Positions 1 to 64,000 of a stretch of DNA of 64,000 nucleotides are shown here, piece by piece. A program made the position numbers and the translations under genes. Position 1 is the stretch's first letter; each line of letters begins with the position of its first letter. The stretch lies in assembly GCF_036669915.1 (NCBI RefSeq), contig NC_089315.1:29509631-29573630 (forward strand), written 5' to 3'. The notes beneath the pieces were generated by a model that ran no database searches, was not told the DNA's origin, and saw only the letters and a program-made list of their open reading frames with translations. The stretch comes from Pocillopora verrucosa (lineage: Eukaryota > Cnidaria > Anthozoa > Scleractinia > Pocilloporidae).

Positions 1-145
1 CACCTATAAGACGATAAAAATGACCAAAAAATGAATAAAATCAGGGAACACTAGAGAAAGAAACAGCACAGAGTCAATGCGTTCATCATATCGCAAACAA
101 CTGATAAAAAATAAGTCGCGCTGGCAAGATACTAGACGACTATAC

Positions 146-280
146 CTCGGCCAATTGATAGTCTTCTAACGCTCGTAGACAAGAGTCCGTCAATTTCACG
201 TGCATTAGAAGTTTGTTATTGCTTGATTCTGCTCGGGATATAAGGTTGTAAGAAGACTTCGGCTCCAGAACAATGGCCAT
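146..280 (-). CDS. ELL: ELL-type RNA polymerase II elongation factor, first coding exon (partial)
   Basis: This is a single exon, running off the left edge of the window in the gene's 3' direction. It reads from an ATG at 280 through about 45 codons to a GAG followed by a GTATAG donor (exon end 146). The segment HVKLTDSCLRALEDYQ closely matches the N-terminal stretch of ELL/ELL2 (human HVKLTDSALRAF), and the exon is as long as the first exon of vertebrate ELL. ELL proteins are subunits of the super elongation complex and suppress Pol II pausing in the nucleus. The ATG at 280 is preferred over an upstream in-frame ATG at 334 because family proteins begin about 25 residues before the HVKLTDS motif. 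With only one exon visible, ELL and ELL2 cannot be separated. Confidence 0.72.
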
Positions 281-1151
281 GGCATTTTCTTTCCGAGAAA
301 CCCAACAAACTCCCACTTCATTGGCGAGCAACATCCGCTAAGAATATTTTATTGCGCCTGTCTAATATATACCACAGATTCACAGATCTAAACAATTCTA
401 TTTGACCAAATATGGAGTACCGGAAGTTTAAACGAACTCGATGGAACGCATCGAGATGAGGCTACAGCACGTGCTTCCGCCACAGTCGAGAGTATTGGGT
501 ACCAGACTAGGAACCAGGACCCAAAATTCACTCTTTTTATCCCTCACTTTATCACTCCACCTTTACTCTTGCTAACTTTTTGGTATATCCGCTAAGTAGC
601 GCCTAAAATTTGCGCGTATACTTGATATTCCCAGCCCCCCTATAAGAATTCCGTGAGCATAGTTCAGGCCATCAGTATAAGCGGGACGAGTGGGACGAGT
701 CGAGTGAAAGCGAGAGATAATTGAGAATGCATTGTGGAGAGTTTTAGAGCTTGGAAGGACAGTTCCTTGTTCCCAGACCCCGCTGGGTTAAGTTGGCTCG
801 CCCGTATTTGAGCATGGTCTAGTCTGGGCCAGACGTAGCTGTAGGTGAGCGGAAATTAGCGAGAAAAAAGATTCACGAGAAGCGGCGGGGTCAAGCAAAA
901 AAGGGGAAACTACAGCCGTTACCTTGACAACCATCATGGCCGCGGTTTGTCGTTCGCGCGCTCTAAAGCTCGTATTTACTGACTAAGGGTCTGGAACAGG
1001 ATTTTTTCCAACCACTCACCCGGGTTCAATGGACAAACAGCCTTCCTACGAGTAGTTTTTATCTATATACTGTTGATGTGATGCTTCAGAAAATCGATCA
1101 ATTTTTTTTTTTCATCTAAGAAAGGTCTCACCAAAGTTCTAGATCATATCG
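281..1151. other. Intergenic, presumed ELL upstream region
   Basis: No coding exon was found. The part next to the ELL start should contain its promoter, but no TATA box or firm core element is visible. A short tandem of GGGACGAGT units lies near 683-705. Confidence 0.4.
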
Positions 1152-1354
1152 CTTAACCCTTTAACTCCCACATCAAATTTGTAATTCTCCTTACTATCAA
1201 CCATACAATTCTTATAATGTTAGTTCAGAGAGTTAAGTATTGGATCAATTAATTATCCCCAAATTGATATTTTTCTTTATTCTCATCACTCATCTGGTTG
1301 ATGTTGTAAGGAGAAATTCTGTCTTGGTCACTTATGGGAGTTAAAGGGTTAAAG
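1152..1354. repeat. MITE-like element, complete copy 1
   Basis: A roughly 200-bp element begins CTTAACCCTTTAACTCCCA and ends with the inverted form TGGGAGTTAAAGGGTTAAAG. Its interior shares AGGAGAAATTCTGTCTTGGTCA with other copies in this window. Terminal inverted repeats, short length and no coding capacity fit a non-autonomous DNA transposon. Confidence 0.75.
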
Positions 1355-1694
1355 AGAAAAATGTTATTTTCGAATTATAAACTTAAGGAGAAGAAATCAT
1401 TAACCTCCATGCTAAGAGCTCTACAAAAACCGCCAATGCACGAGGAAATCAATGGGTTTAAAGTTGCGAATGACTATGAAAACGACAGTCGAACAGATTT
1501 TGCATAGGAAACAGAGGGTCGTATTCTACTGGTTGTCTGCTGCGATTATCGTAGGACATATGCTCAGAGAAACTCAGACAAACGAAGTGATTGGCTTTAT
1601 TTTTGAAGGAAGGCACTAAAGAACAAGGGCTTGGTAAGTATTGTCTATTTTCGAACACCTGACAGAGCTGTAATCTCTCCACAAAGCCAGGCGG
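1355..1694. other. Intergenic, no gene recognised
   Basis: Only short chance reading frames occur here. The segment lies between the MITE and the point where similarity to inverted YTHDC2 sequence begins, and no similarity to the rest of the window was noticed. Confidence 0.4.
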
Positions 1695-4600
1695 TAGATG
1701 AAGGAGAAAAGAAAACTACTTCTAAACGAACATGTAAACGTAGGATTACTAGCTAGTGAAATTTTTATTTTAGTGGAAAGCAAGCCGACATTGCTTTGTC
1801 TTCTCTGGGGTCTTTGAGTAGTCAATCTCTCAACCAATCAAATGCAAGCTAAAATCAAGTGACTTGGTCACGCGCGTTGCCCGCGCTTCAGGCAGTTTGC
1901 GTGTTTTTACTCTAAGTTCTCCTTTCAAGAAGTTCTGTTAAATAATGCAATTCATTTACCAAGGTCAGTCAGGTCTTCCCACTGGTCCAAAGCGTCTATG
2001 TTCGGGACCAAAAATAAATGAAATCAAAAGGTCAGCCACAGTTACTCATGCGAGAGCAGAAGCGGTGAGGAAAAAGTGGAAAGAAAAGTAACAGACGCGG
2101 ACAAAAACTTTACAGTAAGTACACCATATGCATGTACTTCTCTGAAGTGAAATTAAAATCAAATCGGTCAAACATAAGAAACAACGTTTGGTTATCTAAA
2201 AGTATATGGTATACACAAAATCAGTGAAGGATATGCGACGAATAATGTACACAGAAACAACTAAGACGGTTTGGCAACAATACTACTGGTGTCAATACCA
2301 ACCTTAAGAAGGGCAAGAGCATTTCGAAGAACCAAAAGCGGAGGAGCCTCGGGAGCTTTGGACAAGAAATCACTTATTGACGTGTTTGGTGATGCTAAAA
2401 GTTTTGTGTGCAGACATAATTCCTACAAAATAAAAACAACAGTAATACAATTGAAGCTCCACCTAACACTACTTCTCTTCTTCCAAATGGAACTTTGGGT
2501 GATGACCTAAAAAGATAAACATAAAAATTTCCCTCAAGACATTGGCAAATGCTTCAGTGAAGACTGCCTTCACTCTTAAATTTACTTGGAGAAAGGTGAA
2601 AGCTGCAGAGTTCATAATGCCTTTCCACCCCAACGTCAGTATACATATTTTCCATGATAGTGTTCTCTAAGTGTAGATTTCCCAAGGTGCTGCAAGGAGA
2701 ACTTGTTTAACAGTCAAGAGCTTCTTGAGTTGGTGATCATTTTATTTATTCTCATAAGTCTAATGTGTGATGTTTCAGGAATGATATTGTGAGGAGAAAT
2801 TGGATTCTAGTCACCCTTAGAGGTAGATTAGGGTTATAACATGACATGATACCAACACCTTTCCCAAATCTCATCAACCCTCTACAAGCTTATTATACTC
2901 TCTAAATCCATTTTCAGTTGATCTATCAACAAGCTAGATGAATAAATGCAGGGAAATTCAACACCTGGGGTACACAATAGCTTGAGGAGCAAACTAATCA
3001 GAATCATACTTTTAATTGTAGTACTCACAAAGATGGTTCAATAATTTGGACAACATTGCTGTGTTCCCATTTCTTGGCCCAATCTATTGCAGTCTTGGGG
3101 GAGAGAAATTGTGGACATAAATTTTTTGCATGATTTATTTCAGCAACAAGACCTTGGACACATTTGATGGTATAGGGTATAGAAAAAAAAATTTTCCCCA
3201 CCATTCATTCTTGGTTCCTTAATGCAAGGATTGTTTCCTAAACTTAGCAAACATTGAAGTAGTATTTAGAAAGCTAGTGTGAGGGTTTGATCATTGTTAC
3301 AATATACCCTGCTTCCAGTAGATGTGATTGACTTTTAATACCGATTTATCTAGGGTCTTGTGATTAGAATATAGTGCATTTCAAACTACACTCTGCAGTG
3401 TGTGCATCTTCATACAATTGTGGTATCCAAATATTAAAAAAAAGGGAAAGCATACGGCTGCTTTGGCTGAGTGCTTTTATTTGTTTCAAGATGTTTGGAT
3501 ACAACAATCAAGCCCAAAGCACAAGTTTTTTAGATTGCTTCTTAAACTGCCTTTATTAATTATCACCTAAATCATAACACTATTGTTACATTCTTTTCAT
3601 TGGTTAAATAATTTTGGACATCATTATCAGCTACCTGATTCATCTGTTGTCTCTGTTTGGGTTTCTTTGGGGAATTCAAAGTGTATGCTGAATTTATGGT
3701 AGTGTTGCACTCATTTAGTTTAAAGCTCTGTGGTTAGTTGGAGCTTGATTTAATTGGCAGAACGTAGTGTAGTTAACCGTTTTCATGCCCCAAAAAGTGG
3801 TAAAGAGGAAGATTAAACTGCTAAAGGAAACTGTTCCCAAATCAACAGTTATAGAGACTAGTTTTTCTTTTTGCATTTCATGCTATGCATGAATCTAGAT
3901 ATGTGTTTTTCTTGGACATATGTAGATTCATGCATGTGACAAAATAAAGATATGTATTTTTGTTGAGTATCTAGATTCATGCATGTGACAAAACTTTCTT
4001 CTCATTGGCTGATAACCTGAATGATTGATGGATTTGAAACAACACCAGCACAACCTCATCCTGATGCAACCATCAGGGCAGCAGCCTGCATGTCTGAGTG
4101 TTGGCAGTCAACTGCAGAAGTTCTTTCAATAGTGTTCTAAAGCACAGCTTGTATGATCATGAGAGAGGAAAAGGCTATGCCTCAGTAATCACAGGGGAAT
4201 CATGTTTGGAAATTTCACACCCTAGCGAGCTCATTCTGTTGTGTTTTTGGGTGAGAAATGTAACTCTCTCAGGGCTCCTTTCTACCTAGGGGAGGTGGGA
4301 AGGCTGCATTGGACTAGCATGGCTGTCCTGAATACACAGTATATGTATGGTGCATGCCAAAACTATGAACAAGGAAGAATGTTATATTTTGCCAACTACT
4401 TACCACTTTTTTTTTATGTATGATCAAGTAAAGAATCTGAAAAAAAGGGTCCTCATTACCATATCAAGACAAAAGTATAGGTTACCCTAATTTCTTACTG
4501 ACTTTTACTTGATTTTAAGTTTTAATTTCATCTGTAAGAGTAAAAAGAGTTCACACTTTACATGATTTTTAAATGTATTTACACTTGCATTTGGCCATTC

Positions 4601-4912
4601 CTCTGAAATGCTGTTATCCATTTCTTGACTTTGATATTGTTTGTCACTGTCACTTTCCATGGGGATTAAAAGGAATAATAGTTAATATGAATTTAATGAT
4701 GAAATCAGGTTTTTTTTTACACTTAACCTACGGTTAAACCTACATCATCTTAGTTATCGTTGTCATCACTTTCCAGACCTTGCAAAGCATTATCACCATT
4801 ATCATCTTGAAGTTTGATTCCTCCCACAACTTCATCCAGCACTTCAATGTCTCCATCATCAACTTTATCCTCAATCTCCTCAATAACTACATCATCCTCC
4901 CCTTCCTGAACA
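1695..4912 (-). pseudogene. Inverted partial YTHDC2 copy (exons 11-16 and 24-25)
   Basis: Read on the minus strand, this is a decayed genomic copy of the YTHDC2 interval about 31172-36645. Introns are included, so it arose by DNA duplication and not by retroposition. Recognisable pieces, high to low coordinate: acidic exon 11 (4912-4750), exon 12 (near 4640-4575), a degraded exon 13 (near 4440), the first part of ankyrin exon 14 (4110-4035), exon 15 (near 3080), the first bases of exon 16 (2515-2495), exon 24 (about 2426-2307) and exon 25 (about 2010-1970). Two large changes are visible. An insertion of about 840 bp (3190-4030) interrupts exon 14. A deletion equivalent to 33005-35770 of the intact gene joins exon 16 to intron 23 near 2490, removing exons 17-23. 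It cannot encode a helicase. Exon 24 stays almost unchanged, so the copy is not very old or has been converted. Confidence 0.9.
3190..4030. repeat. Insertion inside the inverted YTHDC2 relic
   Basis: The intact gene has no counterpart to this block between its exon 14 and exon 15 equivalents. It contains an inverted pair (GCATGAATCTAGATATGT near 3894 against ACATATGTAGATTCATGC near 3918) and a direct repeat of AGATTCATGCATGTGACAAA near 3926 and 3971. No reading frame of note was seen. The class of element is not recognised and the edges are approximate. Confidence 0.55.
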
Positions 4913-5924
4913 GAACTGAGACTGATCAAATGAAACAAGAATTGCCAGAAAATCATGACAAAGCTTCAGATGAGCTGTTACTTGAGAACACTTAATTGTA
5001 AACCTAAAATGGTATCCTTGATATTTTTGGAGAATTTTCCAAGTTCATTATCATAAAAATGCCCTCAAGGGAATTCTCATGGTCATAAAAATAACAGAGT
5101 CAATCTTAGGGATTCTGAACACAATCCAAGTCACATTTGGAGTCTATTCTAGAGAGATACCATTTAAACATCGACCAACCAGGTGCAAATATCCCAATAA
5201 TCATCTGAGTTTAAGATGACACATCAGCACCCAGGTTTCTTAGGGAGACATCAGGCAGAGACTTTTTAATTATTTAGGAAGGGTTTGAAAAGTTCTGAGA
5301 ACATCATTTTCATGAAAAACATCATTTGTAATCAGTTTTAATATTTAAGTGCAGTGTAAATAAAATCCTAAAGCAGTGTGCAAAGCTGCATCACTTGTAA
5401 CAATATCAAGGTAATACTAGAATCAAATTACTATACTTCATAGCTGCCACTTTGTCACACCACACAACATGAATCTCCCAGTAGACATTGGGGTCAGTCT
5501 TCTTTGGTCATATTTTTTTTTAGAGATGTCTGCATTGTATCTTGTCTATCTTCTATTCTGAGGGCAGATTGAATCTTAAAACCACAAGTTTTACCTTGCT
5601 TTGTGCAGTGAAATACAAAGATAAACGAGATATTTCCGTCACGAAAGAGATTCATCACAAATATCTAAAAGTAGTGAGGTAAAATTTCTGGGACAGCTGC
5701 ACTCCTACCCCTTCTTTAACCAAACAACAGTCAACTGATAATAAGTTTGGGTTAGGGGAGGGTAAGTGCTCAGTTGTTTGGATACGGACACTGATCCAAA
5801 TTTCTCAATAGACCTTTATTAAAACTGCCCAAACCTCTGCTGTGTAATCAAGCAAATTTATTCTATTCAGGCCTCATAAGCTTCCCAGGTGAAATCAATA
5901 AAAGCATGCATTACTGGTTACTGC
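4913..5924. other. Intergenic spacer between YTHDC2 relic and BTB-kelch gene A
   Basis: No exon could be assigned. If the relic derives from a whole gene copy, exons 1-10 should have lain here, and no trace of them was found. Confidence 0.4.
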
Positions 5925-5960
5925 GATCGCGTGACTGTTTGATTCCTTAGTCACGCGATC
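5925..5960. promoter_or_regulatory. Perfect 12-bp inverted repeat upstream of gene A
   Basis: GATCGCGTGACT at 5925-5936 and its exact reverse complement AGTCACGCGATC at 5949-5960 flank a 12-bp spacer, ending 57 bp before the ATG of gene A. The same core, GATCGCGT(G/C)AC, lies 50-100 bp upstream of the starts of genes C, D and F. The recurrence suggests a shared promoter element bound by a dimer. No factor is named. Confidence 0.55.
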
Positions 5961-6017
5961 AGGATCAGATTCTCCCCAGTGTCTGCTCGTCCAGAATCGA
6001 TAAATTCCTCAACCAAA

Positions 6018-8664
6018 ATGGTCGTAAACAATTGTGAGATGTTGTTATCCAAATGTGCCCAGTTTAAAGAAGAGGGGCAATTCATTGACGTTCGTCTAAA
6101 AGTGGGTGAAGACATCTTTCCAGCTCATCGTATTGTTCTGGCTGCAAATAGCGATTACTTCTACGCCATGTTTACAAATGGAATGAAAGAAGCGAATCAG
6201 GAAGAAATCGAGTTAAAAGATGAAAGTATTTCACCTAATGTTTTGAAGATCATAATGAAATCAATCTACACTGGAGAGTTTCAGTTCAACGAAGATAACG
6301 TGTTTGAAGTCCTTGCAGCAGCAGATCATCTTCAAGTGACGACTGTTGTTCAAAAGTGTTGTGATTTCTTGCTGACTGAGTTTGTTAAACTTCGCTCTGA
6401 TTTTGAAACCTACTCGCGTATCTGGGAAATCGCTCACAGCCATGGCCTCAAGAATCTGCAAGACGCTACTGAGAGTGAAATGGCTAAGATGTATAAAGAT
6501 GTCTGTGAAAGAATTTTTGGCTCATATTGGCGGAGACCAGTTACTCAGCCTCCTTAGTCGTGATGACCTCAATGCACATTCAGAGACGTTCGTCTTCAAA
6601 TCAGTGATGCAGTGGATTAAATACAAGAAGGAGGAGAGGTTGACTGTTGCTGCCAAAGTTATTGGAGCTGTTCGTTTGGGACTGGTGGATATACGAGAGC
6701 TACTCGCTGAGCTTGACACGCAAGAAATGCGAATGCTTCCAGAAATAAATACGTTTTTGCTTGAGTCGTTCTTATACAGCTACCGGCCTTCAAGTAGCTC
6801 CGAGTTCGCTACAAACAAAACAAAACCGAGGTCCATGAAATCGGTAAGGCAAACACCATTGATATTTCTAGATCTCGTGGAAGGTCTTAAACAGGGCTAA
6901 CTTGAGCCTATCCGCGGCTGGCTGAGTTCAATAGTCCAAAATTACGACAACGTTATTGACAATTCAAAAAGAAAGTTGAAATGCAATATTAAACCTCAAC
7001 AAGCATAAGCTATCTTTAAAGTGAGAATACTGGGTGGAATAGAGTAGAATGACAGCAAAGAACGAAGCCAGGGAAAACTACCTTGATTATAAATGTTTTC
7101 AGGCTAATGATGAATCTGCCGGGAAAAATCAATTATAAAGTATTGCAAGCTACAATGACTATGGATTGAAATCACATTATTTATTCAATTTCAAAAAAGA
7201 CAGTTGAAACATAACATTCCACATCAACCTCTTCCATAAAGTTTGCTCATGGCGTCACTGGTTAAAAATTTGGCTTGTCCAAATGGGAAATAAGAAACTT
7301 TTAGAAAGTACGCAAATGATCTGTGAGATCGATGGTTCGAAAGCACATGACAACAGATTGACGTCGTTTCTTGGATGGATCCGGGATTTAGTGAAGGACG
7401 GCTCCAGACTAAATGTCCGCCGAAAAAGAATCAATCTAGGGGGTCGGGGGGCATGCACCCCCCGGAAACCCGGAAAGGCACTTGATGAGATGATTGTAGG
7501 TTCTTTTATGCCTTTGAACCAATTTATTTCTGTTTTAAGCTATTTTAACATCCACTACGTTCAATATAGTTTTTCAGTAGTTTCGACCCGAGCTAAACCA
7601 CTCCTTGATCTGCTCCAGCGTTCATTGTGACAGGAGACTTCATTGGTGTCGTGATTGACGTAAAGTGAAATACACTTTCCTAAATCTCCAATAGCTTGCT
7701 CTATCACGTTCACTTAACTCAATCATTTTGGTCTTGACAGGTTCTTGTGGCCATTATTCCTCAAGCCCAGATGCAGTACTTTGATTTTGAAACCAAAAAC
7801 TGGAAACCTCTACCATCCATGACTCAATTGACTGAGGCAGACGCGTGTTTCTGTGCAGAATATGTTGGTAATCACTTGTATGTAGCGGCGCAAAAAGGGA
7901 GAGATTTTATTACGTATCATTATGATATAGTTACTGATACCTGGGGCTCATTACCACCTATTTTAGGGTGTAATCAAAAGATCGATTCCTTATGTTCTAT
8001 TGGTGATTATATCTACGCAATTAGAGAATCGACGCCACCCCATAGGTTTAGTTTAAAAACAAATCAAAGGCAGTGTATACAACCATTTAACACCAGAGAA
8101 ACTTGTCCGAATACATTTTGTGGTAAAGCGTCCGTTGTTTCCCCAGACAACTCAAATTTGTTGATACTTCAGGGTCAAAGGAAAAAAAATTCTAATAAAG
8201 ACGAGTTTGACTTCTGGGCGGAGAAATCTGCCGTAATTTTTTGCTTTGATCCCGAAAGGAATGAGTGGAAATGTAAAACATCAACTGAAAGTGCTCATTT
8301 TAGATCCTGTCTTTTCTTAGTAAACAGGAAACTATGTATCGCAGGGGGTACGAGTTCTATTTGTTTCATTTCTGGCACACCCGATAGGGAAGGAGCAGCT
8401 TCAGTTGAAGTTTATGATGAGCAAAACAACAAATGGACCTATGTTAAACAAAACCGTATTCCTAAAAACAATCTCGGTGCGGTTGAAGTAGAAGGGAGGG
8501 TGTATTTCATCATCAATAATTTCCCAATTGATAGTGGAATTAGGATTCCACCAGATGAAGTGTATCCTGTGCCTTTAGATGAATGGGAGAATCTTAGAAA
8601 GGTTGATAATAACGCAGTGTTGTGCTACCTACCTGTGAGGAGCGAGAGTTTAACAGCAGAGTAA
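6018..8664 (+). pseudogene. BTB-BACK-kelch gene A, one frameshift
   Basis: The gene has two exons, 6018-6843 and 7741-8664, joined in phase 0 as in the intact paralogues. Exon 1 begins [16 protein letters not shown], aligned with the start of genes C and F; an upstream in-frame GTG at 5979 is not a likely start. It encodes BTB (about residues 12-120; contains [19 protein letters not shown]) and BACK. Near 6510, between DVCE and EFLAHI, two bases are missing against the 828-nt exon of C, D and F, shifting the frame inside BACK. Everything after it ([30 protein letters not shown]) continues in the other frame. Exon 2 is a fully open kelch exon of 307 codons with a [11 protein letters not shown] motif. 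Family proteins are substrate adaptors of Cullin-3 ubiquitin ligases. Because the rest is intact, this may be a recent pseudogene, an allele or a sequence error. A polyadenylation signal lies at 8714. Confidence 0.85.
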
Positions 8665-8713
8665 TGCTTGTAATTTGAATCAAACTTGCTGTTGTTAACT
8701 TTGTCAACTGAAG

Positions 8714-8719
8714 AATAAA
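8714..8719 (+). terminator. Polyadenylation signal of gene A
   Basis: AATAAA lies 50 bp after the TAA of gene A and is the only canonical signal close downstream. Confidence 0.55.
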
Positions 8720-9726
8720 TACAACCTAAAGTTAGTCTAACTTGGATGCCGGGGTGTTGTCCTAGTTCAAAAGCCGAATGCTTTTTGCGTTTCATGAATG
8801 TTGGTAGAATGCGTTCCGATCTGGTGGTCCCATGTTCCAGATTTCCACCCCGTTAACCATTGTATTCCTTCGATTTCTCGCTTGCCAAGAGTCAGTTCAC
8901 TCTCCTTGGCTGCACTCTATAAATGACGAACTGGTCTGCCGTATGCCTTTTGGAAAATTCCACCAATTTATTTTTATTGAAAGGTTTGTCCAGTTTCGGT
9001 AGATCGTTGAGATCCGTTTTTGTTAAGGCATAACTGAATGTTAAAGTCTAATCCAAGGAACGGGAAGAGGTATTCCTTACTTGGGTGATATCTTTTATGC
9101 TTCGTCTTTGTTCTTTGTTGCGTAACACTCTCTGCTGAATCGACAAATCTTCATTTGACCCTTCACTCTCGACTCTGATGAGGTCTTCCTCTAAGACTGT
9201 GTCTATTACCGACAACAGTCCTTCTCAAGACTACCCCCACCCTGACGATCAGACTTAACGATTAAATATTACTCCCGGGTTCAAACCATTTACTAGAATA
9301 AAGGTTTTTCTATCCAATTACTACATTCTTTTCATTTTACAAAGAAAAAAACTGAAAGAGAAGCAACTACACCATCATTAGATATTTTACAGTGTGCTAT
9401 GACAAATAATGCATGTACAACAAATGTTATCCCAGACTGCAGCTGGCGGTTGATTAACACAGAAATAGTCGAGTGGTAGAAACTTACTGTGAAACTGTAA
9501 AAGACTCGAAGCGTACTTTGATAGTCGGAAATAGTCTTCAACAGTGCTTTCATTGGAACTTACACAGTTTTCCAAATATTTAAAACGGAATCTATTTAAA
9601 CCAAAAATAATATTGCATGAGATCAGCGGTCGTGTAAGAGCGCTGTGATCAGTGGGTTTGCCTCGACCCACACCATGAGGAAAACTGACCGAGAATACCT
9701 GGAGACGAAGTTGTAAAAGTGAGAGA
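8720..9726. other. Intergenic between genes A and B
   Basis: No exon was recognised. The stretch 9208-9294 is a fragment of the foldback family seen complete at 46612-46781: it shares ACCGACAACAGTCCTTCTC and the tail CCCGGGTTCAAACCATTTACT. The genomic promoter motif GATCGCGTGAC of the other BTB genes is not obvious in front of gene B. Confidence 0.45.
9208..9294 (+). repeat. Fragment of a foldback repeat family
   Basis: It matches the right arm and tail of the palindromic element at 46612-46810. Only one arm is present, so it cannot fold back. Confidence 0.6.
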
Positions 9727-11149
9727 TGGATACCTATTCTGGAATTCTCTAGACCAAATGTGCTCAGTTTCGAGACGAAGGGCAATTTGTCGACGTTCGT
9801 TTAAAAGTTGGTGGAGAAACTTTTCCCGCTCATCGCAATGTGCTCGCTTCGTACAGCGATTACTTCTACGCCATGTTTGCAGATGGAATGAAGGAGTCCA
9901 ACCAGGAAGTGATCGAGCTGAAAGATGAAAGCCTTTCACCACACGTCTTCAAGGTCGTTATGGACTCCATCTTCACTGGTAAACTTCAGATCCAAAGGGA
10001 AAACGTGTTTGAAGTTCTTGCTGCCGCAGACTATCTTCAAATGAGGAATGTTCTTAAACAATGTTGTGATTTCTTGTTGACTGAAATTATTCAGTCAGAT
10101 CGATTTGATGTACAAATGTATTGTCGCGTTTGGACAATTACCGATAAACACAGCCTTAAAGAAGTTAAGGAAGCCGCAGATCACAAGATGGCATCCATGT
10201 ATACAGATGTTAGTGAAAGTCGAGAGTTCCTGTCAAATATCAACGCAGACCAACTACTCAGCCTTCTCGATCGAGATGACTTTAATGTACCTTCGGAGAC
10301 GTTCGTCTTCATATCAGTGATGCAGTGGATTAAACACAAGAAAGAGGAGAGGTTGCATCCAAAGTTATCGGAGCAGTTCGTTTGGGTCTGGTGTACGTCA
10401 AAGTCGTGATTGAAGAACTAGAAACCGAAGAAATGAAGCGAGATCCTGAGATCAACGAACATCTGCAAATAGCAATGAAGCGTCATTGCATGCCTCACAA
10501 ATTTTCTGCAGAGGAAGTGAATCCGCGATCGATGAAAATGGTAAGATGGTAAATATCCCACACAAAGTAGGACCCTTATAACTCAGGAGCATGGACAATG
10601 AAAGTCAGCTAGTTTTGTACTCTCTATTGTCAGTCAGTGCTATAATTTCCTTTCGCATAATTCAAGTATGATTTTACGTTGTGCTATTTGTGCGGAACCC
10701 GTAAGCTAACTTAAATTTGCTTTTGAACGTGATTCGTCTGAGTAATAGTATCAAGCTATAATTTATTTACTTCGATTTCAATCAAAGCCCTACAAATTTT
10801 TATCAACCTTGTACCGAATTAGCAGTACTTTCGTAGATTAAAAATCTTTTTAACGATAGTCACGAGAACAAAAGACCGCATGCCGACGACTTTTGATTTC
10901 TAGTAGTTTCTAATCACACCGGATGGACACTTGATGGGTCTGTGTTACAGACGTTGAGTATAATTATTGAATATTGAGTGTGCTCGGCTACTTTATTTTT
11001 GGCCATCTTTTATTGAATCCATTTTTTGGCTTTCAGCAAAGTAACTAAATTACAAAGGATATCACAGGTTTTATCAGTGCCACCTCATTAACAAAGGTAT
11101 TTCGCATAAAATTTGTCGGACATGAATTTGTGGACCAGCACTATTTATG

Positions 11150-11345
11150 GCCTGGGGAGGGGGGGGGGGGGGTCAGTCGTTGCCGACATCTTTTAAAGGG
11201 GGGACTAATAAAAGAAAACTGACTACCAATTAACTGCCAAAGAGGGTGGGGGAACATAATCTTACAAAGCCTTAAGGGATCAGGTAAATTTCATAGTGAC
11301 ACAATTATTCCTCCGAACCCCCCCTCCCCCACCCCTCTCCCCGTG
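11150..11345. repeat. G-run/C-run flanked repeat in gene B intron
   Basis: The block starts with a run of about 17 G and ends in CCCCCCTCCCCCACCCC, so its ends are inverted. The interior (ACTGACTACCAATTAACTGC, CATAATCTTACAAAGCCTT) resembles the interior of 61840-62075. It looks like a non-autonomous repeat family. Confidence 0.6.
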
Positions 11346-11367
11346 GCGACAAATCATGAGCAATTCC

Positions 11368-11402
11368 TAATATAATATAATATAATATAAAGATAATATA
11401 AT
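11368..11402. repeat. TATAA microsatellite
   Basis: A short tandem array of the 5-mer AATAT/TATAA lies just before the kelch exon of gene B. Confidence 0.8.
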
Positions 11403-12130
11403 CTCTTTCTTACTAAGAAATGTTTTATCCTTATGCTGTAGGTTCTTGTTGCATTTTGCCCATTTAAGAGGTCAAATCATTTCAGTAATGATCGAGAAGA
11501 GAGGCCTCACTACTTTGATGAGGAAAGTAAAGAATGGAAACCGTTAAAATCTGTGCCAGATGTAGGTGAAGTAGGTATAAAGTGGTCTAGTGCGAAATAT
11601 ATCGGAAATTATTTGTATTTAGCCTCATCGTGTGTCAATGAATCAGATATTCATCGTTATCATATGATAGAAAAGTCTTGGCAAAAACTTCCAAGGTTGA
11701 GTTTTCCTGAGATAATCCAATGTTTGTGTTCTATTGGTGACTATGTTTATGCAACAAGTCAGTCTAGTCCACCCGAGATTTACACTTTGGCTGACAACAC
11801 CAGGCAGCAGTGCAGGGATAACTTGCGTTTATTTGCACAAGAAGGGTTAGATACTGTAGCAGCGGCAGTAATGAACTCTAAGTTATATGTTTTGCATGGG
11901 TTCCCAACGAGTCAAACATCGAGCAAAACCTGCCTTAGTGCAATGTTTTGACCCACAACTAGTTATCCTCACTTTGGATCCAGTCTTATTGTTGTCAATA
12001 ACAGACTGTATGTGGCGGGGGTGAAAACGGAGTTTTATCGAGGTGTGCCGCACGGTGAAAATGCACCGGTAGAAGCTTTTAAGGAGAAAAAGAGACCTTC
12101 ATCTTGGTTTGTACAGTTCGGACAGTTTGC

Positions 12131-12503
12131 CGGTTTTCATTCTCGTAATAAACAAATCGGACTTCCACTACGCAGCCGTCGATTTTGTTATCACTCGTAT
12201 GATTACAGACCGAACTTGACTCCACTCAGTCTTATCACCATTATTGCACAAAAAGAATTAGTCTGACTTACGAAGCGGGCGCGAGATTTGAACTGCTCTC
12301 ATACTATGAAAGATAAATCTAACTGAGCGGCGAAGTCGAAGGCTAATATTCCCTTCAGTAAATATACAAGTCAGTCTCGAAGAATTCTCAGCGATTGGCT
12401 GGCTCTAAATTTAAGTCTGTAAAGAAGATTTTGTGATATTTACTTTAAAGAACAGAAGGGGCCAAGCATTAATATGATTCGATGAAGCAAATGCATCTTT
12501 ACC
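12131..12503. other. Spacer between gene B remnant and NOL6 3' end
   Basis: Similarity to kelch genes stops at about 12130. No further exon is recognised before the NOL6 polyadenylation signal, so genes B and NOL6 are tail to tail. Confidence 0.4.
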
Positions 12504-12509
12504 TTTATT
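12504..12509 (-). terminator. Polyadenylation signal of NOL6
   Basis: AATAAA on the minus strand, 267 bp beyond the NOL6 stop codon. Confidence 0.5.
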
Positions 12510-12775
12510 TTTAAAAAATTTTGGTGTAAGACTGTACAAGTTGAATCCGAGCAAGGGACACCGGTTGCCATTTAAAAAGAACAATTTCAACAGGGCCCTC
12601 TAAGATTTAAGGTACTTTACATTTTTGGCTAAGCTGGTATATTGCACCATTTTCTTTCATTCACGGTAATCGATAAGATTTTCAAGTTCACAGTGTTTTC
12701 AGTATCAGGTTTTTTTTTTTTTTTGAGAAGTCGTCTTATTTTTCAGGAGGATATGTTGGGTTGTTTTTTCTTTCC

Positions 12776-15700
12776 TCAACCATTCATAACCTCGATCTTT
12801 TTCACTAGTCCGTCTCCGATTGTTTGAAAGTCAGACAAGATGGCTGCAATATTTGGTATGAACCAGCTCCCACTCGACTGAAAAAAAAAAAAATTTTATT
12901 GTGAGGCTGGCTCTACGAGCAGGAAAGATTAAGCTCTTCCTGTATCTGATTTGCTACCCTTTCAAGCACGATGCAAATGTACTTCCGCCACTCTCCCCCC
13001 CCCCCCACGGGGAATTTATCGTGCCCTCGACGCTCTGCGGCTTAAGATTCAACTCATAGGAGTGAAGCAGTACCAAAATCAAATTTAAAACTTGAAAGTT
13101 CTAGTTAACCTGAGCAGTGCATTGGATCTTGCCGGGCACTTTGCTAAAAACACCCATGACAACATATTTTGTTCCTTCCACTGAAAAGTGGAATTTACAA
13201 ATGGCTAAATCTATCATGAACCCTTTTTTATCGGTGTTCAGGGTAAACACACCTACATGTTTTAACCCTTTTAACTCCAATGATCTGATCGTTAATTCTC
13301 CCCTCTAGCTGCTACACATATCCTCGTAAATCAGTTATGAGAATTTAGTGTTAGATCAAGTTGATAAGTTGGAGTTTTCTCAATACCTGTTTGCAGGATG
13401 ATGTATGGATATTATAGGGAGAAGTTATTAGTTAATCACTTCTAGAAGTTTAAGGGTTAAGCTATCTTTCGCATTGCGCTACTTACCTTTGCACCCTTTT
13501 GAGGAGTGGTTAATGGCATCTTATGCTGCGCGTGTAGAATCTGTTGAGACCAAATAACAGTCCGATTAGACTATAAAATAACTAACAAAGAAAACAACAT
13601 TAATGAGGGGACAAAGTCCTACAAAATAAAAGGGGACTGCACCTTAAACGGAGCTGGTTCAAAGCTGTGAGGCTTCCATACAACTCCAACAATGTTCCCA
13701 CCATAAACATCGTGAAAGAACATCGCAACATCTGAAAACGCTTCCTGGAAAAAATGAATTTCATGAACATCTTAAACTGTGATCTGGATATATTCGGCTT
13801 ATCTACAGTCAACGTCCTCTTGATGTTACAAGAAAAAAATCTGTTTTTACCTTGAGTTCTTCGAGATACAACCACGAGGGGTCAAAATTGACGACCGGAA
13901 GTAAAACAGACGGACTTGATGATGAGGGTTCCTCTGTTGAATGCTTCACACGATCAAGGGCATGGCTTCTTCGAGAGAGGAGACGATTGTGAAGATGAAT
14001 GATGACGTCATAATGATCCAATGGCGGACGGAAGATTAGCTGAGGCGAGAAACGAACGAAAGAAAAAAATTCACATAATTGGTTTTCAACCGATCCACAT
14101 ACTTCTGTAAAAAAAATTTAACATACAAACAAACAAACAAAGGGTCGGGTGGTCAACAATCTATTGTGCACATGCTGTATCTCTGCTAATCCATTTAGCT
14201 CAATCTTTCGTGTACTCAGAGCACCTCCACAATACACGATGAGTTTTTTGGTCGGAATTATACAATAAGTGTGAATCCATTGTACCTTGAAATCTGTTGT
14301 TTGAAGAGGGCACGTTTTAATTTGATGTTCCAAGATCGACTGCGACTCCCTCGCCAGCAAGGAAAGTCTATTTACAATCTGTGGTGTGGGAATTAAAAGA
14401 TTAATTAAAAGCGCAATGTATCATTCACCTAAAGTAATAAAAAGCTACATGTAAATGCATGAAAACAGAACCTGTTTGGAAGGTTTGTCCTTTGTCCACA
14501 AAGAGGTAAATTTATCCTTAGGAGTAGAAATAAATACCGCCGGAAGCTGTGCTCTGTTGTTTGAAAACTTGGAAGTTATTTCCTGGTATTCTTCAGCTAC
14601 GAAATAAGAGACAAAGTATCTAAAAATCGCAAGGAATAAAATCTAAGGGCTTCTGATTTCGAGGTGAAACGTAATGGCCAAGACGAGCTCGCAAAGACGA
14701 ACAAAGAGGGACAAATGGCGAAGATGGCCTAATCTTATCTATCCTGCATATTGTAAAGATTACAAATCAACGGTCATTAAGCAAGAAAGGTGCTACACTT
14801 TGATAAGAAAAAGAGTAATCGTGACTTCAAGTGAAAAATTTAACTGTAAGCAGAGAATCCCATTTTATAATTTTTCTACAGGAGCAGCTTCAACTGCACT
14901 CCATTGATCCAAACTATAAAGACCCAGCGCTGTGACACACCATGTTTCTATTGCAGTTCTTTCACTATCCATAACTGAAGATTGGTCGAGAAAAATCGCG
15001 CCAAATTGTAAACCAATCAGATGCAGAACCAAATGAAATGGTCGCGTGATCACTTCCATTTCCCCGCTCTTCAGGCAGTTTGTTTGTTTTTACTTTACGC
15101 ACTCATTGCCTCCTTGTGACATTTCCTTTGTTCTGAGCGACTGTTGTGATTTCTTTGGTTTTGGTATTGCGAAACTCAAAACTCAGCTCTTAAGACTCAC
15201 CAGAAAAGTCGTTATTGAAATTAAGAATTATGGGCGTTGTTTGCCAATCGGTCGAGGATAGCAGATGAAGAAATCGAAGAAATCCGACGAGAGGAGACCT
15301 GAGGAAAAAGAAGATTTTAAATTCTCTCACTTTATCACACGCGATGTTGCACTGAAATTTTCGAAAAGAAACAACAAAACACTCCGAGGCCAACAGTTGT
15401 GATCCGATAGAGACTTAACAGTACTATTTGTTTCCTTTCATTTTATTTGGTCAAATTTTTTACTTTACGGTTTAGCCAAAACGGTTTTGACATTCTCTTG
15501 CAAAAGTTTTTTCACATGAAACTGAAAGTTCCATATTTTCTCAATAGTTCTGAAACCTCCTGTAAACATCTACTCACGTTTGAAGATTTCCATGGGTCTA
15601 TACCCACTGCGGCTTACCTGGGAGGAGTGAAGGGGGCCGGGGAGAGAAACAGAGAGGCTACCAACAGCTCAATGCATTCTTCAGTCACGTGATCAAACAA

Positions 15701-18700
15701 CAGTTGAGCCGACAGCCAGCGTTTAGCCAAACGTACAGTTCCGCTGTATCCACTGAACTGCTGTTGTATGCTGTGGGAAGTAAAAATGATAATTTGTGTT
15801 TGATCGTGTCCTCTCAACTCTGACGATGACTTCGGCGAGGGTTTTTGAAACCCTCAGTCACCACTACTGCTAGCAGTCCTTCTCAGGAATAACTGTGTAC
15901 AATTCCTACATACGTCGAGCTCTAGAACTCGTACACTATAAGGATCTATTCCTATAAAGCACAATAATGTAAAAAAAAAAATTGAAACACTTTTCCCGCC
16001 CTTGGCATCTGCATTTTAACCGTGCTTGAAACAAGTTGTCTCTTTCGCCTTGTCGTGCTGGTCACCGGTTTAAATTGTTTTTCCGCCCTTAACACTAACA
16101 GGATGTATACCTTCCAACGCTTGCAACTTCTCTCTAGCTCTCTTGCACTCAGTACATGCAAAGGATGGGGGAACTTAGAGTGCTTAGATGCTCCTTTAAG
16201 AATTTTGTTACAGGTTGTTCTCGTGTTTTCTTTGGCACAATTAGTCCTAGTTTCAGTTAATTTCAAACACCCGAGATTGATAGCAAGAATCGTTATTATT
16301 TTTTTATAACCTACCCATGAAGAGTGCTTGTCAACAGCGGCAAATGTGTTATTTCCCGCTCCAGTTCTTTAGCTTTCTTCTCGTGATCCGTTTTTGACTC
16401 CTGTGTAATATCGCTTTTTTGAAGCAACACCATTTCACGGTAGTGCATAATCTTGACTCTGAACACAAAACCATCCTGCATAACAGCCACAAAGAACAAG
16501 AATACGATTAAATCACGCTACAATGCTACCCGTTTCGGTTATTGTAGCTGTAGTTTGAATAAAATACTCAAAGAATTGAAGTCAGAGGCCAAATGGTACA
16601 AAAAAAGCGTTAAAACTTATATCCAGGAAATTCTTTTACAGCAACCGACCTTCAGTACGTCTACATGTTGACGTGAAGCAGCTGTAACAAGTGAACATTC
16701 GCTCTTCAGTAAATCGGCAAGTCTGATGTGAAATGCCGCTTTGATGTGTTGAATGGCGGTCAAATCGTCCGGCCATTTACCGCTTGTCTCAAACTGCAAG
16801 ATAACTACGAGAGAATGACTTTAGATTCTTCCACGTATCTTCCAAAATGACCTGACAGCACAGAGTATAACGAACAAGTGAACGAAAAAGTAACTTAAAT
16901 TCCCCTCCCCTCCACTCACCGCTCCTTATGCTCATTTTAGTTGTAAAGAAAGAGAGTCACTATGGTCCAATCGGATAATTGCTAATATTAACGGAGAAAT
17001 ACTGTTTTACTATGATACTTCTCAGGCAGATTTTCACAAACAGAAAAATACATTTGAAACTCATAAATTGCAGACAGGAATGTACTAATTAAAAATAGTA
17101 TCAAAATTTTCTAAGTTCAGCATAAGGCCTATTCGTTTTTAAAACTGCTGGGAGAGTTGCCAACCAGTTTCTCGTTTCGCTAGCTTTGCTGTGCTTTGAG
17201 ATGGTATCCATCACACTGTTAGTTCTTACACAAATATGAAGGCTGCATGGGTGAAATATGCGCGTTCAAAGCATAGAAACCTTAACACATATACATCCGA
17301 GTGTTTTCATGCGGTTATCATCTCACAGATACATGCACCTTGCACAAAAATGATCAAAACACTAATTACCTTCCATAGCTGGACACCAAGTGGTGTTCTT
17401 TAGTTCAGACGGCAGCAATACATTGTCTGCTAAGTTTTCATTGCCAGGTTGCGGTTTCACTTTGCTATTTTTAAAGCAAGCTCTAGGGGGAAAAACCTAA
17501 GGACAAGAAAAAAAACATAACGATATACTTATTTTCAACTTTTCCCCTTCCAGCGATAAGCAAGTAATTTTTCCTCACAAGTTATGTACATTTTTTTAAG
17601 AAAATGATCAGGAAAGAGAAAACTATGAGTGGGACGGTGTTATGTTTATAAGCGCCAAATTATCTTTACTTATATAAAAGGGAATGCCGAGCTACTATAA
17701 GAGAGAATAGTTAATCAGATGCGATAAGATTCGGATCAAATACGTTTTAAGTGCTCGTAAATTTTTGTCAACGAAGACCTCTCTAACGAACAGACGCACG
17801 GATTTTGTGAAGTATGGGCAAGAATGGTTGGAAATAACCTCGATCTACTACCTCTGCTCCTCTGAACACCGGGCTTATTCCCTGCAACGAGCTCACACTG
17901 AGCGGCAGCTCCAACGCTCGAATCTGTTTACACAAAGTGTCGTAAACTTGATTCACTCTCTGTGAGTCCTCCTCGCCTGTTCCGTCGTTAGATGATTCAG
18001 CATGAGTCTGAAGTACACAGTCCAGCTGACTTGCAACGTAGGTGAACGACGAAGTGTCGACATCTCCGTGTCTGAAAGAAAAAAGATCCAATCAAACCAC
18101 GTATTTCCGGGTAATACGAATGGGGAAAGCGTGGGGAGGGGAGGGTGAAGAGGACCTCTCAAGTTCCACTAATTTTCTTTATTTTCCGACTTCCCAAGCA
18201 GAACTAATTCTCCCTTTTTTCTGGCAACATATCCTATTGCTTGTAAGCGTTGCAAAAAGAGCCGAAATTAAATGGGCACAAAATGTACTGGAGTTTCAGA
18301 GGATTAGAGCTGTATCTAATGCAATAACAGTACTATAATCCTCCATCTGAGCTATTATACTTCACGTTACGCGCATCAATCATAACTTTTTCAAAAGATT
18401 AGTTCAAAATGTGATCATCACCTTTGAAGAAGGTGTTTGATAATTCTTTCACAGATAGTTCGTTTTTCTGCTATACTGTTGCACGGCCATAACACCGCCT
18501 CCAGGATTGATCCATCTTTAAAGCGGCGCAACTCAGACTTCTCACCCCAAAATGATCGAAAAGATATCGCCTGGAAAAAAAAAAGCATAATCTTGTTTGT
18601 CACTCGCGTAGGTTTATAGTGCAGTACTGAATGACTTGGAATGATTCAAAGGAACTTTATAAAAGACAAACCTAATGGTTTTTCAGATTTAGTGTGTTGA

Positions 18701-21700
18701 GCTTTTGGGATGTTTGTGAAAGAAAAGGAAAGCAATGACGATCACTAACCTCTGCGCTGTCGGCTGGGGGTCCTGTGTCAAGCACGACATCAGAGTGATC
18801 AGAGTTCAACAGCAAACCCAGGGTCAAAGCCTTCTGACTTTTGTCGGGTGGAGTCTTGCTAACTGGCCACTGATGAACATGTCGTGATAAAATATTAATT
18901 CGAATTATAATGGTTCAACTGAACGAACTTAACATTCTATGTAAAGCATATACACATAACGACAAGTTTATGATCAGCACTTTTACACTGCGTTTTTTGT
19001 TTGTTTCTGGTCGACTGGTTCCTCGACTGGTTAAAAGTAAGACAAAATGAAGCTTTTTCCCAGCGCTAAATGACCAGAAGCTGACTTGCCATGAACTAAT
19101 GGGGTGGGAAAAAAAAGAGTTTTTAAACCATACATTTGAGTGAGTTGGGGCTTGAGGCTACAACAATAGTACACAGCCAAAATTAACACTGATTGCACTC
19201 TTTTTTCCTCCACACATTACATTAAAACAGTCAGAAAATGAGAAGAAAAAAATTCCAATTCCAATAAAATTCACCAAAATATGCCAGCAATCAGCACATT
19301 TCACAAATCCTCTGAGAAATACACTGCCTATTCTGAATGATTGTAACCTGTACTGTTGCCTACTTTATGTCATAGTTGGGTTACTTAAAATCTTTCTAGC
19401 TCCCTTCATATTGATCACTATTTAGTTTGTACCTGACAGGGAGCCTGTGGCTCAAAGCACAGCATGTCTACTCTTTTTCCTAGACCCTTGTCAACAAGAT
19501 GAAGTAGCCAATCAGTAACGACTGGGGTCCAGTCTCCAGGATGGTCAATAAGGTGACTGAGAAGGTCATCCTTCTTGCAAACCTCTTCTAAAGAACTAAT
19601 GTTTGGAATTCTGCAACAGATACATCAAAACATTCACCCCTGTTCTCCATTACTTAAGATTCAGAGGGCTACAAAACATCTGAAATTCAGTATGCCCCTT
19701 AAGAAAGAAAAAGCCCTAACAAACAGAATTTTGGATCAAAAAACTAAACATCTACAATTAAGAATACTTACTGTAGAAATTGATCAAATGTTTGTATAAA
19801 TGGTACAGACTTCATAAAAAGAATCTCAAAGCCGTCCATAAAACTGCTGTCCAAATATTCCAAAGATAACCTGGCCTCATGCTGTAACTGTGGAGTGAAT
19901 GAAAACAGCCACATATGAGTCACTCTTCATTTAAATTAGCAATACCATTATTATACAGAGAGTGCCTTGTTGCCTGTTTCCTTAAACAGGATCCTTAGAG
20001 AGCTCCAGTGTTATTTTGTTCAAGAATTGTGATATTCATGAAAAGATTGTAACTGTAAGGAGAAATTAGAGGCTAGTCATTTTTTAGGGGTTAAAAGATT
20101 GAAGAAAATTCTTGATATATGAGGAGTAACAGTCTTACAAAAGTTCTCTTCAACCAAGCAACTTCCACTTAGCATCAGCCTGAGAGTTTAACCATGGATT
20201 CCAATTTTTATAAAGATGCTTACAAAAATAATTACTATTCACTCACTCTTTTGTACTGAGCCCCAGTCATTCCTGCACACAGGTTTAGGTAACCAGATGG
20301 GTCAACAAACACCACATCAAACCCTGCATGAAAATCTGCCTTTGATGGCTGGAAAAAAAACAAAGATAAACTTTTCCTTGTTCTTTTCAGATTTTCTTTC
20401 CTCTTGTCTTCATTTGTTTGAATAAGGTTTGCATTTTCATTTGTACTTTACATTTAAAAGAAAATCTTCCATCTCATCCAATCCTTCCATCTTGTGGCAA
20501 TTTTAAATGATACCCAAAGGATTAAACAGCAAATAGATAAAAAGCTCCTTCGACAGACAATTCAAGTCTGTAATAACTAATATCACTAATATTTATCATA
20601 CCACATTAGTATCATCACTGTTTTCCCTGGTCATTGTTACCCCTTCTTTAGTCCAATCAGTTGATCCTGAAAAGAGTGAGACCAATATTTATTTAAAAAG
20701 TATATATATTTTTGTCCTATAAAGAATAAAAAAAAAACAATGCATATTTAGAGAGAGATTTGCTGTTAAATACTTACCAAGGAACTGTAGGAAAACTCTA
20801 AGGATCTGATATGAACTCATCTGCTTGTTAATTTTCTTTATAAGTAGTAAATGAGAGATGAACATAGACACTAAAAATCCAGTGCAGCCACCCTGGCCCT
20901 GTGTGGAGAAATAACAATAAGTTTGGTGACCGGGTTGGGACCATGAAATTACTGTGCTGTCACAGGGAACCTTCCTCGCTTCCTGTGGTAACCAAATCTC
21001 AATAATGGTATTTGCCCTGCCATCAAACATGAGAGCCTGCTAAAAGCAATCAAACAACAAGTTTTCACAGTAGAAACAGGGCCATATTTGCCCATGTCAA
21101 CAGCACAATTTTCATTTTCAAACCTGATTGCTAAATCTTTGTTGCACCTCTCTGAAATGAAAATCATAGTCGTAAATAGTGATGATGATGTCCAAACCTT
21201 ATCAAGTTCCCGCTGATGCAACCAAACTTTGATAAGAGCCACAGCATCTTTCATTCCTGGAAAATCTGTGATGCACTTGTACAAGTAGTGAAGGTGTCGT
21301 TCCAGGAACATGTCAGACAATACTGAGGCATTGTAATGAAAGGTTGGTAACCCTGTGTCTAAATAATATTGAAAAGGAAAAACAATTAGAAAGTTGAGTC
21401 AAAAAATCTAAAATGCAGCACTCCTATATACAGCTTTCACTGTTTTCACCCTTTCACCCCTAGTGACCAGCATCTAATTTCTCTTTACAATAACATCCCT
21501 GAATCACACATTAAGGTCATGAGAATAAAGGAAATGATCACCAACTAAGGAAGATATTGATTGTTAAACAAATTCTTGTCAGCATCCCTTAAGATATGTA
21601 ACCCAGAAGTTTTATCTCACCATCTGCATCATCAGCCACACCCTCCTCTCCTTTGAACCAGCGCCGTCTAACATTGTTCCTGGTTGGAGAAAATCTCTGA

Positions 21701-24603
21701 GGCTTGAATGTGCCCTCTGATAAAGAGGGATGCAATCTGATGACAAACTGTTTGCCAGCTTTACCTACACAAAAAAGAACAATCGATTTATTTATACTGT
21801 ATTTACTGCATATTAGAACATAAGTGAAGTTTCTAAAGATCTTCAAACCACCTGAATTCTAGCTTTTCACTTCACATACCATCTCTTACTTTTAGTAGTG
21901 AGTACCATGATCTTAACTGGAAGAACTGATATGAAACTTTTACAAACCAAAGAAAAATTTAGACTAAAATTATTTATAATTTATGAGCAACTTAAGAGAG
22001 AAAAATTTGCTTGTTTCTTTGAAGGATTTTTATTTAACAACATAGCCAAGAGGACAATGTAAACCTGCTTAATAACGAATGATACACAATGGCATCCATA
22101 TTTATTTCACACCATAATGAAAACCTTACAACAACACTTCTTTGCAGGCTACATGTACACGTGAGCAACCTCACCTTCTGGTTTAAGCACCAGGATTGGC
22201 CTCAATACTTCTCCATTCATGTGACTGAACTGGACACTCTCAAATAAAGAGCTGTTTACTAAATGTGATGCTATGATGGATAGGTACAAAGCTCGCTTGT
22301 GATGATATCTGAGGTTTAGGTAATCCTTATGTTGAAAGCATTCCTAACATGAAACACAAAGATTATTTTATTAAAAAGTGCGCTATGTAGTGGTCACTCA
22401 TTGGAGTTAAAAATTAGTTCTGTAGCTTAAAAAATAGTTTCAAATTACATTACCTTTGGCATCTCAACAGCAACATCCACATTCATATTTGGTTTAGTTA
22501 CGGTACCAAGAAGGTAACTCCCCACAACTTTCACACTAACTGGTCTTCTAAAGCAGAACTTTCCTTTCACAGGTGAAAGGCTGGATGGAAGAGGAAATTT
22601 GGTTTCTTTGGGAAGCCATGAGTGATCTTCAATCTGTAAGAAAATTAGTAAGCTAATAACACATACATGGCAGTAAATGCTTGATATATTGATGAGCTAC
22701 TTGTAAAAGTGATTTACACAATCATGTACTTCACTTCCAAACTAAATACCTGCCACACAATTCTTAAATTAATGCATATAATTCTACATAGTTATGAACA
22801 CATCTTATAATTAGCAGTAGAGAAAATAAGGTCTGAAAAAAAATTTAGGCCTGTACAGAATCTGAATTCATGACCTCTGTGATTCCAGTGCAGTGCTTTT
22901 ATCCAACTGCACTGACAAGCCAACTGGGAGCAGGTCAGTTTGTTGGTACACATATATATGATTTTCATATATTCACACTCATATAAATTTTATAATGTTA
23001 GTTCACAAAATTTTGAACAGGATCAATCAATCATCCTTTTATTGATTTTTTTCCTTTATTGTCATCACATGTCTGCTTAATGTTATTTTGATACTGCAAG
23101 GAGAAATTCTGTCTTGGTCACTCCTGGGAGTTAACCTGATTGGTCACCAACCAGAAGTTCATGAGTAAACCACTCATGCATTGACATGTCACTTCTCAAA
23201 ACAACTTACCTCGTGTACCATCTCTCCATCAGGTAATGACAACAGAAGAGTATTGAGTTCATGCAGGACTTCATCAAGAGCTTTATTCCTGTCTTTTTTT
23301 GGTTGTACTTCAGCAAGAAGTTCAGTTATCTTTAAGAGAGTTGATTAAAATACACTGTCAATAGCTGGTATAGATTGATTTATGCACAGAATACACTGCA
23401 CATGTACATCATTCCATTTCACAAATAGATACAGTCTGCGCTCGAGCAAAGTGACAGATTCAGCCAAAGCTTATCCCAGCTTCCATGGCATGAAACAACA
23501 AGGAGTATAACCTACCTCCCCCCTCCCCTCCCTGAATGGGATGCAAGATTATCCCCCAGCATTTCCTCAGGCTTCCCTAACAATTTGCAGCTACAAAGTT
23601 ATACTCCTGGGTGGAGAGAGTCACTGTCGAAGGCCCAAGAACACAATACATAACCAGGTCAGGTTTCAAACCCAGACCTCTTAGTGCAGACTCCAGTACA
23701 CAAACCACTGGGATTCATAAAAATCTTCTAAACAAAATCTTGACTACACCAAACAGTGGCAAGAAGCCTCATGAATCTGCGAGTCACAATAGACTACTAG
23801 TTCACTTTTTCTTCTGCTGGATGGATGGATGCTGGATGGCCATTTGATTCAATGACTCAAATGAGAGCTGGTTAGGGTGATGATAACATTGACAAATGCT
23901 ACAACTTGATGTCTTCCTAATTCAAATCTTGGGGAAAATTTAGAATGAAAAGCACAAACCTGCATACGGAAGAGACTGGACTTGAAAAGATTTTCAGTTT
24001 CTTTGAGAGAAGTGATTTCCTCGCTTGTGGGTGGTCGGTACAGACTGTCTTTATAGTTTGTTGTCTTTGTATCGTTTTCTTCTCCATTTACAACAACAGC
24101 TTTCTAATTAAGACATAATGTGTAATCATAGCATCAATGACCAAAAGGGCATCTCAAAGAAGTTTAGTTGAGCTGTCAAGAACGTTGTCTACATAAATGA
24201 TGGACCAATTGGCTGATATCTGAGATCGTTACACTCATCCAACCATAACATGCTACAGCTCTACTTTTTGCAGCAGCCGGGCACTCAGATAACCATGTTT
24301 CTTGCCACATCCTGGTATTTTAAGTAAACTTTCAAAGAAATCCATCCAACTGTCATGCTAATCAACGGCAAAATACGGAACCACTGAGGTCCACCTTATC
24401 CATGGACGTTCATAGACAAAACAGGTGATGGTAAATCTAATGAGTGGTGCAAGTGTGATGTTGTAACTGGTGAATGCAGCTGTTTTGTTGTTTACCATCG
24501 ACAACAACTACATTTATATACATTAATTCGGGTCCTTTCGTACCTTTTTCGATATATCATCAGCCCCAAAAGATTTATCTGTAGCCTTTGCTCTACGTTT
24601 CAT
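12776..24603 (-). CDS. NOL6: Nucleolar protein 6 (Nrap/Utp22 family)
   Basis: Twenty-six exons give an uninterrupted frame of 3408 nt, 1135 residues; the human protein is about 1146. Exons (high to low): 24603-24544, 24103-23960, 23329-23210, 22633-22454, 22343-22175, 21764-21621, 21358-21198, 20898-20778, 20666-20602, 20348-20247, 19887-19772, 19610-19433, 18869-18750, 18570-18422, 18071-17852, 17496-17370, 16804-16650, 16475-16315, 15770-15618, 15298-15201, 14596-14472, 14378-14286, 14039-13851, 13744-13643, 13540-13487, 12877-12776. Family signatures include TSEEITSLKETENLF, VVGSYLLGT followed by NVDVAVEMP, GCTGFLVSM, FWGEKSELRRFKDG, ARLAKRW-type VRLAKRWLSAQLL and PPLDHYDVII. Nrap/Utp22 proteins have nucleotidyltransferase-like folds without catalysis and act in the small-subunit processome during 18S rRNA maturation in the nucleolus. 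The last exon (FIPNIAAILSDF) matches the family C-terminus. It starts 219 bp from YTHDC2, head to head. Confidence 0.97.
13261..13460. repeat. MITE-like element, copy 2 (NOL6 intron 25)
   Basis: It opens TTTAACCCTTTTAACTCC and closes TTTAAGGGTTAA, with an interior containing TTAATTCTCCCCTCTAGC, also seen inverted in the copy at 29069-29280. It lies wholly within the last intron of NOL6. Confidence 0.7.
15030..15110. repeat. Dispersed GC-rich repeat fragment (NOL6 intron 20)
   Basis: GGTCGCGTGATCACTT, then CTTCAGGCAGTTTG and a TTTTTAC run, matches blocks at 1835-1925 and, inverted, 36425-36530 (GTCACGCGCG, CGCTTCAGGCAGTTTG). The latter two are one locus and its duplicate; this is an independent insertion. 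Confidence 0.5.
15835..15900. repeat. Foldback family fragment (NOL6 intron 18)
   Basis: It carries CCTCAGTCACCACTACTGCTAG then CAGTCCTTCTCAGGA, resembling one arm of the palindrome at 46612-46781. Only one arm is present. Confidence 0.4.
19985..20101. repeat. MITE family fragment (NOL6 intron 10)
   Basis: The piece ATTGTAACTGTAAGGAGAAATTAGAGGCTAGTCA ending in a GGGGTTAAA-like terminus matches one end of the CTTAACCCTTTAACTCCC family. Confidence 0.45.
21445..21605. repeat. MITE family fragment (NOL6 intron 6)
   Basis: It begins TTTCACCCCTAGTGACCAGC and contains ATGAGAATAAAGGAAATGATCACC, also seen at 32655-32830. It belongs to a divergent branch of the MITE family. Confidence 0.5.
22985..23137. 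repeat. MITE family, truncated copy (NOL6 intron 3)
   Basis: It shares TATAATGTTAGTTCA near its left edge and GGAGAAATTCTGTCTTGGTCA plus GGGAGTTAA at the right end with the complete copy at 1152-1354. The left terminal repeat is missing. Confidence 0.6.
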
Positions 24604-24822
24604 TATATTGGTTACAACGTTTCGCGATCAGATTTCGCAAAACAAATTAAACCTTTGAAAATCTTTCTTCGCTCAGTCCGTCATGTCCTCCACGTGGGTC
24701 AAATTTCTCATCAGGGAGGGATCGCACGGGCAGAAATTTACATTGATCCTGTTAGATCAGCGGTACAAATCTGAAAAAGTACGTTATGTAAATTGAATCT
24801 TATGTAACTGCAGATATCAAAG
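24604..24822. promoter_or_regulatory. Bidirectional promoter between NOL6 and YTHDC2
   Basis: Only 219 bp separates the NOL6 ATG (minus, 24603) from the YTHDC2 ATG (plus, 24823), so both 5' UTRs and both core promoters must overlap here. No TATA box is evident; TTTCGCG and CACGTGG motifs are present. Shared control of a ribosome-biogenesis gene and an RNA helicase gene is inferred from spacing only. Confidence 0.7.
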
Positions 24823-27800
24823 ATGGCCAACACTGGCCCGGCTAAGACAAAAAGGGCTCAGAGAGAAATTTGCGTGAAAGAAGAGTTTAAGATCGCAGTG
24901 AAAATTGCCCTCGATAGATTTCGATTTGAAGAGAAACAAAAAGGTAATCCTTTGGATTTTCTTAGAATCAAGATGTGTCTCCCAGAACTCAATTGATGAC
25001 TACATCGTGTTCATATCATTGTTATCAGATTGGAATAATTTGCAGAGAAAAGGTTTGATTGAGATGAAGCTTACACAGGCAACTGTAAAGCCAACTGAGA
25101 AGTTTTCAAGCATTTTTACGTTTTTGAGCGCTAGTACTTTATTCCTTTTTATGCGTGACACTGTATTAATATTTGTAACAGGAAACGCCGCGTAAACAAC
25201 ATTTAAATTATGTATGGGGGGGGGGGGGGGCATCAGTACTCCTTCCGTAAGATCGACGAGGTACTTATTTTTCTAATAAAATTATCCTTAAGATCTATCA
25301 CAGAAACGTGGCTCGATTTCTAAATACTTGTTTCATTGGTTGGCAATTTGAAAACAAGCCAAGATAAATCAGACACAGTGATGAGGGATTGTCTATATGC
25401 ACTGATGCTTTTCGGCGGAAATTTATACAATAAAAAGCCGAGCGCTATTGAGTCATGTGTCTTTGTGTCAGTACAACAGTTTGGTCTCATTCTGTACTTG
25501 ATTCACAGCAGTAAGCAACCATATGAAACCAGAAACATCAGCTTATTATCACTATTAATATAATAACTATACCTTTTTATCCCGTCACATTGTAAATTCA
25601 GAATGTACAGTCAGTGCTTTTTGTTAGGGACAAGTGTCTGAAAAGGTTGAATTTTCATGAGGTGATTTGTTATCTTTATATAGTTCTAGAATTTCCTTCA
25701 TCATTTACATCTGTGGAAAGAGCCTACATACACAGATTATGTCAGAACTTAGGATTAAAATCAAAAAGCAAAGGGTAAGATGTGGATTGTTTACCTTCAT
25801 TGCAGCTCTATGTTATGAGTTATATTAATGACAATGATTATGATAATATTACCCTTTACATCCTTACATCAATATGTATATTCTCCACATTACTTCATTA
25901 TACATTTCCTAAGGTGGTGACAGGGAGATTTTGCTTATCAATCAAGATCTTATTTACTTGAAGTTCATTTCCTCTATTCTCCTGAACCTAATGTTTTATT
26001 CAGATGTGACAGTTACTGGTTGTTTCACCAACAGTAGTTTTGCAAACATTGCTGGTCGGTTTGCAAACATGTAGAAGTCAGTTCGCAAACGTTTAGAAGT
26101 CAGTTCGCAAATGTCTAGAAGTCAGTTATAAACATTTACATGTCAACCTGGGTTTAACCATACGATTTAGAATGCTGCAAAACGACTGACATTCGGGATT
26201 ACACCGTAAGGAGGAATTAGGTGCCAGTCACTCTGAGGGTTCAATATTTAAAGGTAAATTTTCATACAAGTGGTCTTGTTTGCCCCTCTTCTTGGATGGA
26301 TATTTGCTGAATTAAAGTGCAACTCTCTCTTCTGATCTTTCTCATTTTTCAAGCAACGATTTTCAAATACATCAAATTCTCTTATGTATTCATGGTGGCA
26401 TATTGGGCATTTAATACTTACAGTACATAGTTGACAAAAACCTTTTCTTAGTAAGCTGAAATTGGTATGTTTCATTTCCTTTATATTTTCATTACTTTGC
26501 AGGAATGGAAGTAATAGATTTCTAACAGTCTCTAAGAAAACTGTTAGTGCTGGAACCTGTAGCACTGTTTTGAATCTCACCAGCAATGCTACACACCATA
26601 TTGAGCATTTACTGAAGAAATTTCCTTTAAACATCAAAGAAAGGCAAGAGCTCCAGCCCAAGACAGAAAGGTCGACAGTTACCTTTGATACAGGTGTGTA
26701 GTTTCTATTTGCCAAGGATTTACTCAGTAGTAATAGGTTTTTGTTTTATACTCTAAAAAGAAAAGGCTTCCTTCATTTTAAGCAATCTGACATGTATGTT
26801 AGACTGAAATTCTTCCTCGAATGTGTTCACTGGATTTATAATCTTTCATTTGTAGTATCTTTATAGTACTCCAAAATGAGTTTTAACACTTTAACTCCCA
26901 TGAATGACCAAGACAGAATTTCTCCTCACAATATCAATACAATATGGATTAGGTAAGGGATGAGAATAAAGAAAAATATCAACTAAGGGACTATATGTTG
27001 ATCCAATTCCAAATTCTCCAAAGTAACATTATAAGTATTATATCACAGACAGTAAGGAGATTTTTGAAAAACTACATGATTCATCATTTTAATATAATTT
27101 TTTGACTTAATCTTTGGTTTGGCTGAATTTTAAAAGTACTTTACTATTTACTTATAGCTGTTTTATTTTGCCATTTATTTATTAAGCAATTTTAATTTAA
27201 ATTAGTGTGTAAAGTGTTATTAGGAGTTGTTACAAATACTTTTTATTTATTTTTATTTAAATGGATATTTTGTATATAATGCATATTTTTTTCAATAAGG
27301 ACGTGGTGGAAGAGAAAGTAGAGTTGTTGGTAGGCTTAACAACAACACTCCTGCAGTTCCACCAGTTGTGAAAGAGAATGATTTCTTTTCATTTCGCAAG
27401 TCTTTACCAATTTATGAGCTGAGGGAACAGATCATGAAGCTTATTTCTGAGAACCAGGTGAAGTCTTAAAGTTACAAAATTGTTATGAACATCTGGTGCA
27501 CTTGAACTAAAATTGTTTGCTTTCAATTAAGGAACTGCTGAATAAACAACTTTTTTTAATCCAGCTGTTTCAAGAAAGGTTAAGGGAAAAAAGGAGAAAA
27601 GTTCATGTGACCATCTCAAAAAGTAGTTTGGGTATCTTGTGATCCATGAATTTTAAGAAATCAAATACTTTAAGATAAATGTATTTATCAAATATGCATT
27701 GCCTTGTCCTTACAGTGACGCTTTCCAAGATTTCCCTGAAATTCGGAACTGTGACCTGAAAATTACCCATCATATGTTTGGGGTTGTCACACACACTTTT

Positions 27801-30800
27801 ATGCTTTTAATAACAATCTCGAAACAGCTGTATATCAATGCTGTCTCCAAAACTTTATGCATTGTCATATTACTTGTTAATTGAAAATTTTGTTTCTTAT
27901 GAATTGTCCATCCAGGTTGTTCTTATATCTGGTGAAACAGGTTCAGGAAAAACAACTCAGGTAATGAACTTAAATTTAACAATTAACAACCAGTTGAAGT
28001 TGAAGGGAGAACAATGCTTATTCTCCTAAAATTGCCCTTTAAATTTTTTTTCTCTTTGAAGCATAAAATCACTCTGGAAACAATGCAAATATTCAGTATC
28101 ATCCTTATTCATTATTTTATTTTTCCTCCTCAAAACATTTAGGTTCCGCAATTTGTACTGGAGGAGGCTTATGCTAACTCAACTCCTTGCCGAGTGGTTT
28201 GCACTCAACCTCGGCGCATATCAGCTTTATCAGTGAGTGAAAGAGTTGCTACTGAAAGAGGAGAAAGACTTGGACAGACTGTTGGTTACCAAATTAGGCT
28301 GGATAATAGGTAATCTGAAGATCTCACATAATTTAAAGCATTTCTAATTGGAAAGTATGATGTACACTTTAAGTAACATGCTACAAGAAAGTTACCCCTA
28401 ATGTTTATCAATACCCTTCTAACCATAAAGTAGAGAGAGACGCTGTGAAGGATTGTATACTTCTTATCAACAATGAAAGATATAAAGCCAACAAACATAT
28501 CAGTTCTATGTGGTGGGGTCAGCACTAAGTAATCATGGTTGTTCCAGTTCTTTTTTGGTTTGTTTTGTTTAGCTAATTGTATTCTTAAAGACTCTGCAAG
28601 ATTTACACATGGAAATTTTCTCTCTTCTGTATGATTTTTATTGCTTAACTAGTCTTATTGTTTGATTTAATGTGTAAGGAACTCTCATTTTTTGTCTAAT
28701 GTGAATAACCAATGGTAACATGTGTCATCTTTTGTACACTTGATTATCTTGCAGAATATCTCCAAAAACATTGTTAACATACTGTACAACTGGAGTGCTG
28801 TTACGGACTTTGATGTCTGGAGATAATTCACTTTCATTTATCACTCATGTTATAGTGGTATGATAAGAAATATTTCAGTATTTGATAGTTATTTGTCTAA
28901 ACAGATTTATTAATGAAGCTAATTCAATTCAAGTTAGGGAACAGAGATACCAACTGCTAAAAAAATTTCAAATCTTAAAATATCAGTCCATTTCATAAGC
29001 CCCCCTCCTCCCCCTCCCCCACCTTCTGCTACGACAAGGCATACATGTAGATCCAAAAAGGTAGTGGCTTAACCCTTTAACTCCCAGAAGTGATTAACAT
29101 GTAACTTCTCCCTATAATATCTAAACATTATCCAGCAAACGGGTCATGAGAATATTCAAACTTATCAGGTAGAAATTGTCATCTTGATCTAACACCAAAT
29201 TCTTGTAACCTGTTCATGAGGAAATGTGTAGCAGCTAGAGGGGAGAATTAACAATCAGATCTTGGGAGTTAAAGGGTTAAATGATAGTAATTGTGACTGA
29301 GTTGAGTTTTAAACTTGCCAAAAGGAAGCCAAGAAACATAAGATAAGCAGGATGATATCATGATTTCTAAAATCATTTGAAATGTTAGGGTTTTTTTGTG
29401 GAAAATGATCCTGACCAGTAATGCTTTTGTTGTGAAGACTCATGGTGTTCTTGGAGACTCCAAGATAATCCAGTAGTGTTGGCATATAAATATATACATG
29501 TAAAGTATGATTTATTTTTCAGTGGCAGTACATACTGTATTAAAAGTAACTGTAGACAGAACTTATGTCATGTTTATTGATGTGTCAAGGAAATGGTAGA
29601 TTGAAAGTAAACAACAAAAAAATAGTTAATTGTGCTGAACAATAATGAAAATTTTTCCTTCATCAGGATGAGGTTCACGAGCGAGATAGATTTTCAGACT
29701 TCCTACTAATAGCCTTGAGGGACCTTTTAACAGTTAACAGGAGACTGAAGTTAATTTTAATGAGTGCTGCTTTAGATATCAACTTGTTTATTGACTACTT
29801 TGGAAAGTGTCCAGTTATTCATGGTAAGTCAAACTACTTGCCCTGTAACACCCTGACTTTTGACCTTTACTGTGTGGATACTTTTTCCAGTGTTATATTC
29901 ATTGCCACAGATATTTCAAAAGTAACTTTACACAATTAAAACGATTGCCTGGCTGGTAAGTTATTTGGTAGACTACCTGCAATTATCCTTCTATTTTTTT
30001 TTCAATTTTTTTTAATTCTTAGAACTGTTCATCATTGTTGTGATGAAGAATAAAATCAATACCCCTTTAGTTGTATAATAAATCTACCAGTATCAGGCAC
30101 ATTTCTACCATTCTGAGTCACTATAAATTTTTAAAAAATGGAGGAAATAGGACACAGATTTTGCCAAGGAAATAAATGTAACCAAATCACAGATTAGTGG
30201 ATTTGAACCAAGGAGCTCCAGCTTTCAAATTCAGCACTCAAAACAACTCCACAGTATTTTCTCCCTATTGTACTCATGTGCAATTTCCTGAGCTGATGCA
30301 TTAGTTTACTTAAACAATCTTTCATTGCTTGGCCAGTGAACTGTTCTTGGGTTGCCATATAAGGGGAACTGCACTATTGCTTGATGAAGTCAACTCACAT
30401 TATTTTTCACAGTACCTGGTAGGTGCTTTGATGTACAAGCATATTTCTTGGAAGACATTCTTAAAATGTGAGTATTTTTTCTTCGGAAAGTATATTCTCC
30501 AAGACAAACTTTTCCTTTTTTCCATACATGCATCTTGGTAGTGCACTGTACAAATATCTTAAAAAAATCTTACAACTCTAACTTGCCAGGACATCATACT
30601 GTAACAAGGAAATGGTAAAACATATGAAACACAACCAAACCAAAAATGGTACAGGAGAAAAGGATGACAACATTTCCCTTCCTACTGAGCAGGAAGTTTC
30701 AAATGCAGCAAATGATGAGGAAGTTGAGAGTTCTCACAAAGATAATGAGACTGGAAGTGAGAATAATGTCAACGCAGAAGAGACAGGTCCTCCTACTGCT

Positions 30801-33800
30801 GACGCACAAGCAGAAGGGATGTTTGATGTAGAACTACAGGCATCAGAAGGTATGTGGTACTTCTTTAGAGAATATAAGCAGTTTGTGTTATTACCTTGGC
30901 AGGTATTAATGACTCTTTGATGGTTATGTAGGTTCTTTTACTGAATAATTTTACTAGTTTACTTGACAATTAATGTATAAACACATACTTCCCTTATCAG
31001 ATGCAGAACTTGAAGATGATCCTATTCGAAAACTAAATGAAGATTCTCAAGACAAAGACTATCTTCCTGAATTCCAGCTTGATGAAGAACTGGGTGATGG
31101 AGACATGGATGAGGACATCTTACTGGAAGGACAAGAGGAAGGTGAAAATGATGCAAATGATGATGAAGATGTTGAGGAGGGAGATGATGTAGATATTGAG
31201 GAGATCGAGGATAAAGTTGATGATAGAGACATTAAAGAGCTGGATGAAGCTGTGGAAGGAATCAAACTCCAGGAAGATAATGGTGATAATGCTTTGCAAG
31301 GCCTGGCAAATGATGACAATGATAAGCAGGATGAGGTAGGTTTAACTGTACATTAAGCTTAAAAAAACCTTCATCTTGAAATTCCTATAAACTTTAATTT
31401 TTTTTTATCTCCAAGGAGAGTGACAGTGAGGAACAATATTTACGGCAAGAAATGGATAACAGCATTTCAGAGGCATGGCTAAACGTAAGTGTAAAATAGA
31501 TTATATATGTCTCTAGATTATACATCTCTCAATAAGAAATTAGGGTAACCTGCACTTTTGTCTTGACAGGGTGATGAGGACTCATTTGTCCAGATTCTCT
31601 ACTTGATCATGCATGAGAACATCAGTGGTAAGTAGTTGGCAAAATATAACATTCTTCCTAGTTCTTAGTTTTGACGTACACTGCACATGTACTGTGTATT
31701 CAGGACAGGCAAAAGAAATTTTCAAACTGGTAGAGAAATTCTTTTGCCCTAGGCTGTAATATGAGGTACAAAATGTGGCAAGCATAAGAGGTTATTGCCT
31801 AACAAGGAGAACACTGACATAAAGTCCAGACATGGGTCACCTTGTTACATGTAACTGAATCTTGTCCAGATGAGGCTCATACAGCCAAGGCTTAACCCAA
31901 TTTTGATGTTGTGTAGCAACTAGGAGTACTGGGATGCTAGTACAGTGCATTCCCCTCCCCTCCCCTCCCCCCTCTCCTTAGTGGAAAGGGGCCTGTGAGA
32001 GTTACATTTCTCACCCAAAAACAAAATAGAATGAGCTGGCCAGGGTGTGAAATTTTCAAACAGGATTCCACTGTGATTATTAAAACATCACCTCTCCTCT
32101 CCTATGATCATACAAGCTGTACTTTAGAACACTGTTGAAGACCTTTGCCTCTCTTCTTCCACAGTTGACCATCAACACTCAGACACGCAGGCCACTGCCC
32201 TGATGGTTGCATCAGGACGAGGTTGTGCTGGTGTTGTTGAACAGTTGCTGAGTTTAGGAGCCAATCCTCACATTAGGGAGCCCAAGAATGGATGGTAAGG
32301 AAATATTAATTTTTTTTGTATGCCCTACCATCAAATTTTTTCAAGGTCTTGTTGCTGAATTAAATCATGCGACAAATTTATGGACATAATTTCTCTCCCC
32401 AAGGACTGCTATAGATTGGGCCAAGAAATGGGAACATAGTGATGTTGTCCAAATTCTTGAATCGTGTTTGTGAGTATGACAATTTAAAGTATGATTTTAA
32501 TAGTTTGTGTACTCCAGGTGTTGAATTGCTTTGTATGTAATCATCTAGCTTGTTCATAGATTAGCTTAAAAATGGATTTAGAGAGTATGATGAGGTTGTA
32601 GAAGGTTTGATGAGATTTAGGAAAGGTATTTATAAAGTAAGGTAGGTATCATGTCATATTAACCCTTTGAAAACTAAAAGTGATTAGAATCCAACTTCTC
32701 CTTACCATATCTCCCTGAATCATTTGGCATTAAACTGATGAGAATAAACAAAATGATCACCATTTAAAGAAGCTCTTGATTGGTAAACAAATTCTCCTTG
32801 TCAGCATCTTTGGAAATGTATAGAGAACAGTATAGAGAATATGCATACTGATGTTAGGGTGTGAAGGCATTATGAAGTCTGACCGCTGCAATGTACTTTT
32901 CCCCAAGTAAATTTGAGAGTGAAGGCAGTCTTCACTGAAGTATCTGCCAATGTCTTGAAGGGAAATTTTTATGTTTATCTTTTTAGGTCATCACCCAAAG
33001 TTCCGTATGTGGATGAAACAGCTTTAGAAAGGGAATCTAATGAACTAAGTGAAGAAAGCAAAGAACTGCTTGCTATTTACCACAAGACATTTGATGATGA
33101 TCGGGTAAGGCATGCTAGGTAAATGCACCTGTAATCATTCAAAGAATGCTTTTTCCAAAGAGTTAAGTCTGAATCAAACCTTAGTCTCACCAGTTGCAAT
33201 CACTGATAGGTTGCAATGTCAGGTTTCTGATTGAAATGAGGAATCAACCATAGAAGACAGCAAGTATGATGTCAAAGTTGTATATTGATACATGTCTAAA
33301 ATCAGCAAGAGTAGCCATTCTGTGGCTGATTCTTCTGCCTTCTTCTCCACCAACATTACTAATTTGGATAGCCTAGGTTGTTACTAGACTATTGCTTCAG
33401 TTGTGCAGAAAGGTCTTTGGTAAAAATCTCTGTTCCTTTTGCAGGTTGATCTTGACTTAATCACTAGTCTACTGACATATATTTGTAACACTCAGCAAGA
33501 AGGTCAGTTCAACTTTAAATATTTTAGGTGAAGTCACCAAGTAAGAGCTTATTTCTGGTTGTCATGGCATAAAGAGATTAGAACTATGGATTCCCTCCCC
33601 CCCCCTCCGGAGTGTGTATTACTCTGTCACCCCCAGCATTTCATCACACTTCACTGAAAATTTCCTTGTACCCAATTACACTCCAGGGTGGAGACAGGCA
33701 CTGTGAGGTTACACTGTAAACTGTCACCTGAGGACACAATAAAGTGAGGCAGATATAGACTGGACTCCCACAGACTGGACTCTTATGCCTCTAAAATCAA

Positions 33801-36800
33801 TGTTAGGTTGTCTGTGCCTGTTAAAGAACATAAATTTAGTCACCCACCATTTTATTAATGATACGTTAAAAAAAAAAAATGGTAAGAATGTATGAATACT
33901 TTTTCTCTATTCAAGCTACAGTTGCATAGCTGGCAGATGTTCAATTTGAGTTCTCTCCACTAGAAGTAAATTAAATTTATTTATTATACCCACACAGGTT
34001 CTATATTGGTATTCCTTCCTGGTTATGATGAAATTATCACTCTCCGTGACAATTTAACGGCTGATAAGGAATTTGGAAATACTAGAAGGTAGTTGTTGAT
34101 AAAATTTTGTTGTTTGTTAAACCCCTGCTCTTAAGTATTCAAAAACAGTGCCTCAGATTCATGCCCATAGTATTTCTTTCCTCTTTTTCCTAGGTATCAG
34201 ATTTTTACCCTACATTCTTCCATGCAAGCTACAGAGCAAAGAAAGGTGAGTGACGAAGAGTACTCTCTTCTTGTTTAAATTTTGCAAGAGTCCTTGATAA
34301 GCTTAGGATGTCTCTATGGCACATGACTAAGTCATATTCTTTTGTTTATTCAAGGTTTTCAGAAAACTACACCAATCAATCAGAAAAATTGTGAGTTGTT
34401 AATTAGTTGAAATGTTCATGCTAGTTTATCCTCAGCAAGGTAACAACAATAGTATGACTCGGCTACATTGTACGTTTACACATAATCATGTATACCTTTG
34501 ATTTTATTAGTGATGTCTCTGGGTATTGAACAAGTATTCGACAATTATGGTATACCCTTGACATGTGCTTTTGTTTTCACACAGATCCTTTCAACAAATA
34601 TAGCAGAGACTAGTGTCACTATTGATGATGTTGTGTTTGTGATTGACAGTGGAAAGGTGAAAGAGGTTGGTAACTAATTACTTCTCTTTGTGGGGCAACC
34701 AAAGCAATTCAAAAAATAAATAACCTTCCCTTTGGCACGCTGCATATCCATGCACCATTGATAATGCTCTTCTCGGTGTCCTGAACGGTTTCAACTGAAC
34801 ATCTACTTCTTTGGCTTGTGGCATAAGGATGATTATTGAGGTTTACACTGTAAATGTAGCTATCTATGCTAACTGTGATATAGGTTTAATTTAGAAGATA
34901 AGAAATATTTATCAACCTTTTTTATTATCTAGAAAGCCTTTGATGCACTGACATCAGTCTCTTCACTTCAATCTGTATGGGTGTCCAAAGCAAGCGCAAT
35001 TCAGAGGAAAGGAAGGTGATCTATTTGTTTTTATAAAGTAACCGAGATAACACGAGGGCCCTGATTGGTCAAAAACCTTTTGTTTATTGCATCACCAAAT
35101 TGAAACATTTTGAGTTTATTTTATAAATTTCCAAACTTTTTATAGAATAAGAGAGACGGTAAGTTTTGAGCTCGGTATAGAAATAGAGAAAGATGTTTTT
35201 GTCTTGTCACGAGCGAGGGACAAAGAGGAACACGCTTTCTCATGGGTACTCAGGTACTTTGTTCCTCGCTCGTGACAAGACGAAAAACGTCTTTTTCTTA
35301 AACCTTCTGTTGTTGAAATATTTTTATTGTGTTCATAGTTAAGCATACTTACAGCATTCTTCGTTTCCCATCCACATAAAACCAAACTTACATCTTCTAA
35401 CTCTTTTTCCTTCTCAGGGCTGGGAGATGTTCCCCTGGTGTTTGTTACCACTTATTCAGCCGAGTTCGACATGATAGCTTCTTGGAATACCAGATCCCCG
35501 AATTATTACGAATTCCTCTGCAGGTAGGATTCAGAGAGTATCAATTTTATTAACCTGACCTTTTTGCAATAAAAGAACTCACACGTAAATTAAGTTTTTA
35601 TTGAACTTAATCTAGTCGATCGTCTTCACAGATATCGCTTTGGAGACAGACAAAAGAAACCGTTTTTGAGAGAGGTGGCTCTTACGGAGGGGAGAGGGGG
35701 CTGGGGTAAAATGTAACACCTGTTGAACCTATGTCCTTCACAACTCGGTTACGATGCGTATAGCTAACGAAGAGAAGCAGTGTTAGGTGAAGCTTCAACT
35801 GTATTACTGTTGTTCTTGTTTTGTAGGAATTATGTCTTCACACAAAACTTTTAGCATCACCAAACACGTCAATAAGTGATTTCTTGTCCAAAGCTCCCGA
35901 GGCTCCTCCGCTTTTGATTCTTCGAAATGCTGTTGCCCTTCTTAAGGTTGGTATTGACACCAGTAGTATTGTTGCCAAACCGTCTTAGTTAATTCTGTTT
36001 ACACTATTCATCGCATATCCTTCACTGATTTTGTGTACACCATATACTTTTAGATTACCAAACGTTTTTTGTTGAAGCCCTGATTTTTTTCAGGCTTCTT
36101 CTTTCCAATTGCTTAAATTGGAAAATTTACTGCGATGATCACATTTCACTTTCGTTTTTTGTTATGTTTGACCCATTGGATCTTAATTTCACCTCAAAGA
36201 AGTACATGCATATGGTGTACTTACTGTAAAGTTTTTGTCCGCGTCTGTTACTTTTCTTTCCACTTTTTATTCACTGCTTCTGCTCTTGCATAAGTAACTG
36301 TAGCTGATCGTTTGATTTGATTTATTTTTGATCCAGACCATAGACGCTTTGGACCAATGGGAAGACCTGACTGACCTTGGTAAATGCATTGCTTTATTTG
36401 ACAGAACTTTGTAAAAGGAGAACTCAAAGAAAAATCAGGCAAACTGCCTGAAGCGCGGGCAACGTGCATGACCAAGTCACTTGTGACTTTACTTTGCATT
36501 TGATTGGTTGAGGGATTGGACCACTCAAAGACCTTAGTGAAGACAAAGCATTGTCGGATTGCTTCCCCCTCAAATAAAAATTCACTAGCTAGAAATCCTG
36601 CTTTTATATGTTCATTTAATAGTGGTTCTCTTTTCTCCTGCCCAAAAATTATCTGACAATCTTTAACCTTAACCTGAGTCTTTCATGACTCGTTGTTACA
36701 GTGTGATAACTGAAAAGCTACTTATCAAGCATAAGAAACGTTTCATTCTGGCAATTATGCCGATCTTTGTAGTACCGTTTTTGTGGAATTACCATACGAT

Positions 36801-39800
36801 TCGGTGTAATGGCCATGCAGTTTTTTATAATTACTGTGTGATTCTGTGTCACCTCTCCTAGGTCGTCATCTTGCTGACTTACCCCTTAGTCCACAGCTGG
36901 GGAAGATGATCCTGTACTCAGTTGTACTGAAGTGTGTGGATCCAGTGGTGACCATCGCCTGTGCTCTGGCCTACAGGGATCCTTGTAAGTAAAGGAAAAT
37001 TACAAAAAAGAAGCAGAGGAAATTCTCTGAGCCGACAAAGCAGACCCGTAATTTGAGAATCGCGGTGAATCGTTAAACCGACTTGCTATCTCCGTTCTCA
37101 AGGAACAAACGAGTGATTTTAAGTAAATGCCAGGCCTATTGATAATTAATCAGTCAGTCATCATGGTGAAAAAACTTTTATACGATTATACTTTTTCGTC
37201 TTTGTCAAAAAATATGGTAGCAAAACTTTCTGACATGCTCCTCTGTGGCAGTGCAGTGCTTGTGTGGGACTTCTTACCGACAGATACTACCTTCCCCTTT
37301 GACGGGATAAGGGTTTTCAGTTCGTCTTGTTCAGATAGAATTTACGACTCACTTTGGAACTCAAATACAGCATATACCAAGGTAAACTCTTGGTGTGTGG
37401 AACTTTTTAAAAGCCTTATACTTGCTCTGTGTTTTTTTTCAGTTATTCTTCCAATGTACGCGGCCGAGAAGCGAGCTGCAGCTGCCGCTAGAAAAAGATT
37501 CATCTTGGATCCTTTCAGCGATCACTTGGTGTTCGTGCAAGTGTTCAGAGTGAGTTGGTTACTACTTGTGATGCAGGGTTGGTGCGTTGCAATAATGAAA
37601 AAAAGAAACATCTGGATATATTTCTGACAGATACAATAGCTTATCTTTTAAAATCAAAGGTGATCTTTGAATCGAAGAATTACGAAATTATTCATACTAA
37701 TTCGAAGCAAGAATGATAGAAGAATACTCACCATCTCTACTCTCTTATGGCTCAAATTAAGCAAGATCCTCCAAGGAACTATAGAGCAAACCGAACTTGC
37801 GAATTTTTCAGTGTTGGATCTCTCATTAGTGCTTTATGTACCCATGCCATTGTTACATGCCGTTTGGATCTTTTGTTCCTTAGGGCTGGCAACGTGCACG
37901 ATCTGAAGGTTACGACAGGAACTTCTGTCGGAGGAACTACTTGTCTCAAGCTACCTTAGAAATGATGGCTGGTATGAGGTAAAGCTTTTAAAAGGCCGGT
38001 TTATAATTTAGATTTGAAAATCTCAAGAAGTTATTCCATTGCAAGGTAACCTTGGACCTTAACGTGCTTTTTACATGAAGGTACTGGTTAAATGATTGAA
38101 GGGGTGGTGCGATCCCCGTCATGTTTCTGATTTACCTGTTGTCATTTTAGAGCACAAATTCTTGGACAATTGAAATTTGCCGGTTTCATTCGCCCCCGCG
38201 GAGCAGGAGACATCAGGGACTTGAATTCCAACTCAAACAACTGGGCTGTTGTTAAGGTATGTTTCTACTGAATATAGGTGCAATTGCGGTGAAGAAATAA
38301 TCGTCGCATATCCTTCGTTGCTGTCGTTGTCTCTGTTTGGTTAGCTGTCATCGTTTTCATCATTTTCACTGTCGCTTTTCGTTGTAATATTTGTCGTCAT
38401 GGGCAACGTCATGACTACCCGCCATAACTGTCCTTTTTCTCCTTCTTGGTTGCTGTTTTCTTCTTCAAAGAACTGTTCGAACTCACTAGCCATTGCTCAT
38501 ACCTACCTGCTGTAATCCAGAGAACTCTACCATTTTGAGTCTTAAAATGAACAGATACTATTCTTAGTTTGGTTTCCAGTGTAATACCCTTATCCTTTCT
38601 GCATACCATTATTTAAAACTGGTAAAATTAAACTTTCCTTTGTTGTCAGGCGGCTCTCTGTGCTGGAACATTTCCACAGGTGGCTCGTGTGGATAGAAGT
38701 GCGAAAAAACTTACAACACAGTAAGAGCAAATACTGTTAGACTTAAATTGTGCTAATGTTTGCTTTATTTTGTAGCCTTTGTTAGTTAGAAGTGTTTCTT
38801 CGCCCCGTCCTTAGCGATTTCAGCTAACATTTTTTTTTATGAAGCTGTGTTGTTAATGCTGCAGGAAAGAGAGTAAAGTTCGGTTCCACAATTCCTCCAT
38901 ATTGTACCAGTCTCCAACACAAGGAGACTCCATGTCCGCTGCTCAAACAAAGGCCATCAACAGACTTCCCTCCGATTGGCTTATTTATGAGGAAATGTCG
39001 AGGTTTGTTTCTTTCTTTCTTTCTTTCATTTTTATCTCAAGCTAATCTTTCAGTGCTACCTAACTGGTGGTTCCTAGCAGGGGTTCATGTTTGCTGTATG
39101 CTGACATGAGCTCAGATAAATGGACTCAAATCATGTTGAATAGCTGTAAAACTTCTTCAAAAAATGTTTAAAAAAATTTCAGAGTCGACAATGGTATTTT
39201 TTAATTCTGCAATTGGGCTCTGTAAAAGAAACAAGTTTACCAAAAGCCTCTACTTTTACTAATTCGCCTCTGAACACGTGTCATTAACTGTCTATCCTTT
39301 TCCAGGTTGTACACAACAGTGACAGTTAAATGCTGTACACTGCTGTCCCCTGTGACAATAGCACTCTTCACTGGACCAAGCCTGTCTTCCGAGCGTGTTA
39401 CCCAGGACCCCTCTGCTGCTCGTGACAGTGAGAGGTACCTTGGAGATGGACTAGGACGAGAGAGTGAAAGCAGTGATAGCGAAACAGAGGAAACATCAGG
39501 AAAGAAAGAAAAAAATGGTGCTCTGTTTAGCGTGGATGAGTGGATCGCGCTGTCTGCGAGTCAAGAGGTAGTTTTTGTGATCCTCAAAAACTTCTACTTC
39601 TACTTCTTTTAAGCTTACCTTGTACAAGCACATCAAGAATAACCCAAAAAATGGAAGGAATTCACACTGCCCATAGTCAAAAATGCCTCTAACGTTAGCA
39701 AACTTCAATTTAGTCATTTAGAATTTATATGATTTTATGTTCAATTGCAAACCGAGGAGGAAAGTTTTTGTCTGCATTATTCGTCATTCGCGTGGTTAGA

Positions 39801-42800
39801 ATTTGAAGAGACCACCATTTTCACAATGCTGCTAATACCTGTCCTCTATCACAATGAAATTTCGTTTTCATCTATGAACTTCACTTCCTCTTGTTATACC
39901 GCATGCATTACCTTGCGAACGTTCAGTATTTTCTCATTTTGCGCTACTTTTTGTCGTTCAGGTTGTTAACCACACGTCATATCTGCATCACAAGTTACAA
40001 GCTTTGTTTGTTCGAAGAATTCGTTCTCCTTCCAGACCGTGGTCACAAGTGGACGAGGTATGATACACTAGGCTTGTGTTTGCTTACATTTTATGGAGGA
40101 ACGTTCTCCAAGTACTGTCGGCTCGTGGAAGCTTTATTTACTAACCAATATTTAATTTTTATTTCTATTTTGTTTGTGTGTTTGTTTGGTACAAAGATGG
40201 TTGTCCGTGCGGTAGCAGCAGTTTTGACAGCTGAAGAACAAGCCATGAATCCAACACCGCATCCTCGTCAAAGACGAACACGACCAGGTGACTGAACTTA
40301 CTCTGAAAAAGAAATCTGATAAAGAAATAAATGTCGTTACAGTTGAGTGTCGTAAGTGATTCGAGATTGTATGTGGATTTTTTTCCAGTGTGCTCTGTGT
40401 TTAGCTGCGAAACTTGTGTCAGTCTATCAACCCTAAAAAAGCAAACGTGGAATCAACTGCGACTTCGCTATTGGTGTTTTCCCGCGCTTTTTTACTGGTT
40501 GTGCGGTCTGATCTTCTTTGGGTTCTCATTGGTTCCCCATGCTTTTTACGCTTGTTTTGATTGGTCGTTTTGATCACTTGCTTATATTTACACAAACAAA
40601 GCGCTTGAAATTTTTGATTTAACTCAATTATCCTGAGCCCTACTTTTCTTAAATGTCTTTAATATATCTATGATATTGTTATTATTATTTCTATATTTTT
40701 CAATTTCTTAAATTCATTATAAGCAATTTGATCATTTTGCAAGCCCTAAATCCCTGTGCTGCTCTTAATGTCACATTTTGAATCTAACTTGAGTGTGAAT
40801 TTCTTTTCAGGATTTGAAAGTGGACCCGACTCAAGATCTCCAAGGTATCCTGTGAATTATTTCCTTATAGTTGAATCATAACACTCATGTCTTAAAATTG
40901 CAACATGATAAATTTCATAAAGAAACAAAGTATTTTATGGTGCGAGCTTTGGAGTTGCGTTCATAACGATGCCTAAAAGCTAAAGTTTCAATGTGCATGG
41001 CCACAAATAGATAATCATAACTTCTTTCCATCTGCAGGCCTCGCTCGGGTGAGCAGTTCTCTCCATCCAGAGATCGTACACGAGAATCCTCTGGTGAGCT
41101 GTTGTTAAAGTCAGTGAAACAATTTAGAGTTTATGAAGTGTTGATCTCATAGGGATGTCCAACGTGATTAAGACGTCTTCAGAATAAGTAGATCTCTGAC
41201 CCCAATGTCAAAAAAATCTTTAGAATTCATGTTGCAATTTTTTTCCTCCAGGATCAAGTTCACAAGTGAAAAGTGAAATACAGTCATCCTCTCTGGTAAC
41301 TTTGGCGACGATAATGTTATTTTTAGTTTTGAAATTTAATGATCAAACTTACTTAGTGCTAATGTTTGTAACTATGACTAAAAATCTTGTCTGTGTTCGA
41401 AATGGTATGAAGATCTTATCAGTATTAACTTTCTTTTTCAAATGTAAACAGAATGGGAACAAAGTTTCTGGTGATGGTTGGTCCCCAAGGTCTCCTCAAC
41501 AGCTTGAGAAATTGAGTGAAGGTGAGCATCATTAGTTTGAATAATGAATGATTAAAATGAAACAATGAAATGAGTGAATAGGTGTAGCAGCACATTCCGG
41601 TTTTTGATTCTTTTTTAAGTTTCTCTTTTGAGCCACCTACAAAATAAAGCGCAAAGTGAACAAACAAAATAAAAACAGGGAATGTAAACCGCAGTAGACA
41701 GAGACTAAGTGTGAAAAAACTCACAGTCAATTCAAGAATCGAGACTTCAATAAAACACTCTAAACTCTATTCACAAATGATATACAACAAAAGCCTTTCT
41801 CTTTTTTTCAGCTCGGTACTTTATCATGAAATGCAACAATCAGAGAAATTTGGATATATCGATGGCCAAGGTACCTGCTGACGTTTGATTATAAAAAAAA
41901 TTTTATTTGTACAATAAGTACACAAAGATTGCATGTCTGTGGTTTTATGAAATACAGTGTTATGTAAATGTTACAGAGGTATTTCATTGTCTTTACAGGG
42001 CATTTGGGCAACAACACTAGCCAATGAAAAAAAGCTGAACAAAGCCTTCAAGGTTTGTTAAAATGAATGTGGAGGACGGAGAAAAGTCTAAGCTGCAATA
42101 AATTGATTGAATATTTGTTAATTGGAAAAATATTCTAGGATACTTTTGAGTGGACAAGATCAAGAAGGAACTGAAGCAAATTAGTTGATGGTTTTTCGTA
42201 GGCAGTGGCCATACTAAAGTGATTTTGTTTGTAGGAATCTAAGCATGTTATGCTGGTCTTCTCAGTGCAAGGAAGTGGACACTTTCAAGGTAATTGGTTT
42301 GTTCAAGAGAGGATCCATCTTTTAGATACTCGCGAAGAACATGTCATGTCATTCTTGGGAGACAAGCTGCCTTGAGTCTAAAAGTAACTTGAGATAGGTC
42401 ATTATTTGCAGTGAAGCGTCTCAAATGAAGAGTTTAGCCTCTAAGTATCATCGTCTCTTGGTTTATTTAAGAACTAATCTCCAAGAATTCTTATTCAGCC
42501 AAAATAAAGTTCTTACCATTCTGACCAGGTTCATGTTCCTCTTTTGTTTCAGGCTATGCACAGATGACGTCACCCATTGGCAAAGACAAGTCTCCGGAGT
42601 TTGGTTCAAGTTCACTAAGCGGTGCTTTTAGTGTCGAATGGATAAAAAAGTATGTGCTGCACATGTACTTGTTGTAACGTATTTGCTGTTTTCTTTATTT
42701 TACTCCAAGTCTATAAATTACTAAGTCTTAGTTAGGACAAAGTGCATCAGGGTTTACAGTTTTGTGAGTTGGAAGACCCACTCTGAATTTGAATTAAAAA

Positions 42801-43847
42801 TATATCAGTCTCTTGAATCAAATCTTACCCTCATCATGATTTTTATCCTTCTATCAGGTGTAACCGAATTCTGTTTTCCCATTATTCCATAGAGCCAGTA
42901 TTCCATTCCAACAAGCTCACCACCTAGTTAACCCTTGGAATGATCACAAGAAGGTTCAGATTAGTCGCGATGGACAGGTAAATGCAAGTCACTACAGTGC
43001 ACCTATGTAGAGGTTACTCTCTTTGATAAGAGATAAGACAAGATTACAGCTTCCTCTCGCGCTCAGGGTTGGAAAACCAAATGGTCCTTTATCTCCAGAA
43101 TAACATTTTAGAAAATCTTAAAGGTGCCCTTTATTCTTTTCAAAGCATTTTTATATCATGCAGACAATATTAGAATCATGAACAATCGAAGGAAAACCCT
43201 TTACTTGTGAAAACGCCGTTGGGAAGATAAACTCATCGGGAGATGGGCTTCTATCACCCTGTGCATTCAATTTAAGTCTAAATTGATAGCGTATGGCTGA
43301 ATGGTGCCGAGACCTAATCAAGAATTGAAAATCTAAGAATCACAGACATGCACATCTTTTGCAGGAGCTGGAACCTAAAATTGGCGAAGAACTCTGCAAA
43401 CTATGGGACGCTGACCAAGCTGGTGGGACTGGGCGAACTCCACGATCAACAAACAGCACGAGTAGACGTGGCAAGCCCTCTGGACCCGCCCAAGCCGATC
43501 CCCACCCCACCACTGGTCAGTGGCAAGGTGCACAGTACACTGCAATGCAACAGGTGTACGCTACCCACACCCCCTCCATGCCAATACCTGTTCCCATTCC
43601 TTCAGCGCACTCCCGACACACCATCGCTGCGCCGTACCCTCGTCCCCAAGTGATGGCAGCCCAGCCTATGGCTGTCCACCCACATCCCGCCGTCCCCTTC
43701 GGTGCTCATGCAATGGCACTGCAGTCTCAATTCCGTCCGGCGGCGGCTTCAAGGTTCCCCGGGGCAGTTGTTCAGGCTCCCCATATAAGGAACATGGGTG
43801 CACCACCACGTGCATCAAGAGGCTCGTATCATTCTCCAAGAAAGTAA
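24823..43847 (+). CDS. YTHDC2: YTH-domain RNA helicase YTHDC2
   Basis: A 3'-5' DEAH/DExH-type RNA helicase that reads N6-methyladenosine; in mammals it is needed for meiotic entry. 44 exons, 4914 nt, 1637 residues, frame intact. Exons: 24823-24943, 25690-25774, 26503-26693, 27300-27457, 27916-27960, 28143-28309, 28755-28857, 29667-29823, 30413-30467, 30590-30849, 31001-31335, 31416-31484, 31570-31627, 32165-32294, 32404-32469, 32987-33104, 33445-33502, 33998-34088, 34194-34245, 34355-34390, 34585-34665, 34933-35015, 35418-35523, 35827-35946, 36337-36379, 36862-36984, 37443-37549, 37884-37978, 38151-38256, 38650-38720, 38865-39002, 39306-39567, 39962-40057, 40197-40287, 40811-40844, 41038-41093, 41252-41295, 41452-41521, 41812-41870, 41999-42052, 42235-42289, 42553-42649, 42893-42977, 43365-43847. 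Order: R3H (about 10-100), Walker [11 protein letters not shown] (191-200), DEVH (291-294), acidic insert (about 475-555), ankyrin region (about 600-670), second RecA lobe with [10 protein letters not shown]2/OB, YTH (about 1361-1477) with cage Trp 1383 and 1446, then a Pro/His/Ala-rich tail. Human length is 1430; the acidic insert and tail explain most of the excess. Confidence 0.97.
26882..27065. repeat. MITE family, nearly complete copy (YTHDC2 intron 3)
   Basis: It begins TTTAACACTTTAACTCCCATG and continues GACCAAGACAGAATTTCTCC, the inverse of the right end of copy 1. The distal terminal repeat is lost after AGTAAGGAGA. Confidence 0.65.
29069..29280. repeat. MITE-like element, complete copy 3 (YTHDC2 intron 7)
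   Basis: It starts TTAACCCTTTAACTCCCAG and ends CTTGGGAGTTAAAGGGTTAA, clear terminal inverted repeats around about 210 bp, without coding capacity. Confidence 0.8.
32655..32830. repeat. MITE family fragment (YTHDC2 intron 15)
   Basis: It begins TTAACCCTTTGAAAACTAAAAG and carries ACTGATGAGAATAAACAAAATGATCACC, as at 21445-21605. A decayed version is present at the matching place in the inverted relic (about 2690-2840), so this insertion predates the duplication. Confidence 0.6.
35190..35296. repeat. Foldback element in YTHDC2 intron 22
   Basis: GTCTTGTCACGAGCGAGGGA with AAAGA is repeated inverted as TTCCTCGCTCGTGACAAGAC; the arms are about 38 bp around a short loop. If transcribed in the YTHDC2 pre-mRNA it would form a strong hairpin. 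Confidence 0.75.
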
Positions 43848-44211
43848 TCATTATCATCATCATCATGATCGCTTGTTGCGCCAGTAGGCGCATAGGGTAG
43901 TCACATTGTCCACCCAATCCCCCCTGTCGCGTGCCGCCGCCTTGGCCACATTCCAGCTCTTCTACCCGGCCTTGCCTCCCTCTCCTTCAACAGTCCTTCT
44001 CCAAGTGGTTTTGGTCTCCCTCTCGCCCTTCGACCTTCTGGTGTCTACCCCAGTGCCGTAAAACAGTCGTTCACACCCTCTCTCCTGAGTACGTGTCCTA
44101 ACCAGTTCCAAGTTCTTTTTCGCACCTTGCAGCCCATTTTATTGATCTCTCTACCATTTCAACTACTCTCTTGTTTGTCATTATTTGCTGCCACCTAATC
44201 TTTTTCCCTAC
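43846..44211 (-). mobile_element. 5'-truncated non-LTR retrotransposon 3' end
   Basis: Read on the minus strand this block carries a degraded C-terminal piece of a LINE-type reverse transcriptase: TWNWLGHVLRRE, then GRRARGRPK, and after a frameshift SWNVAKAAARDRGDWVDNV and LCAYWRNKR, ending in a (TGA)n-type tail typical of RTE/CR1-like element 3' ends. It has in-frame stops and a frameshift, so it is inactive. It sits antisense to YTHDC2 at its stop codon. Similar sequence on both sides (CTCCAAGAAAGT near 43834, CTCCATCAAGGGAGTGA near 44211) looks like a diverged target-site duplication. The YTHDC2 relic at 58050 lacks it. Confidence 0.8.
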
Positions 44212-44950
44212 TCCATCAAGGGAGTGATAGAGAAGGGAAAACTCCATCCTGATGCTCGGATTCTATGATGTTGTTGTAACATGAGCTCGTAAGACTTCAT
44301 ACCTCAAATAATCGAGTCACTGAGAGAGAAAATAAGCCGTTTACCCTCTGGACAAAACTGCTGAATCTTTACTGGAGATATTCCAGACTGATTTCTCACC
44401 CTGAAAACTCAGTCATTTCCTATTTTAGAGTAATAGTACCGATATGGAAACTAAGGAAACGCCTATTCCAATCTTCGCTTGTTATCTTTTGCATAACTTG
44501 TGTAAAGAGTTTAGCGAGCAAACTATTCCCTCCGTGAGGGAAAAATGAAACATACCGTAGGACTCTTTCAATTGGACTTGCTTAATTTAATGCTTTTAGG
44601 TGATGTTTCTTCATTTTGTCTTTTGTGTTATCCAAGTAAGCTTTTGCTCTTACTGCATTTCTGGATTGTTGTGCAGGGGAGGCTTGTGAATGAACAATTA
44701 CTTGGAAATGATAGGTGTACGCATCTAGGCCAAACTTTGTACCTCTAAAAGTGATTTTCGGAAGCACAGTAAAAAGAGATCATAGAGTGCTGGGGTATTA
44801 AGTCTCTAGGGTAGCTTTTAGAAGGATGGAAACGAAATTGACTTTTTTTCCATTCAGATTTATTGAGCAATAGTAATGTATTGTACAGAAAGCCTGAAAT
44901 AGACTTACAAATTACTGGTAGCTATTGTCTTTCTTAGTATCAACTTATGG
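44212..44950 (+). other. YTHDC2 3' UTR and downstream flank
   Basis: After the retroelement, similarity to the flank of the YTHDC2 relic resumes (CCTCAAATAA near 44304 against 58132, and TACAAATTACTGGTAG near 44906 against 58711). This supports reading it as the original 3' UTR interrupted by the insertion. Confidence 0.6.
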
Positions 44951-44956
44951 AATAAA
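44951..44956 (+). terminator. Candidate YTHDC2 polyadenylation signal
   Basis: AATAAA about 1.1 kb after the stop codon, in the region conserved with the relic's 3' flank. Whether transcripts end here is not known from sequence alone. Confidence 0.35.
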
Positions 44957-46611
44957 ATTGAAGTAGAGTACACTTTATTAAGAATTAATTTCTTACTAAG
45001 GACATAGCTAGGGACTGATATCCCTGGAATGCGCGTGACCTACTCCTCCATTCATAAATTTAAAAAATCAAACGATACCGATGACCAACTCGTGGATAAG
45101 TACTTAATCTAGAGATGAAACATGTTTGTGAATTTGTAATAATTACCAGTGTAAGGTTGCTCTTATCTAAAAAGCCAGGCTAGCGGAAAATCATGGGAGC
45201 ACCACAATGATTTCCACAAGTTTTCTTAAGTCAGAAAAGCACACGATTATTTTCGTCCCCTTTTGATCGGTTCAGCCGCCAATGTTTACGGTTCTTGTTT
45301 TACATCAGATCATAAACAATCAAAGCGATTGACAGCATAAGGTTTGTGCCTAACTCGATAAATGTTTGCTCGCTTGGAAGGTAATATTTAAAACAACGAT
45401 ACTTGGTAACAACTATAACAAAGCCTCACTATCGTTTCATACGCGGTTACTACTCCAATATGGTTTCGTGCTCGGGCAAGTACGAGACAACTAATTACGG
45501 CAGTGTCTACATCTTAGTGAGTGAGTAATTCATTTACATGTCTTGTGTCCCCATGAAAATTCGTTTGCACAAGTTAAAAAGGACATTTGAAAAAATGAAA
45601 CATCTTGTTACACCGTGCCCCCAAGATCCCCATTAGACGTTGGTAAAAAACCCCTCTTCCCCTTTCCCTCTTTCAACTTTCCCCTTTACCCCTCCCCCGC
45701 TTACGGTTGAACAATTCTGTCTACTACTTATTTGCTTGCCAAACAAAACATTACAAAAATATTAAAATACAGGCATTTTTGCATCGAAATTCATACTTGC
45801 TCTTAGCGATCGTGTCGCGAGGAGCTTTAAGATGAATATATTATAGATTTTAATGCTTGTAATCTGCTATGAAATGTGCCTTTTACAAAACATCCTACAA
45901 ATACTTCGGATTTATTGAAATTTGTTTTTAATCAAGGGAAAATTTAGTAAAATGCTTGTACAGTACCCATCCCTTAATGTGCAATAAGAAGATACATCTG
46001 CAAATTAAGTGTCTTTAGCATAAGTAGAAAACCCAATGGAAAGAGACGATAATGAGCCATTGCTTCTTAAGTCTGCCATTTACTTTTAGCAAGTCAAAAC
46101 AGTGTTTAATTACTGGTAAATTTGAAAGAATGTAGCCCGACAAATTCCAACGCCCATAGCTGGTGGAGTTGTTTTACTCCAAAAAGAACAATAAGTTCCG
46201 TTTAAAAGAAATTTGATAAACATTGTTTTGCCACGTTCAATTAGATCTCATTTACCAACAATAAACAATTTAACAGACCCATGCATTAGCAGAAGCAGTA
46301 ATCTTTCTTAGTATCAAAGGTTAATATGACACTGTAACGTCACAGTAATATTTTACGTTGTTAATTCAGGAGAAGGGGTTCTTTAAACTTCAAAGTTTGG
46401 TCTACAGCACCCTCTCCTCTCCCCCCCCACCCACACACACCTATATATCCTGCTTGTTGCCAACACTATACGTGCGATTTCGAAAACGAAATACATATCG
46501 TGATTGAAATACACACGTATTAGGAAGTTAGAATATTTGCCTCAAAAATGATACGTATTCAAAAATTTCTTCATGCTCAGTATCTAAATAGGGGTAATAA
46601 TTTTTTTGTAA
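44957..46611. other. Intergenic, no gene recognised
   Basis: AT-rich sequence with short C-rich runs near 45655-45700 and 46410-46440 (a CA/C-rich tract). No exon with family similarity was seen on either strand. Confidence 0.45.
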
Positions 46612-46810
46612 TAGTGTAGTTTGATCGTCCGGGTGAGTGCAGTCCTGAGAAGGACTGTTGTCGGTAATGGTGACTGACGTTTCGACAACCTGAGTGGAAG
46701 TTCGTTGTCGAAACGTCAGTCACCATTACCGACAACAGTCCTTCTCAGGACTACACTTACCCGGACGATCTAACTACACTATTACATGTCACCCCCGGGT
46801 TCAAACCATT
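46612..46810. repeat. Near-perfect foldback (palindromic) element with tail
   Basis: Left arm 46612-46689 and right arm 46704-46781 are inverted copies of about 77 bp with very few mismatches around a 14-bp centre. Each arm includes GATCGTCCGGGT and CAGTCCTGAGAAGGACTG, itself a small palindrome. The tail CCCGGGTTCAAACCATTTACT contains GGTTCAAACC, which fits a Pol III B-box. Fragments occur at 9208-9294 and 15835-15900. Confidence 0.88.
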
Positions 46811-46990
46811 TACTGTAATAATTTTTTTAAAATAAAAAAATTAAAAGTTGAATTATATTATATCACAAGAGCCGTATTTTGAGATAAACCTCAAAACAGT
46901 TTCAGCCTAGTTACGAAATCAAATATTCACCAGTTTTGCTTGAATAAAAAAAACGTCAGCGCTCTTAACACGACTCATTCTTCACACTCC

Positions 46991-48850
46991 TCACCTCTTA
47001 ACAGCCAAATAACTAAGAACTGCACCCTGGTCGATTTTTGCCAAATTCTCCCACTCTTTCAGAACTGTATGATGAAGCTTCCCGTGAGTGAGTCTGATTC
47101 CACTGTCATAAGGAAATTGGTTAATGATAAAATACACCCTCCCTTCTATTTCCACCACACCGAGGCTGCTGTGGGCGGGAACATTTTTTTGCTCAACAAC
47201 AATCCAAGCGTTGGTTTCTTCGTTATACATTTCTACAGATGCAGGATTACCACATGGACGATGACATCGGTCGCTAGAAACTTTGCCCCCAGCAACATAA
47301 AGATTACCGTTCACTACAAGAAGACTGGATCCAAAGTGGAGTTGGGAAGTGTTTGCTTTTTTCGCCCACTGGTTTTTTTGTGGATCAAAACAGTATAATA
47401 CGGCTGGATTCACGATCGATTGACTTTTCTCTACATAGAGGACATAAACTTTGTTATTTAATACTGCTATACCGCTATAGAAAAATGACTTCTTAGTCTC
47501 GTCACAGAGAGTTATTTCATCTTCCATTCGAAAGTATCTCCACCTACGTTGAACGAAATTGTACCTTTCAGAATTTCGTGTGCAGTCAGCAGGAAATGAG
47601 TAGATGTGGTCTGCTGTAACACAAAGATGTTTTATTTCACCACATGAATGAGTAAGCCTCTCCCACGCATTTGTCTCCGGGTCATAGCGATAAAGGCAGT
47701 GACCAAGGGAGTCATTTGCGGCAACCACTAACTTATCGGCAGCAGACACCGCAGAGTAACAATGGGTCGCCAGAGTAGCTGATGTAGAGACTGACAACGG
47801 CTTCCAAGTCTTGGTTCCGACATCAAAAAACTGCAAGTGAGAACGAGGCGAAACAGCAACAAGAACCTGAAATACAATTACCGGAAAGTGATATCTGGAA
47901 AAAAAAAAAAAAAGACTAAAAACGATAAAGCTACACAACTCTACCCTCTCAAAATATTACTGTACATAAAAATCTTAGCTATGGTAATGTTTGCCCTGGA
48001 AAATACTACTTAAGTCACTTACCGGGCTTTTTGATCGTGGCTTCGTTTGATCCCTAGAAGACTTGGGTTCATGAGATGGCTTGTGTTTATAGACTGCTGC
48101 TTCATAGACTTGTTTGTGAATATCAGGCACTTGCTGCATCTCCTCCGTATTCAGGTCGTCGAGCGCAACCGTAATGTCCACCAGCCCCATACGAACAGCT
48201 CCAATAACTTTGGCTGCAACTGCCATCCTCTCTTCCTTCTTGTAGTTAATCCACTGCATCACGGATTTGAGGATGAACGTCTCAGAAGGTGCACTGACGT
48301 CATCTCGGCTGAGAAGGCTGGTTAATTGGTTTCCACCGATGTGCATCAAAAACTCATTGCTCTCACAAACATCTGTATACATCTTAGCCACAGCACACTC
48401 TGCAGCGTCTTGCAGATCTTTCAGCCCATAGCTCACCGCAATTTCCCAGATCCGACAGTAAGTTTCAAAGTCTAAACGAATCTTGACGAACTCGGTCAGC
48501 AGGAAATTACAACACTGATGAACAGCACTCGCGACTTGAAGATGATCTGCGGCAGCAAGAACCTTGGACACGCTTTCCTCGTTTACAAGGAGATCTCCAG
48601 TGTAGATGGAGTCCAGTATGATCTTAAAAACATCTGGTGAAATGCTTTCATCTTTCAGCTCGATCACTTCCAGGCTTGACTCCTTCATTCCATCTGTAAA
48701 CATGGCGTAGAAATAATTACTACTTGCGGCCAGCACGATTCGATGAGCTGGAAAGATGTCTTCACCAACTTTTAATCGAACGTCGATGAATTGACTTTCG
48801 TTTCGAAACTGAGCACATTTCGACAGAAGAATATCGGCGTGGGCAACCAT
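46991..48850 (-). CDS. BTB-BACK-kelch protein C
   Basis: Two exons, 48850-48023 (828 nt) and 47866-46991 (876 nt), give an intact 567-residue protein. Exon 1 starts [15 protein letters not shown] and encodes BTB (about 12-120, with [10 protein letters not shown] and YFYAMFTDGMKES) and BACK (about 125-230, with SVMQWINYKKEERM). It ends SKSP before GTAAGT. Exon 2 starts VLVAVSPR after TTTCAG and encodes kelch-like beta-propeller blades, including YRYDPETNAWERL, CFDPQKNQW, LYVAGGK and [12 protein letters not shown]. Family members bind Cullin-3 through BTB/BACK and choose ubiquitylation substrates with the kelch domain; the substrate is unknown here. Its closest relative in the window is F. A double GATCGCGT/ATCGCGTGAC motif lies 81-100 bp upstream. 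It converges with YTHDC2. Confidence 0.93.
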
Positions 48851-48930
48851 ATTGCTGAAGGAAATGATCTCACTCTACTTCAATATCAACAACAGATCAG
48901 AAAGTGCCTTACGGTAATACGGTGTTTAGG
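48851..48930 (-). promoter_or_regulatory. Immediate upstream region of gene C
   Basis: No TATA box is visible. The segment ends at the GATCGCGT repeat pair listed separately, which is shared with the sister genes. Confidence 0.35.
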
Positions 48931-48950
48931 CGATCGCGTTATCGCGTGAC
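48931..48950 (-). promoter_or_regulatory. Doubled GATCGCG(T)GAC motif upstream of gene C
   Basis: CGATCGCGTT and ATCGCGTGAC lie side by side 81-100 bp before the ATG of gene C. The same motif is in front of A, D and F. Confidence 0.5.
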
Positions 48951-49916
48951 CGCTACATGCCAACGTCATCTCGTTACCTTGGTCACCACATCCTACTTCC
49001 AATCTAGTGGCAGAGAAAGAGGCATTCAGGCATGTAATGCAAAATCATTCCGGAATACAGATAATGAGGTTTTAGAAACAGATTTAATCATTTCCCGAAA
49101 AGCAAATAATCTCGTTGGAAAACTTCAGTTAGTAGAAGCTAGAAGCTAGTAATGCTATCTTACAAGAAAGAACTGATTTCTCCTCTCAATATCAAGTGGA
49201 CAAATCATGAAAATAAGGAAAAAACATCAATTAGGGGATTATTAGTTGATCCAATACCAACTTCTTGGAGATAACATCATAGGAATTGTACGGAAGACAG
49301 TAAGGAGAATTACTAATGAGATCATGGGAGAGAATGGGTTAAACTACATTGACGACCTCAGCAGGTAAACTGTTCATAAATCGCAGTTCAGATGGAATGA
49401 AAGACTAAAAGGCGTTGTGGCATCAATGTAGAAATCATCTGGAGGCTGAGTCAAAGGAAAAATCTGTTTAATACAAATTATTGTGGTTTAGTGTAGATAA
49501 AAGAATTAGGTATCGCGCACGTTTCTATCCAGCCTTGAAGGACATTTATCCGATAATAGTCAAAATTACTACTGCAGAATTGTAAATAAAGTAATAACAA
49601 GCCTAATTAACCCCTGCACTAATAAGAGCCGATATCTTCTTTACTGAAGAAACAAGGGATAAGCTCTTGGAGTGGTAATTGCTCTTACAATTTACATGGA
49701 TTTACATATATTTTTGGATTTCTTTCTTACCCATGAACTTGATAATTGTGCTCAAAGATTACAGGAATTGTTTTGAGGTTGGATCAACAGACTAGGAGTA
49801 ACACCAACCTACTAACGTTTTATGTAAGTCGACTGCAATACAACAACTGTTTATGAGTTAACTTTTGAACTGTTTGTCAAGTCTATTCTTCTTCTAAATC
49901 AGAACGGTGAATGAAC
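48951..49916. other. Intergenic between genes C and D
   Basis: No exon was recognised. It holds a decayed MITE copy (about 49165-49343, GATTTCTCCTCTCAATATCA to CATGGGAGAGAATGGGTTAA). The rest is unremarkable AT-rich sequence. Confidence 0.45.
49165..49343. repeat. MITE family, decayed copy
   Basis: The interior TTAGTTGATCCAATACCAA and AGTAAGGAGAATTACTAAT matches copies at 1152-1354 and 26882-27065. The terminal repeats are degraded. Confidence 0.6.
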
Positions 49917-52318
49917 TCATTCACTTTTCGTATATTCTCTTTTTAGAGGCAAATAGCAAAGAACTGCACATTGTTCAATTTTTCCTAAGTTCTCCCACTC
50001 ATCCAGAGGAACAGGATACAACTCCCCTGGTGAAATTCTAATCCCACTGTCAATTGGAAATTTATTGATGATGAAGTACACCCTCCCTTCTATTTCCACT
50101 GCACCAAGATTATTGGCGGGAATATGTTCTTGTTTAACAACAGACCAGGTGTTGGTTTCCTCACTATACACTTCTACTGGTGCGGGATAATTGTGATTTT
50201 GACAAGTACATTTGCCCCCAGCAACAAAGAGTTTACCATTTACTTCGAAAAGACTGGATCCAAAATGAGGTTGGCAAGTTCTTGCCTTTTCTTCCCACTC
50301 ATTCTTAGCCGGGTCGAAGCAGTGTAATACTGCTGGTTTATACTCTCCTCCTGTATGAGACGTATTGCCACAGAGGACAAATATTGATACCTTTGAATGA
50401 ACTATTGCTCCAATATTGCAGGCCTGATAATAAGCATTTGTGCTTAGCTTTGAAATGCTTTGCCACTGCCTTTTGCTAATGTTGTACCTATGAGGAACCT
50501 GACCTAAATAAGAACTAAAAGCATAAATGTAATCTCCTAGAATACACAAATTGTTAATAAATTGTGTGGAAGGAAGCTGCTTCATCTCCCAAGCATTACT
50601 CTCTGTGTCGTAACGATAAAATAAAAGGTCACCAACCAGGGCTTGTCCCGCAACGAACAAGTTGCAGCCAACAGAGACTGCAGCATGGCAATTCAACGCC
50701 TGGATCGACGGTACTGTCGAAAGTAAAGATTTCCATGTTTTGCTTTGGAAATCAAAATATTTCATTTGGGCTTGAGGAAGAACTGCAATCAGAGCCTGAA
50801 ATGAAAGAGTAACGTATCCGTTAAATCCAGTTAAATCCAGTCACCGGCCTACTGCTGGTAGTGACATTCAAAACGGCAGGTGAAGAAACTGAGTCATTCA
50901 CATATGGATAAAGGGGATAAATTCCAAATAACTGTGATGCTGTGTCAGTGGGGAATGTAACAAGATAATTTGGTATTATCAACTGAGTTTATAACGCAAA
51001 CTGGCCACCATAAAGAGTTTCTTTACGGTGGCTAATTCACATTATCAACTCAGCTGAGTCATTAGAAGACTTTCTCATTTCATCTCCCGTTGTTCACCCA
51101 AGTATTGCTTTTCTTCCTTCTTCTCACTAACCGAGAACTTGACGCAAGCTAGATCTCTACACCATGCGTCGTTTTAACGTATGCAAACATCATGTGAATA
51201 CCAGTAACAATCACAGACTAAGACAACAGTAGTATAATCCTCTTAACATTCGCTATTAGGCCAACAGAGTACGCCCTGGTCCCCAGTAGTATTACCGCCC
51301 ATCCCCCACCCCCTTTGCGAACGGTCAAGCTCATCGAATACCTTTATTCTTTTGAGAAGTGAAACATCGCCTCTTCATTTGAAAGATCTACGCAGCTGGG
51401 GTATGATCCTTTTTAATGAATCTTTCACGGTCCTATCCTAAGATGGCCTGTTTGTTACAAATGAGAATCGTTGAAATAACGTTAACTCGCCTGACTTGTT
51501 GATCTTGGTTTAGTTCTTTCCTCAGCGAACTTGGATAAATTAGAGGGCATGTTGCTATGGACTGATGCTTCATACACTTGCTTATAAATCTCAGGATCTC
51601 TTTTCATCTCTTCAGAGTTCAGTTCTTCAATCACAACTCTGATGTCCACCAGCCCCAGACGAACAGTTCCAATAACTTTGGCTGCAACTGCCATCCTCTC
51701 CTCCTTCTTGTGCTTAATCCACTGCATCACTGATTTGAAGACGAACGTTTCAGACGGTGCACTGAGGTCATCTCGGCTGAGAAGGCTGACTAACTGGTCT
51801 GGTTCTATAATGGACAAAAATTCTTCGCTTTCACAGATATCCTTAAACGTTAATGCCATTTTGCTCTCCGCCGCCTCACGCAGATCTTTCATACCGTGTC
51901 TATCGGCAACTGTGCAGAGCAGACAGTAATTCTGCAGGTCCAGTCGGAGCTGAACAAATTCTTTCTTCAGGAAATCACTGCAGCGTTGTACAACACTCGC
52001 CACTTGAAGGTGAAATGCTGCAGCGAGTACTTCAAACACGTTTTCCTCGGTGACATGAAGATCTCCAGTGTAGATGGAGTCTAAGATGATCTTTAGAGCA
52101 TTTGACGTGATGCTTTCGTCTTTCAATTCAATTACTTCCTGGCTTGACTCCTTCATTCCATTTGTAAACATGGCGTAGAAATAATCGCTACTTGCAGCCA
52201 GCACGATTCGATGAGCTGTAAAAACGTCTTCGCTGACTTTTAATCGAACGTCGATGAATTGACCCTCATCCCTAAACTTAGCGCATTTTAAAAGGAGAAT
52301 CTCCGAGGATGCAGCCAT
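49917..52318 (-). CDS. BTB-BACK-kelch protein D (GC-AG intron)
   Basis: Exons 52318-51491 (828 nt) and 50795-49917 (879 nt) make an intact 568-residue protein. The start is the ATG of [15 protein letters not shown], aligned with the other paralogues; an upstream in-frame GTG is not a plausible start. BTB spans about 12-120 ([18 protein letters not shown]), BACK about 125-230, and the propeller follows from [16 protein letters not shown] with [19 protein letters not shown] and a [18 protein letters not shown] motif. The donor reads CAG followed by GCGAGT, a GC-AG intron, where the paralogues have GT. Using it keeps the phase-0 junction and the exact 828-nt exon. The C-terminus ([12 protein letters not shown]) is most like gene A. 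The likely role is Cullin-3 substrate adaptor; substrate unknown. Confidence 0.92.
50974..51056. repeat. Short foldback in gene D intron
   Basis: TATCAACTGAG and GCCACCATAAAG on the left are mirrored by CTTTACGGTGGC and a TTATCAACTCAG variant on the right, an imperfect palindrome of about 80 bp without coding capacity. Confidence 0.6.
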
Positions 52319-52364
52319 TTTAACAAGAGACACAATTGGATTCGCACGACTCCGTCACTCGCTT

Positions 52365-52375
52365 GATCGCGTCAC
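52365..52375 (-). promoter_or_regulatory. GATCGCGTCAC motif upstream of gene D
   Basis: About 50 bp before the ATG; one base different from the GATCGCGTGAC motif of genes A, C and F. It supports a shared promoter element within the cluster. Confidence 0.4.
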
Positions 52376-53777
52376 CAGAGATCAATTAAGAAACTTGAGT
52401 TAAGCAACATTTGCATATCACCCAGGGGAGGGTAAGAAAGATGAATATTAAGAGGTAAGGAATTTGAGATCATTTGGGCTTAATCTTACAATACTTTAGG
52501 AGAAAAGGGTTACAGCTGCGCCTGATGTCGTTCAATTATTGCGATTTTTCCACCACAAAACACTCCGTAAAGTATTTAACTTAGTGCGCCTATGAAAATA
52601 CATTTCAGTAACACGGGAACCAGCCGGAAGTTTAGAGTTTTTTTCCCTGGCGGTTACAACAGATCTTTTGTTTGTACCGTTAAGCCTGAGATACTAAGGC
52701 AAGAGTCTTCCAATTGATTGTCAAGACTCACCAGAATTTATTCCATTCTTTGGCCGCCGTCTGCGTCTCAAAACTTCTAAGTACTAAGGACGCTAAATTT
52801 GAATTGATTTCTCCTTCGAGGAATTTACAGACACTTTACATTAAAAGATAGACAAACAAATTTGCATTTGTCACGTAACTCACTTTTTTCCGTCAGGTGT
52901 AAAGTTTATTGCAGTTTCTTGTGATCGTATAATAACTACATGAGTTACAACGACAGACTTTCAGTGACAGTTCCGCAAAAAGTCAAGCTTATGCCTAACT
53001 TGTAACTCTTAGTTCAAAACAAGAATTAGCTAAATTATGCCTTTCAGTATTTAAGTTAGATTTTTTAAGCAATGTTCAACTGGTATCTCTCGATCTCGAT
53101 CTTTCAAAAAGTAAGAGGCATATGCATCAAGCAAGCATCGATTCAAAGAACTTACTGAAATCTGTATTCATTTGCTCTTGCTTTTAAACGTGATCTCAAC
53201 CGAATGGTTTCAGTAGTTTATCGAGTGGTTCAGTAAAATCCCATGAGCCATAACATGCCTAACATTGGCAATGCTTCAGTGTACGTAAATAACCCGAAAT
53301 TACGTGCCAGTGAACAATGCCTAAGAATGGAAAATATTTAAACGCAAGGAAACGAGTGCACTAATTTACCTACTGTGGTTATGGTTTGCGAGTCAAAGAC
53401 AAAACACTAGACGATAAACTAAAATTTATTGAGCATCATAAAATGTACATTCAATGTGAAAGTAACAATTTGACTAGCATATTAAATTATAGCACCTCAG
53501 ATTTATTAAGATCAGTACAGTTATAACATCAAATTTCACTTTCCTAGGTTCTCTAAGTTCGTATCCCAAAAATCGCTCAAGAACCATAAGCACACTTGAT
53601 ACAACCCTGATAATTTAATTACGGATTCTATGGGCCACTTTTAATGCTGACCGAAACTGTTAACCGAGAGTCAATAATAATGTTTCTACACACAAACTTA
53701 CAAACATATCTCCAGCAGCAAAACTGACGATATGTTTTTTCATGCCATCCCTCTGCCTTTATGCGCCACTACATAGT
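52376..53777. other. Intergenic, no gene recognised
   Basis: No exon or clear similarity to the rest of the window was found on either strand. Confidence 0.4.
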
Positions 53778-53986
53778 GAGGGTCTCAATGGGGTTAACCG
53801 TTAGCCTAAATAGGCTAAAAAATCTAACCGTAACGCGTAAAAATTGACAAATTTTAATTTGGTCTCAAAAAAGTTAACCGTAAAAAAATGTTTCTGGTGA
53901 CAATAATGGAAAGACGTTAACCTGTAGCCGTAAATTGGCTATAATTTTAATCGTTAACTTTAAAGCCGTCACCCATTGAGACCCTC
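53778..53986. repeat. MITE-like element with GAGGGTCTCAATGGG ends
   Basis: GAGGGTCTCAATGGG at 53778 and its reverse complement CCCATTGAGACCCTC ending at 53986 bound a 209-bp element. Internal repeats of GTTAACCGT and TAGCC(G/T)AAA add secondary structure. This family differs from the TTAACCCTTTAACTCCC elements. Confidence 0.8.
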
Positions 53987-54418
53987 CATAATCATGTCAT
54001 AGCTCCAAATTAATGACTATGAAATACGAAAGACACAAAAAAAACACTTTTCAGTTTTATTTATGCATATAGAAAACTCTATCATTAGTAAAGAGATGAA
54101 ACAGCGTGAGTCTTTATTAACGTGCGGGTACCTAAATTATCTGACGTGAATAATCGAGAAAAAAATCAATACATTGAATCCAGGTTCCTAACTTTCCTGA
54201 TTTTAAAAATCCAAAAAACAAAATGGGTGCTTCCCAGTCCTTCTAAGTCTAAACCACGCATTAAATGTTGTTGCGAGGTGACTGCCTTTGTCCAAGAAAG
54301 GCGTAAACAAAAAAATTTTCAACATTTTATGCTGTGATAAATATTTTTTAAAACAAACCATTCATTCATATTCACACTTAAATTTTGACTAAGTAATAAC
54401 TTCATTTTGACCATTAAT
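53987..54418. other. Intergenic, downstream of gene E
   Basis: AT-rich; no exon seen. It probably includes the former 3' UTR of gene E. Confidence 0.35.
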
Positions 54419-55407
54419 CTAGCTCCGAGCTTCTTTCAATTTAAGTCTTTTTTTTACAGGCAAATAACGCAAGACTGCCTGCTCACTTTCAGTCCGTAAT
54501 TTTTTCCATTCATCAAGATTAACCTGGTGCGTGTCCTCTGACTGAATTCTTATCCCACTGTCGACTGGAAATTTGTTGATGATAAAATATACCCTCCCTT
54601 CTATTTCCACGGCACCGAGACTGTTGGTAGGAATATGTTTCTGTTCTACAACAGACCAGCTGTTTGGTGGTTGTTTTGCTTTCCCTTTACCAAACCAAGG
54701 TAGAAGTCTTTTTTTTTCTTTAAAAACTTCTACCGGTGCATTTTCACCGTACGGCCCACCGCCACAACCCCACCCCTTTTTCCCCCCTACCACATACAGT
54801 CTGTTATTGACAACAATAAGACTGGATCCAAAGTGAGGATAACACGTTGAGGCGACGCTTTCCCATTCATTTTTTTGGGGGTCAAAACAATGCACTAAGG
54901 CAGGTTTTGCTCTATTTGCTAAAAGCAAACTAGAAGGGTCTTCAATGATCCCATGCATAACATATAACTTATAGTTCATCACCGCCACTGCTACAGATTT
55001 TAACTCTATTCGTTTAAATAAATACAAATTTTCCCTGCATTGCTGCCAGGTGTTGTCAGCCAAACTGTAAATCTCGGGTGGACTAGATTGACTTATTGCA
55101 TAAATATAGTCACCAATAGAACCAAACATTGGATTATCTTGGGGAAACTCAACTTTGTAAGTTTTTCCCAGGACTTGGTCACTATGTGATAACGATAAAC
55201 ATCTGATTCTACGATATTTGATGAGGCTAAATACAAACAATTTCCGATATATTTCACACTAGACCACTCTTCTACTACTTCACCTACATTTGGCACAGAT
55301 TTTAACAGTTTCCATTCTTTACTTTCCTCAACAAAGTAGTAAGGCATCGGTTCCCGAACAGTTCTGTAAAGGTTTGACCTCTCCAATGGGCAAAATGTAA
55401 CAAGAAC
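54419..55407 (-). pseudogene. Kelch exon E, frameshifted and without a BTB exon
   Basis: After a GTAG acceptor the exon starts VLVTFCPLERSN at 55407 and follows the kelch exon of gene B closely. At about 55130 one base is missing against gene B (CAATGTTTG then TTCTATTGG), so the frame breaks after FPKIIQCL and resumes as IGDYIYAISQSSPPEIY. The rest is open to a stop at 54419 and includes CFDPQKNEWESVA, LYVVGGKKGWG and [18 protein letters not shown]. An extra lysine- and tryptophan-rich insert (KEKKRLLPWFGKGKA) sits between the last blades. The intron upstream is also homologous to that of gene B as far as 56221. There the similarity stops before any BTB exon, so gene E lacks its first half. 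Confidence 0.88.
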
Positions 55408-56220
55408 CTACAGCATAATAATAAAACATCTCTTGGTAAGCAAGGGATTATAAAATCTCTTCAGGTAAGGCATCGGACAGGATTTATCGCCTCGGGGGGA
55501 GGGGGAGAGGTGGAATTCGGAGGAATAATTGTGTCACTTTGTAACATGTTGGCGACGACTGACCCCTCCCCCTAGGCGACAAATAATGCAGGTTCCTAGA
55601 TTCAAGTCCAACAAATTAATGCGAAGTTTTTGTTGGTACACCAGGCAGAACCAAAAAAAAACCTCATTTTATATGTTACAGGAAATGGGGGTTGGGTTTT
55701 TCATTGGGTTATTTTTCGCACACTTTACTCCTATCGGACTGAAGCATTTCGTTTGTAATTTTCGTAACATATCGAAATCCCACAGTGAATATGAATACCT
55801 TTTAACGGAGGGTACCGATAAAAACTGTGATATCCTTTGTAGTTTAGTTACTTTGCTGAAAGCCAAAAAATGGATACAAGAAAAGATGGCCAGAAATAAA
55901 GTAGCCGAGCACACTCATAACTCAATAATCATACTCAACGTCTGCAACACAGACCCATCAGGTGTCCATCCGGTGTGATTAGAAAGTACTACAAAGTAAA
56001 AGTCGTCGGCATGCGGTCTTTGTTCGCGGGAAAAAAAGATTTGTAATCCACGAAAGTACTGGAAATTCGATTCAAGGTAAATAAAAATTCGTAGGACTTT
56101 GATTGAAATCGAAGTCAGTGAATTATAGTTTCATTACTCATACTCAGACGAATCACGTTCAATCAGCAAATACAAGTTGGCTTACAGGTTCCGTATGAGT
56201 AGCACAATATAAATCATACC
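55408..56220 (-). pseudogene. Inverted copy of the gene B intron
   Basis: On the minus strand this matches 10660-11442. Both contain the GCCGAGCACAC/GTGTGCTCGGC block, the GTGATTAGAAA-type flank and the AACGTGATTCGTCTGAGTA block, in the same order and inverted relative to each other. The G-run repeat of gene B intron survives only as a short GGGGGGAGGGGGAG tract near 55494. Confidence 0.8.
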
Positions 56221-56247
56221 TGAATTACAAGCATTACTCTGCTGTTA
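56221..56247 (-). pseudogene. 27-bp stub of an A-like gene's 3' end
   Basis: Reverse-complemented, this is TAACAGCAGAGTAATGCTTG followed by TAATTCA, matching the stop codon region of gene A (8649-8677) with about one mismatch. It is wedged between the gene B-like intron and the YTHDC2 relic, in the position expected for the end of an inverted copy of gene A. Confidence 0.7.
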
Positions 56248-56249
56248 CA

Positions 56250-58055
56250 CTAAGATTGCTGCATGTCTGTGGTTATTTGGAATATAATATTATGTAGATG
56301 TTACTGAGGTATTTCATTTTCTTCTTTTAAGGGCATTTCGGCAACAACACTAGCCAATGAAAAAAAGCTAAACAAAGCCTTCAAGGTTTGTTTTTGTAAC
56401 TCTGGAGGATGGAGGAAAGTCCGAGCTGCAATAAATTTATTGAATATCTGATAATTGGAAATAGATTCCAGGATAATTTTGAGCGGCAAAGATCTTAGAA
56501 GGAACTTAAAGTAAGTGTGCCCATACTAAACTGATTTTGTTTGTAGGAATCTAAGCATGTTATGCTGGTCTTCTCCGTGCAAGGAAGTGGACACTTTCAA
56601 GGTTATTGGTCTATTTTATGGAGGAACCTACTGATATACACTCGCAAATAACATGTCATATTATTCTTGGGAGACCAGATACCTTGAGCCTAGAAATAAC
56701 TTGAGACGGGTTGCTATAAGGCGTCTCAAACGAAGGGTTCAGCCTCCAAGTATCATCGTCTCTTGATTTATTTAAGAACTAATCTCCGAGAATTCAAAAA
56801 GAAAGTTCTTGCCATTCTGACCAGGTTCATTCTCTTTTGTTTCAGGCTATGCATAGATGACGTCACCCATTGGCAAAGACAAGTCTCTGGAGTTTGGTTC
56901 AAGTTCGCTAAGTGGTGTTTTTAGTGTCGAATGGATAAAAAAGTATGTGCTGTTCATGCACTTATTGTAACGTATTTGCTGTTTTCTTCATTAAACTCCA
57001 CATCAATAACTTGCTAAGTCTTAGTCAGGACAAAAAGGGATTATATTTTGGTGAGTTAGAAGACGTACACTGACATAGAAAAATTTAAAGTAAAAATGTA
57101 TCACTCTCATGAGTCACATCTTGTCATATCTTATCATGTTTTATATTCTCCTTTCAAGTGTAACCAAAGTCCGTTTTCCCATTATACCACAGAGCCATTA
57201 TTCCATTCCAACAAGCTCACCACCTTGTCAACCCTTGGAATGATCACAAGAAGGTTCAGATTTGTCGCGATGGACAAGTAAATGCAAATCACTACAGTGC
57301 ACTATGAAGAGGTTACTCTCTTGATAAGGGATAAGAGATAAGACAAGACTACAGCGCACAGGGTTGGAAAACCAAGAGCTCCTTTATCTCCAGCTTAAAG
57401 GTCTTAAAGGTGCCCTCGGCTGTATTCTTTTCAAAGCATTTTCATTTCCTGCGGACAACAATAGAATCGTGAACAATCGAAGGAAAAAACTTCACCTGTG
57501 AAAACGCCTTTGCTCTAAAAAAGGGGAAGATAAACTCATCGGGAGATGGGCTTCGGTTACCCTGTGAATTCAAATTAAAGGTCTAAATTGATAGCCCACG
57601 AACGAATGGTGCCGAAACTAAATCAAGAATTGGAAATCTAGGAATCACAAACATGCTCATCTTCTGCAAAAGCTGGAGCCTAAAATAGGGGAAGACCTCT
57701 GCAAACCGATCCCCACCCCACCACTGGTCAGTGGCAAGGTGCACAGTACACTGCCATGCAACAGGTGTACGCCACCCACACCCCCTCCATGCCAATACCT
57801 GATCCCATTCCTTCAGCGCACTCTCGACTTACCATTGCTGCACCGTGTTCTCGTCCCCAAGTTATGGCGGCCCAGCCTATGGCTGTCCATCCACATCACG
57901 CCCTCCCTTTCGGTGCTCATGCAATGGCACTGAAGTCTCAGTTTCGTCCAACGGCGTCTCCAAGGTTCCCCGGGGCAGTTGTTCAGGCACCCCATATAAG
58001 GACAATGGGTGCACCACACGTGCATCAAGAGGCTCGTGTAATTCTCCAAGGAAGT
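56250..58055 (+). pseudogene. YTHDC2 3' relic (exons 40-44, YTH domain)
   Basis: A direct-orientation genomic copy starting in intron 39 of YTHDC2. It contains exon 40 (56333-56386), exon 41 (56548-56602), exon 42 (about 56846-56941), exon 43 (about 57193-57277) and exon 44 (about 57668-58050), with introns. In exon 40, GIWATT has become GISATT, so the first aromatic-cage tryptophan for m6A is lost (TGG to TCG). In exon 42 the CAG after GYA has become TAG, a stop. Exon 44 has a deletion of about 110 bp joining CTCTGCAAAC to CGATCCCC, and its acceptor is weakened (GCAAAAG for GCAGGAG). The proline/histidine-rich end is otherwise well kept, to SPRK and a TGA. No YTHDC2 promoter or helicase exons are attached. 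Confidence 0.92.
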
Positions 58056-58776
58056 GACGAAGTTGGGAAAATTTCACTCTGAGGATGGGAATTTTTGTGG
58101 ATTTTTTCGTATGAACCCTTTTGAGTGCAAGCCTCAAATAAGTGAGGCACTAAAAGTTTAACAACCTTTGATCCTCCAGACAACGTTGATGGAGCTTTTT
58201 GGAGTTGTTCTAGATTGACTTTTCCATCCCAGTAAAAGATTTCCTCATGGTGTAAACTTCTCCAATTTCTCCACACCCCCTGACATATCAGAAAGCGACC
58301 CAGTCGTCCTTGTGTTAAATTGTTAAAAGTGAAAGTAGAAACTACGGAGGCGTGCACTCTCTCTGTATCGTTTATTAACTTTTTGATAAATCACAGACTG
58401 ACTAATCCTTTCCCTTCTCTGGGAAAAGTTGTTTCTGCAGTCAGGCGTCCACGCGACCTGTTGCCATAAACGCGTGTTTGAATCGTTATGCGGGCGAGTT
58501 TGTGAAAAAACTTGCAGATTGAAATGGATGGTGTGCAAATTCGGGGACCGTCCTGAGTACACTTCATATTGTTCTAAAGGTCATAAGCGGAGTGTAGACT
58601 AAAAGAAGAACACAGGGATGCTGGGCATACAGTCTCTAGATTAGCTAATAGAAGAGAAGAAACTAAATAAACATGTAGTTTAAAACATTTATTTAGGAAG
58701 TATTGATATTTACAAATTACCAGTAGGTAAAATATGTTAAAGTTCACACGGCAACCAGGTGGACAATCAGACATGC
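58056..58776 (+). pseudogene. 3' flank of the YTHDC2 relic
   Basis: It matches the YTHDC2 3' region after the retroelement (44226-44960) in patches: GCCTCAAATAA near 58131, a GGAGTTGTTCTAGATTGACTTTTCC block near 58200 and ACAAATTACCAGTAGG near 58711. There is no coding potential. Confidence 0.6.
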
Positions 58777-58933
58777 TTTGACGCTACTCTGGTTTATAGA
58801 TTTAATGAATGTAACCGAAGAAGTTACAGTTCAGAGACACAACGTGTGTCGAAGGAGTGTCGAAACGTTGGGTCTATGAATTGTAACTTCTTCGGTTACA
58901 TTCATCAAATCTGTAAACCAGAGTAGCATCAAA
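58777..58933. repeat. Foldback element 2
   Basis: Arms of about 68 bp are inverted copies with a few mismatches: GCTACTCTGGTTTATAGATT and ATGAATGTAACCGAAGAAGT on the left against ACTTCTTCGGTTACATTCAT and CTGTAAACCAGAGTAGC on the right. The loop carries GTGTCGAAACG, which recalls the foldback at 46612-46781 (GTTGTCGAAACG). Confidence 0.82.
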
Positions 58934-59361
58934 CCATGTCTTACCGATAGGTGTTATCGCTCTTGTTATCAACTGATTACATAACGATATGACACGGAAT
59001 AAACGTTATTTAAAAATCAAATCAAGTCAAGAACGTTAGAGAGAATAACCACAAGGTGCACATGACACACCCGCCTCCCTTACGTCTACTGTGAAAACTT
59101 TCTGCTGATAAAATATCCCTAAGTCCATTATGACACAGGAGTAGAACGCCTCCTAACTCTTCGAGAAGGCCTTCCTACACGCAGTGTTATATAGATGATA
59201 AAAGCATCTGTAGTTAATCACGTACACGGGTATTTATGGGCGCACTTTCACATTTTCTCATAAAGAACTGCACTATTCGTAAAATCATTAGGGTTGTGTT
59301 CCAATTGGCGAAAATAAAACATACGGTAAGAGCACTTTCACCGTATCCACTGTTGTGTCTT
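58934..59361. other. Intergenic, convergent side of gene F
   Basis: No exon recognised. The end nearest gene F should include its 3' UTR. Confidence 0.4.
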
Positions 59362-61289
59362 TCACACCCCATCCTTTCTAGTTATAACCAGGAAACCAAG
59401 GGCTGCATTTTGGTCGATCTTTGCCAAGTTATCCCACTTGTTCAAGAGAGCAGAATCCAGGCTCCCATGTGCGATTCTGATCCCACTGTCAACTGGAAAA
59501 TTATTGATGACAAAATAAATTCTGCCTTCTATTTCCACTGCATTTAGATTGTTGGCGGGAATACACTTTTGCTCAACAACAGACCAAGTGTTGGAGTCTT
59601 CGTTATACATTTCTACAGGTGCAGGGTTACCACTTGGAAGATTATTATCCCTGTCAATAGAACCTTTGCCCCCAACAGCGTAGAGTTTGTCGTTCACTAC
59701 TATAAGACTGGATCCAAAGTGACGATGTTGGGTTGTTGCTTTCTTTGTCTCCCACGCATACGTTTGTGAATCAAAACAGTGTAAAACTGTTGGTTCAACC
59801 AAAAGGCTATGGCGCGAAGCTTTGTAGTGTCCATAAAGAGTAAACACTTTTGAATGCAAGACGGCTGCACCACTAAACGAACTAGCACTACTGATGAAAT
59901 GTACCCCGATGTTGTGCCACTTACGTTTAGCGAAATTGTAGCGGTAAGTAGAATGTTTGAAATCGGCAGGGATTGCGTACAAGTATTCCTCTAAAAGACA
60001 CAGATTTTTTGTTTCACCACATGGGTTTGGAAGTCTCTCCCACACATTTGCCTCTGGGTCATAGCGATAAAGGCAGTAACCAATGGAGTCTTTTGCAGCA
60101 ACAAACAAGTTATTGCCAACGGATAACGCACAATAACAATGAGTGGCATCAATAAACGGTGAACCGATTGGCAACCATTTCCAAGCCTTGGGTTCGACGT
60201 CGAAGTACTGTATTCTAGCTTGAGGTGAGACAGCAACAAGAACCTGAAACAAAATCACAAGGTTATAAATAGGATGACAAGAAACTGATAACCGAAAAGG
60301 AACGACGACAATTGAGGATGAAGGAGAATGACACAGACTGCTAATAACATACTTAATTGCACTCATCTTAAAACGCAATATATTTTTAAGAAAAACTCTA
60401 TTGTAGCCATGTAAGTCTTACATTTTCAAGTTTCAAACTTTTTTTTTCGGAAAACACTTACCGGGTTCTTTGATCGTGGCTTTGTTTGCTGCCTAGCGGC
60501 TTGAGGTTTATGGGAAGGTTTGTGTTTATAAATTGCTGCTTCGCACACTTGCGCATAAATCTCGGGAACCTGCTTCATCTCCTTCGTATCCAAATCGTCA
60601 ATCACAACTCCAATGTCTGCCAGCCCCAGACGAACAGTTCCGATAACTTTGGCTGCGACTGCCATTCTCTCCTCCTTCTTGTGTTTAATCCACTGCATCA
60701 CAGATTTGAAGACAAACGTCTCAGAAGGTGCATTGAGGTCATCTCGGCTAAGAAGGCTGACTAGTTGGTTTCCACCGATGTGCGTCAGGAATTCTCTCCT
60801 CTCGCACACATCTGTATACATCTTAGCCACAGCACACTCTGCAGCGTCTTGCAGATCTTCCAGCCCATAGCTCACCGCAATTTCCCAGATGCGACAGTAA
60901 GTTTCAAAGTCGAAACGAATCTTGACGAACTCGGTCAGCAGGAAATTACAACACTGATGAACAGCACTCGCGACTTGAAGATGATCTGCAGCAGCAAGAA
61001 CCTTGGACACGTTTTCCTCGTTTACAAGAAGATCTCCAGTGTAGATGGAGTTCAGTATGATCTTAAAAACATCAGGTGAAATGCTTTCGTCTTTTAGCTC
61101 GATGACTTCTTGGTTGGACTCCTTCATTCCATCTGTAAACATGGCGTAGAAATAATCGCTATTCGCAGCCAGCACGATTCGATGAGCTGGAAAGATGTCT
61201 TCACCAACTTTTAATCGAACGTCGATGAATTGACTTTCGTTACGAAACTGAGCACATTTCGACAGAAGAATGTCGGCATGGGCAACCAT
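59362..61289 (-). CDS. BTB-BACK-kelch protein F
   Basis: Exons 61289-60462 (828 nt) and 60243-59362 (882 nt) encode an intact 569-residue protein. [15 protein letters not shown] is used as the start because it aligns with gene C; an in-frame upstream ATG at 61349 would add 20 residues. BTB and BACK are about 87% identical to gene C by eye, while the kelch exon is only about 50-55% identical. The kelch exon has YRYDPEANVWERL, CFDSQTYAWE, LYAVGGKG, VEMYNEDSNTWSVVEQ and GRIYFVINNFPVDSGIRI. The junction is phase 0 (SKNP, then VLVAVSPQ). The expected role is Cullin-3 adaptor with its own substrate. It sits convergent to the YTHDC2 relic, just as gene C sits convergent to YTHDC2. Confidence 0.93.
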
Positions 61290-61370
61290 TTTGTTGATCG
61301 AAAAGAGATTTTCACTGCTATTCAAAGTGCGAAAGAGGAGCAATGTCATTCACGTGTTTGAAGTTCTGGG

Positions 61371-61380
61371 GATCGCGTGA
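61371..61380 (-). promoter_or_regulatory. GATCGCGTGA motif upstream of gene F
   Basis: It lies 82 bp before the ATG of gene F and matches the motif in front of A and C. Confidence 0.45.
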
Positions 61381-61839
61381 TTGCTTGACCGTGGATTGAT
61401 AGCTACGTCAGCTCGTTACCATGGCCACTGGATATCATTCGCGTTTAAGTAACGAAATATTTAATTTTATTCACTCCTCAAGCGATCCGTGGGATAGTGA
61501 AGATCTGTGAAATCTCCTATTTAGGGAGGCTGATAGTAAACCTAACAACACATTTGTTAAGTTTTCCTATTCTGAAATTAAAGTAATATTTGTTTTGACA
61601 ATATAATGAATACTCAATTTATCACTGGCTGCTTATCATGGCTAATTCAGAGAGTGCCGTTAGAGACAGTTAACACCTCCAGCCATTCGCAAAATTTCTA
61701 ACAAAAATATCTATTAATTTTTTAGATCGACATTTTCCTCGGGGTTGCCGTCGTGACTGCCTAACTTCTCTTCTCGGCCGTCACATACATAGTCCAGTTT
61801 TGTCTCAGGGACCAGTCACCGTTTATCTCCTAGGCAAGG
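61381..61839. other. Intergenic, upstream of gene F
   Basis: No exon recognised. No other feature stands out. Confidence 0.4.
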
Positions 61840-62090
61840 GGGGGGGGGATAGGCGCGAGTTTGAGGATCTTTGGGGATCACATGGTTTTCAGGGGGATCA
61901 AAGGGGGGGAATTATAGTCTCCGCCAACGGAGCCTGATAGAAAATGAACTACCAAATAACTGCTTATGAAGAGGGGGGGTGGGTGGGGGTCATAAAAATA
62001 TTACAGAGCCTTGTGGGGGATTAGGTAAACTTTGTCGTGAAACACCAAAATCCTCCAGTCCCCCTCCCCCCAAGCGCGAATCCACGAATT
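61840..62090. repeat. G-run/C-run flanked repeat
   Basis: It opens with a run of about 10 G and ends CCCCCTCCCCCC. It shares AATGAACTACCAAATAACTGC and ATATTACAGAGCCTT with the repeat at 11150-11345, and is a longer copy of the same family. Confidence 0.6.
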
Positions 62091-62480
62091 TGTGCGAGGG
62101 TCGCAAGTTAAAAAGGAAAAAAAAAACCGCAACAACAACGGAAGCGGACGAATTCTGGGACGCCTCTGAGTACTGTAACTTGCTCCAAAAAGAATTCGTG
62201 GAACTTAGATTAGAGAAAAATCAGGTCGTCTTTGAGTTTGTTTACACACCGTTTTTATATGACTTCACGGCTGCAGTATTGGCTAACAAGACAAGAAAAC
62301 GCCTGCCATGTTGGGGTATCAAATCAGTCCTGCGGGATTTGAACTCTTTTTTATGACCTTTTTTTTATGTGAACACTTTCTTTTGTTTTGAAAAATCTCA
62401 GAGCTGCTTACCACGTGGTTAGGACCTTCAACAAGAAAAAGGACACTAATTATAGTGTTTCTCTCAAACATTAAGGTAAA
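62091..62480 (+). other. Open stretch of unknown meaning
   Basis: A frame continuing out of the repeat encodes TEADEFWDASEYCNLLQKEF and further hydrophobic residues, ending with a stop at 62356. The composition looks protein-like, but most of its N-terminal part is repeat sequence and no family is recognised. It may be an exon fragment or chance. Confidence 0.2.
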
Positions 62481-62486
62481 TTTATT
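62481..62486 (-). terminator. AATAAA downstream of the unknown minus-strand exon
   Basis: A canonical polyadenylation hexamer 38 bp after the stop codon of the 62524-62817 frame. It supports that frame being a terminal exon. Confidence 0.35.
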
Positions 62487-62523
62487 CAATACTCAAATGC
62501 TTTACAGGAGGCTTGGAACAGAT

Positions 62524-62817
62524 TTAGATTTTACCAGTAGTCTTAACTGCTGGTCTAACATAATCTGATAAGTCTAACAATGCAGCTTTAGGGTTAAAGC
62601 CAAGTAAAATTGTAATTTGGCGAGGTAATCTACAATTATGAAAATACACAGGTCTTTGTACGTCTTCGATATTATTGCCTGCACCATGTTGCAGAATTCC
62701 ACACTGCGCTAAGGAAAATCTCTGCGAACCGCTGGTTCGACAATTAACAGGACTGTATCTTTTCGCTTTCTTGCATTTATTTATGATCCATACAATATCC
62801 GTAATTTCTACATTCAA
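62524..62817 (-). CDS. Possible last exon of an unrecognised protein
   Basis: An open frame of 97 codons on the minus strand ends in TAA and is followed, 38-43 bp later, by AATAAA (62486-62481). The composition is mixed and protein-like, with spaced cysteines (NKCKK, NCRTSGSQ, LAQCGIL, HNCRLP) and a C-terminal ALLDLSDYVRPAVKTTGKI. It may be a cysteine-containing domain and the final exon of a gene whose other exons lie to the right. No family is recognised and the 5' border is unknown; the first Met is simply where the frame can start. Confidence 0.35.
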   Translation of the reverse strand: MNVEITDIVWIINKCKKAKRYSPVNCRTSGSQRFSLAQCGILQHGAGNNIEDVQRPVYFHNCRLPRQITILLGFNPKAALLDLSDYVRPAVKTTGKI

Positions 62818-64000
62818 TCGATCTCGATCGTCTGTTATAAGACAGTGATTCTATTCATCTACTATAACAACGGAAATGCACGCCTAAACTACGAAAAACC
62901 AAGATTAACATTACATATTAAAATCCCAAGCTATTTCCTGTTAACTTGATTTTAACAGCTGTTTACCATTATACGCCGATCAACACATCAGTAGCACGCA
63001 GTATTAACGGCTCAAATGACACATAATACAACGTCACAGGACGTTCCAACCCAAACGCGCGCGTACAATTTCTTTAGACAATTCCTTATCTAATTATTTC
63101 AGATTAGTATTGTTTTTCTATATCACTTCTGCTGTGTGCAATCCAAACGTTCTTGCTACAAGTCTATCATTACCGTGCTACGCTTAATTTTTCATCTAAA
63201 TCTTAAGTAACGCAACTGTCATCAAACCCTTAGCTTACATGATTAAATTAGAAAATAAAGTATCACGCGATACGCTTACAAGATTGTCGCGACACATCAA
63301 AGACCGGACATCTTTCTAAATAACTTTCTGATTACTTTTCAAAGATTTCTCTGCAGTGAGAGAATTAACTCAATCCTGAGTTTGCCATATTTAACGCTTT
63401 AACTTTCTGAAGTGAAATCTATGCGAGTCCATCTCACAGTTTACTGAATTTCATTATCAACTAAATGGGGGCCGAGACACAGGCTTGAATCCAGAAACGG
63501 CCGACGAAACCTTACGTTTTTCAGGCTTGATTTTCTGCAATTTCTTTAATTGCAGTACACCTGGCATTTCGCTACTTTTTCGATCATTCGCAGGCCATAA
63601 TATAGCTTATTTTCACTCAACCCTGAACATATTCCGCAACGGAACAACTAACACATAATTTGCCTCGCTCTTAACGTATGGCTTCCTAGCTCGGTTGGTC
63701 TGAATTACGCTCAACTCGTAACTGAAAGGGACGAGTTTCTGCATTTACTTCTGATTATAGTTCACCCGCAGTTATCACTTCTTTGCTAAACAGACAAACT
63801 TATCAACGAGAGAGTGTTTTCTTGATATGTACCTATTTTCTCTTCTCGAACACGCATTGTACAACGGTCTTTTTTTAAAAGTGATTTACAACACGGATCT
63901 TTAGCTTCATATTTCTCGATTATTTTTCCAAGATAGAAATGTTTTCACATGGTCATACATTCCACCTTTCCAAAGTGCATAGTTATAACATGGATGAATG
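62818..64000. other. Right-edge region, no gene recognised
   Basis: AT-rich sequence with only short frames. It may be an intron or 5' region of the gene whose possible last exon is at 62524-62817. Confidence 0.35.

Follow-up and report, generated by a model that had tools for sequence, protein, structure and literature searches.

In the 64,000-nucleotide stretch of Pocillopora verrucosa DNA analysed here (the window), part of a BTB-kelch gene cluster has undergone segmental duplication and left pseudogene remnants; such events are ordinary where animal gene clusters have grown by tandem duplication. The central YTHDC2 gene (the parent), an apparently intact RNA-helicase gene, is flanked by an inverted relic on the left and a direct relic on the right, as the earlier note had claimed, and self-BLAST matched them to separate parts of the gene. 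We consider it probable (about 0.6) that, within a single period, YTHDC2 was duplicated as part of a local block together with one B-type and one A-type kelch gene (on the right, with C and D as well), and that the block then decayed.

Table. Features of the YTHDC2 locus, with positions counted from the first letter of the window.
Feature	Position	Strand	Remarks
Left YTHDC2 relic	1702..4912	-	matches parent 36639-35769 and 33017-31170; inverted matches 78-94%
Insertion in coding exon of left relic	3251..4037	.	interrupts the match to the parent, which stops at 32245 and resumes at 32238
A, BTB-kelch gene and upstream region	4907..8816	+	frame change near 6510
B, BTB-kelch pseudogene	9736..12113	+	frame changes, stops
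Central YTHDC2 gene	24808..43847 (approximate span)	+	apparently intact; exon matches to human probe and domain scores
C, BTB-BACK-kelch gene	46991..48874	-	both exons open
D, BTB-BACK-kelch gene	49917..52354	-	both exons open; D' in right flank, 66111-68140
E, kelch exon and intron only	54419..56227	-	frame change near 55120
A-stub, 3' end of A-type gene	56223..56251	-	29 bp at junction of E and right relic
Right YTHDC2 relic	56246..58055	+	matches parent 41919-43845, minus 43402-43490
F, BTB-kelch gene	59362..61349	-	open

Judged by its sequence, the parent is a YTHDC2-type gene. A human YTHDC2 probe, an approximate query sequence, matched its exons in order from residue 26 to residue 1419 across 24.8-43.4 kb (tblastn). 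In an exon-by-exon Pfam search, R3H, HA2_C and YTH were at or over their cut-offs (R3H, with 26.8 bits, exactly at its own), and OB_NTP_bind, HA2_N and Ank were below theirs. When the genome was searched with parent 27300-31169, the matches listed (best 40 of 4701 candidates) were filled by one repeat; parent 24808-27299 and 33018-35768 were compared within 244 kb. In the 244-kb comparison, YTHDC2 matches past A', an A-like gene in the right flank, were repeats only, which counts against the block-duplication reading. An 88-bp match between parent 35142-35226 and right-flank positions 97215-97302 was rejected as a third relic; it is a palindromic repeat, because 35142-35314 matched 97.0-97.3 kb in both orientations and also itself inverted.

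The inverted self-BLAST matches of the left relic paired 1702-2186 with parent 36639-36153 (87.9%), 2176-2480 with 36073-35769 (94.4%), 2478-3250 with 33017-32245 (79.7%), 4038-4303 with 32238-31963 (81.4%) and 4320-4912 with 31711-31170 (77.6%); parent 33018-35768 and 36074-36152 were missing. The direct matches of the right relic paired 56246-57706 with 41919-43401 (80.6%) and 57702-58055 with 43491-43845 (91.0%). By tblastn, the human probe matched three exon pieces on the left and four on the right, where the last exon was visible by DNA alignment. Because the parent intervals do not overlap, the relics have no exon in common, as had been noted earlier; this leaves no direct test of their relation and counts against the block-duplication reading. 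To call them two "halves" of YTHDC2 was an overstatement, as they are small fragments with 132 (left, acidic exon excluded) and 226 (right) alignable codons.

Both relics carried inactivating lesions. The left one had one in-frame stop, two single-base exon deletions and one exonic insertion, of which positions 3417-4037 belong to a dispersed repeat, with parts matched at 74-84% by nine other places, and positions 3251-3416 had no relatives, in each case among the matches listed (best 40 of 2831 candidates). A dispersed repeat in a parent intron (32657-32867) was also present at the corresponding site of the left relic (about 2620-2820). The right relic, which is truncated, showed a single-base deletion in its last exon and two in-frame stops, of which the one at parent codon 42561 is clear and the one at 41995, which may fall in the splice acceptor, is doubtful. 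Introns were retained: noncoding sites aligned at 78.5-92.7% in six of seven blocks, the seventh (R2) being all exon. With intron retention and inactivating lesions both present, we read the two relics as remnants of duplicated (unprocessed) pseudogenes without function.

A comparison of ages, proposed in the earlier note, gave no clear difference between the main parts: noncoding mismatches numbered 186/1048 in the larger left part and 162/1009 in the right relic (p=0.32). However, divergence within the left relic was not uniform. Its smaller part, matching parent 35769-36639, was anomalously parent-like (62/587 noncoding mismatches): it differed less from the parent than did either the rest of the left relic (p=1e-4) or the right relic (p=0.002), and the change-point lay at parent 32902, ahead of the deletion junction. 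Gene conversion from the parent was considered for this tract, but in its simple form it sits poorly with a tract that extends across a deletion junction; constraint on introns close to exons is a possible alternative. dS was 0.200 for the right relic and 0.187 for the whole left relic (0.317 and 0.053 by part), and among the neighbours 0.219 for D/D' and 0.262 for E/B. Noncoding K2P values were scattered: 0.182 for the right relic, 0.154 and 0.266 (83 sites) for the B/E intron, 0.138 and 0.075 (repeat part) for C/D intergenic DNA, 0.106 for C/C'', and 0.199 (94 sites) and 0.460 (54 sites) for D/D'. This scatter, the uneven left relic and the position of F all count against duplication of the block within one period.

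The gene order around the relics was mirrored. The expected inverted diagonal between the left and right arms was present in the self-comparison, and E matched B through both intron and exon, as had been claimed (10658-11101 with 56227-55794, 85.2%; 11289-12111 with 55544-54691, 77.9%). B similarity stopped where a dispersed repeat starts, near 12118, and for B 10450-12300, E was the only non-repeat relative among the matches listed (best 40 of 1230 candidates). None of A, B and E is intact. The kelch exon of E scored over the cut-off for Kelch_1 and Kelch_6, and E yielded no BTB exon. The stub of A previously seen on the right is real but tiny; inverted, it matched A 8675-8647 at 28 of 29 positions, with short common sequence at both of its edges. 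A chance match was rejected: with up to two mismatches allowed, its 25-bp core occurs at only three places in the 353-Mb genome (A, the stub and A'), all in this cluster. The mirrored order B-A-YTHDC2 was supported on both sides. The core had 0/25 mismatches to A vs 1/25 to A', and the stub cannot separate A from the older A'.

Copies were also found beyond these units. C and D, each with BTB, BACK and kelch domains over the cut-offs, have copies right of the window (C'' and D', 64.1-68.1 kb) that are collinear with them, intergenic DNA included; the duplicated block was therefore larger than YTHDC2/A/B. F sits between the right relic and C''; its BTB exon is C-like (89-91%), whereas its kelch exon is far more distant (68-70%), and no BTB-kelch match was seen at the counterpart position between YTHDC2 and C. 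Within 244 kb the longest match to A was A' (76611-73243), with both exons open. A' looks older (A'/A dS 0.518) and was rejected as a mirror partner of the same age. Similarly, G (69.5-72.2 kb) was rejected as a recent tandem copy of E, with identities of 60% to E and 52% to B; it clustered with B/E in the kelch tree (support 98), and B-G support was only 54 in the BTB tree. YTHDC2 is present three times, but A, B, C and D have only two young copies apiece, a tally that counts against the block-duplication reading.

The history proposed in the earlier note, an ancestral inverted duplication of YTHDC2/A/B followed by deletions, held in part. The mirrored order and orientation and the similar divergence of the main parts (the smaller left part being less diverged) agree with it, but the locus is not limited to two copies without other units, as the copies of C and D and the three YTHDC2 show. 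Moreover, one such duplication does not give relic(-), intact(+), relic(+), because the right copy is direct with respect to the central gene. In the block duplication that we favour, the right copy would comprise E, the A-stub, the right relic, C'' and D', oriented as the central gene, and the left partial copy would comprise the left relic, A and B, inverted and decayed via deletions and a repeat insertion. Two origins fit the left copy equally well, namely inverted duplication, and tandem duplication with a subsequent inversion. The latter route, in which B-A-YTHDC2-C-D was duplicated in tandem and the B-A and YTHDC2 piece of the left unit then inverted, is plausible but somewhat doubtful, and as one form of block duplication its odds overlap with those given above. 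It needs no inverted duplication and accounts for A(+) B(+) YTHDC2(+) on the left as well as for the direct right-hand unit, and tandem duplication is described as common in the coral genomes treated in PMC10236652; yet the left relic would still need a further origin, and no inversion breakpoint was identified. That the relics are unrelated partial duplications flanking the gene by chance would agree with their lack of a common exon and with the deviating left part, but the mirrored arrangement of genes, B/E and the A-stub included, makes this quite improbable, as does the similar divergence of the main parts. An assembly artefact, for example unmerged haplotypes, has no specific point in its favour and is very improbable, given the 16-18% noncoding mismatch of the main parts, the inactivating lesions and the presence of an insertion in just one of the copies.

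The alternative to later deletions is that the right copy was born truncated, by one replication-based event with template switches that linked the E intron to a YTHDC2 intron through the 29 bp of an A-type gene and copied only the YTHDC2 3' end, C and D directly in tandem, the left relic being a separate event. The direct collinearity of YTHDC2 3' end/C/D with right relic/C''/D' and the short sequences flanking the 29-bp piece are in line with this, and one junction would replace the large deletions. However, order and orientation of the stub would then equal those of the left arm by coincidence, and the dN/dS of the right relic, 0.23 (0.13-0.42), is lower than expected for a fragment that lacks a promoter and 5' exons; birth in truncated form is therefore unlikely. 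The bootstrap P(dN>=dS/2) was 0.0035 (0.03 and 0.0475 for the two segments taken separately), and simulation of a copy dead from birth gave P 0.002, or, with transition bias, 0.0005 (nonsynonymous count) and 0.006 (ratio). Because this ratio is too low for a born-dead fragment, the substitution pattern suggests that the right relic was probably once functional and truncated later, which supports the large deletions after duplication assumed previously. Under block duplication, the right copy would have started out as a functional YTHDC2, or at least as a functional protein that included this part. It would have stayed under protein-level constraint for some of its existence, and deletions would later have removed its 5' region and the larger part of A. 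That the lineage once had a second working YTHDC2 here, under protein-level selection before truncation, is a tentative reading with somewhat less than an even chance. The left relic, with dN/dS 0.43 (0.23-0.88), neither favours nor rules out a functional past.

YTHDC2 is a conserved germline regulator. The locus leaves the general picture unchanged, but it offers a datable case of such a gene swept along while a tandem gene-family cluster turned over, and one in which the functional past of a truncated relic is testable from the substitution pattern. If a second working YTHDC2 did exist, the locus would record how a meiotic gene gained a duplicate and lost it again.

Related cases are described in parts of published studies. 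Songbirds have YTHDC2 expansions (YTHDC2L1 to L6) which, like the coral relics, are lineage-specific duplicates, at least one of them strongly truncated; however, they are spread over several chromosomes, with transcription of L1 and L5, whereas here two dead fragments flank the gene (parts of PMC4377847). Drosophila Bgcn likewise derives from a Ythdc2 duplication with domain loss, but is a kept, diverged gene and not a pseudogene relic (sections of eLife 30919, PMC5832417). In two corals, tandem duplicates make up almost a third of predicted genes, according to passages of PMC10236652, whose main text has zero occurrences of BTB, kelch, YTH, inverted and pseudogene. As in that survey, gene clusters were duplicated locally at the present locus; unlike there, the duplication took in an adjacent helicase gene, whose copies then died.

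Self-comparison of the window (29509631-29573630 on its contig; genome total 353 Mb, 52 contigs), with 80 kb of left and 100 kb of right flank (244 kb total), recovered both broken YTHDC2 copies beside the central YTHDC2 gene (the parent). Because the matched parent intervals are separate, the two relics have no exon in common, as the earlier note had claimed, although its word "halves" was too strong, each relic being a small part of the parent. Judged by exons that match a human YTHDC2 probe in order and by R3H, HA2_C and YTH domains that reach or exceed Pfam cut-offs, the parent is a YTHDC2-type gene. In genome-wide searches the right relic matched itself and the parent only, and parent 36640-41918 matched itself and seven short stretches (55-66 bits). 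The remaining matches to the parent within 244 kb are read as repeats because they recur at several places or are palindromic at 97.0-97.3 kb. Introns of the parent carry a short dispersed repeat (29069-29281; many genome copies, up to 95% identity) and a palindromic repeat (35142-35314) also found in both orientations at 97.0-97.3 kb in the right flank. A left-relic coding exon holds an insertion of nearly 800 bp (3251-4037), part of which (3417-4037) has relatives at at least nine other places (74-84%; best 40 of 2831 candidates scored).

YTHDC2 relics and right-flank kelch-cluster genes, in window coordinates
Feature	Position	Orientation	State	Remarks
Left relic	1702-4912	inverted		matches parent 31170-33017 and 35769-36639 (self-comparison)
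Right relic	56246-58055	direct		matches parent 41919-43845 (self-comparison)
C''	about 64.1-65.5 kb		broken	right of window
D'	66.1-68.1 kb		no stop or frame change within its match	right of window
G	69.5-72.2 kb		no stop or frame change within its match	right of window
A'	73.2-76.6 kb		no stop or frame change within its match	right of window

The mirrored order of BTB-kelch neighbours proposed earlier is real, since B and E form an inverted match (10658-12111 with 54691-56227), intron included, and between the right relic and E sits a 29-bp piece of an A-type gene's 3' end, placed and oriented as the left side predicts. The 25-base core of this stub occurs at three places in the whole genome at up to 2 mismatches: A (0), the stub itself and A' (1). 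E was the sole non-repeat relative of this piece of B among the matches listed (best 40 of 1230 candidates scored). C''-D' is collinear with C-D, intergenic DNA too, so that the right-hand unit resembles a direct copy of the parent's surroundings, with one gene, F, added in between. A' is the longest match of A in 244 kb, and similarity stops at 4907, where the left relic starts; with dS 0.518, against 0.219 for D/D', 0.262 for E/B and 0.200 for the right relic, it looks older than those duplicates. G joins B/E in the kelch tree (support 98) despite much greater divergence; support for a B-G grouping in the BTB tree is slight (54). Among the BTB-kelch genes, the broken ones are A, B, E and C'', and the open ones C, D, F, D', G and A'. 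F (59362-61349) and C (46991-48874) are 89-91% identical in the BTB exon and 68-70% in the kelch exon, a pattern suggestive of gene conversion at exon level, or of exon shuffling, among paralogues.

The history first envisaged, one inverted duplication of YTHDC2/A/B, is too simple, given three copies of YTHDC2 and the direct orientation of the right one. The comparisons support a block duplication, belonging to roughly a single period, that took in B-type, A-type and YTHDC2 genes, and on the right also C and D; they likewise support a unit in direct orientation on the right, a partial one in inverted orientation on the left, and decay of both YTHDC2 copies. The mode may have been inverted duplication, or tandem duplication plus inversion. 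For dN/dS, codons were counted only in exon parts with a probe-fixed frame, omitting gapped codons, an acidic exon at about 31.0-31.35 kb and nine edge bases (33009-33017). Over 226 codons the right relic gave dS 0.200, dN 0.046 and a ratio of 0.23 (0.13-0.42). The comparison is of one pair without outgroup, exon limits are approximate, and one of the stops counted may lie in a splice acceptor. For a copy that was dead from birth, with its parent under constraint, a ratio of about 0.45-0.5 is expected (P 0.0035 by bootstrap and 0.002 by simulation; with transition bias, 0.0005 for the nonsynonymous count and 0.006 for the ratio). The right copy was thus most likely working sequence, cut short later, and deletion subsequent to duplication is favoured over an origin as a fragment. 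The left relic (132 codons, ratio 0.43, 0.23-0.88) is uninformative taken whole (simulation P 0.745 on the exon 11-16 side, 0.037 on the exon 24-25 side). Yardstick ratios were 0.35 for D/D', 0.29 for A'/A and 0.70 for E/B. Six inspected junctions share about one to about ten bases. Such overlaps are compatible with microhomology-mediated joining and do not discriminate between deletion and template switching.

With approximate exon limits for the coding/noncoding split, noncoding mismatches to the parent were alike on the left exon 11-16 side (186/1048) and in the right relic (162/1009; p=0.32), but the left exon 24-25 side had fewer (62/587; against these two, p=1e-4 and 0.002). The left-relic change-point, at parent 32902 (reached by 0/5000 site shuffles and 6/5000 block shuffles), lies ~115 bp ahead of the deletion junction, so high identity spans the junction. 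Around this internal junction, noncoding windows in 2176-2480 and about 2478-2592 show 93-97% identity to the parent, well above the remainder; conversion, intron constraint or a later event may account for the tract. Other noncoding K2P values range from 0.075 to 0.460, with the extremes coming from stretches that are small or repetitive: A/A' 0.192-0.251, B/E intron 0.154 and 0.266, C/D intergenic 0.138 and 0.075, C/C'' 0.106, and D/D' 0.199 and 0.460.

PMC5832417 describes YTHDC2 as an ancient animal germline helicase, Cnidaria included, with Bgcn as its fly duplicate. Songbirds carry YTHDC2 duplicates, some truncated (PMC4377847), and almost a third of predicted genes are tandemly duplicated in two corals (PMC10236652). 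This locus is a well-resolved example of an already known kind. Imperfect palindromes occur at 46607-46786 (88.8% self-inverted identity) and 58769-58941 (84.6%), and a further direct duplicated pair, 73% identical, lies outside the window in the right flank (91293-92030 and 93521-94216).
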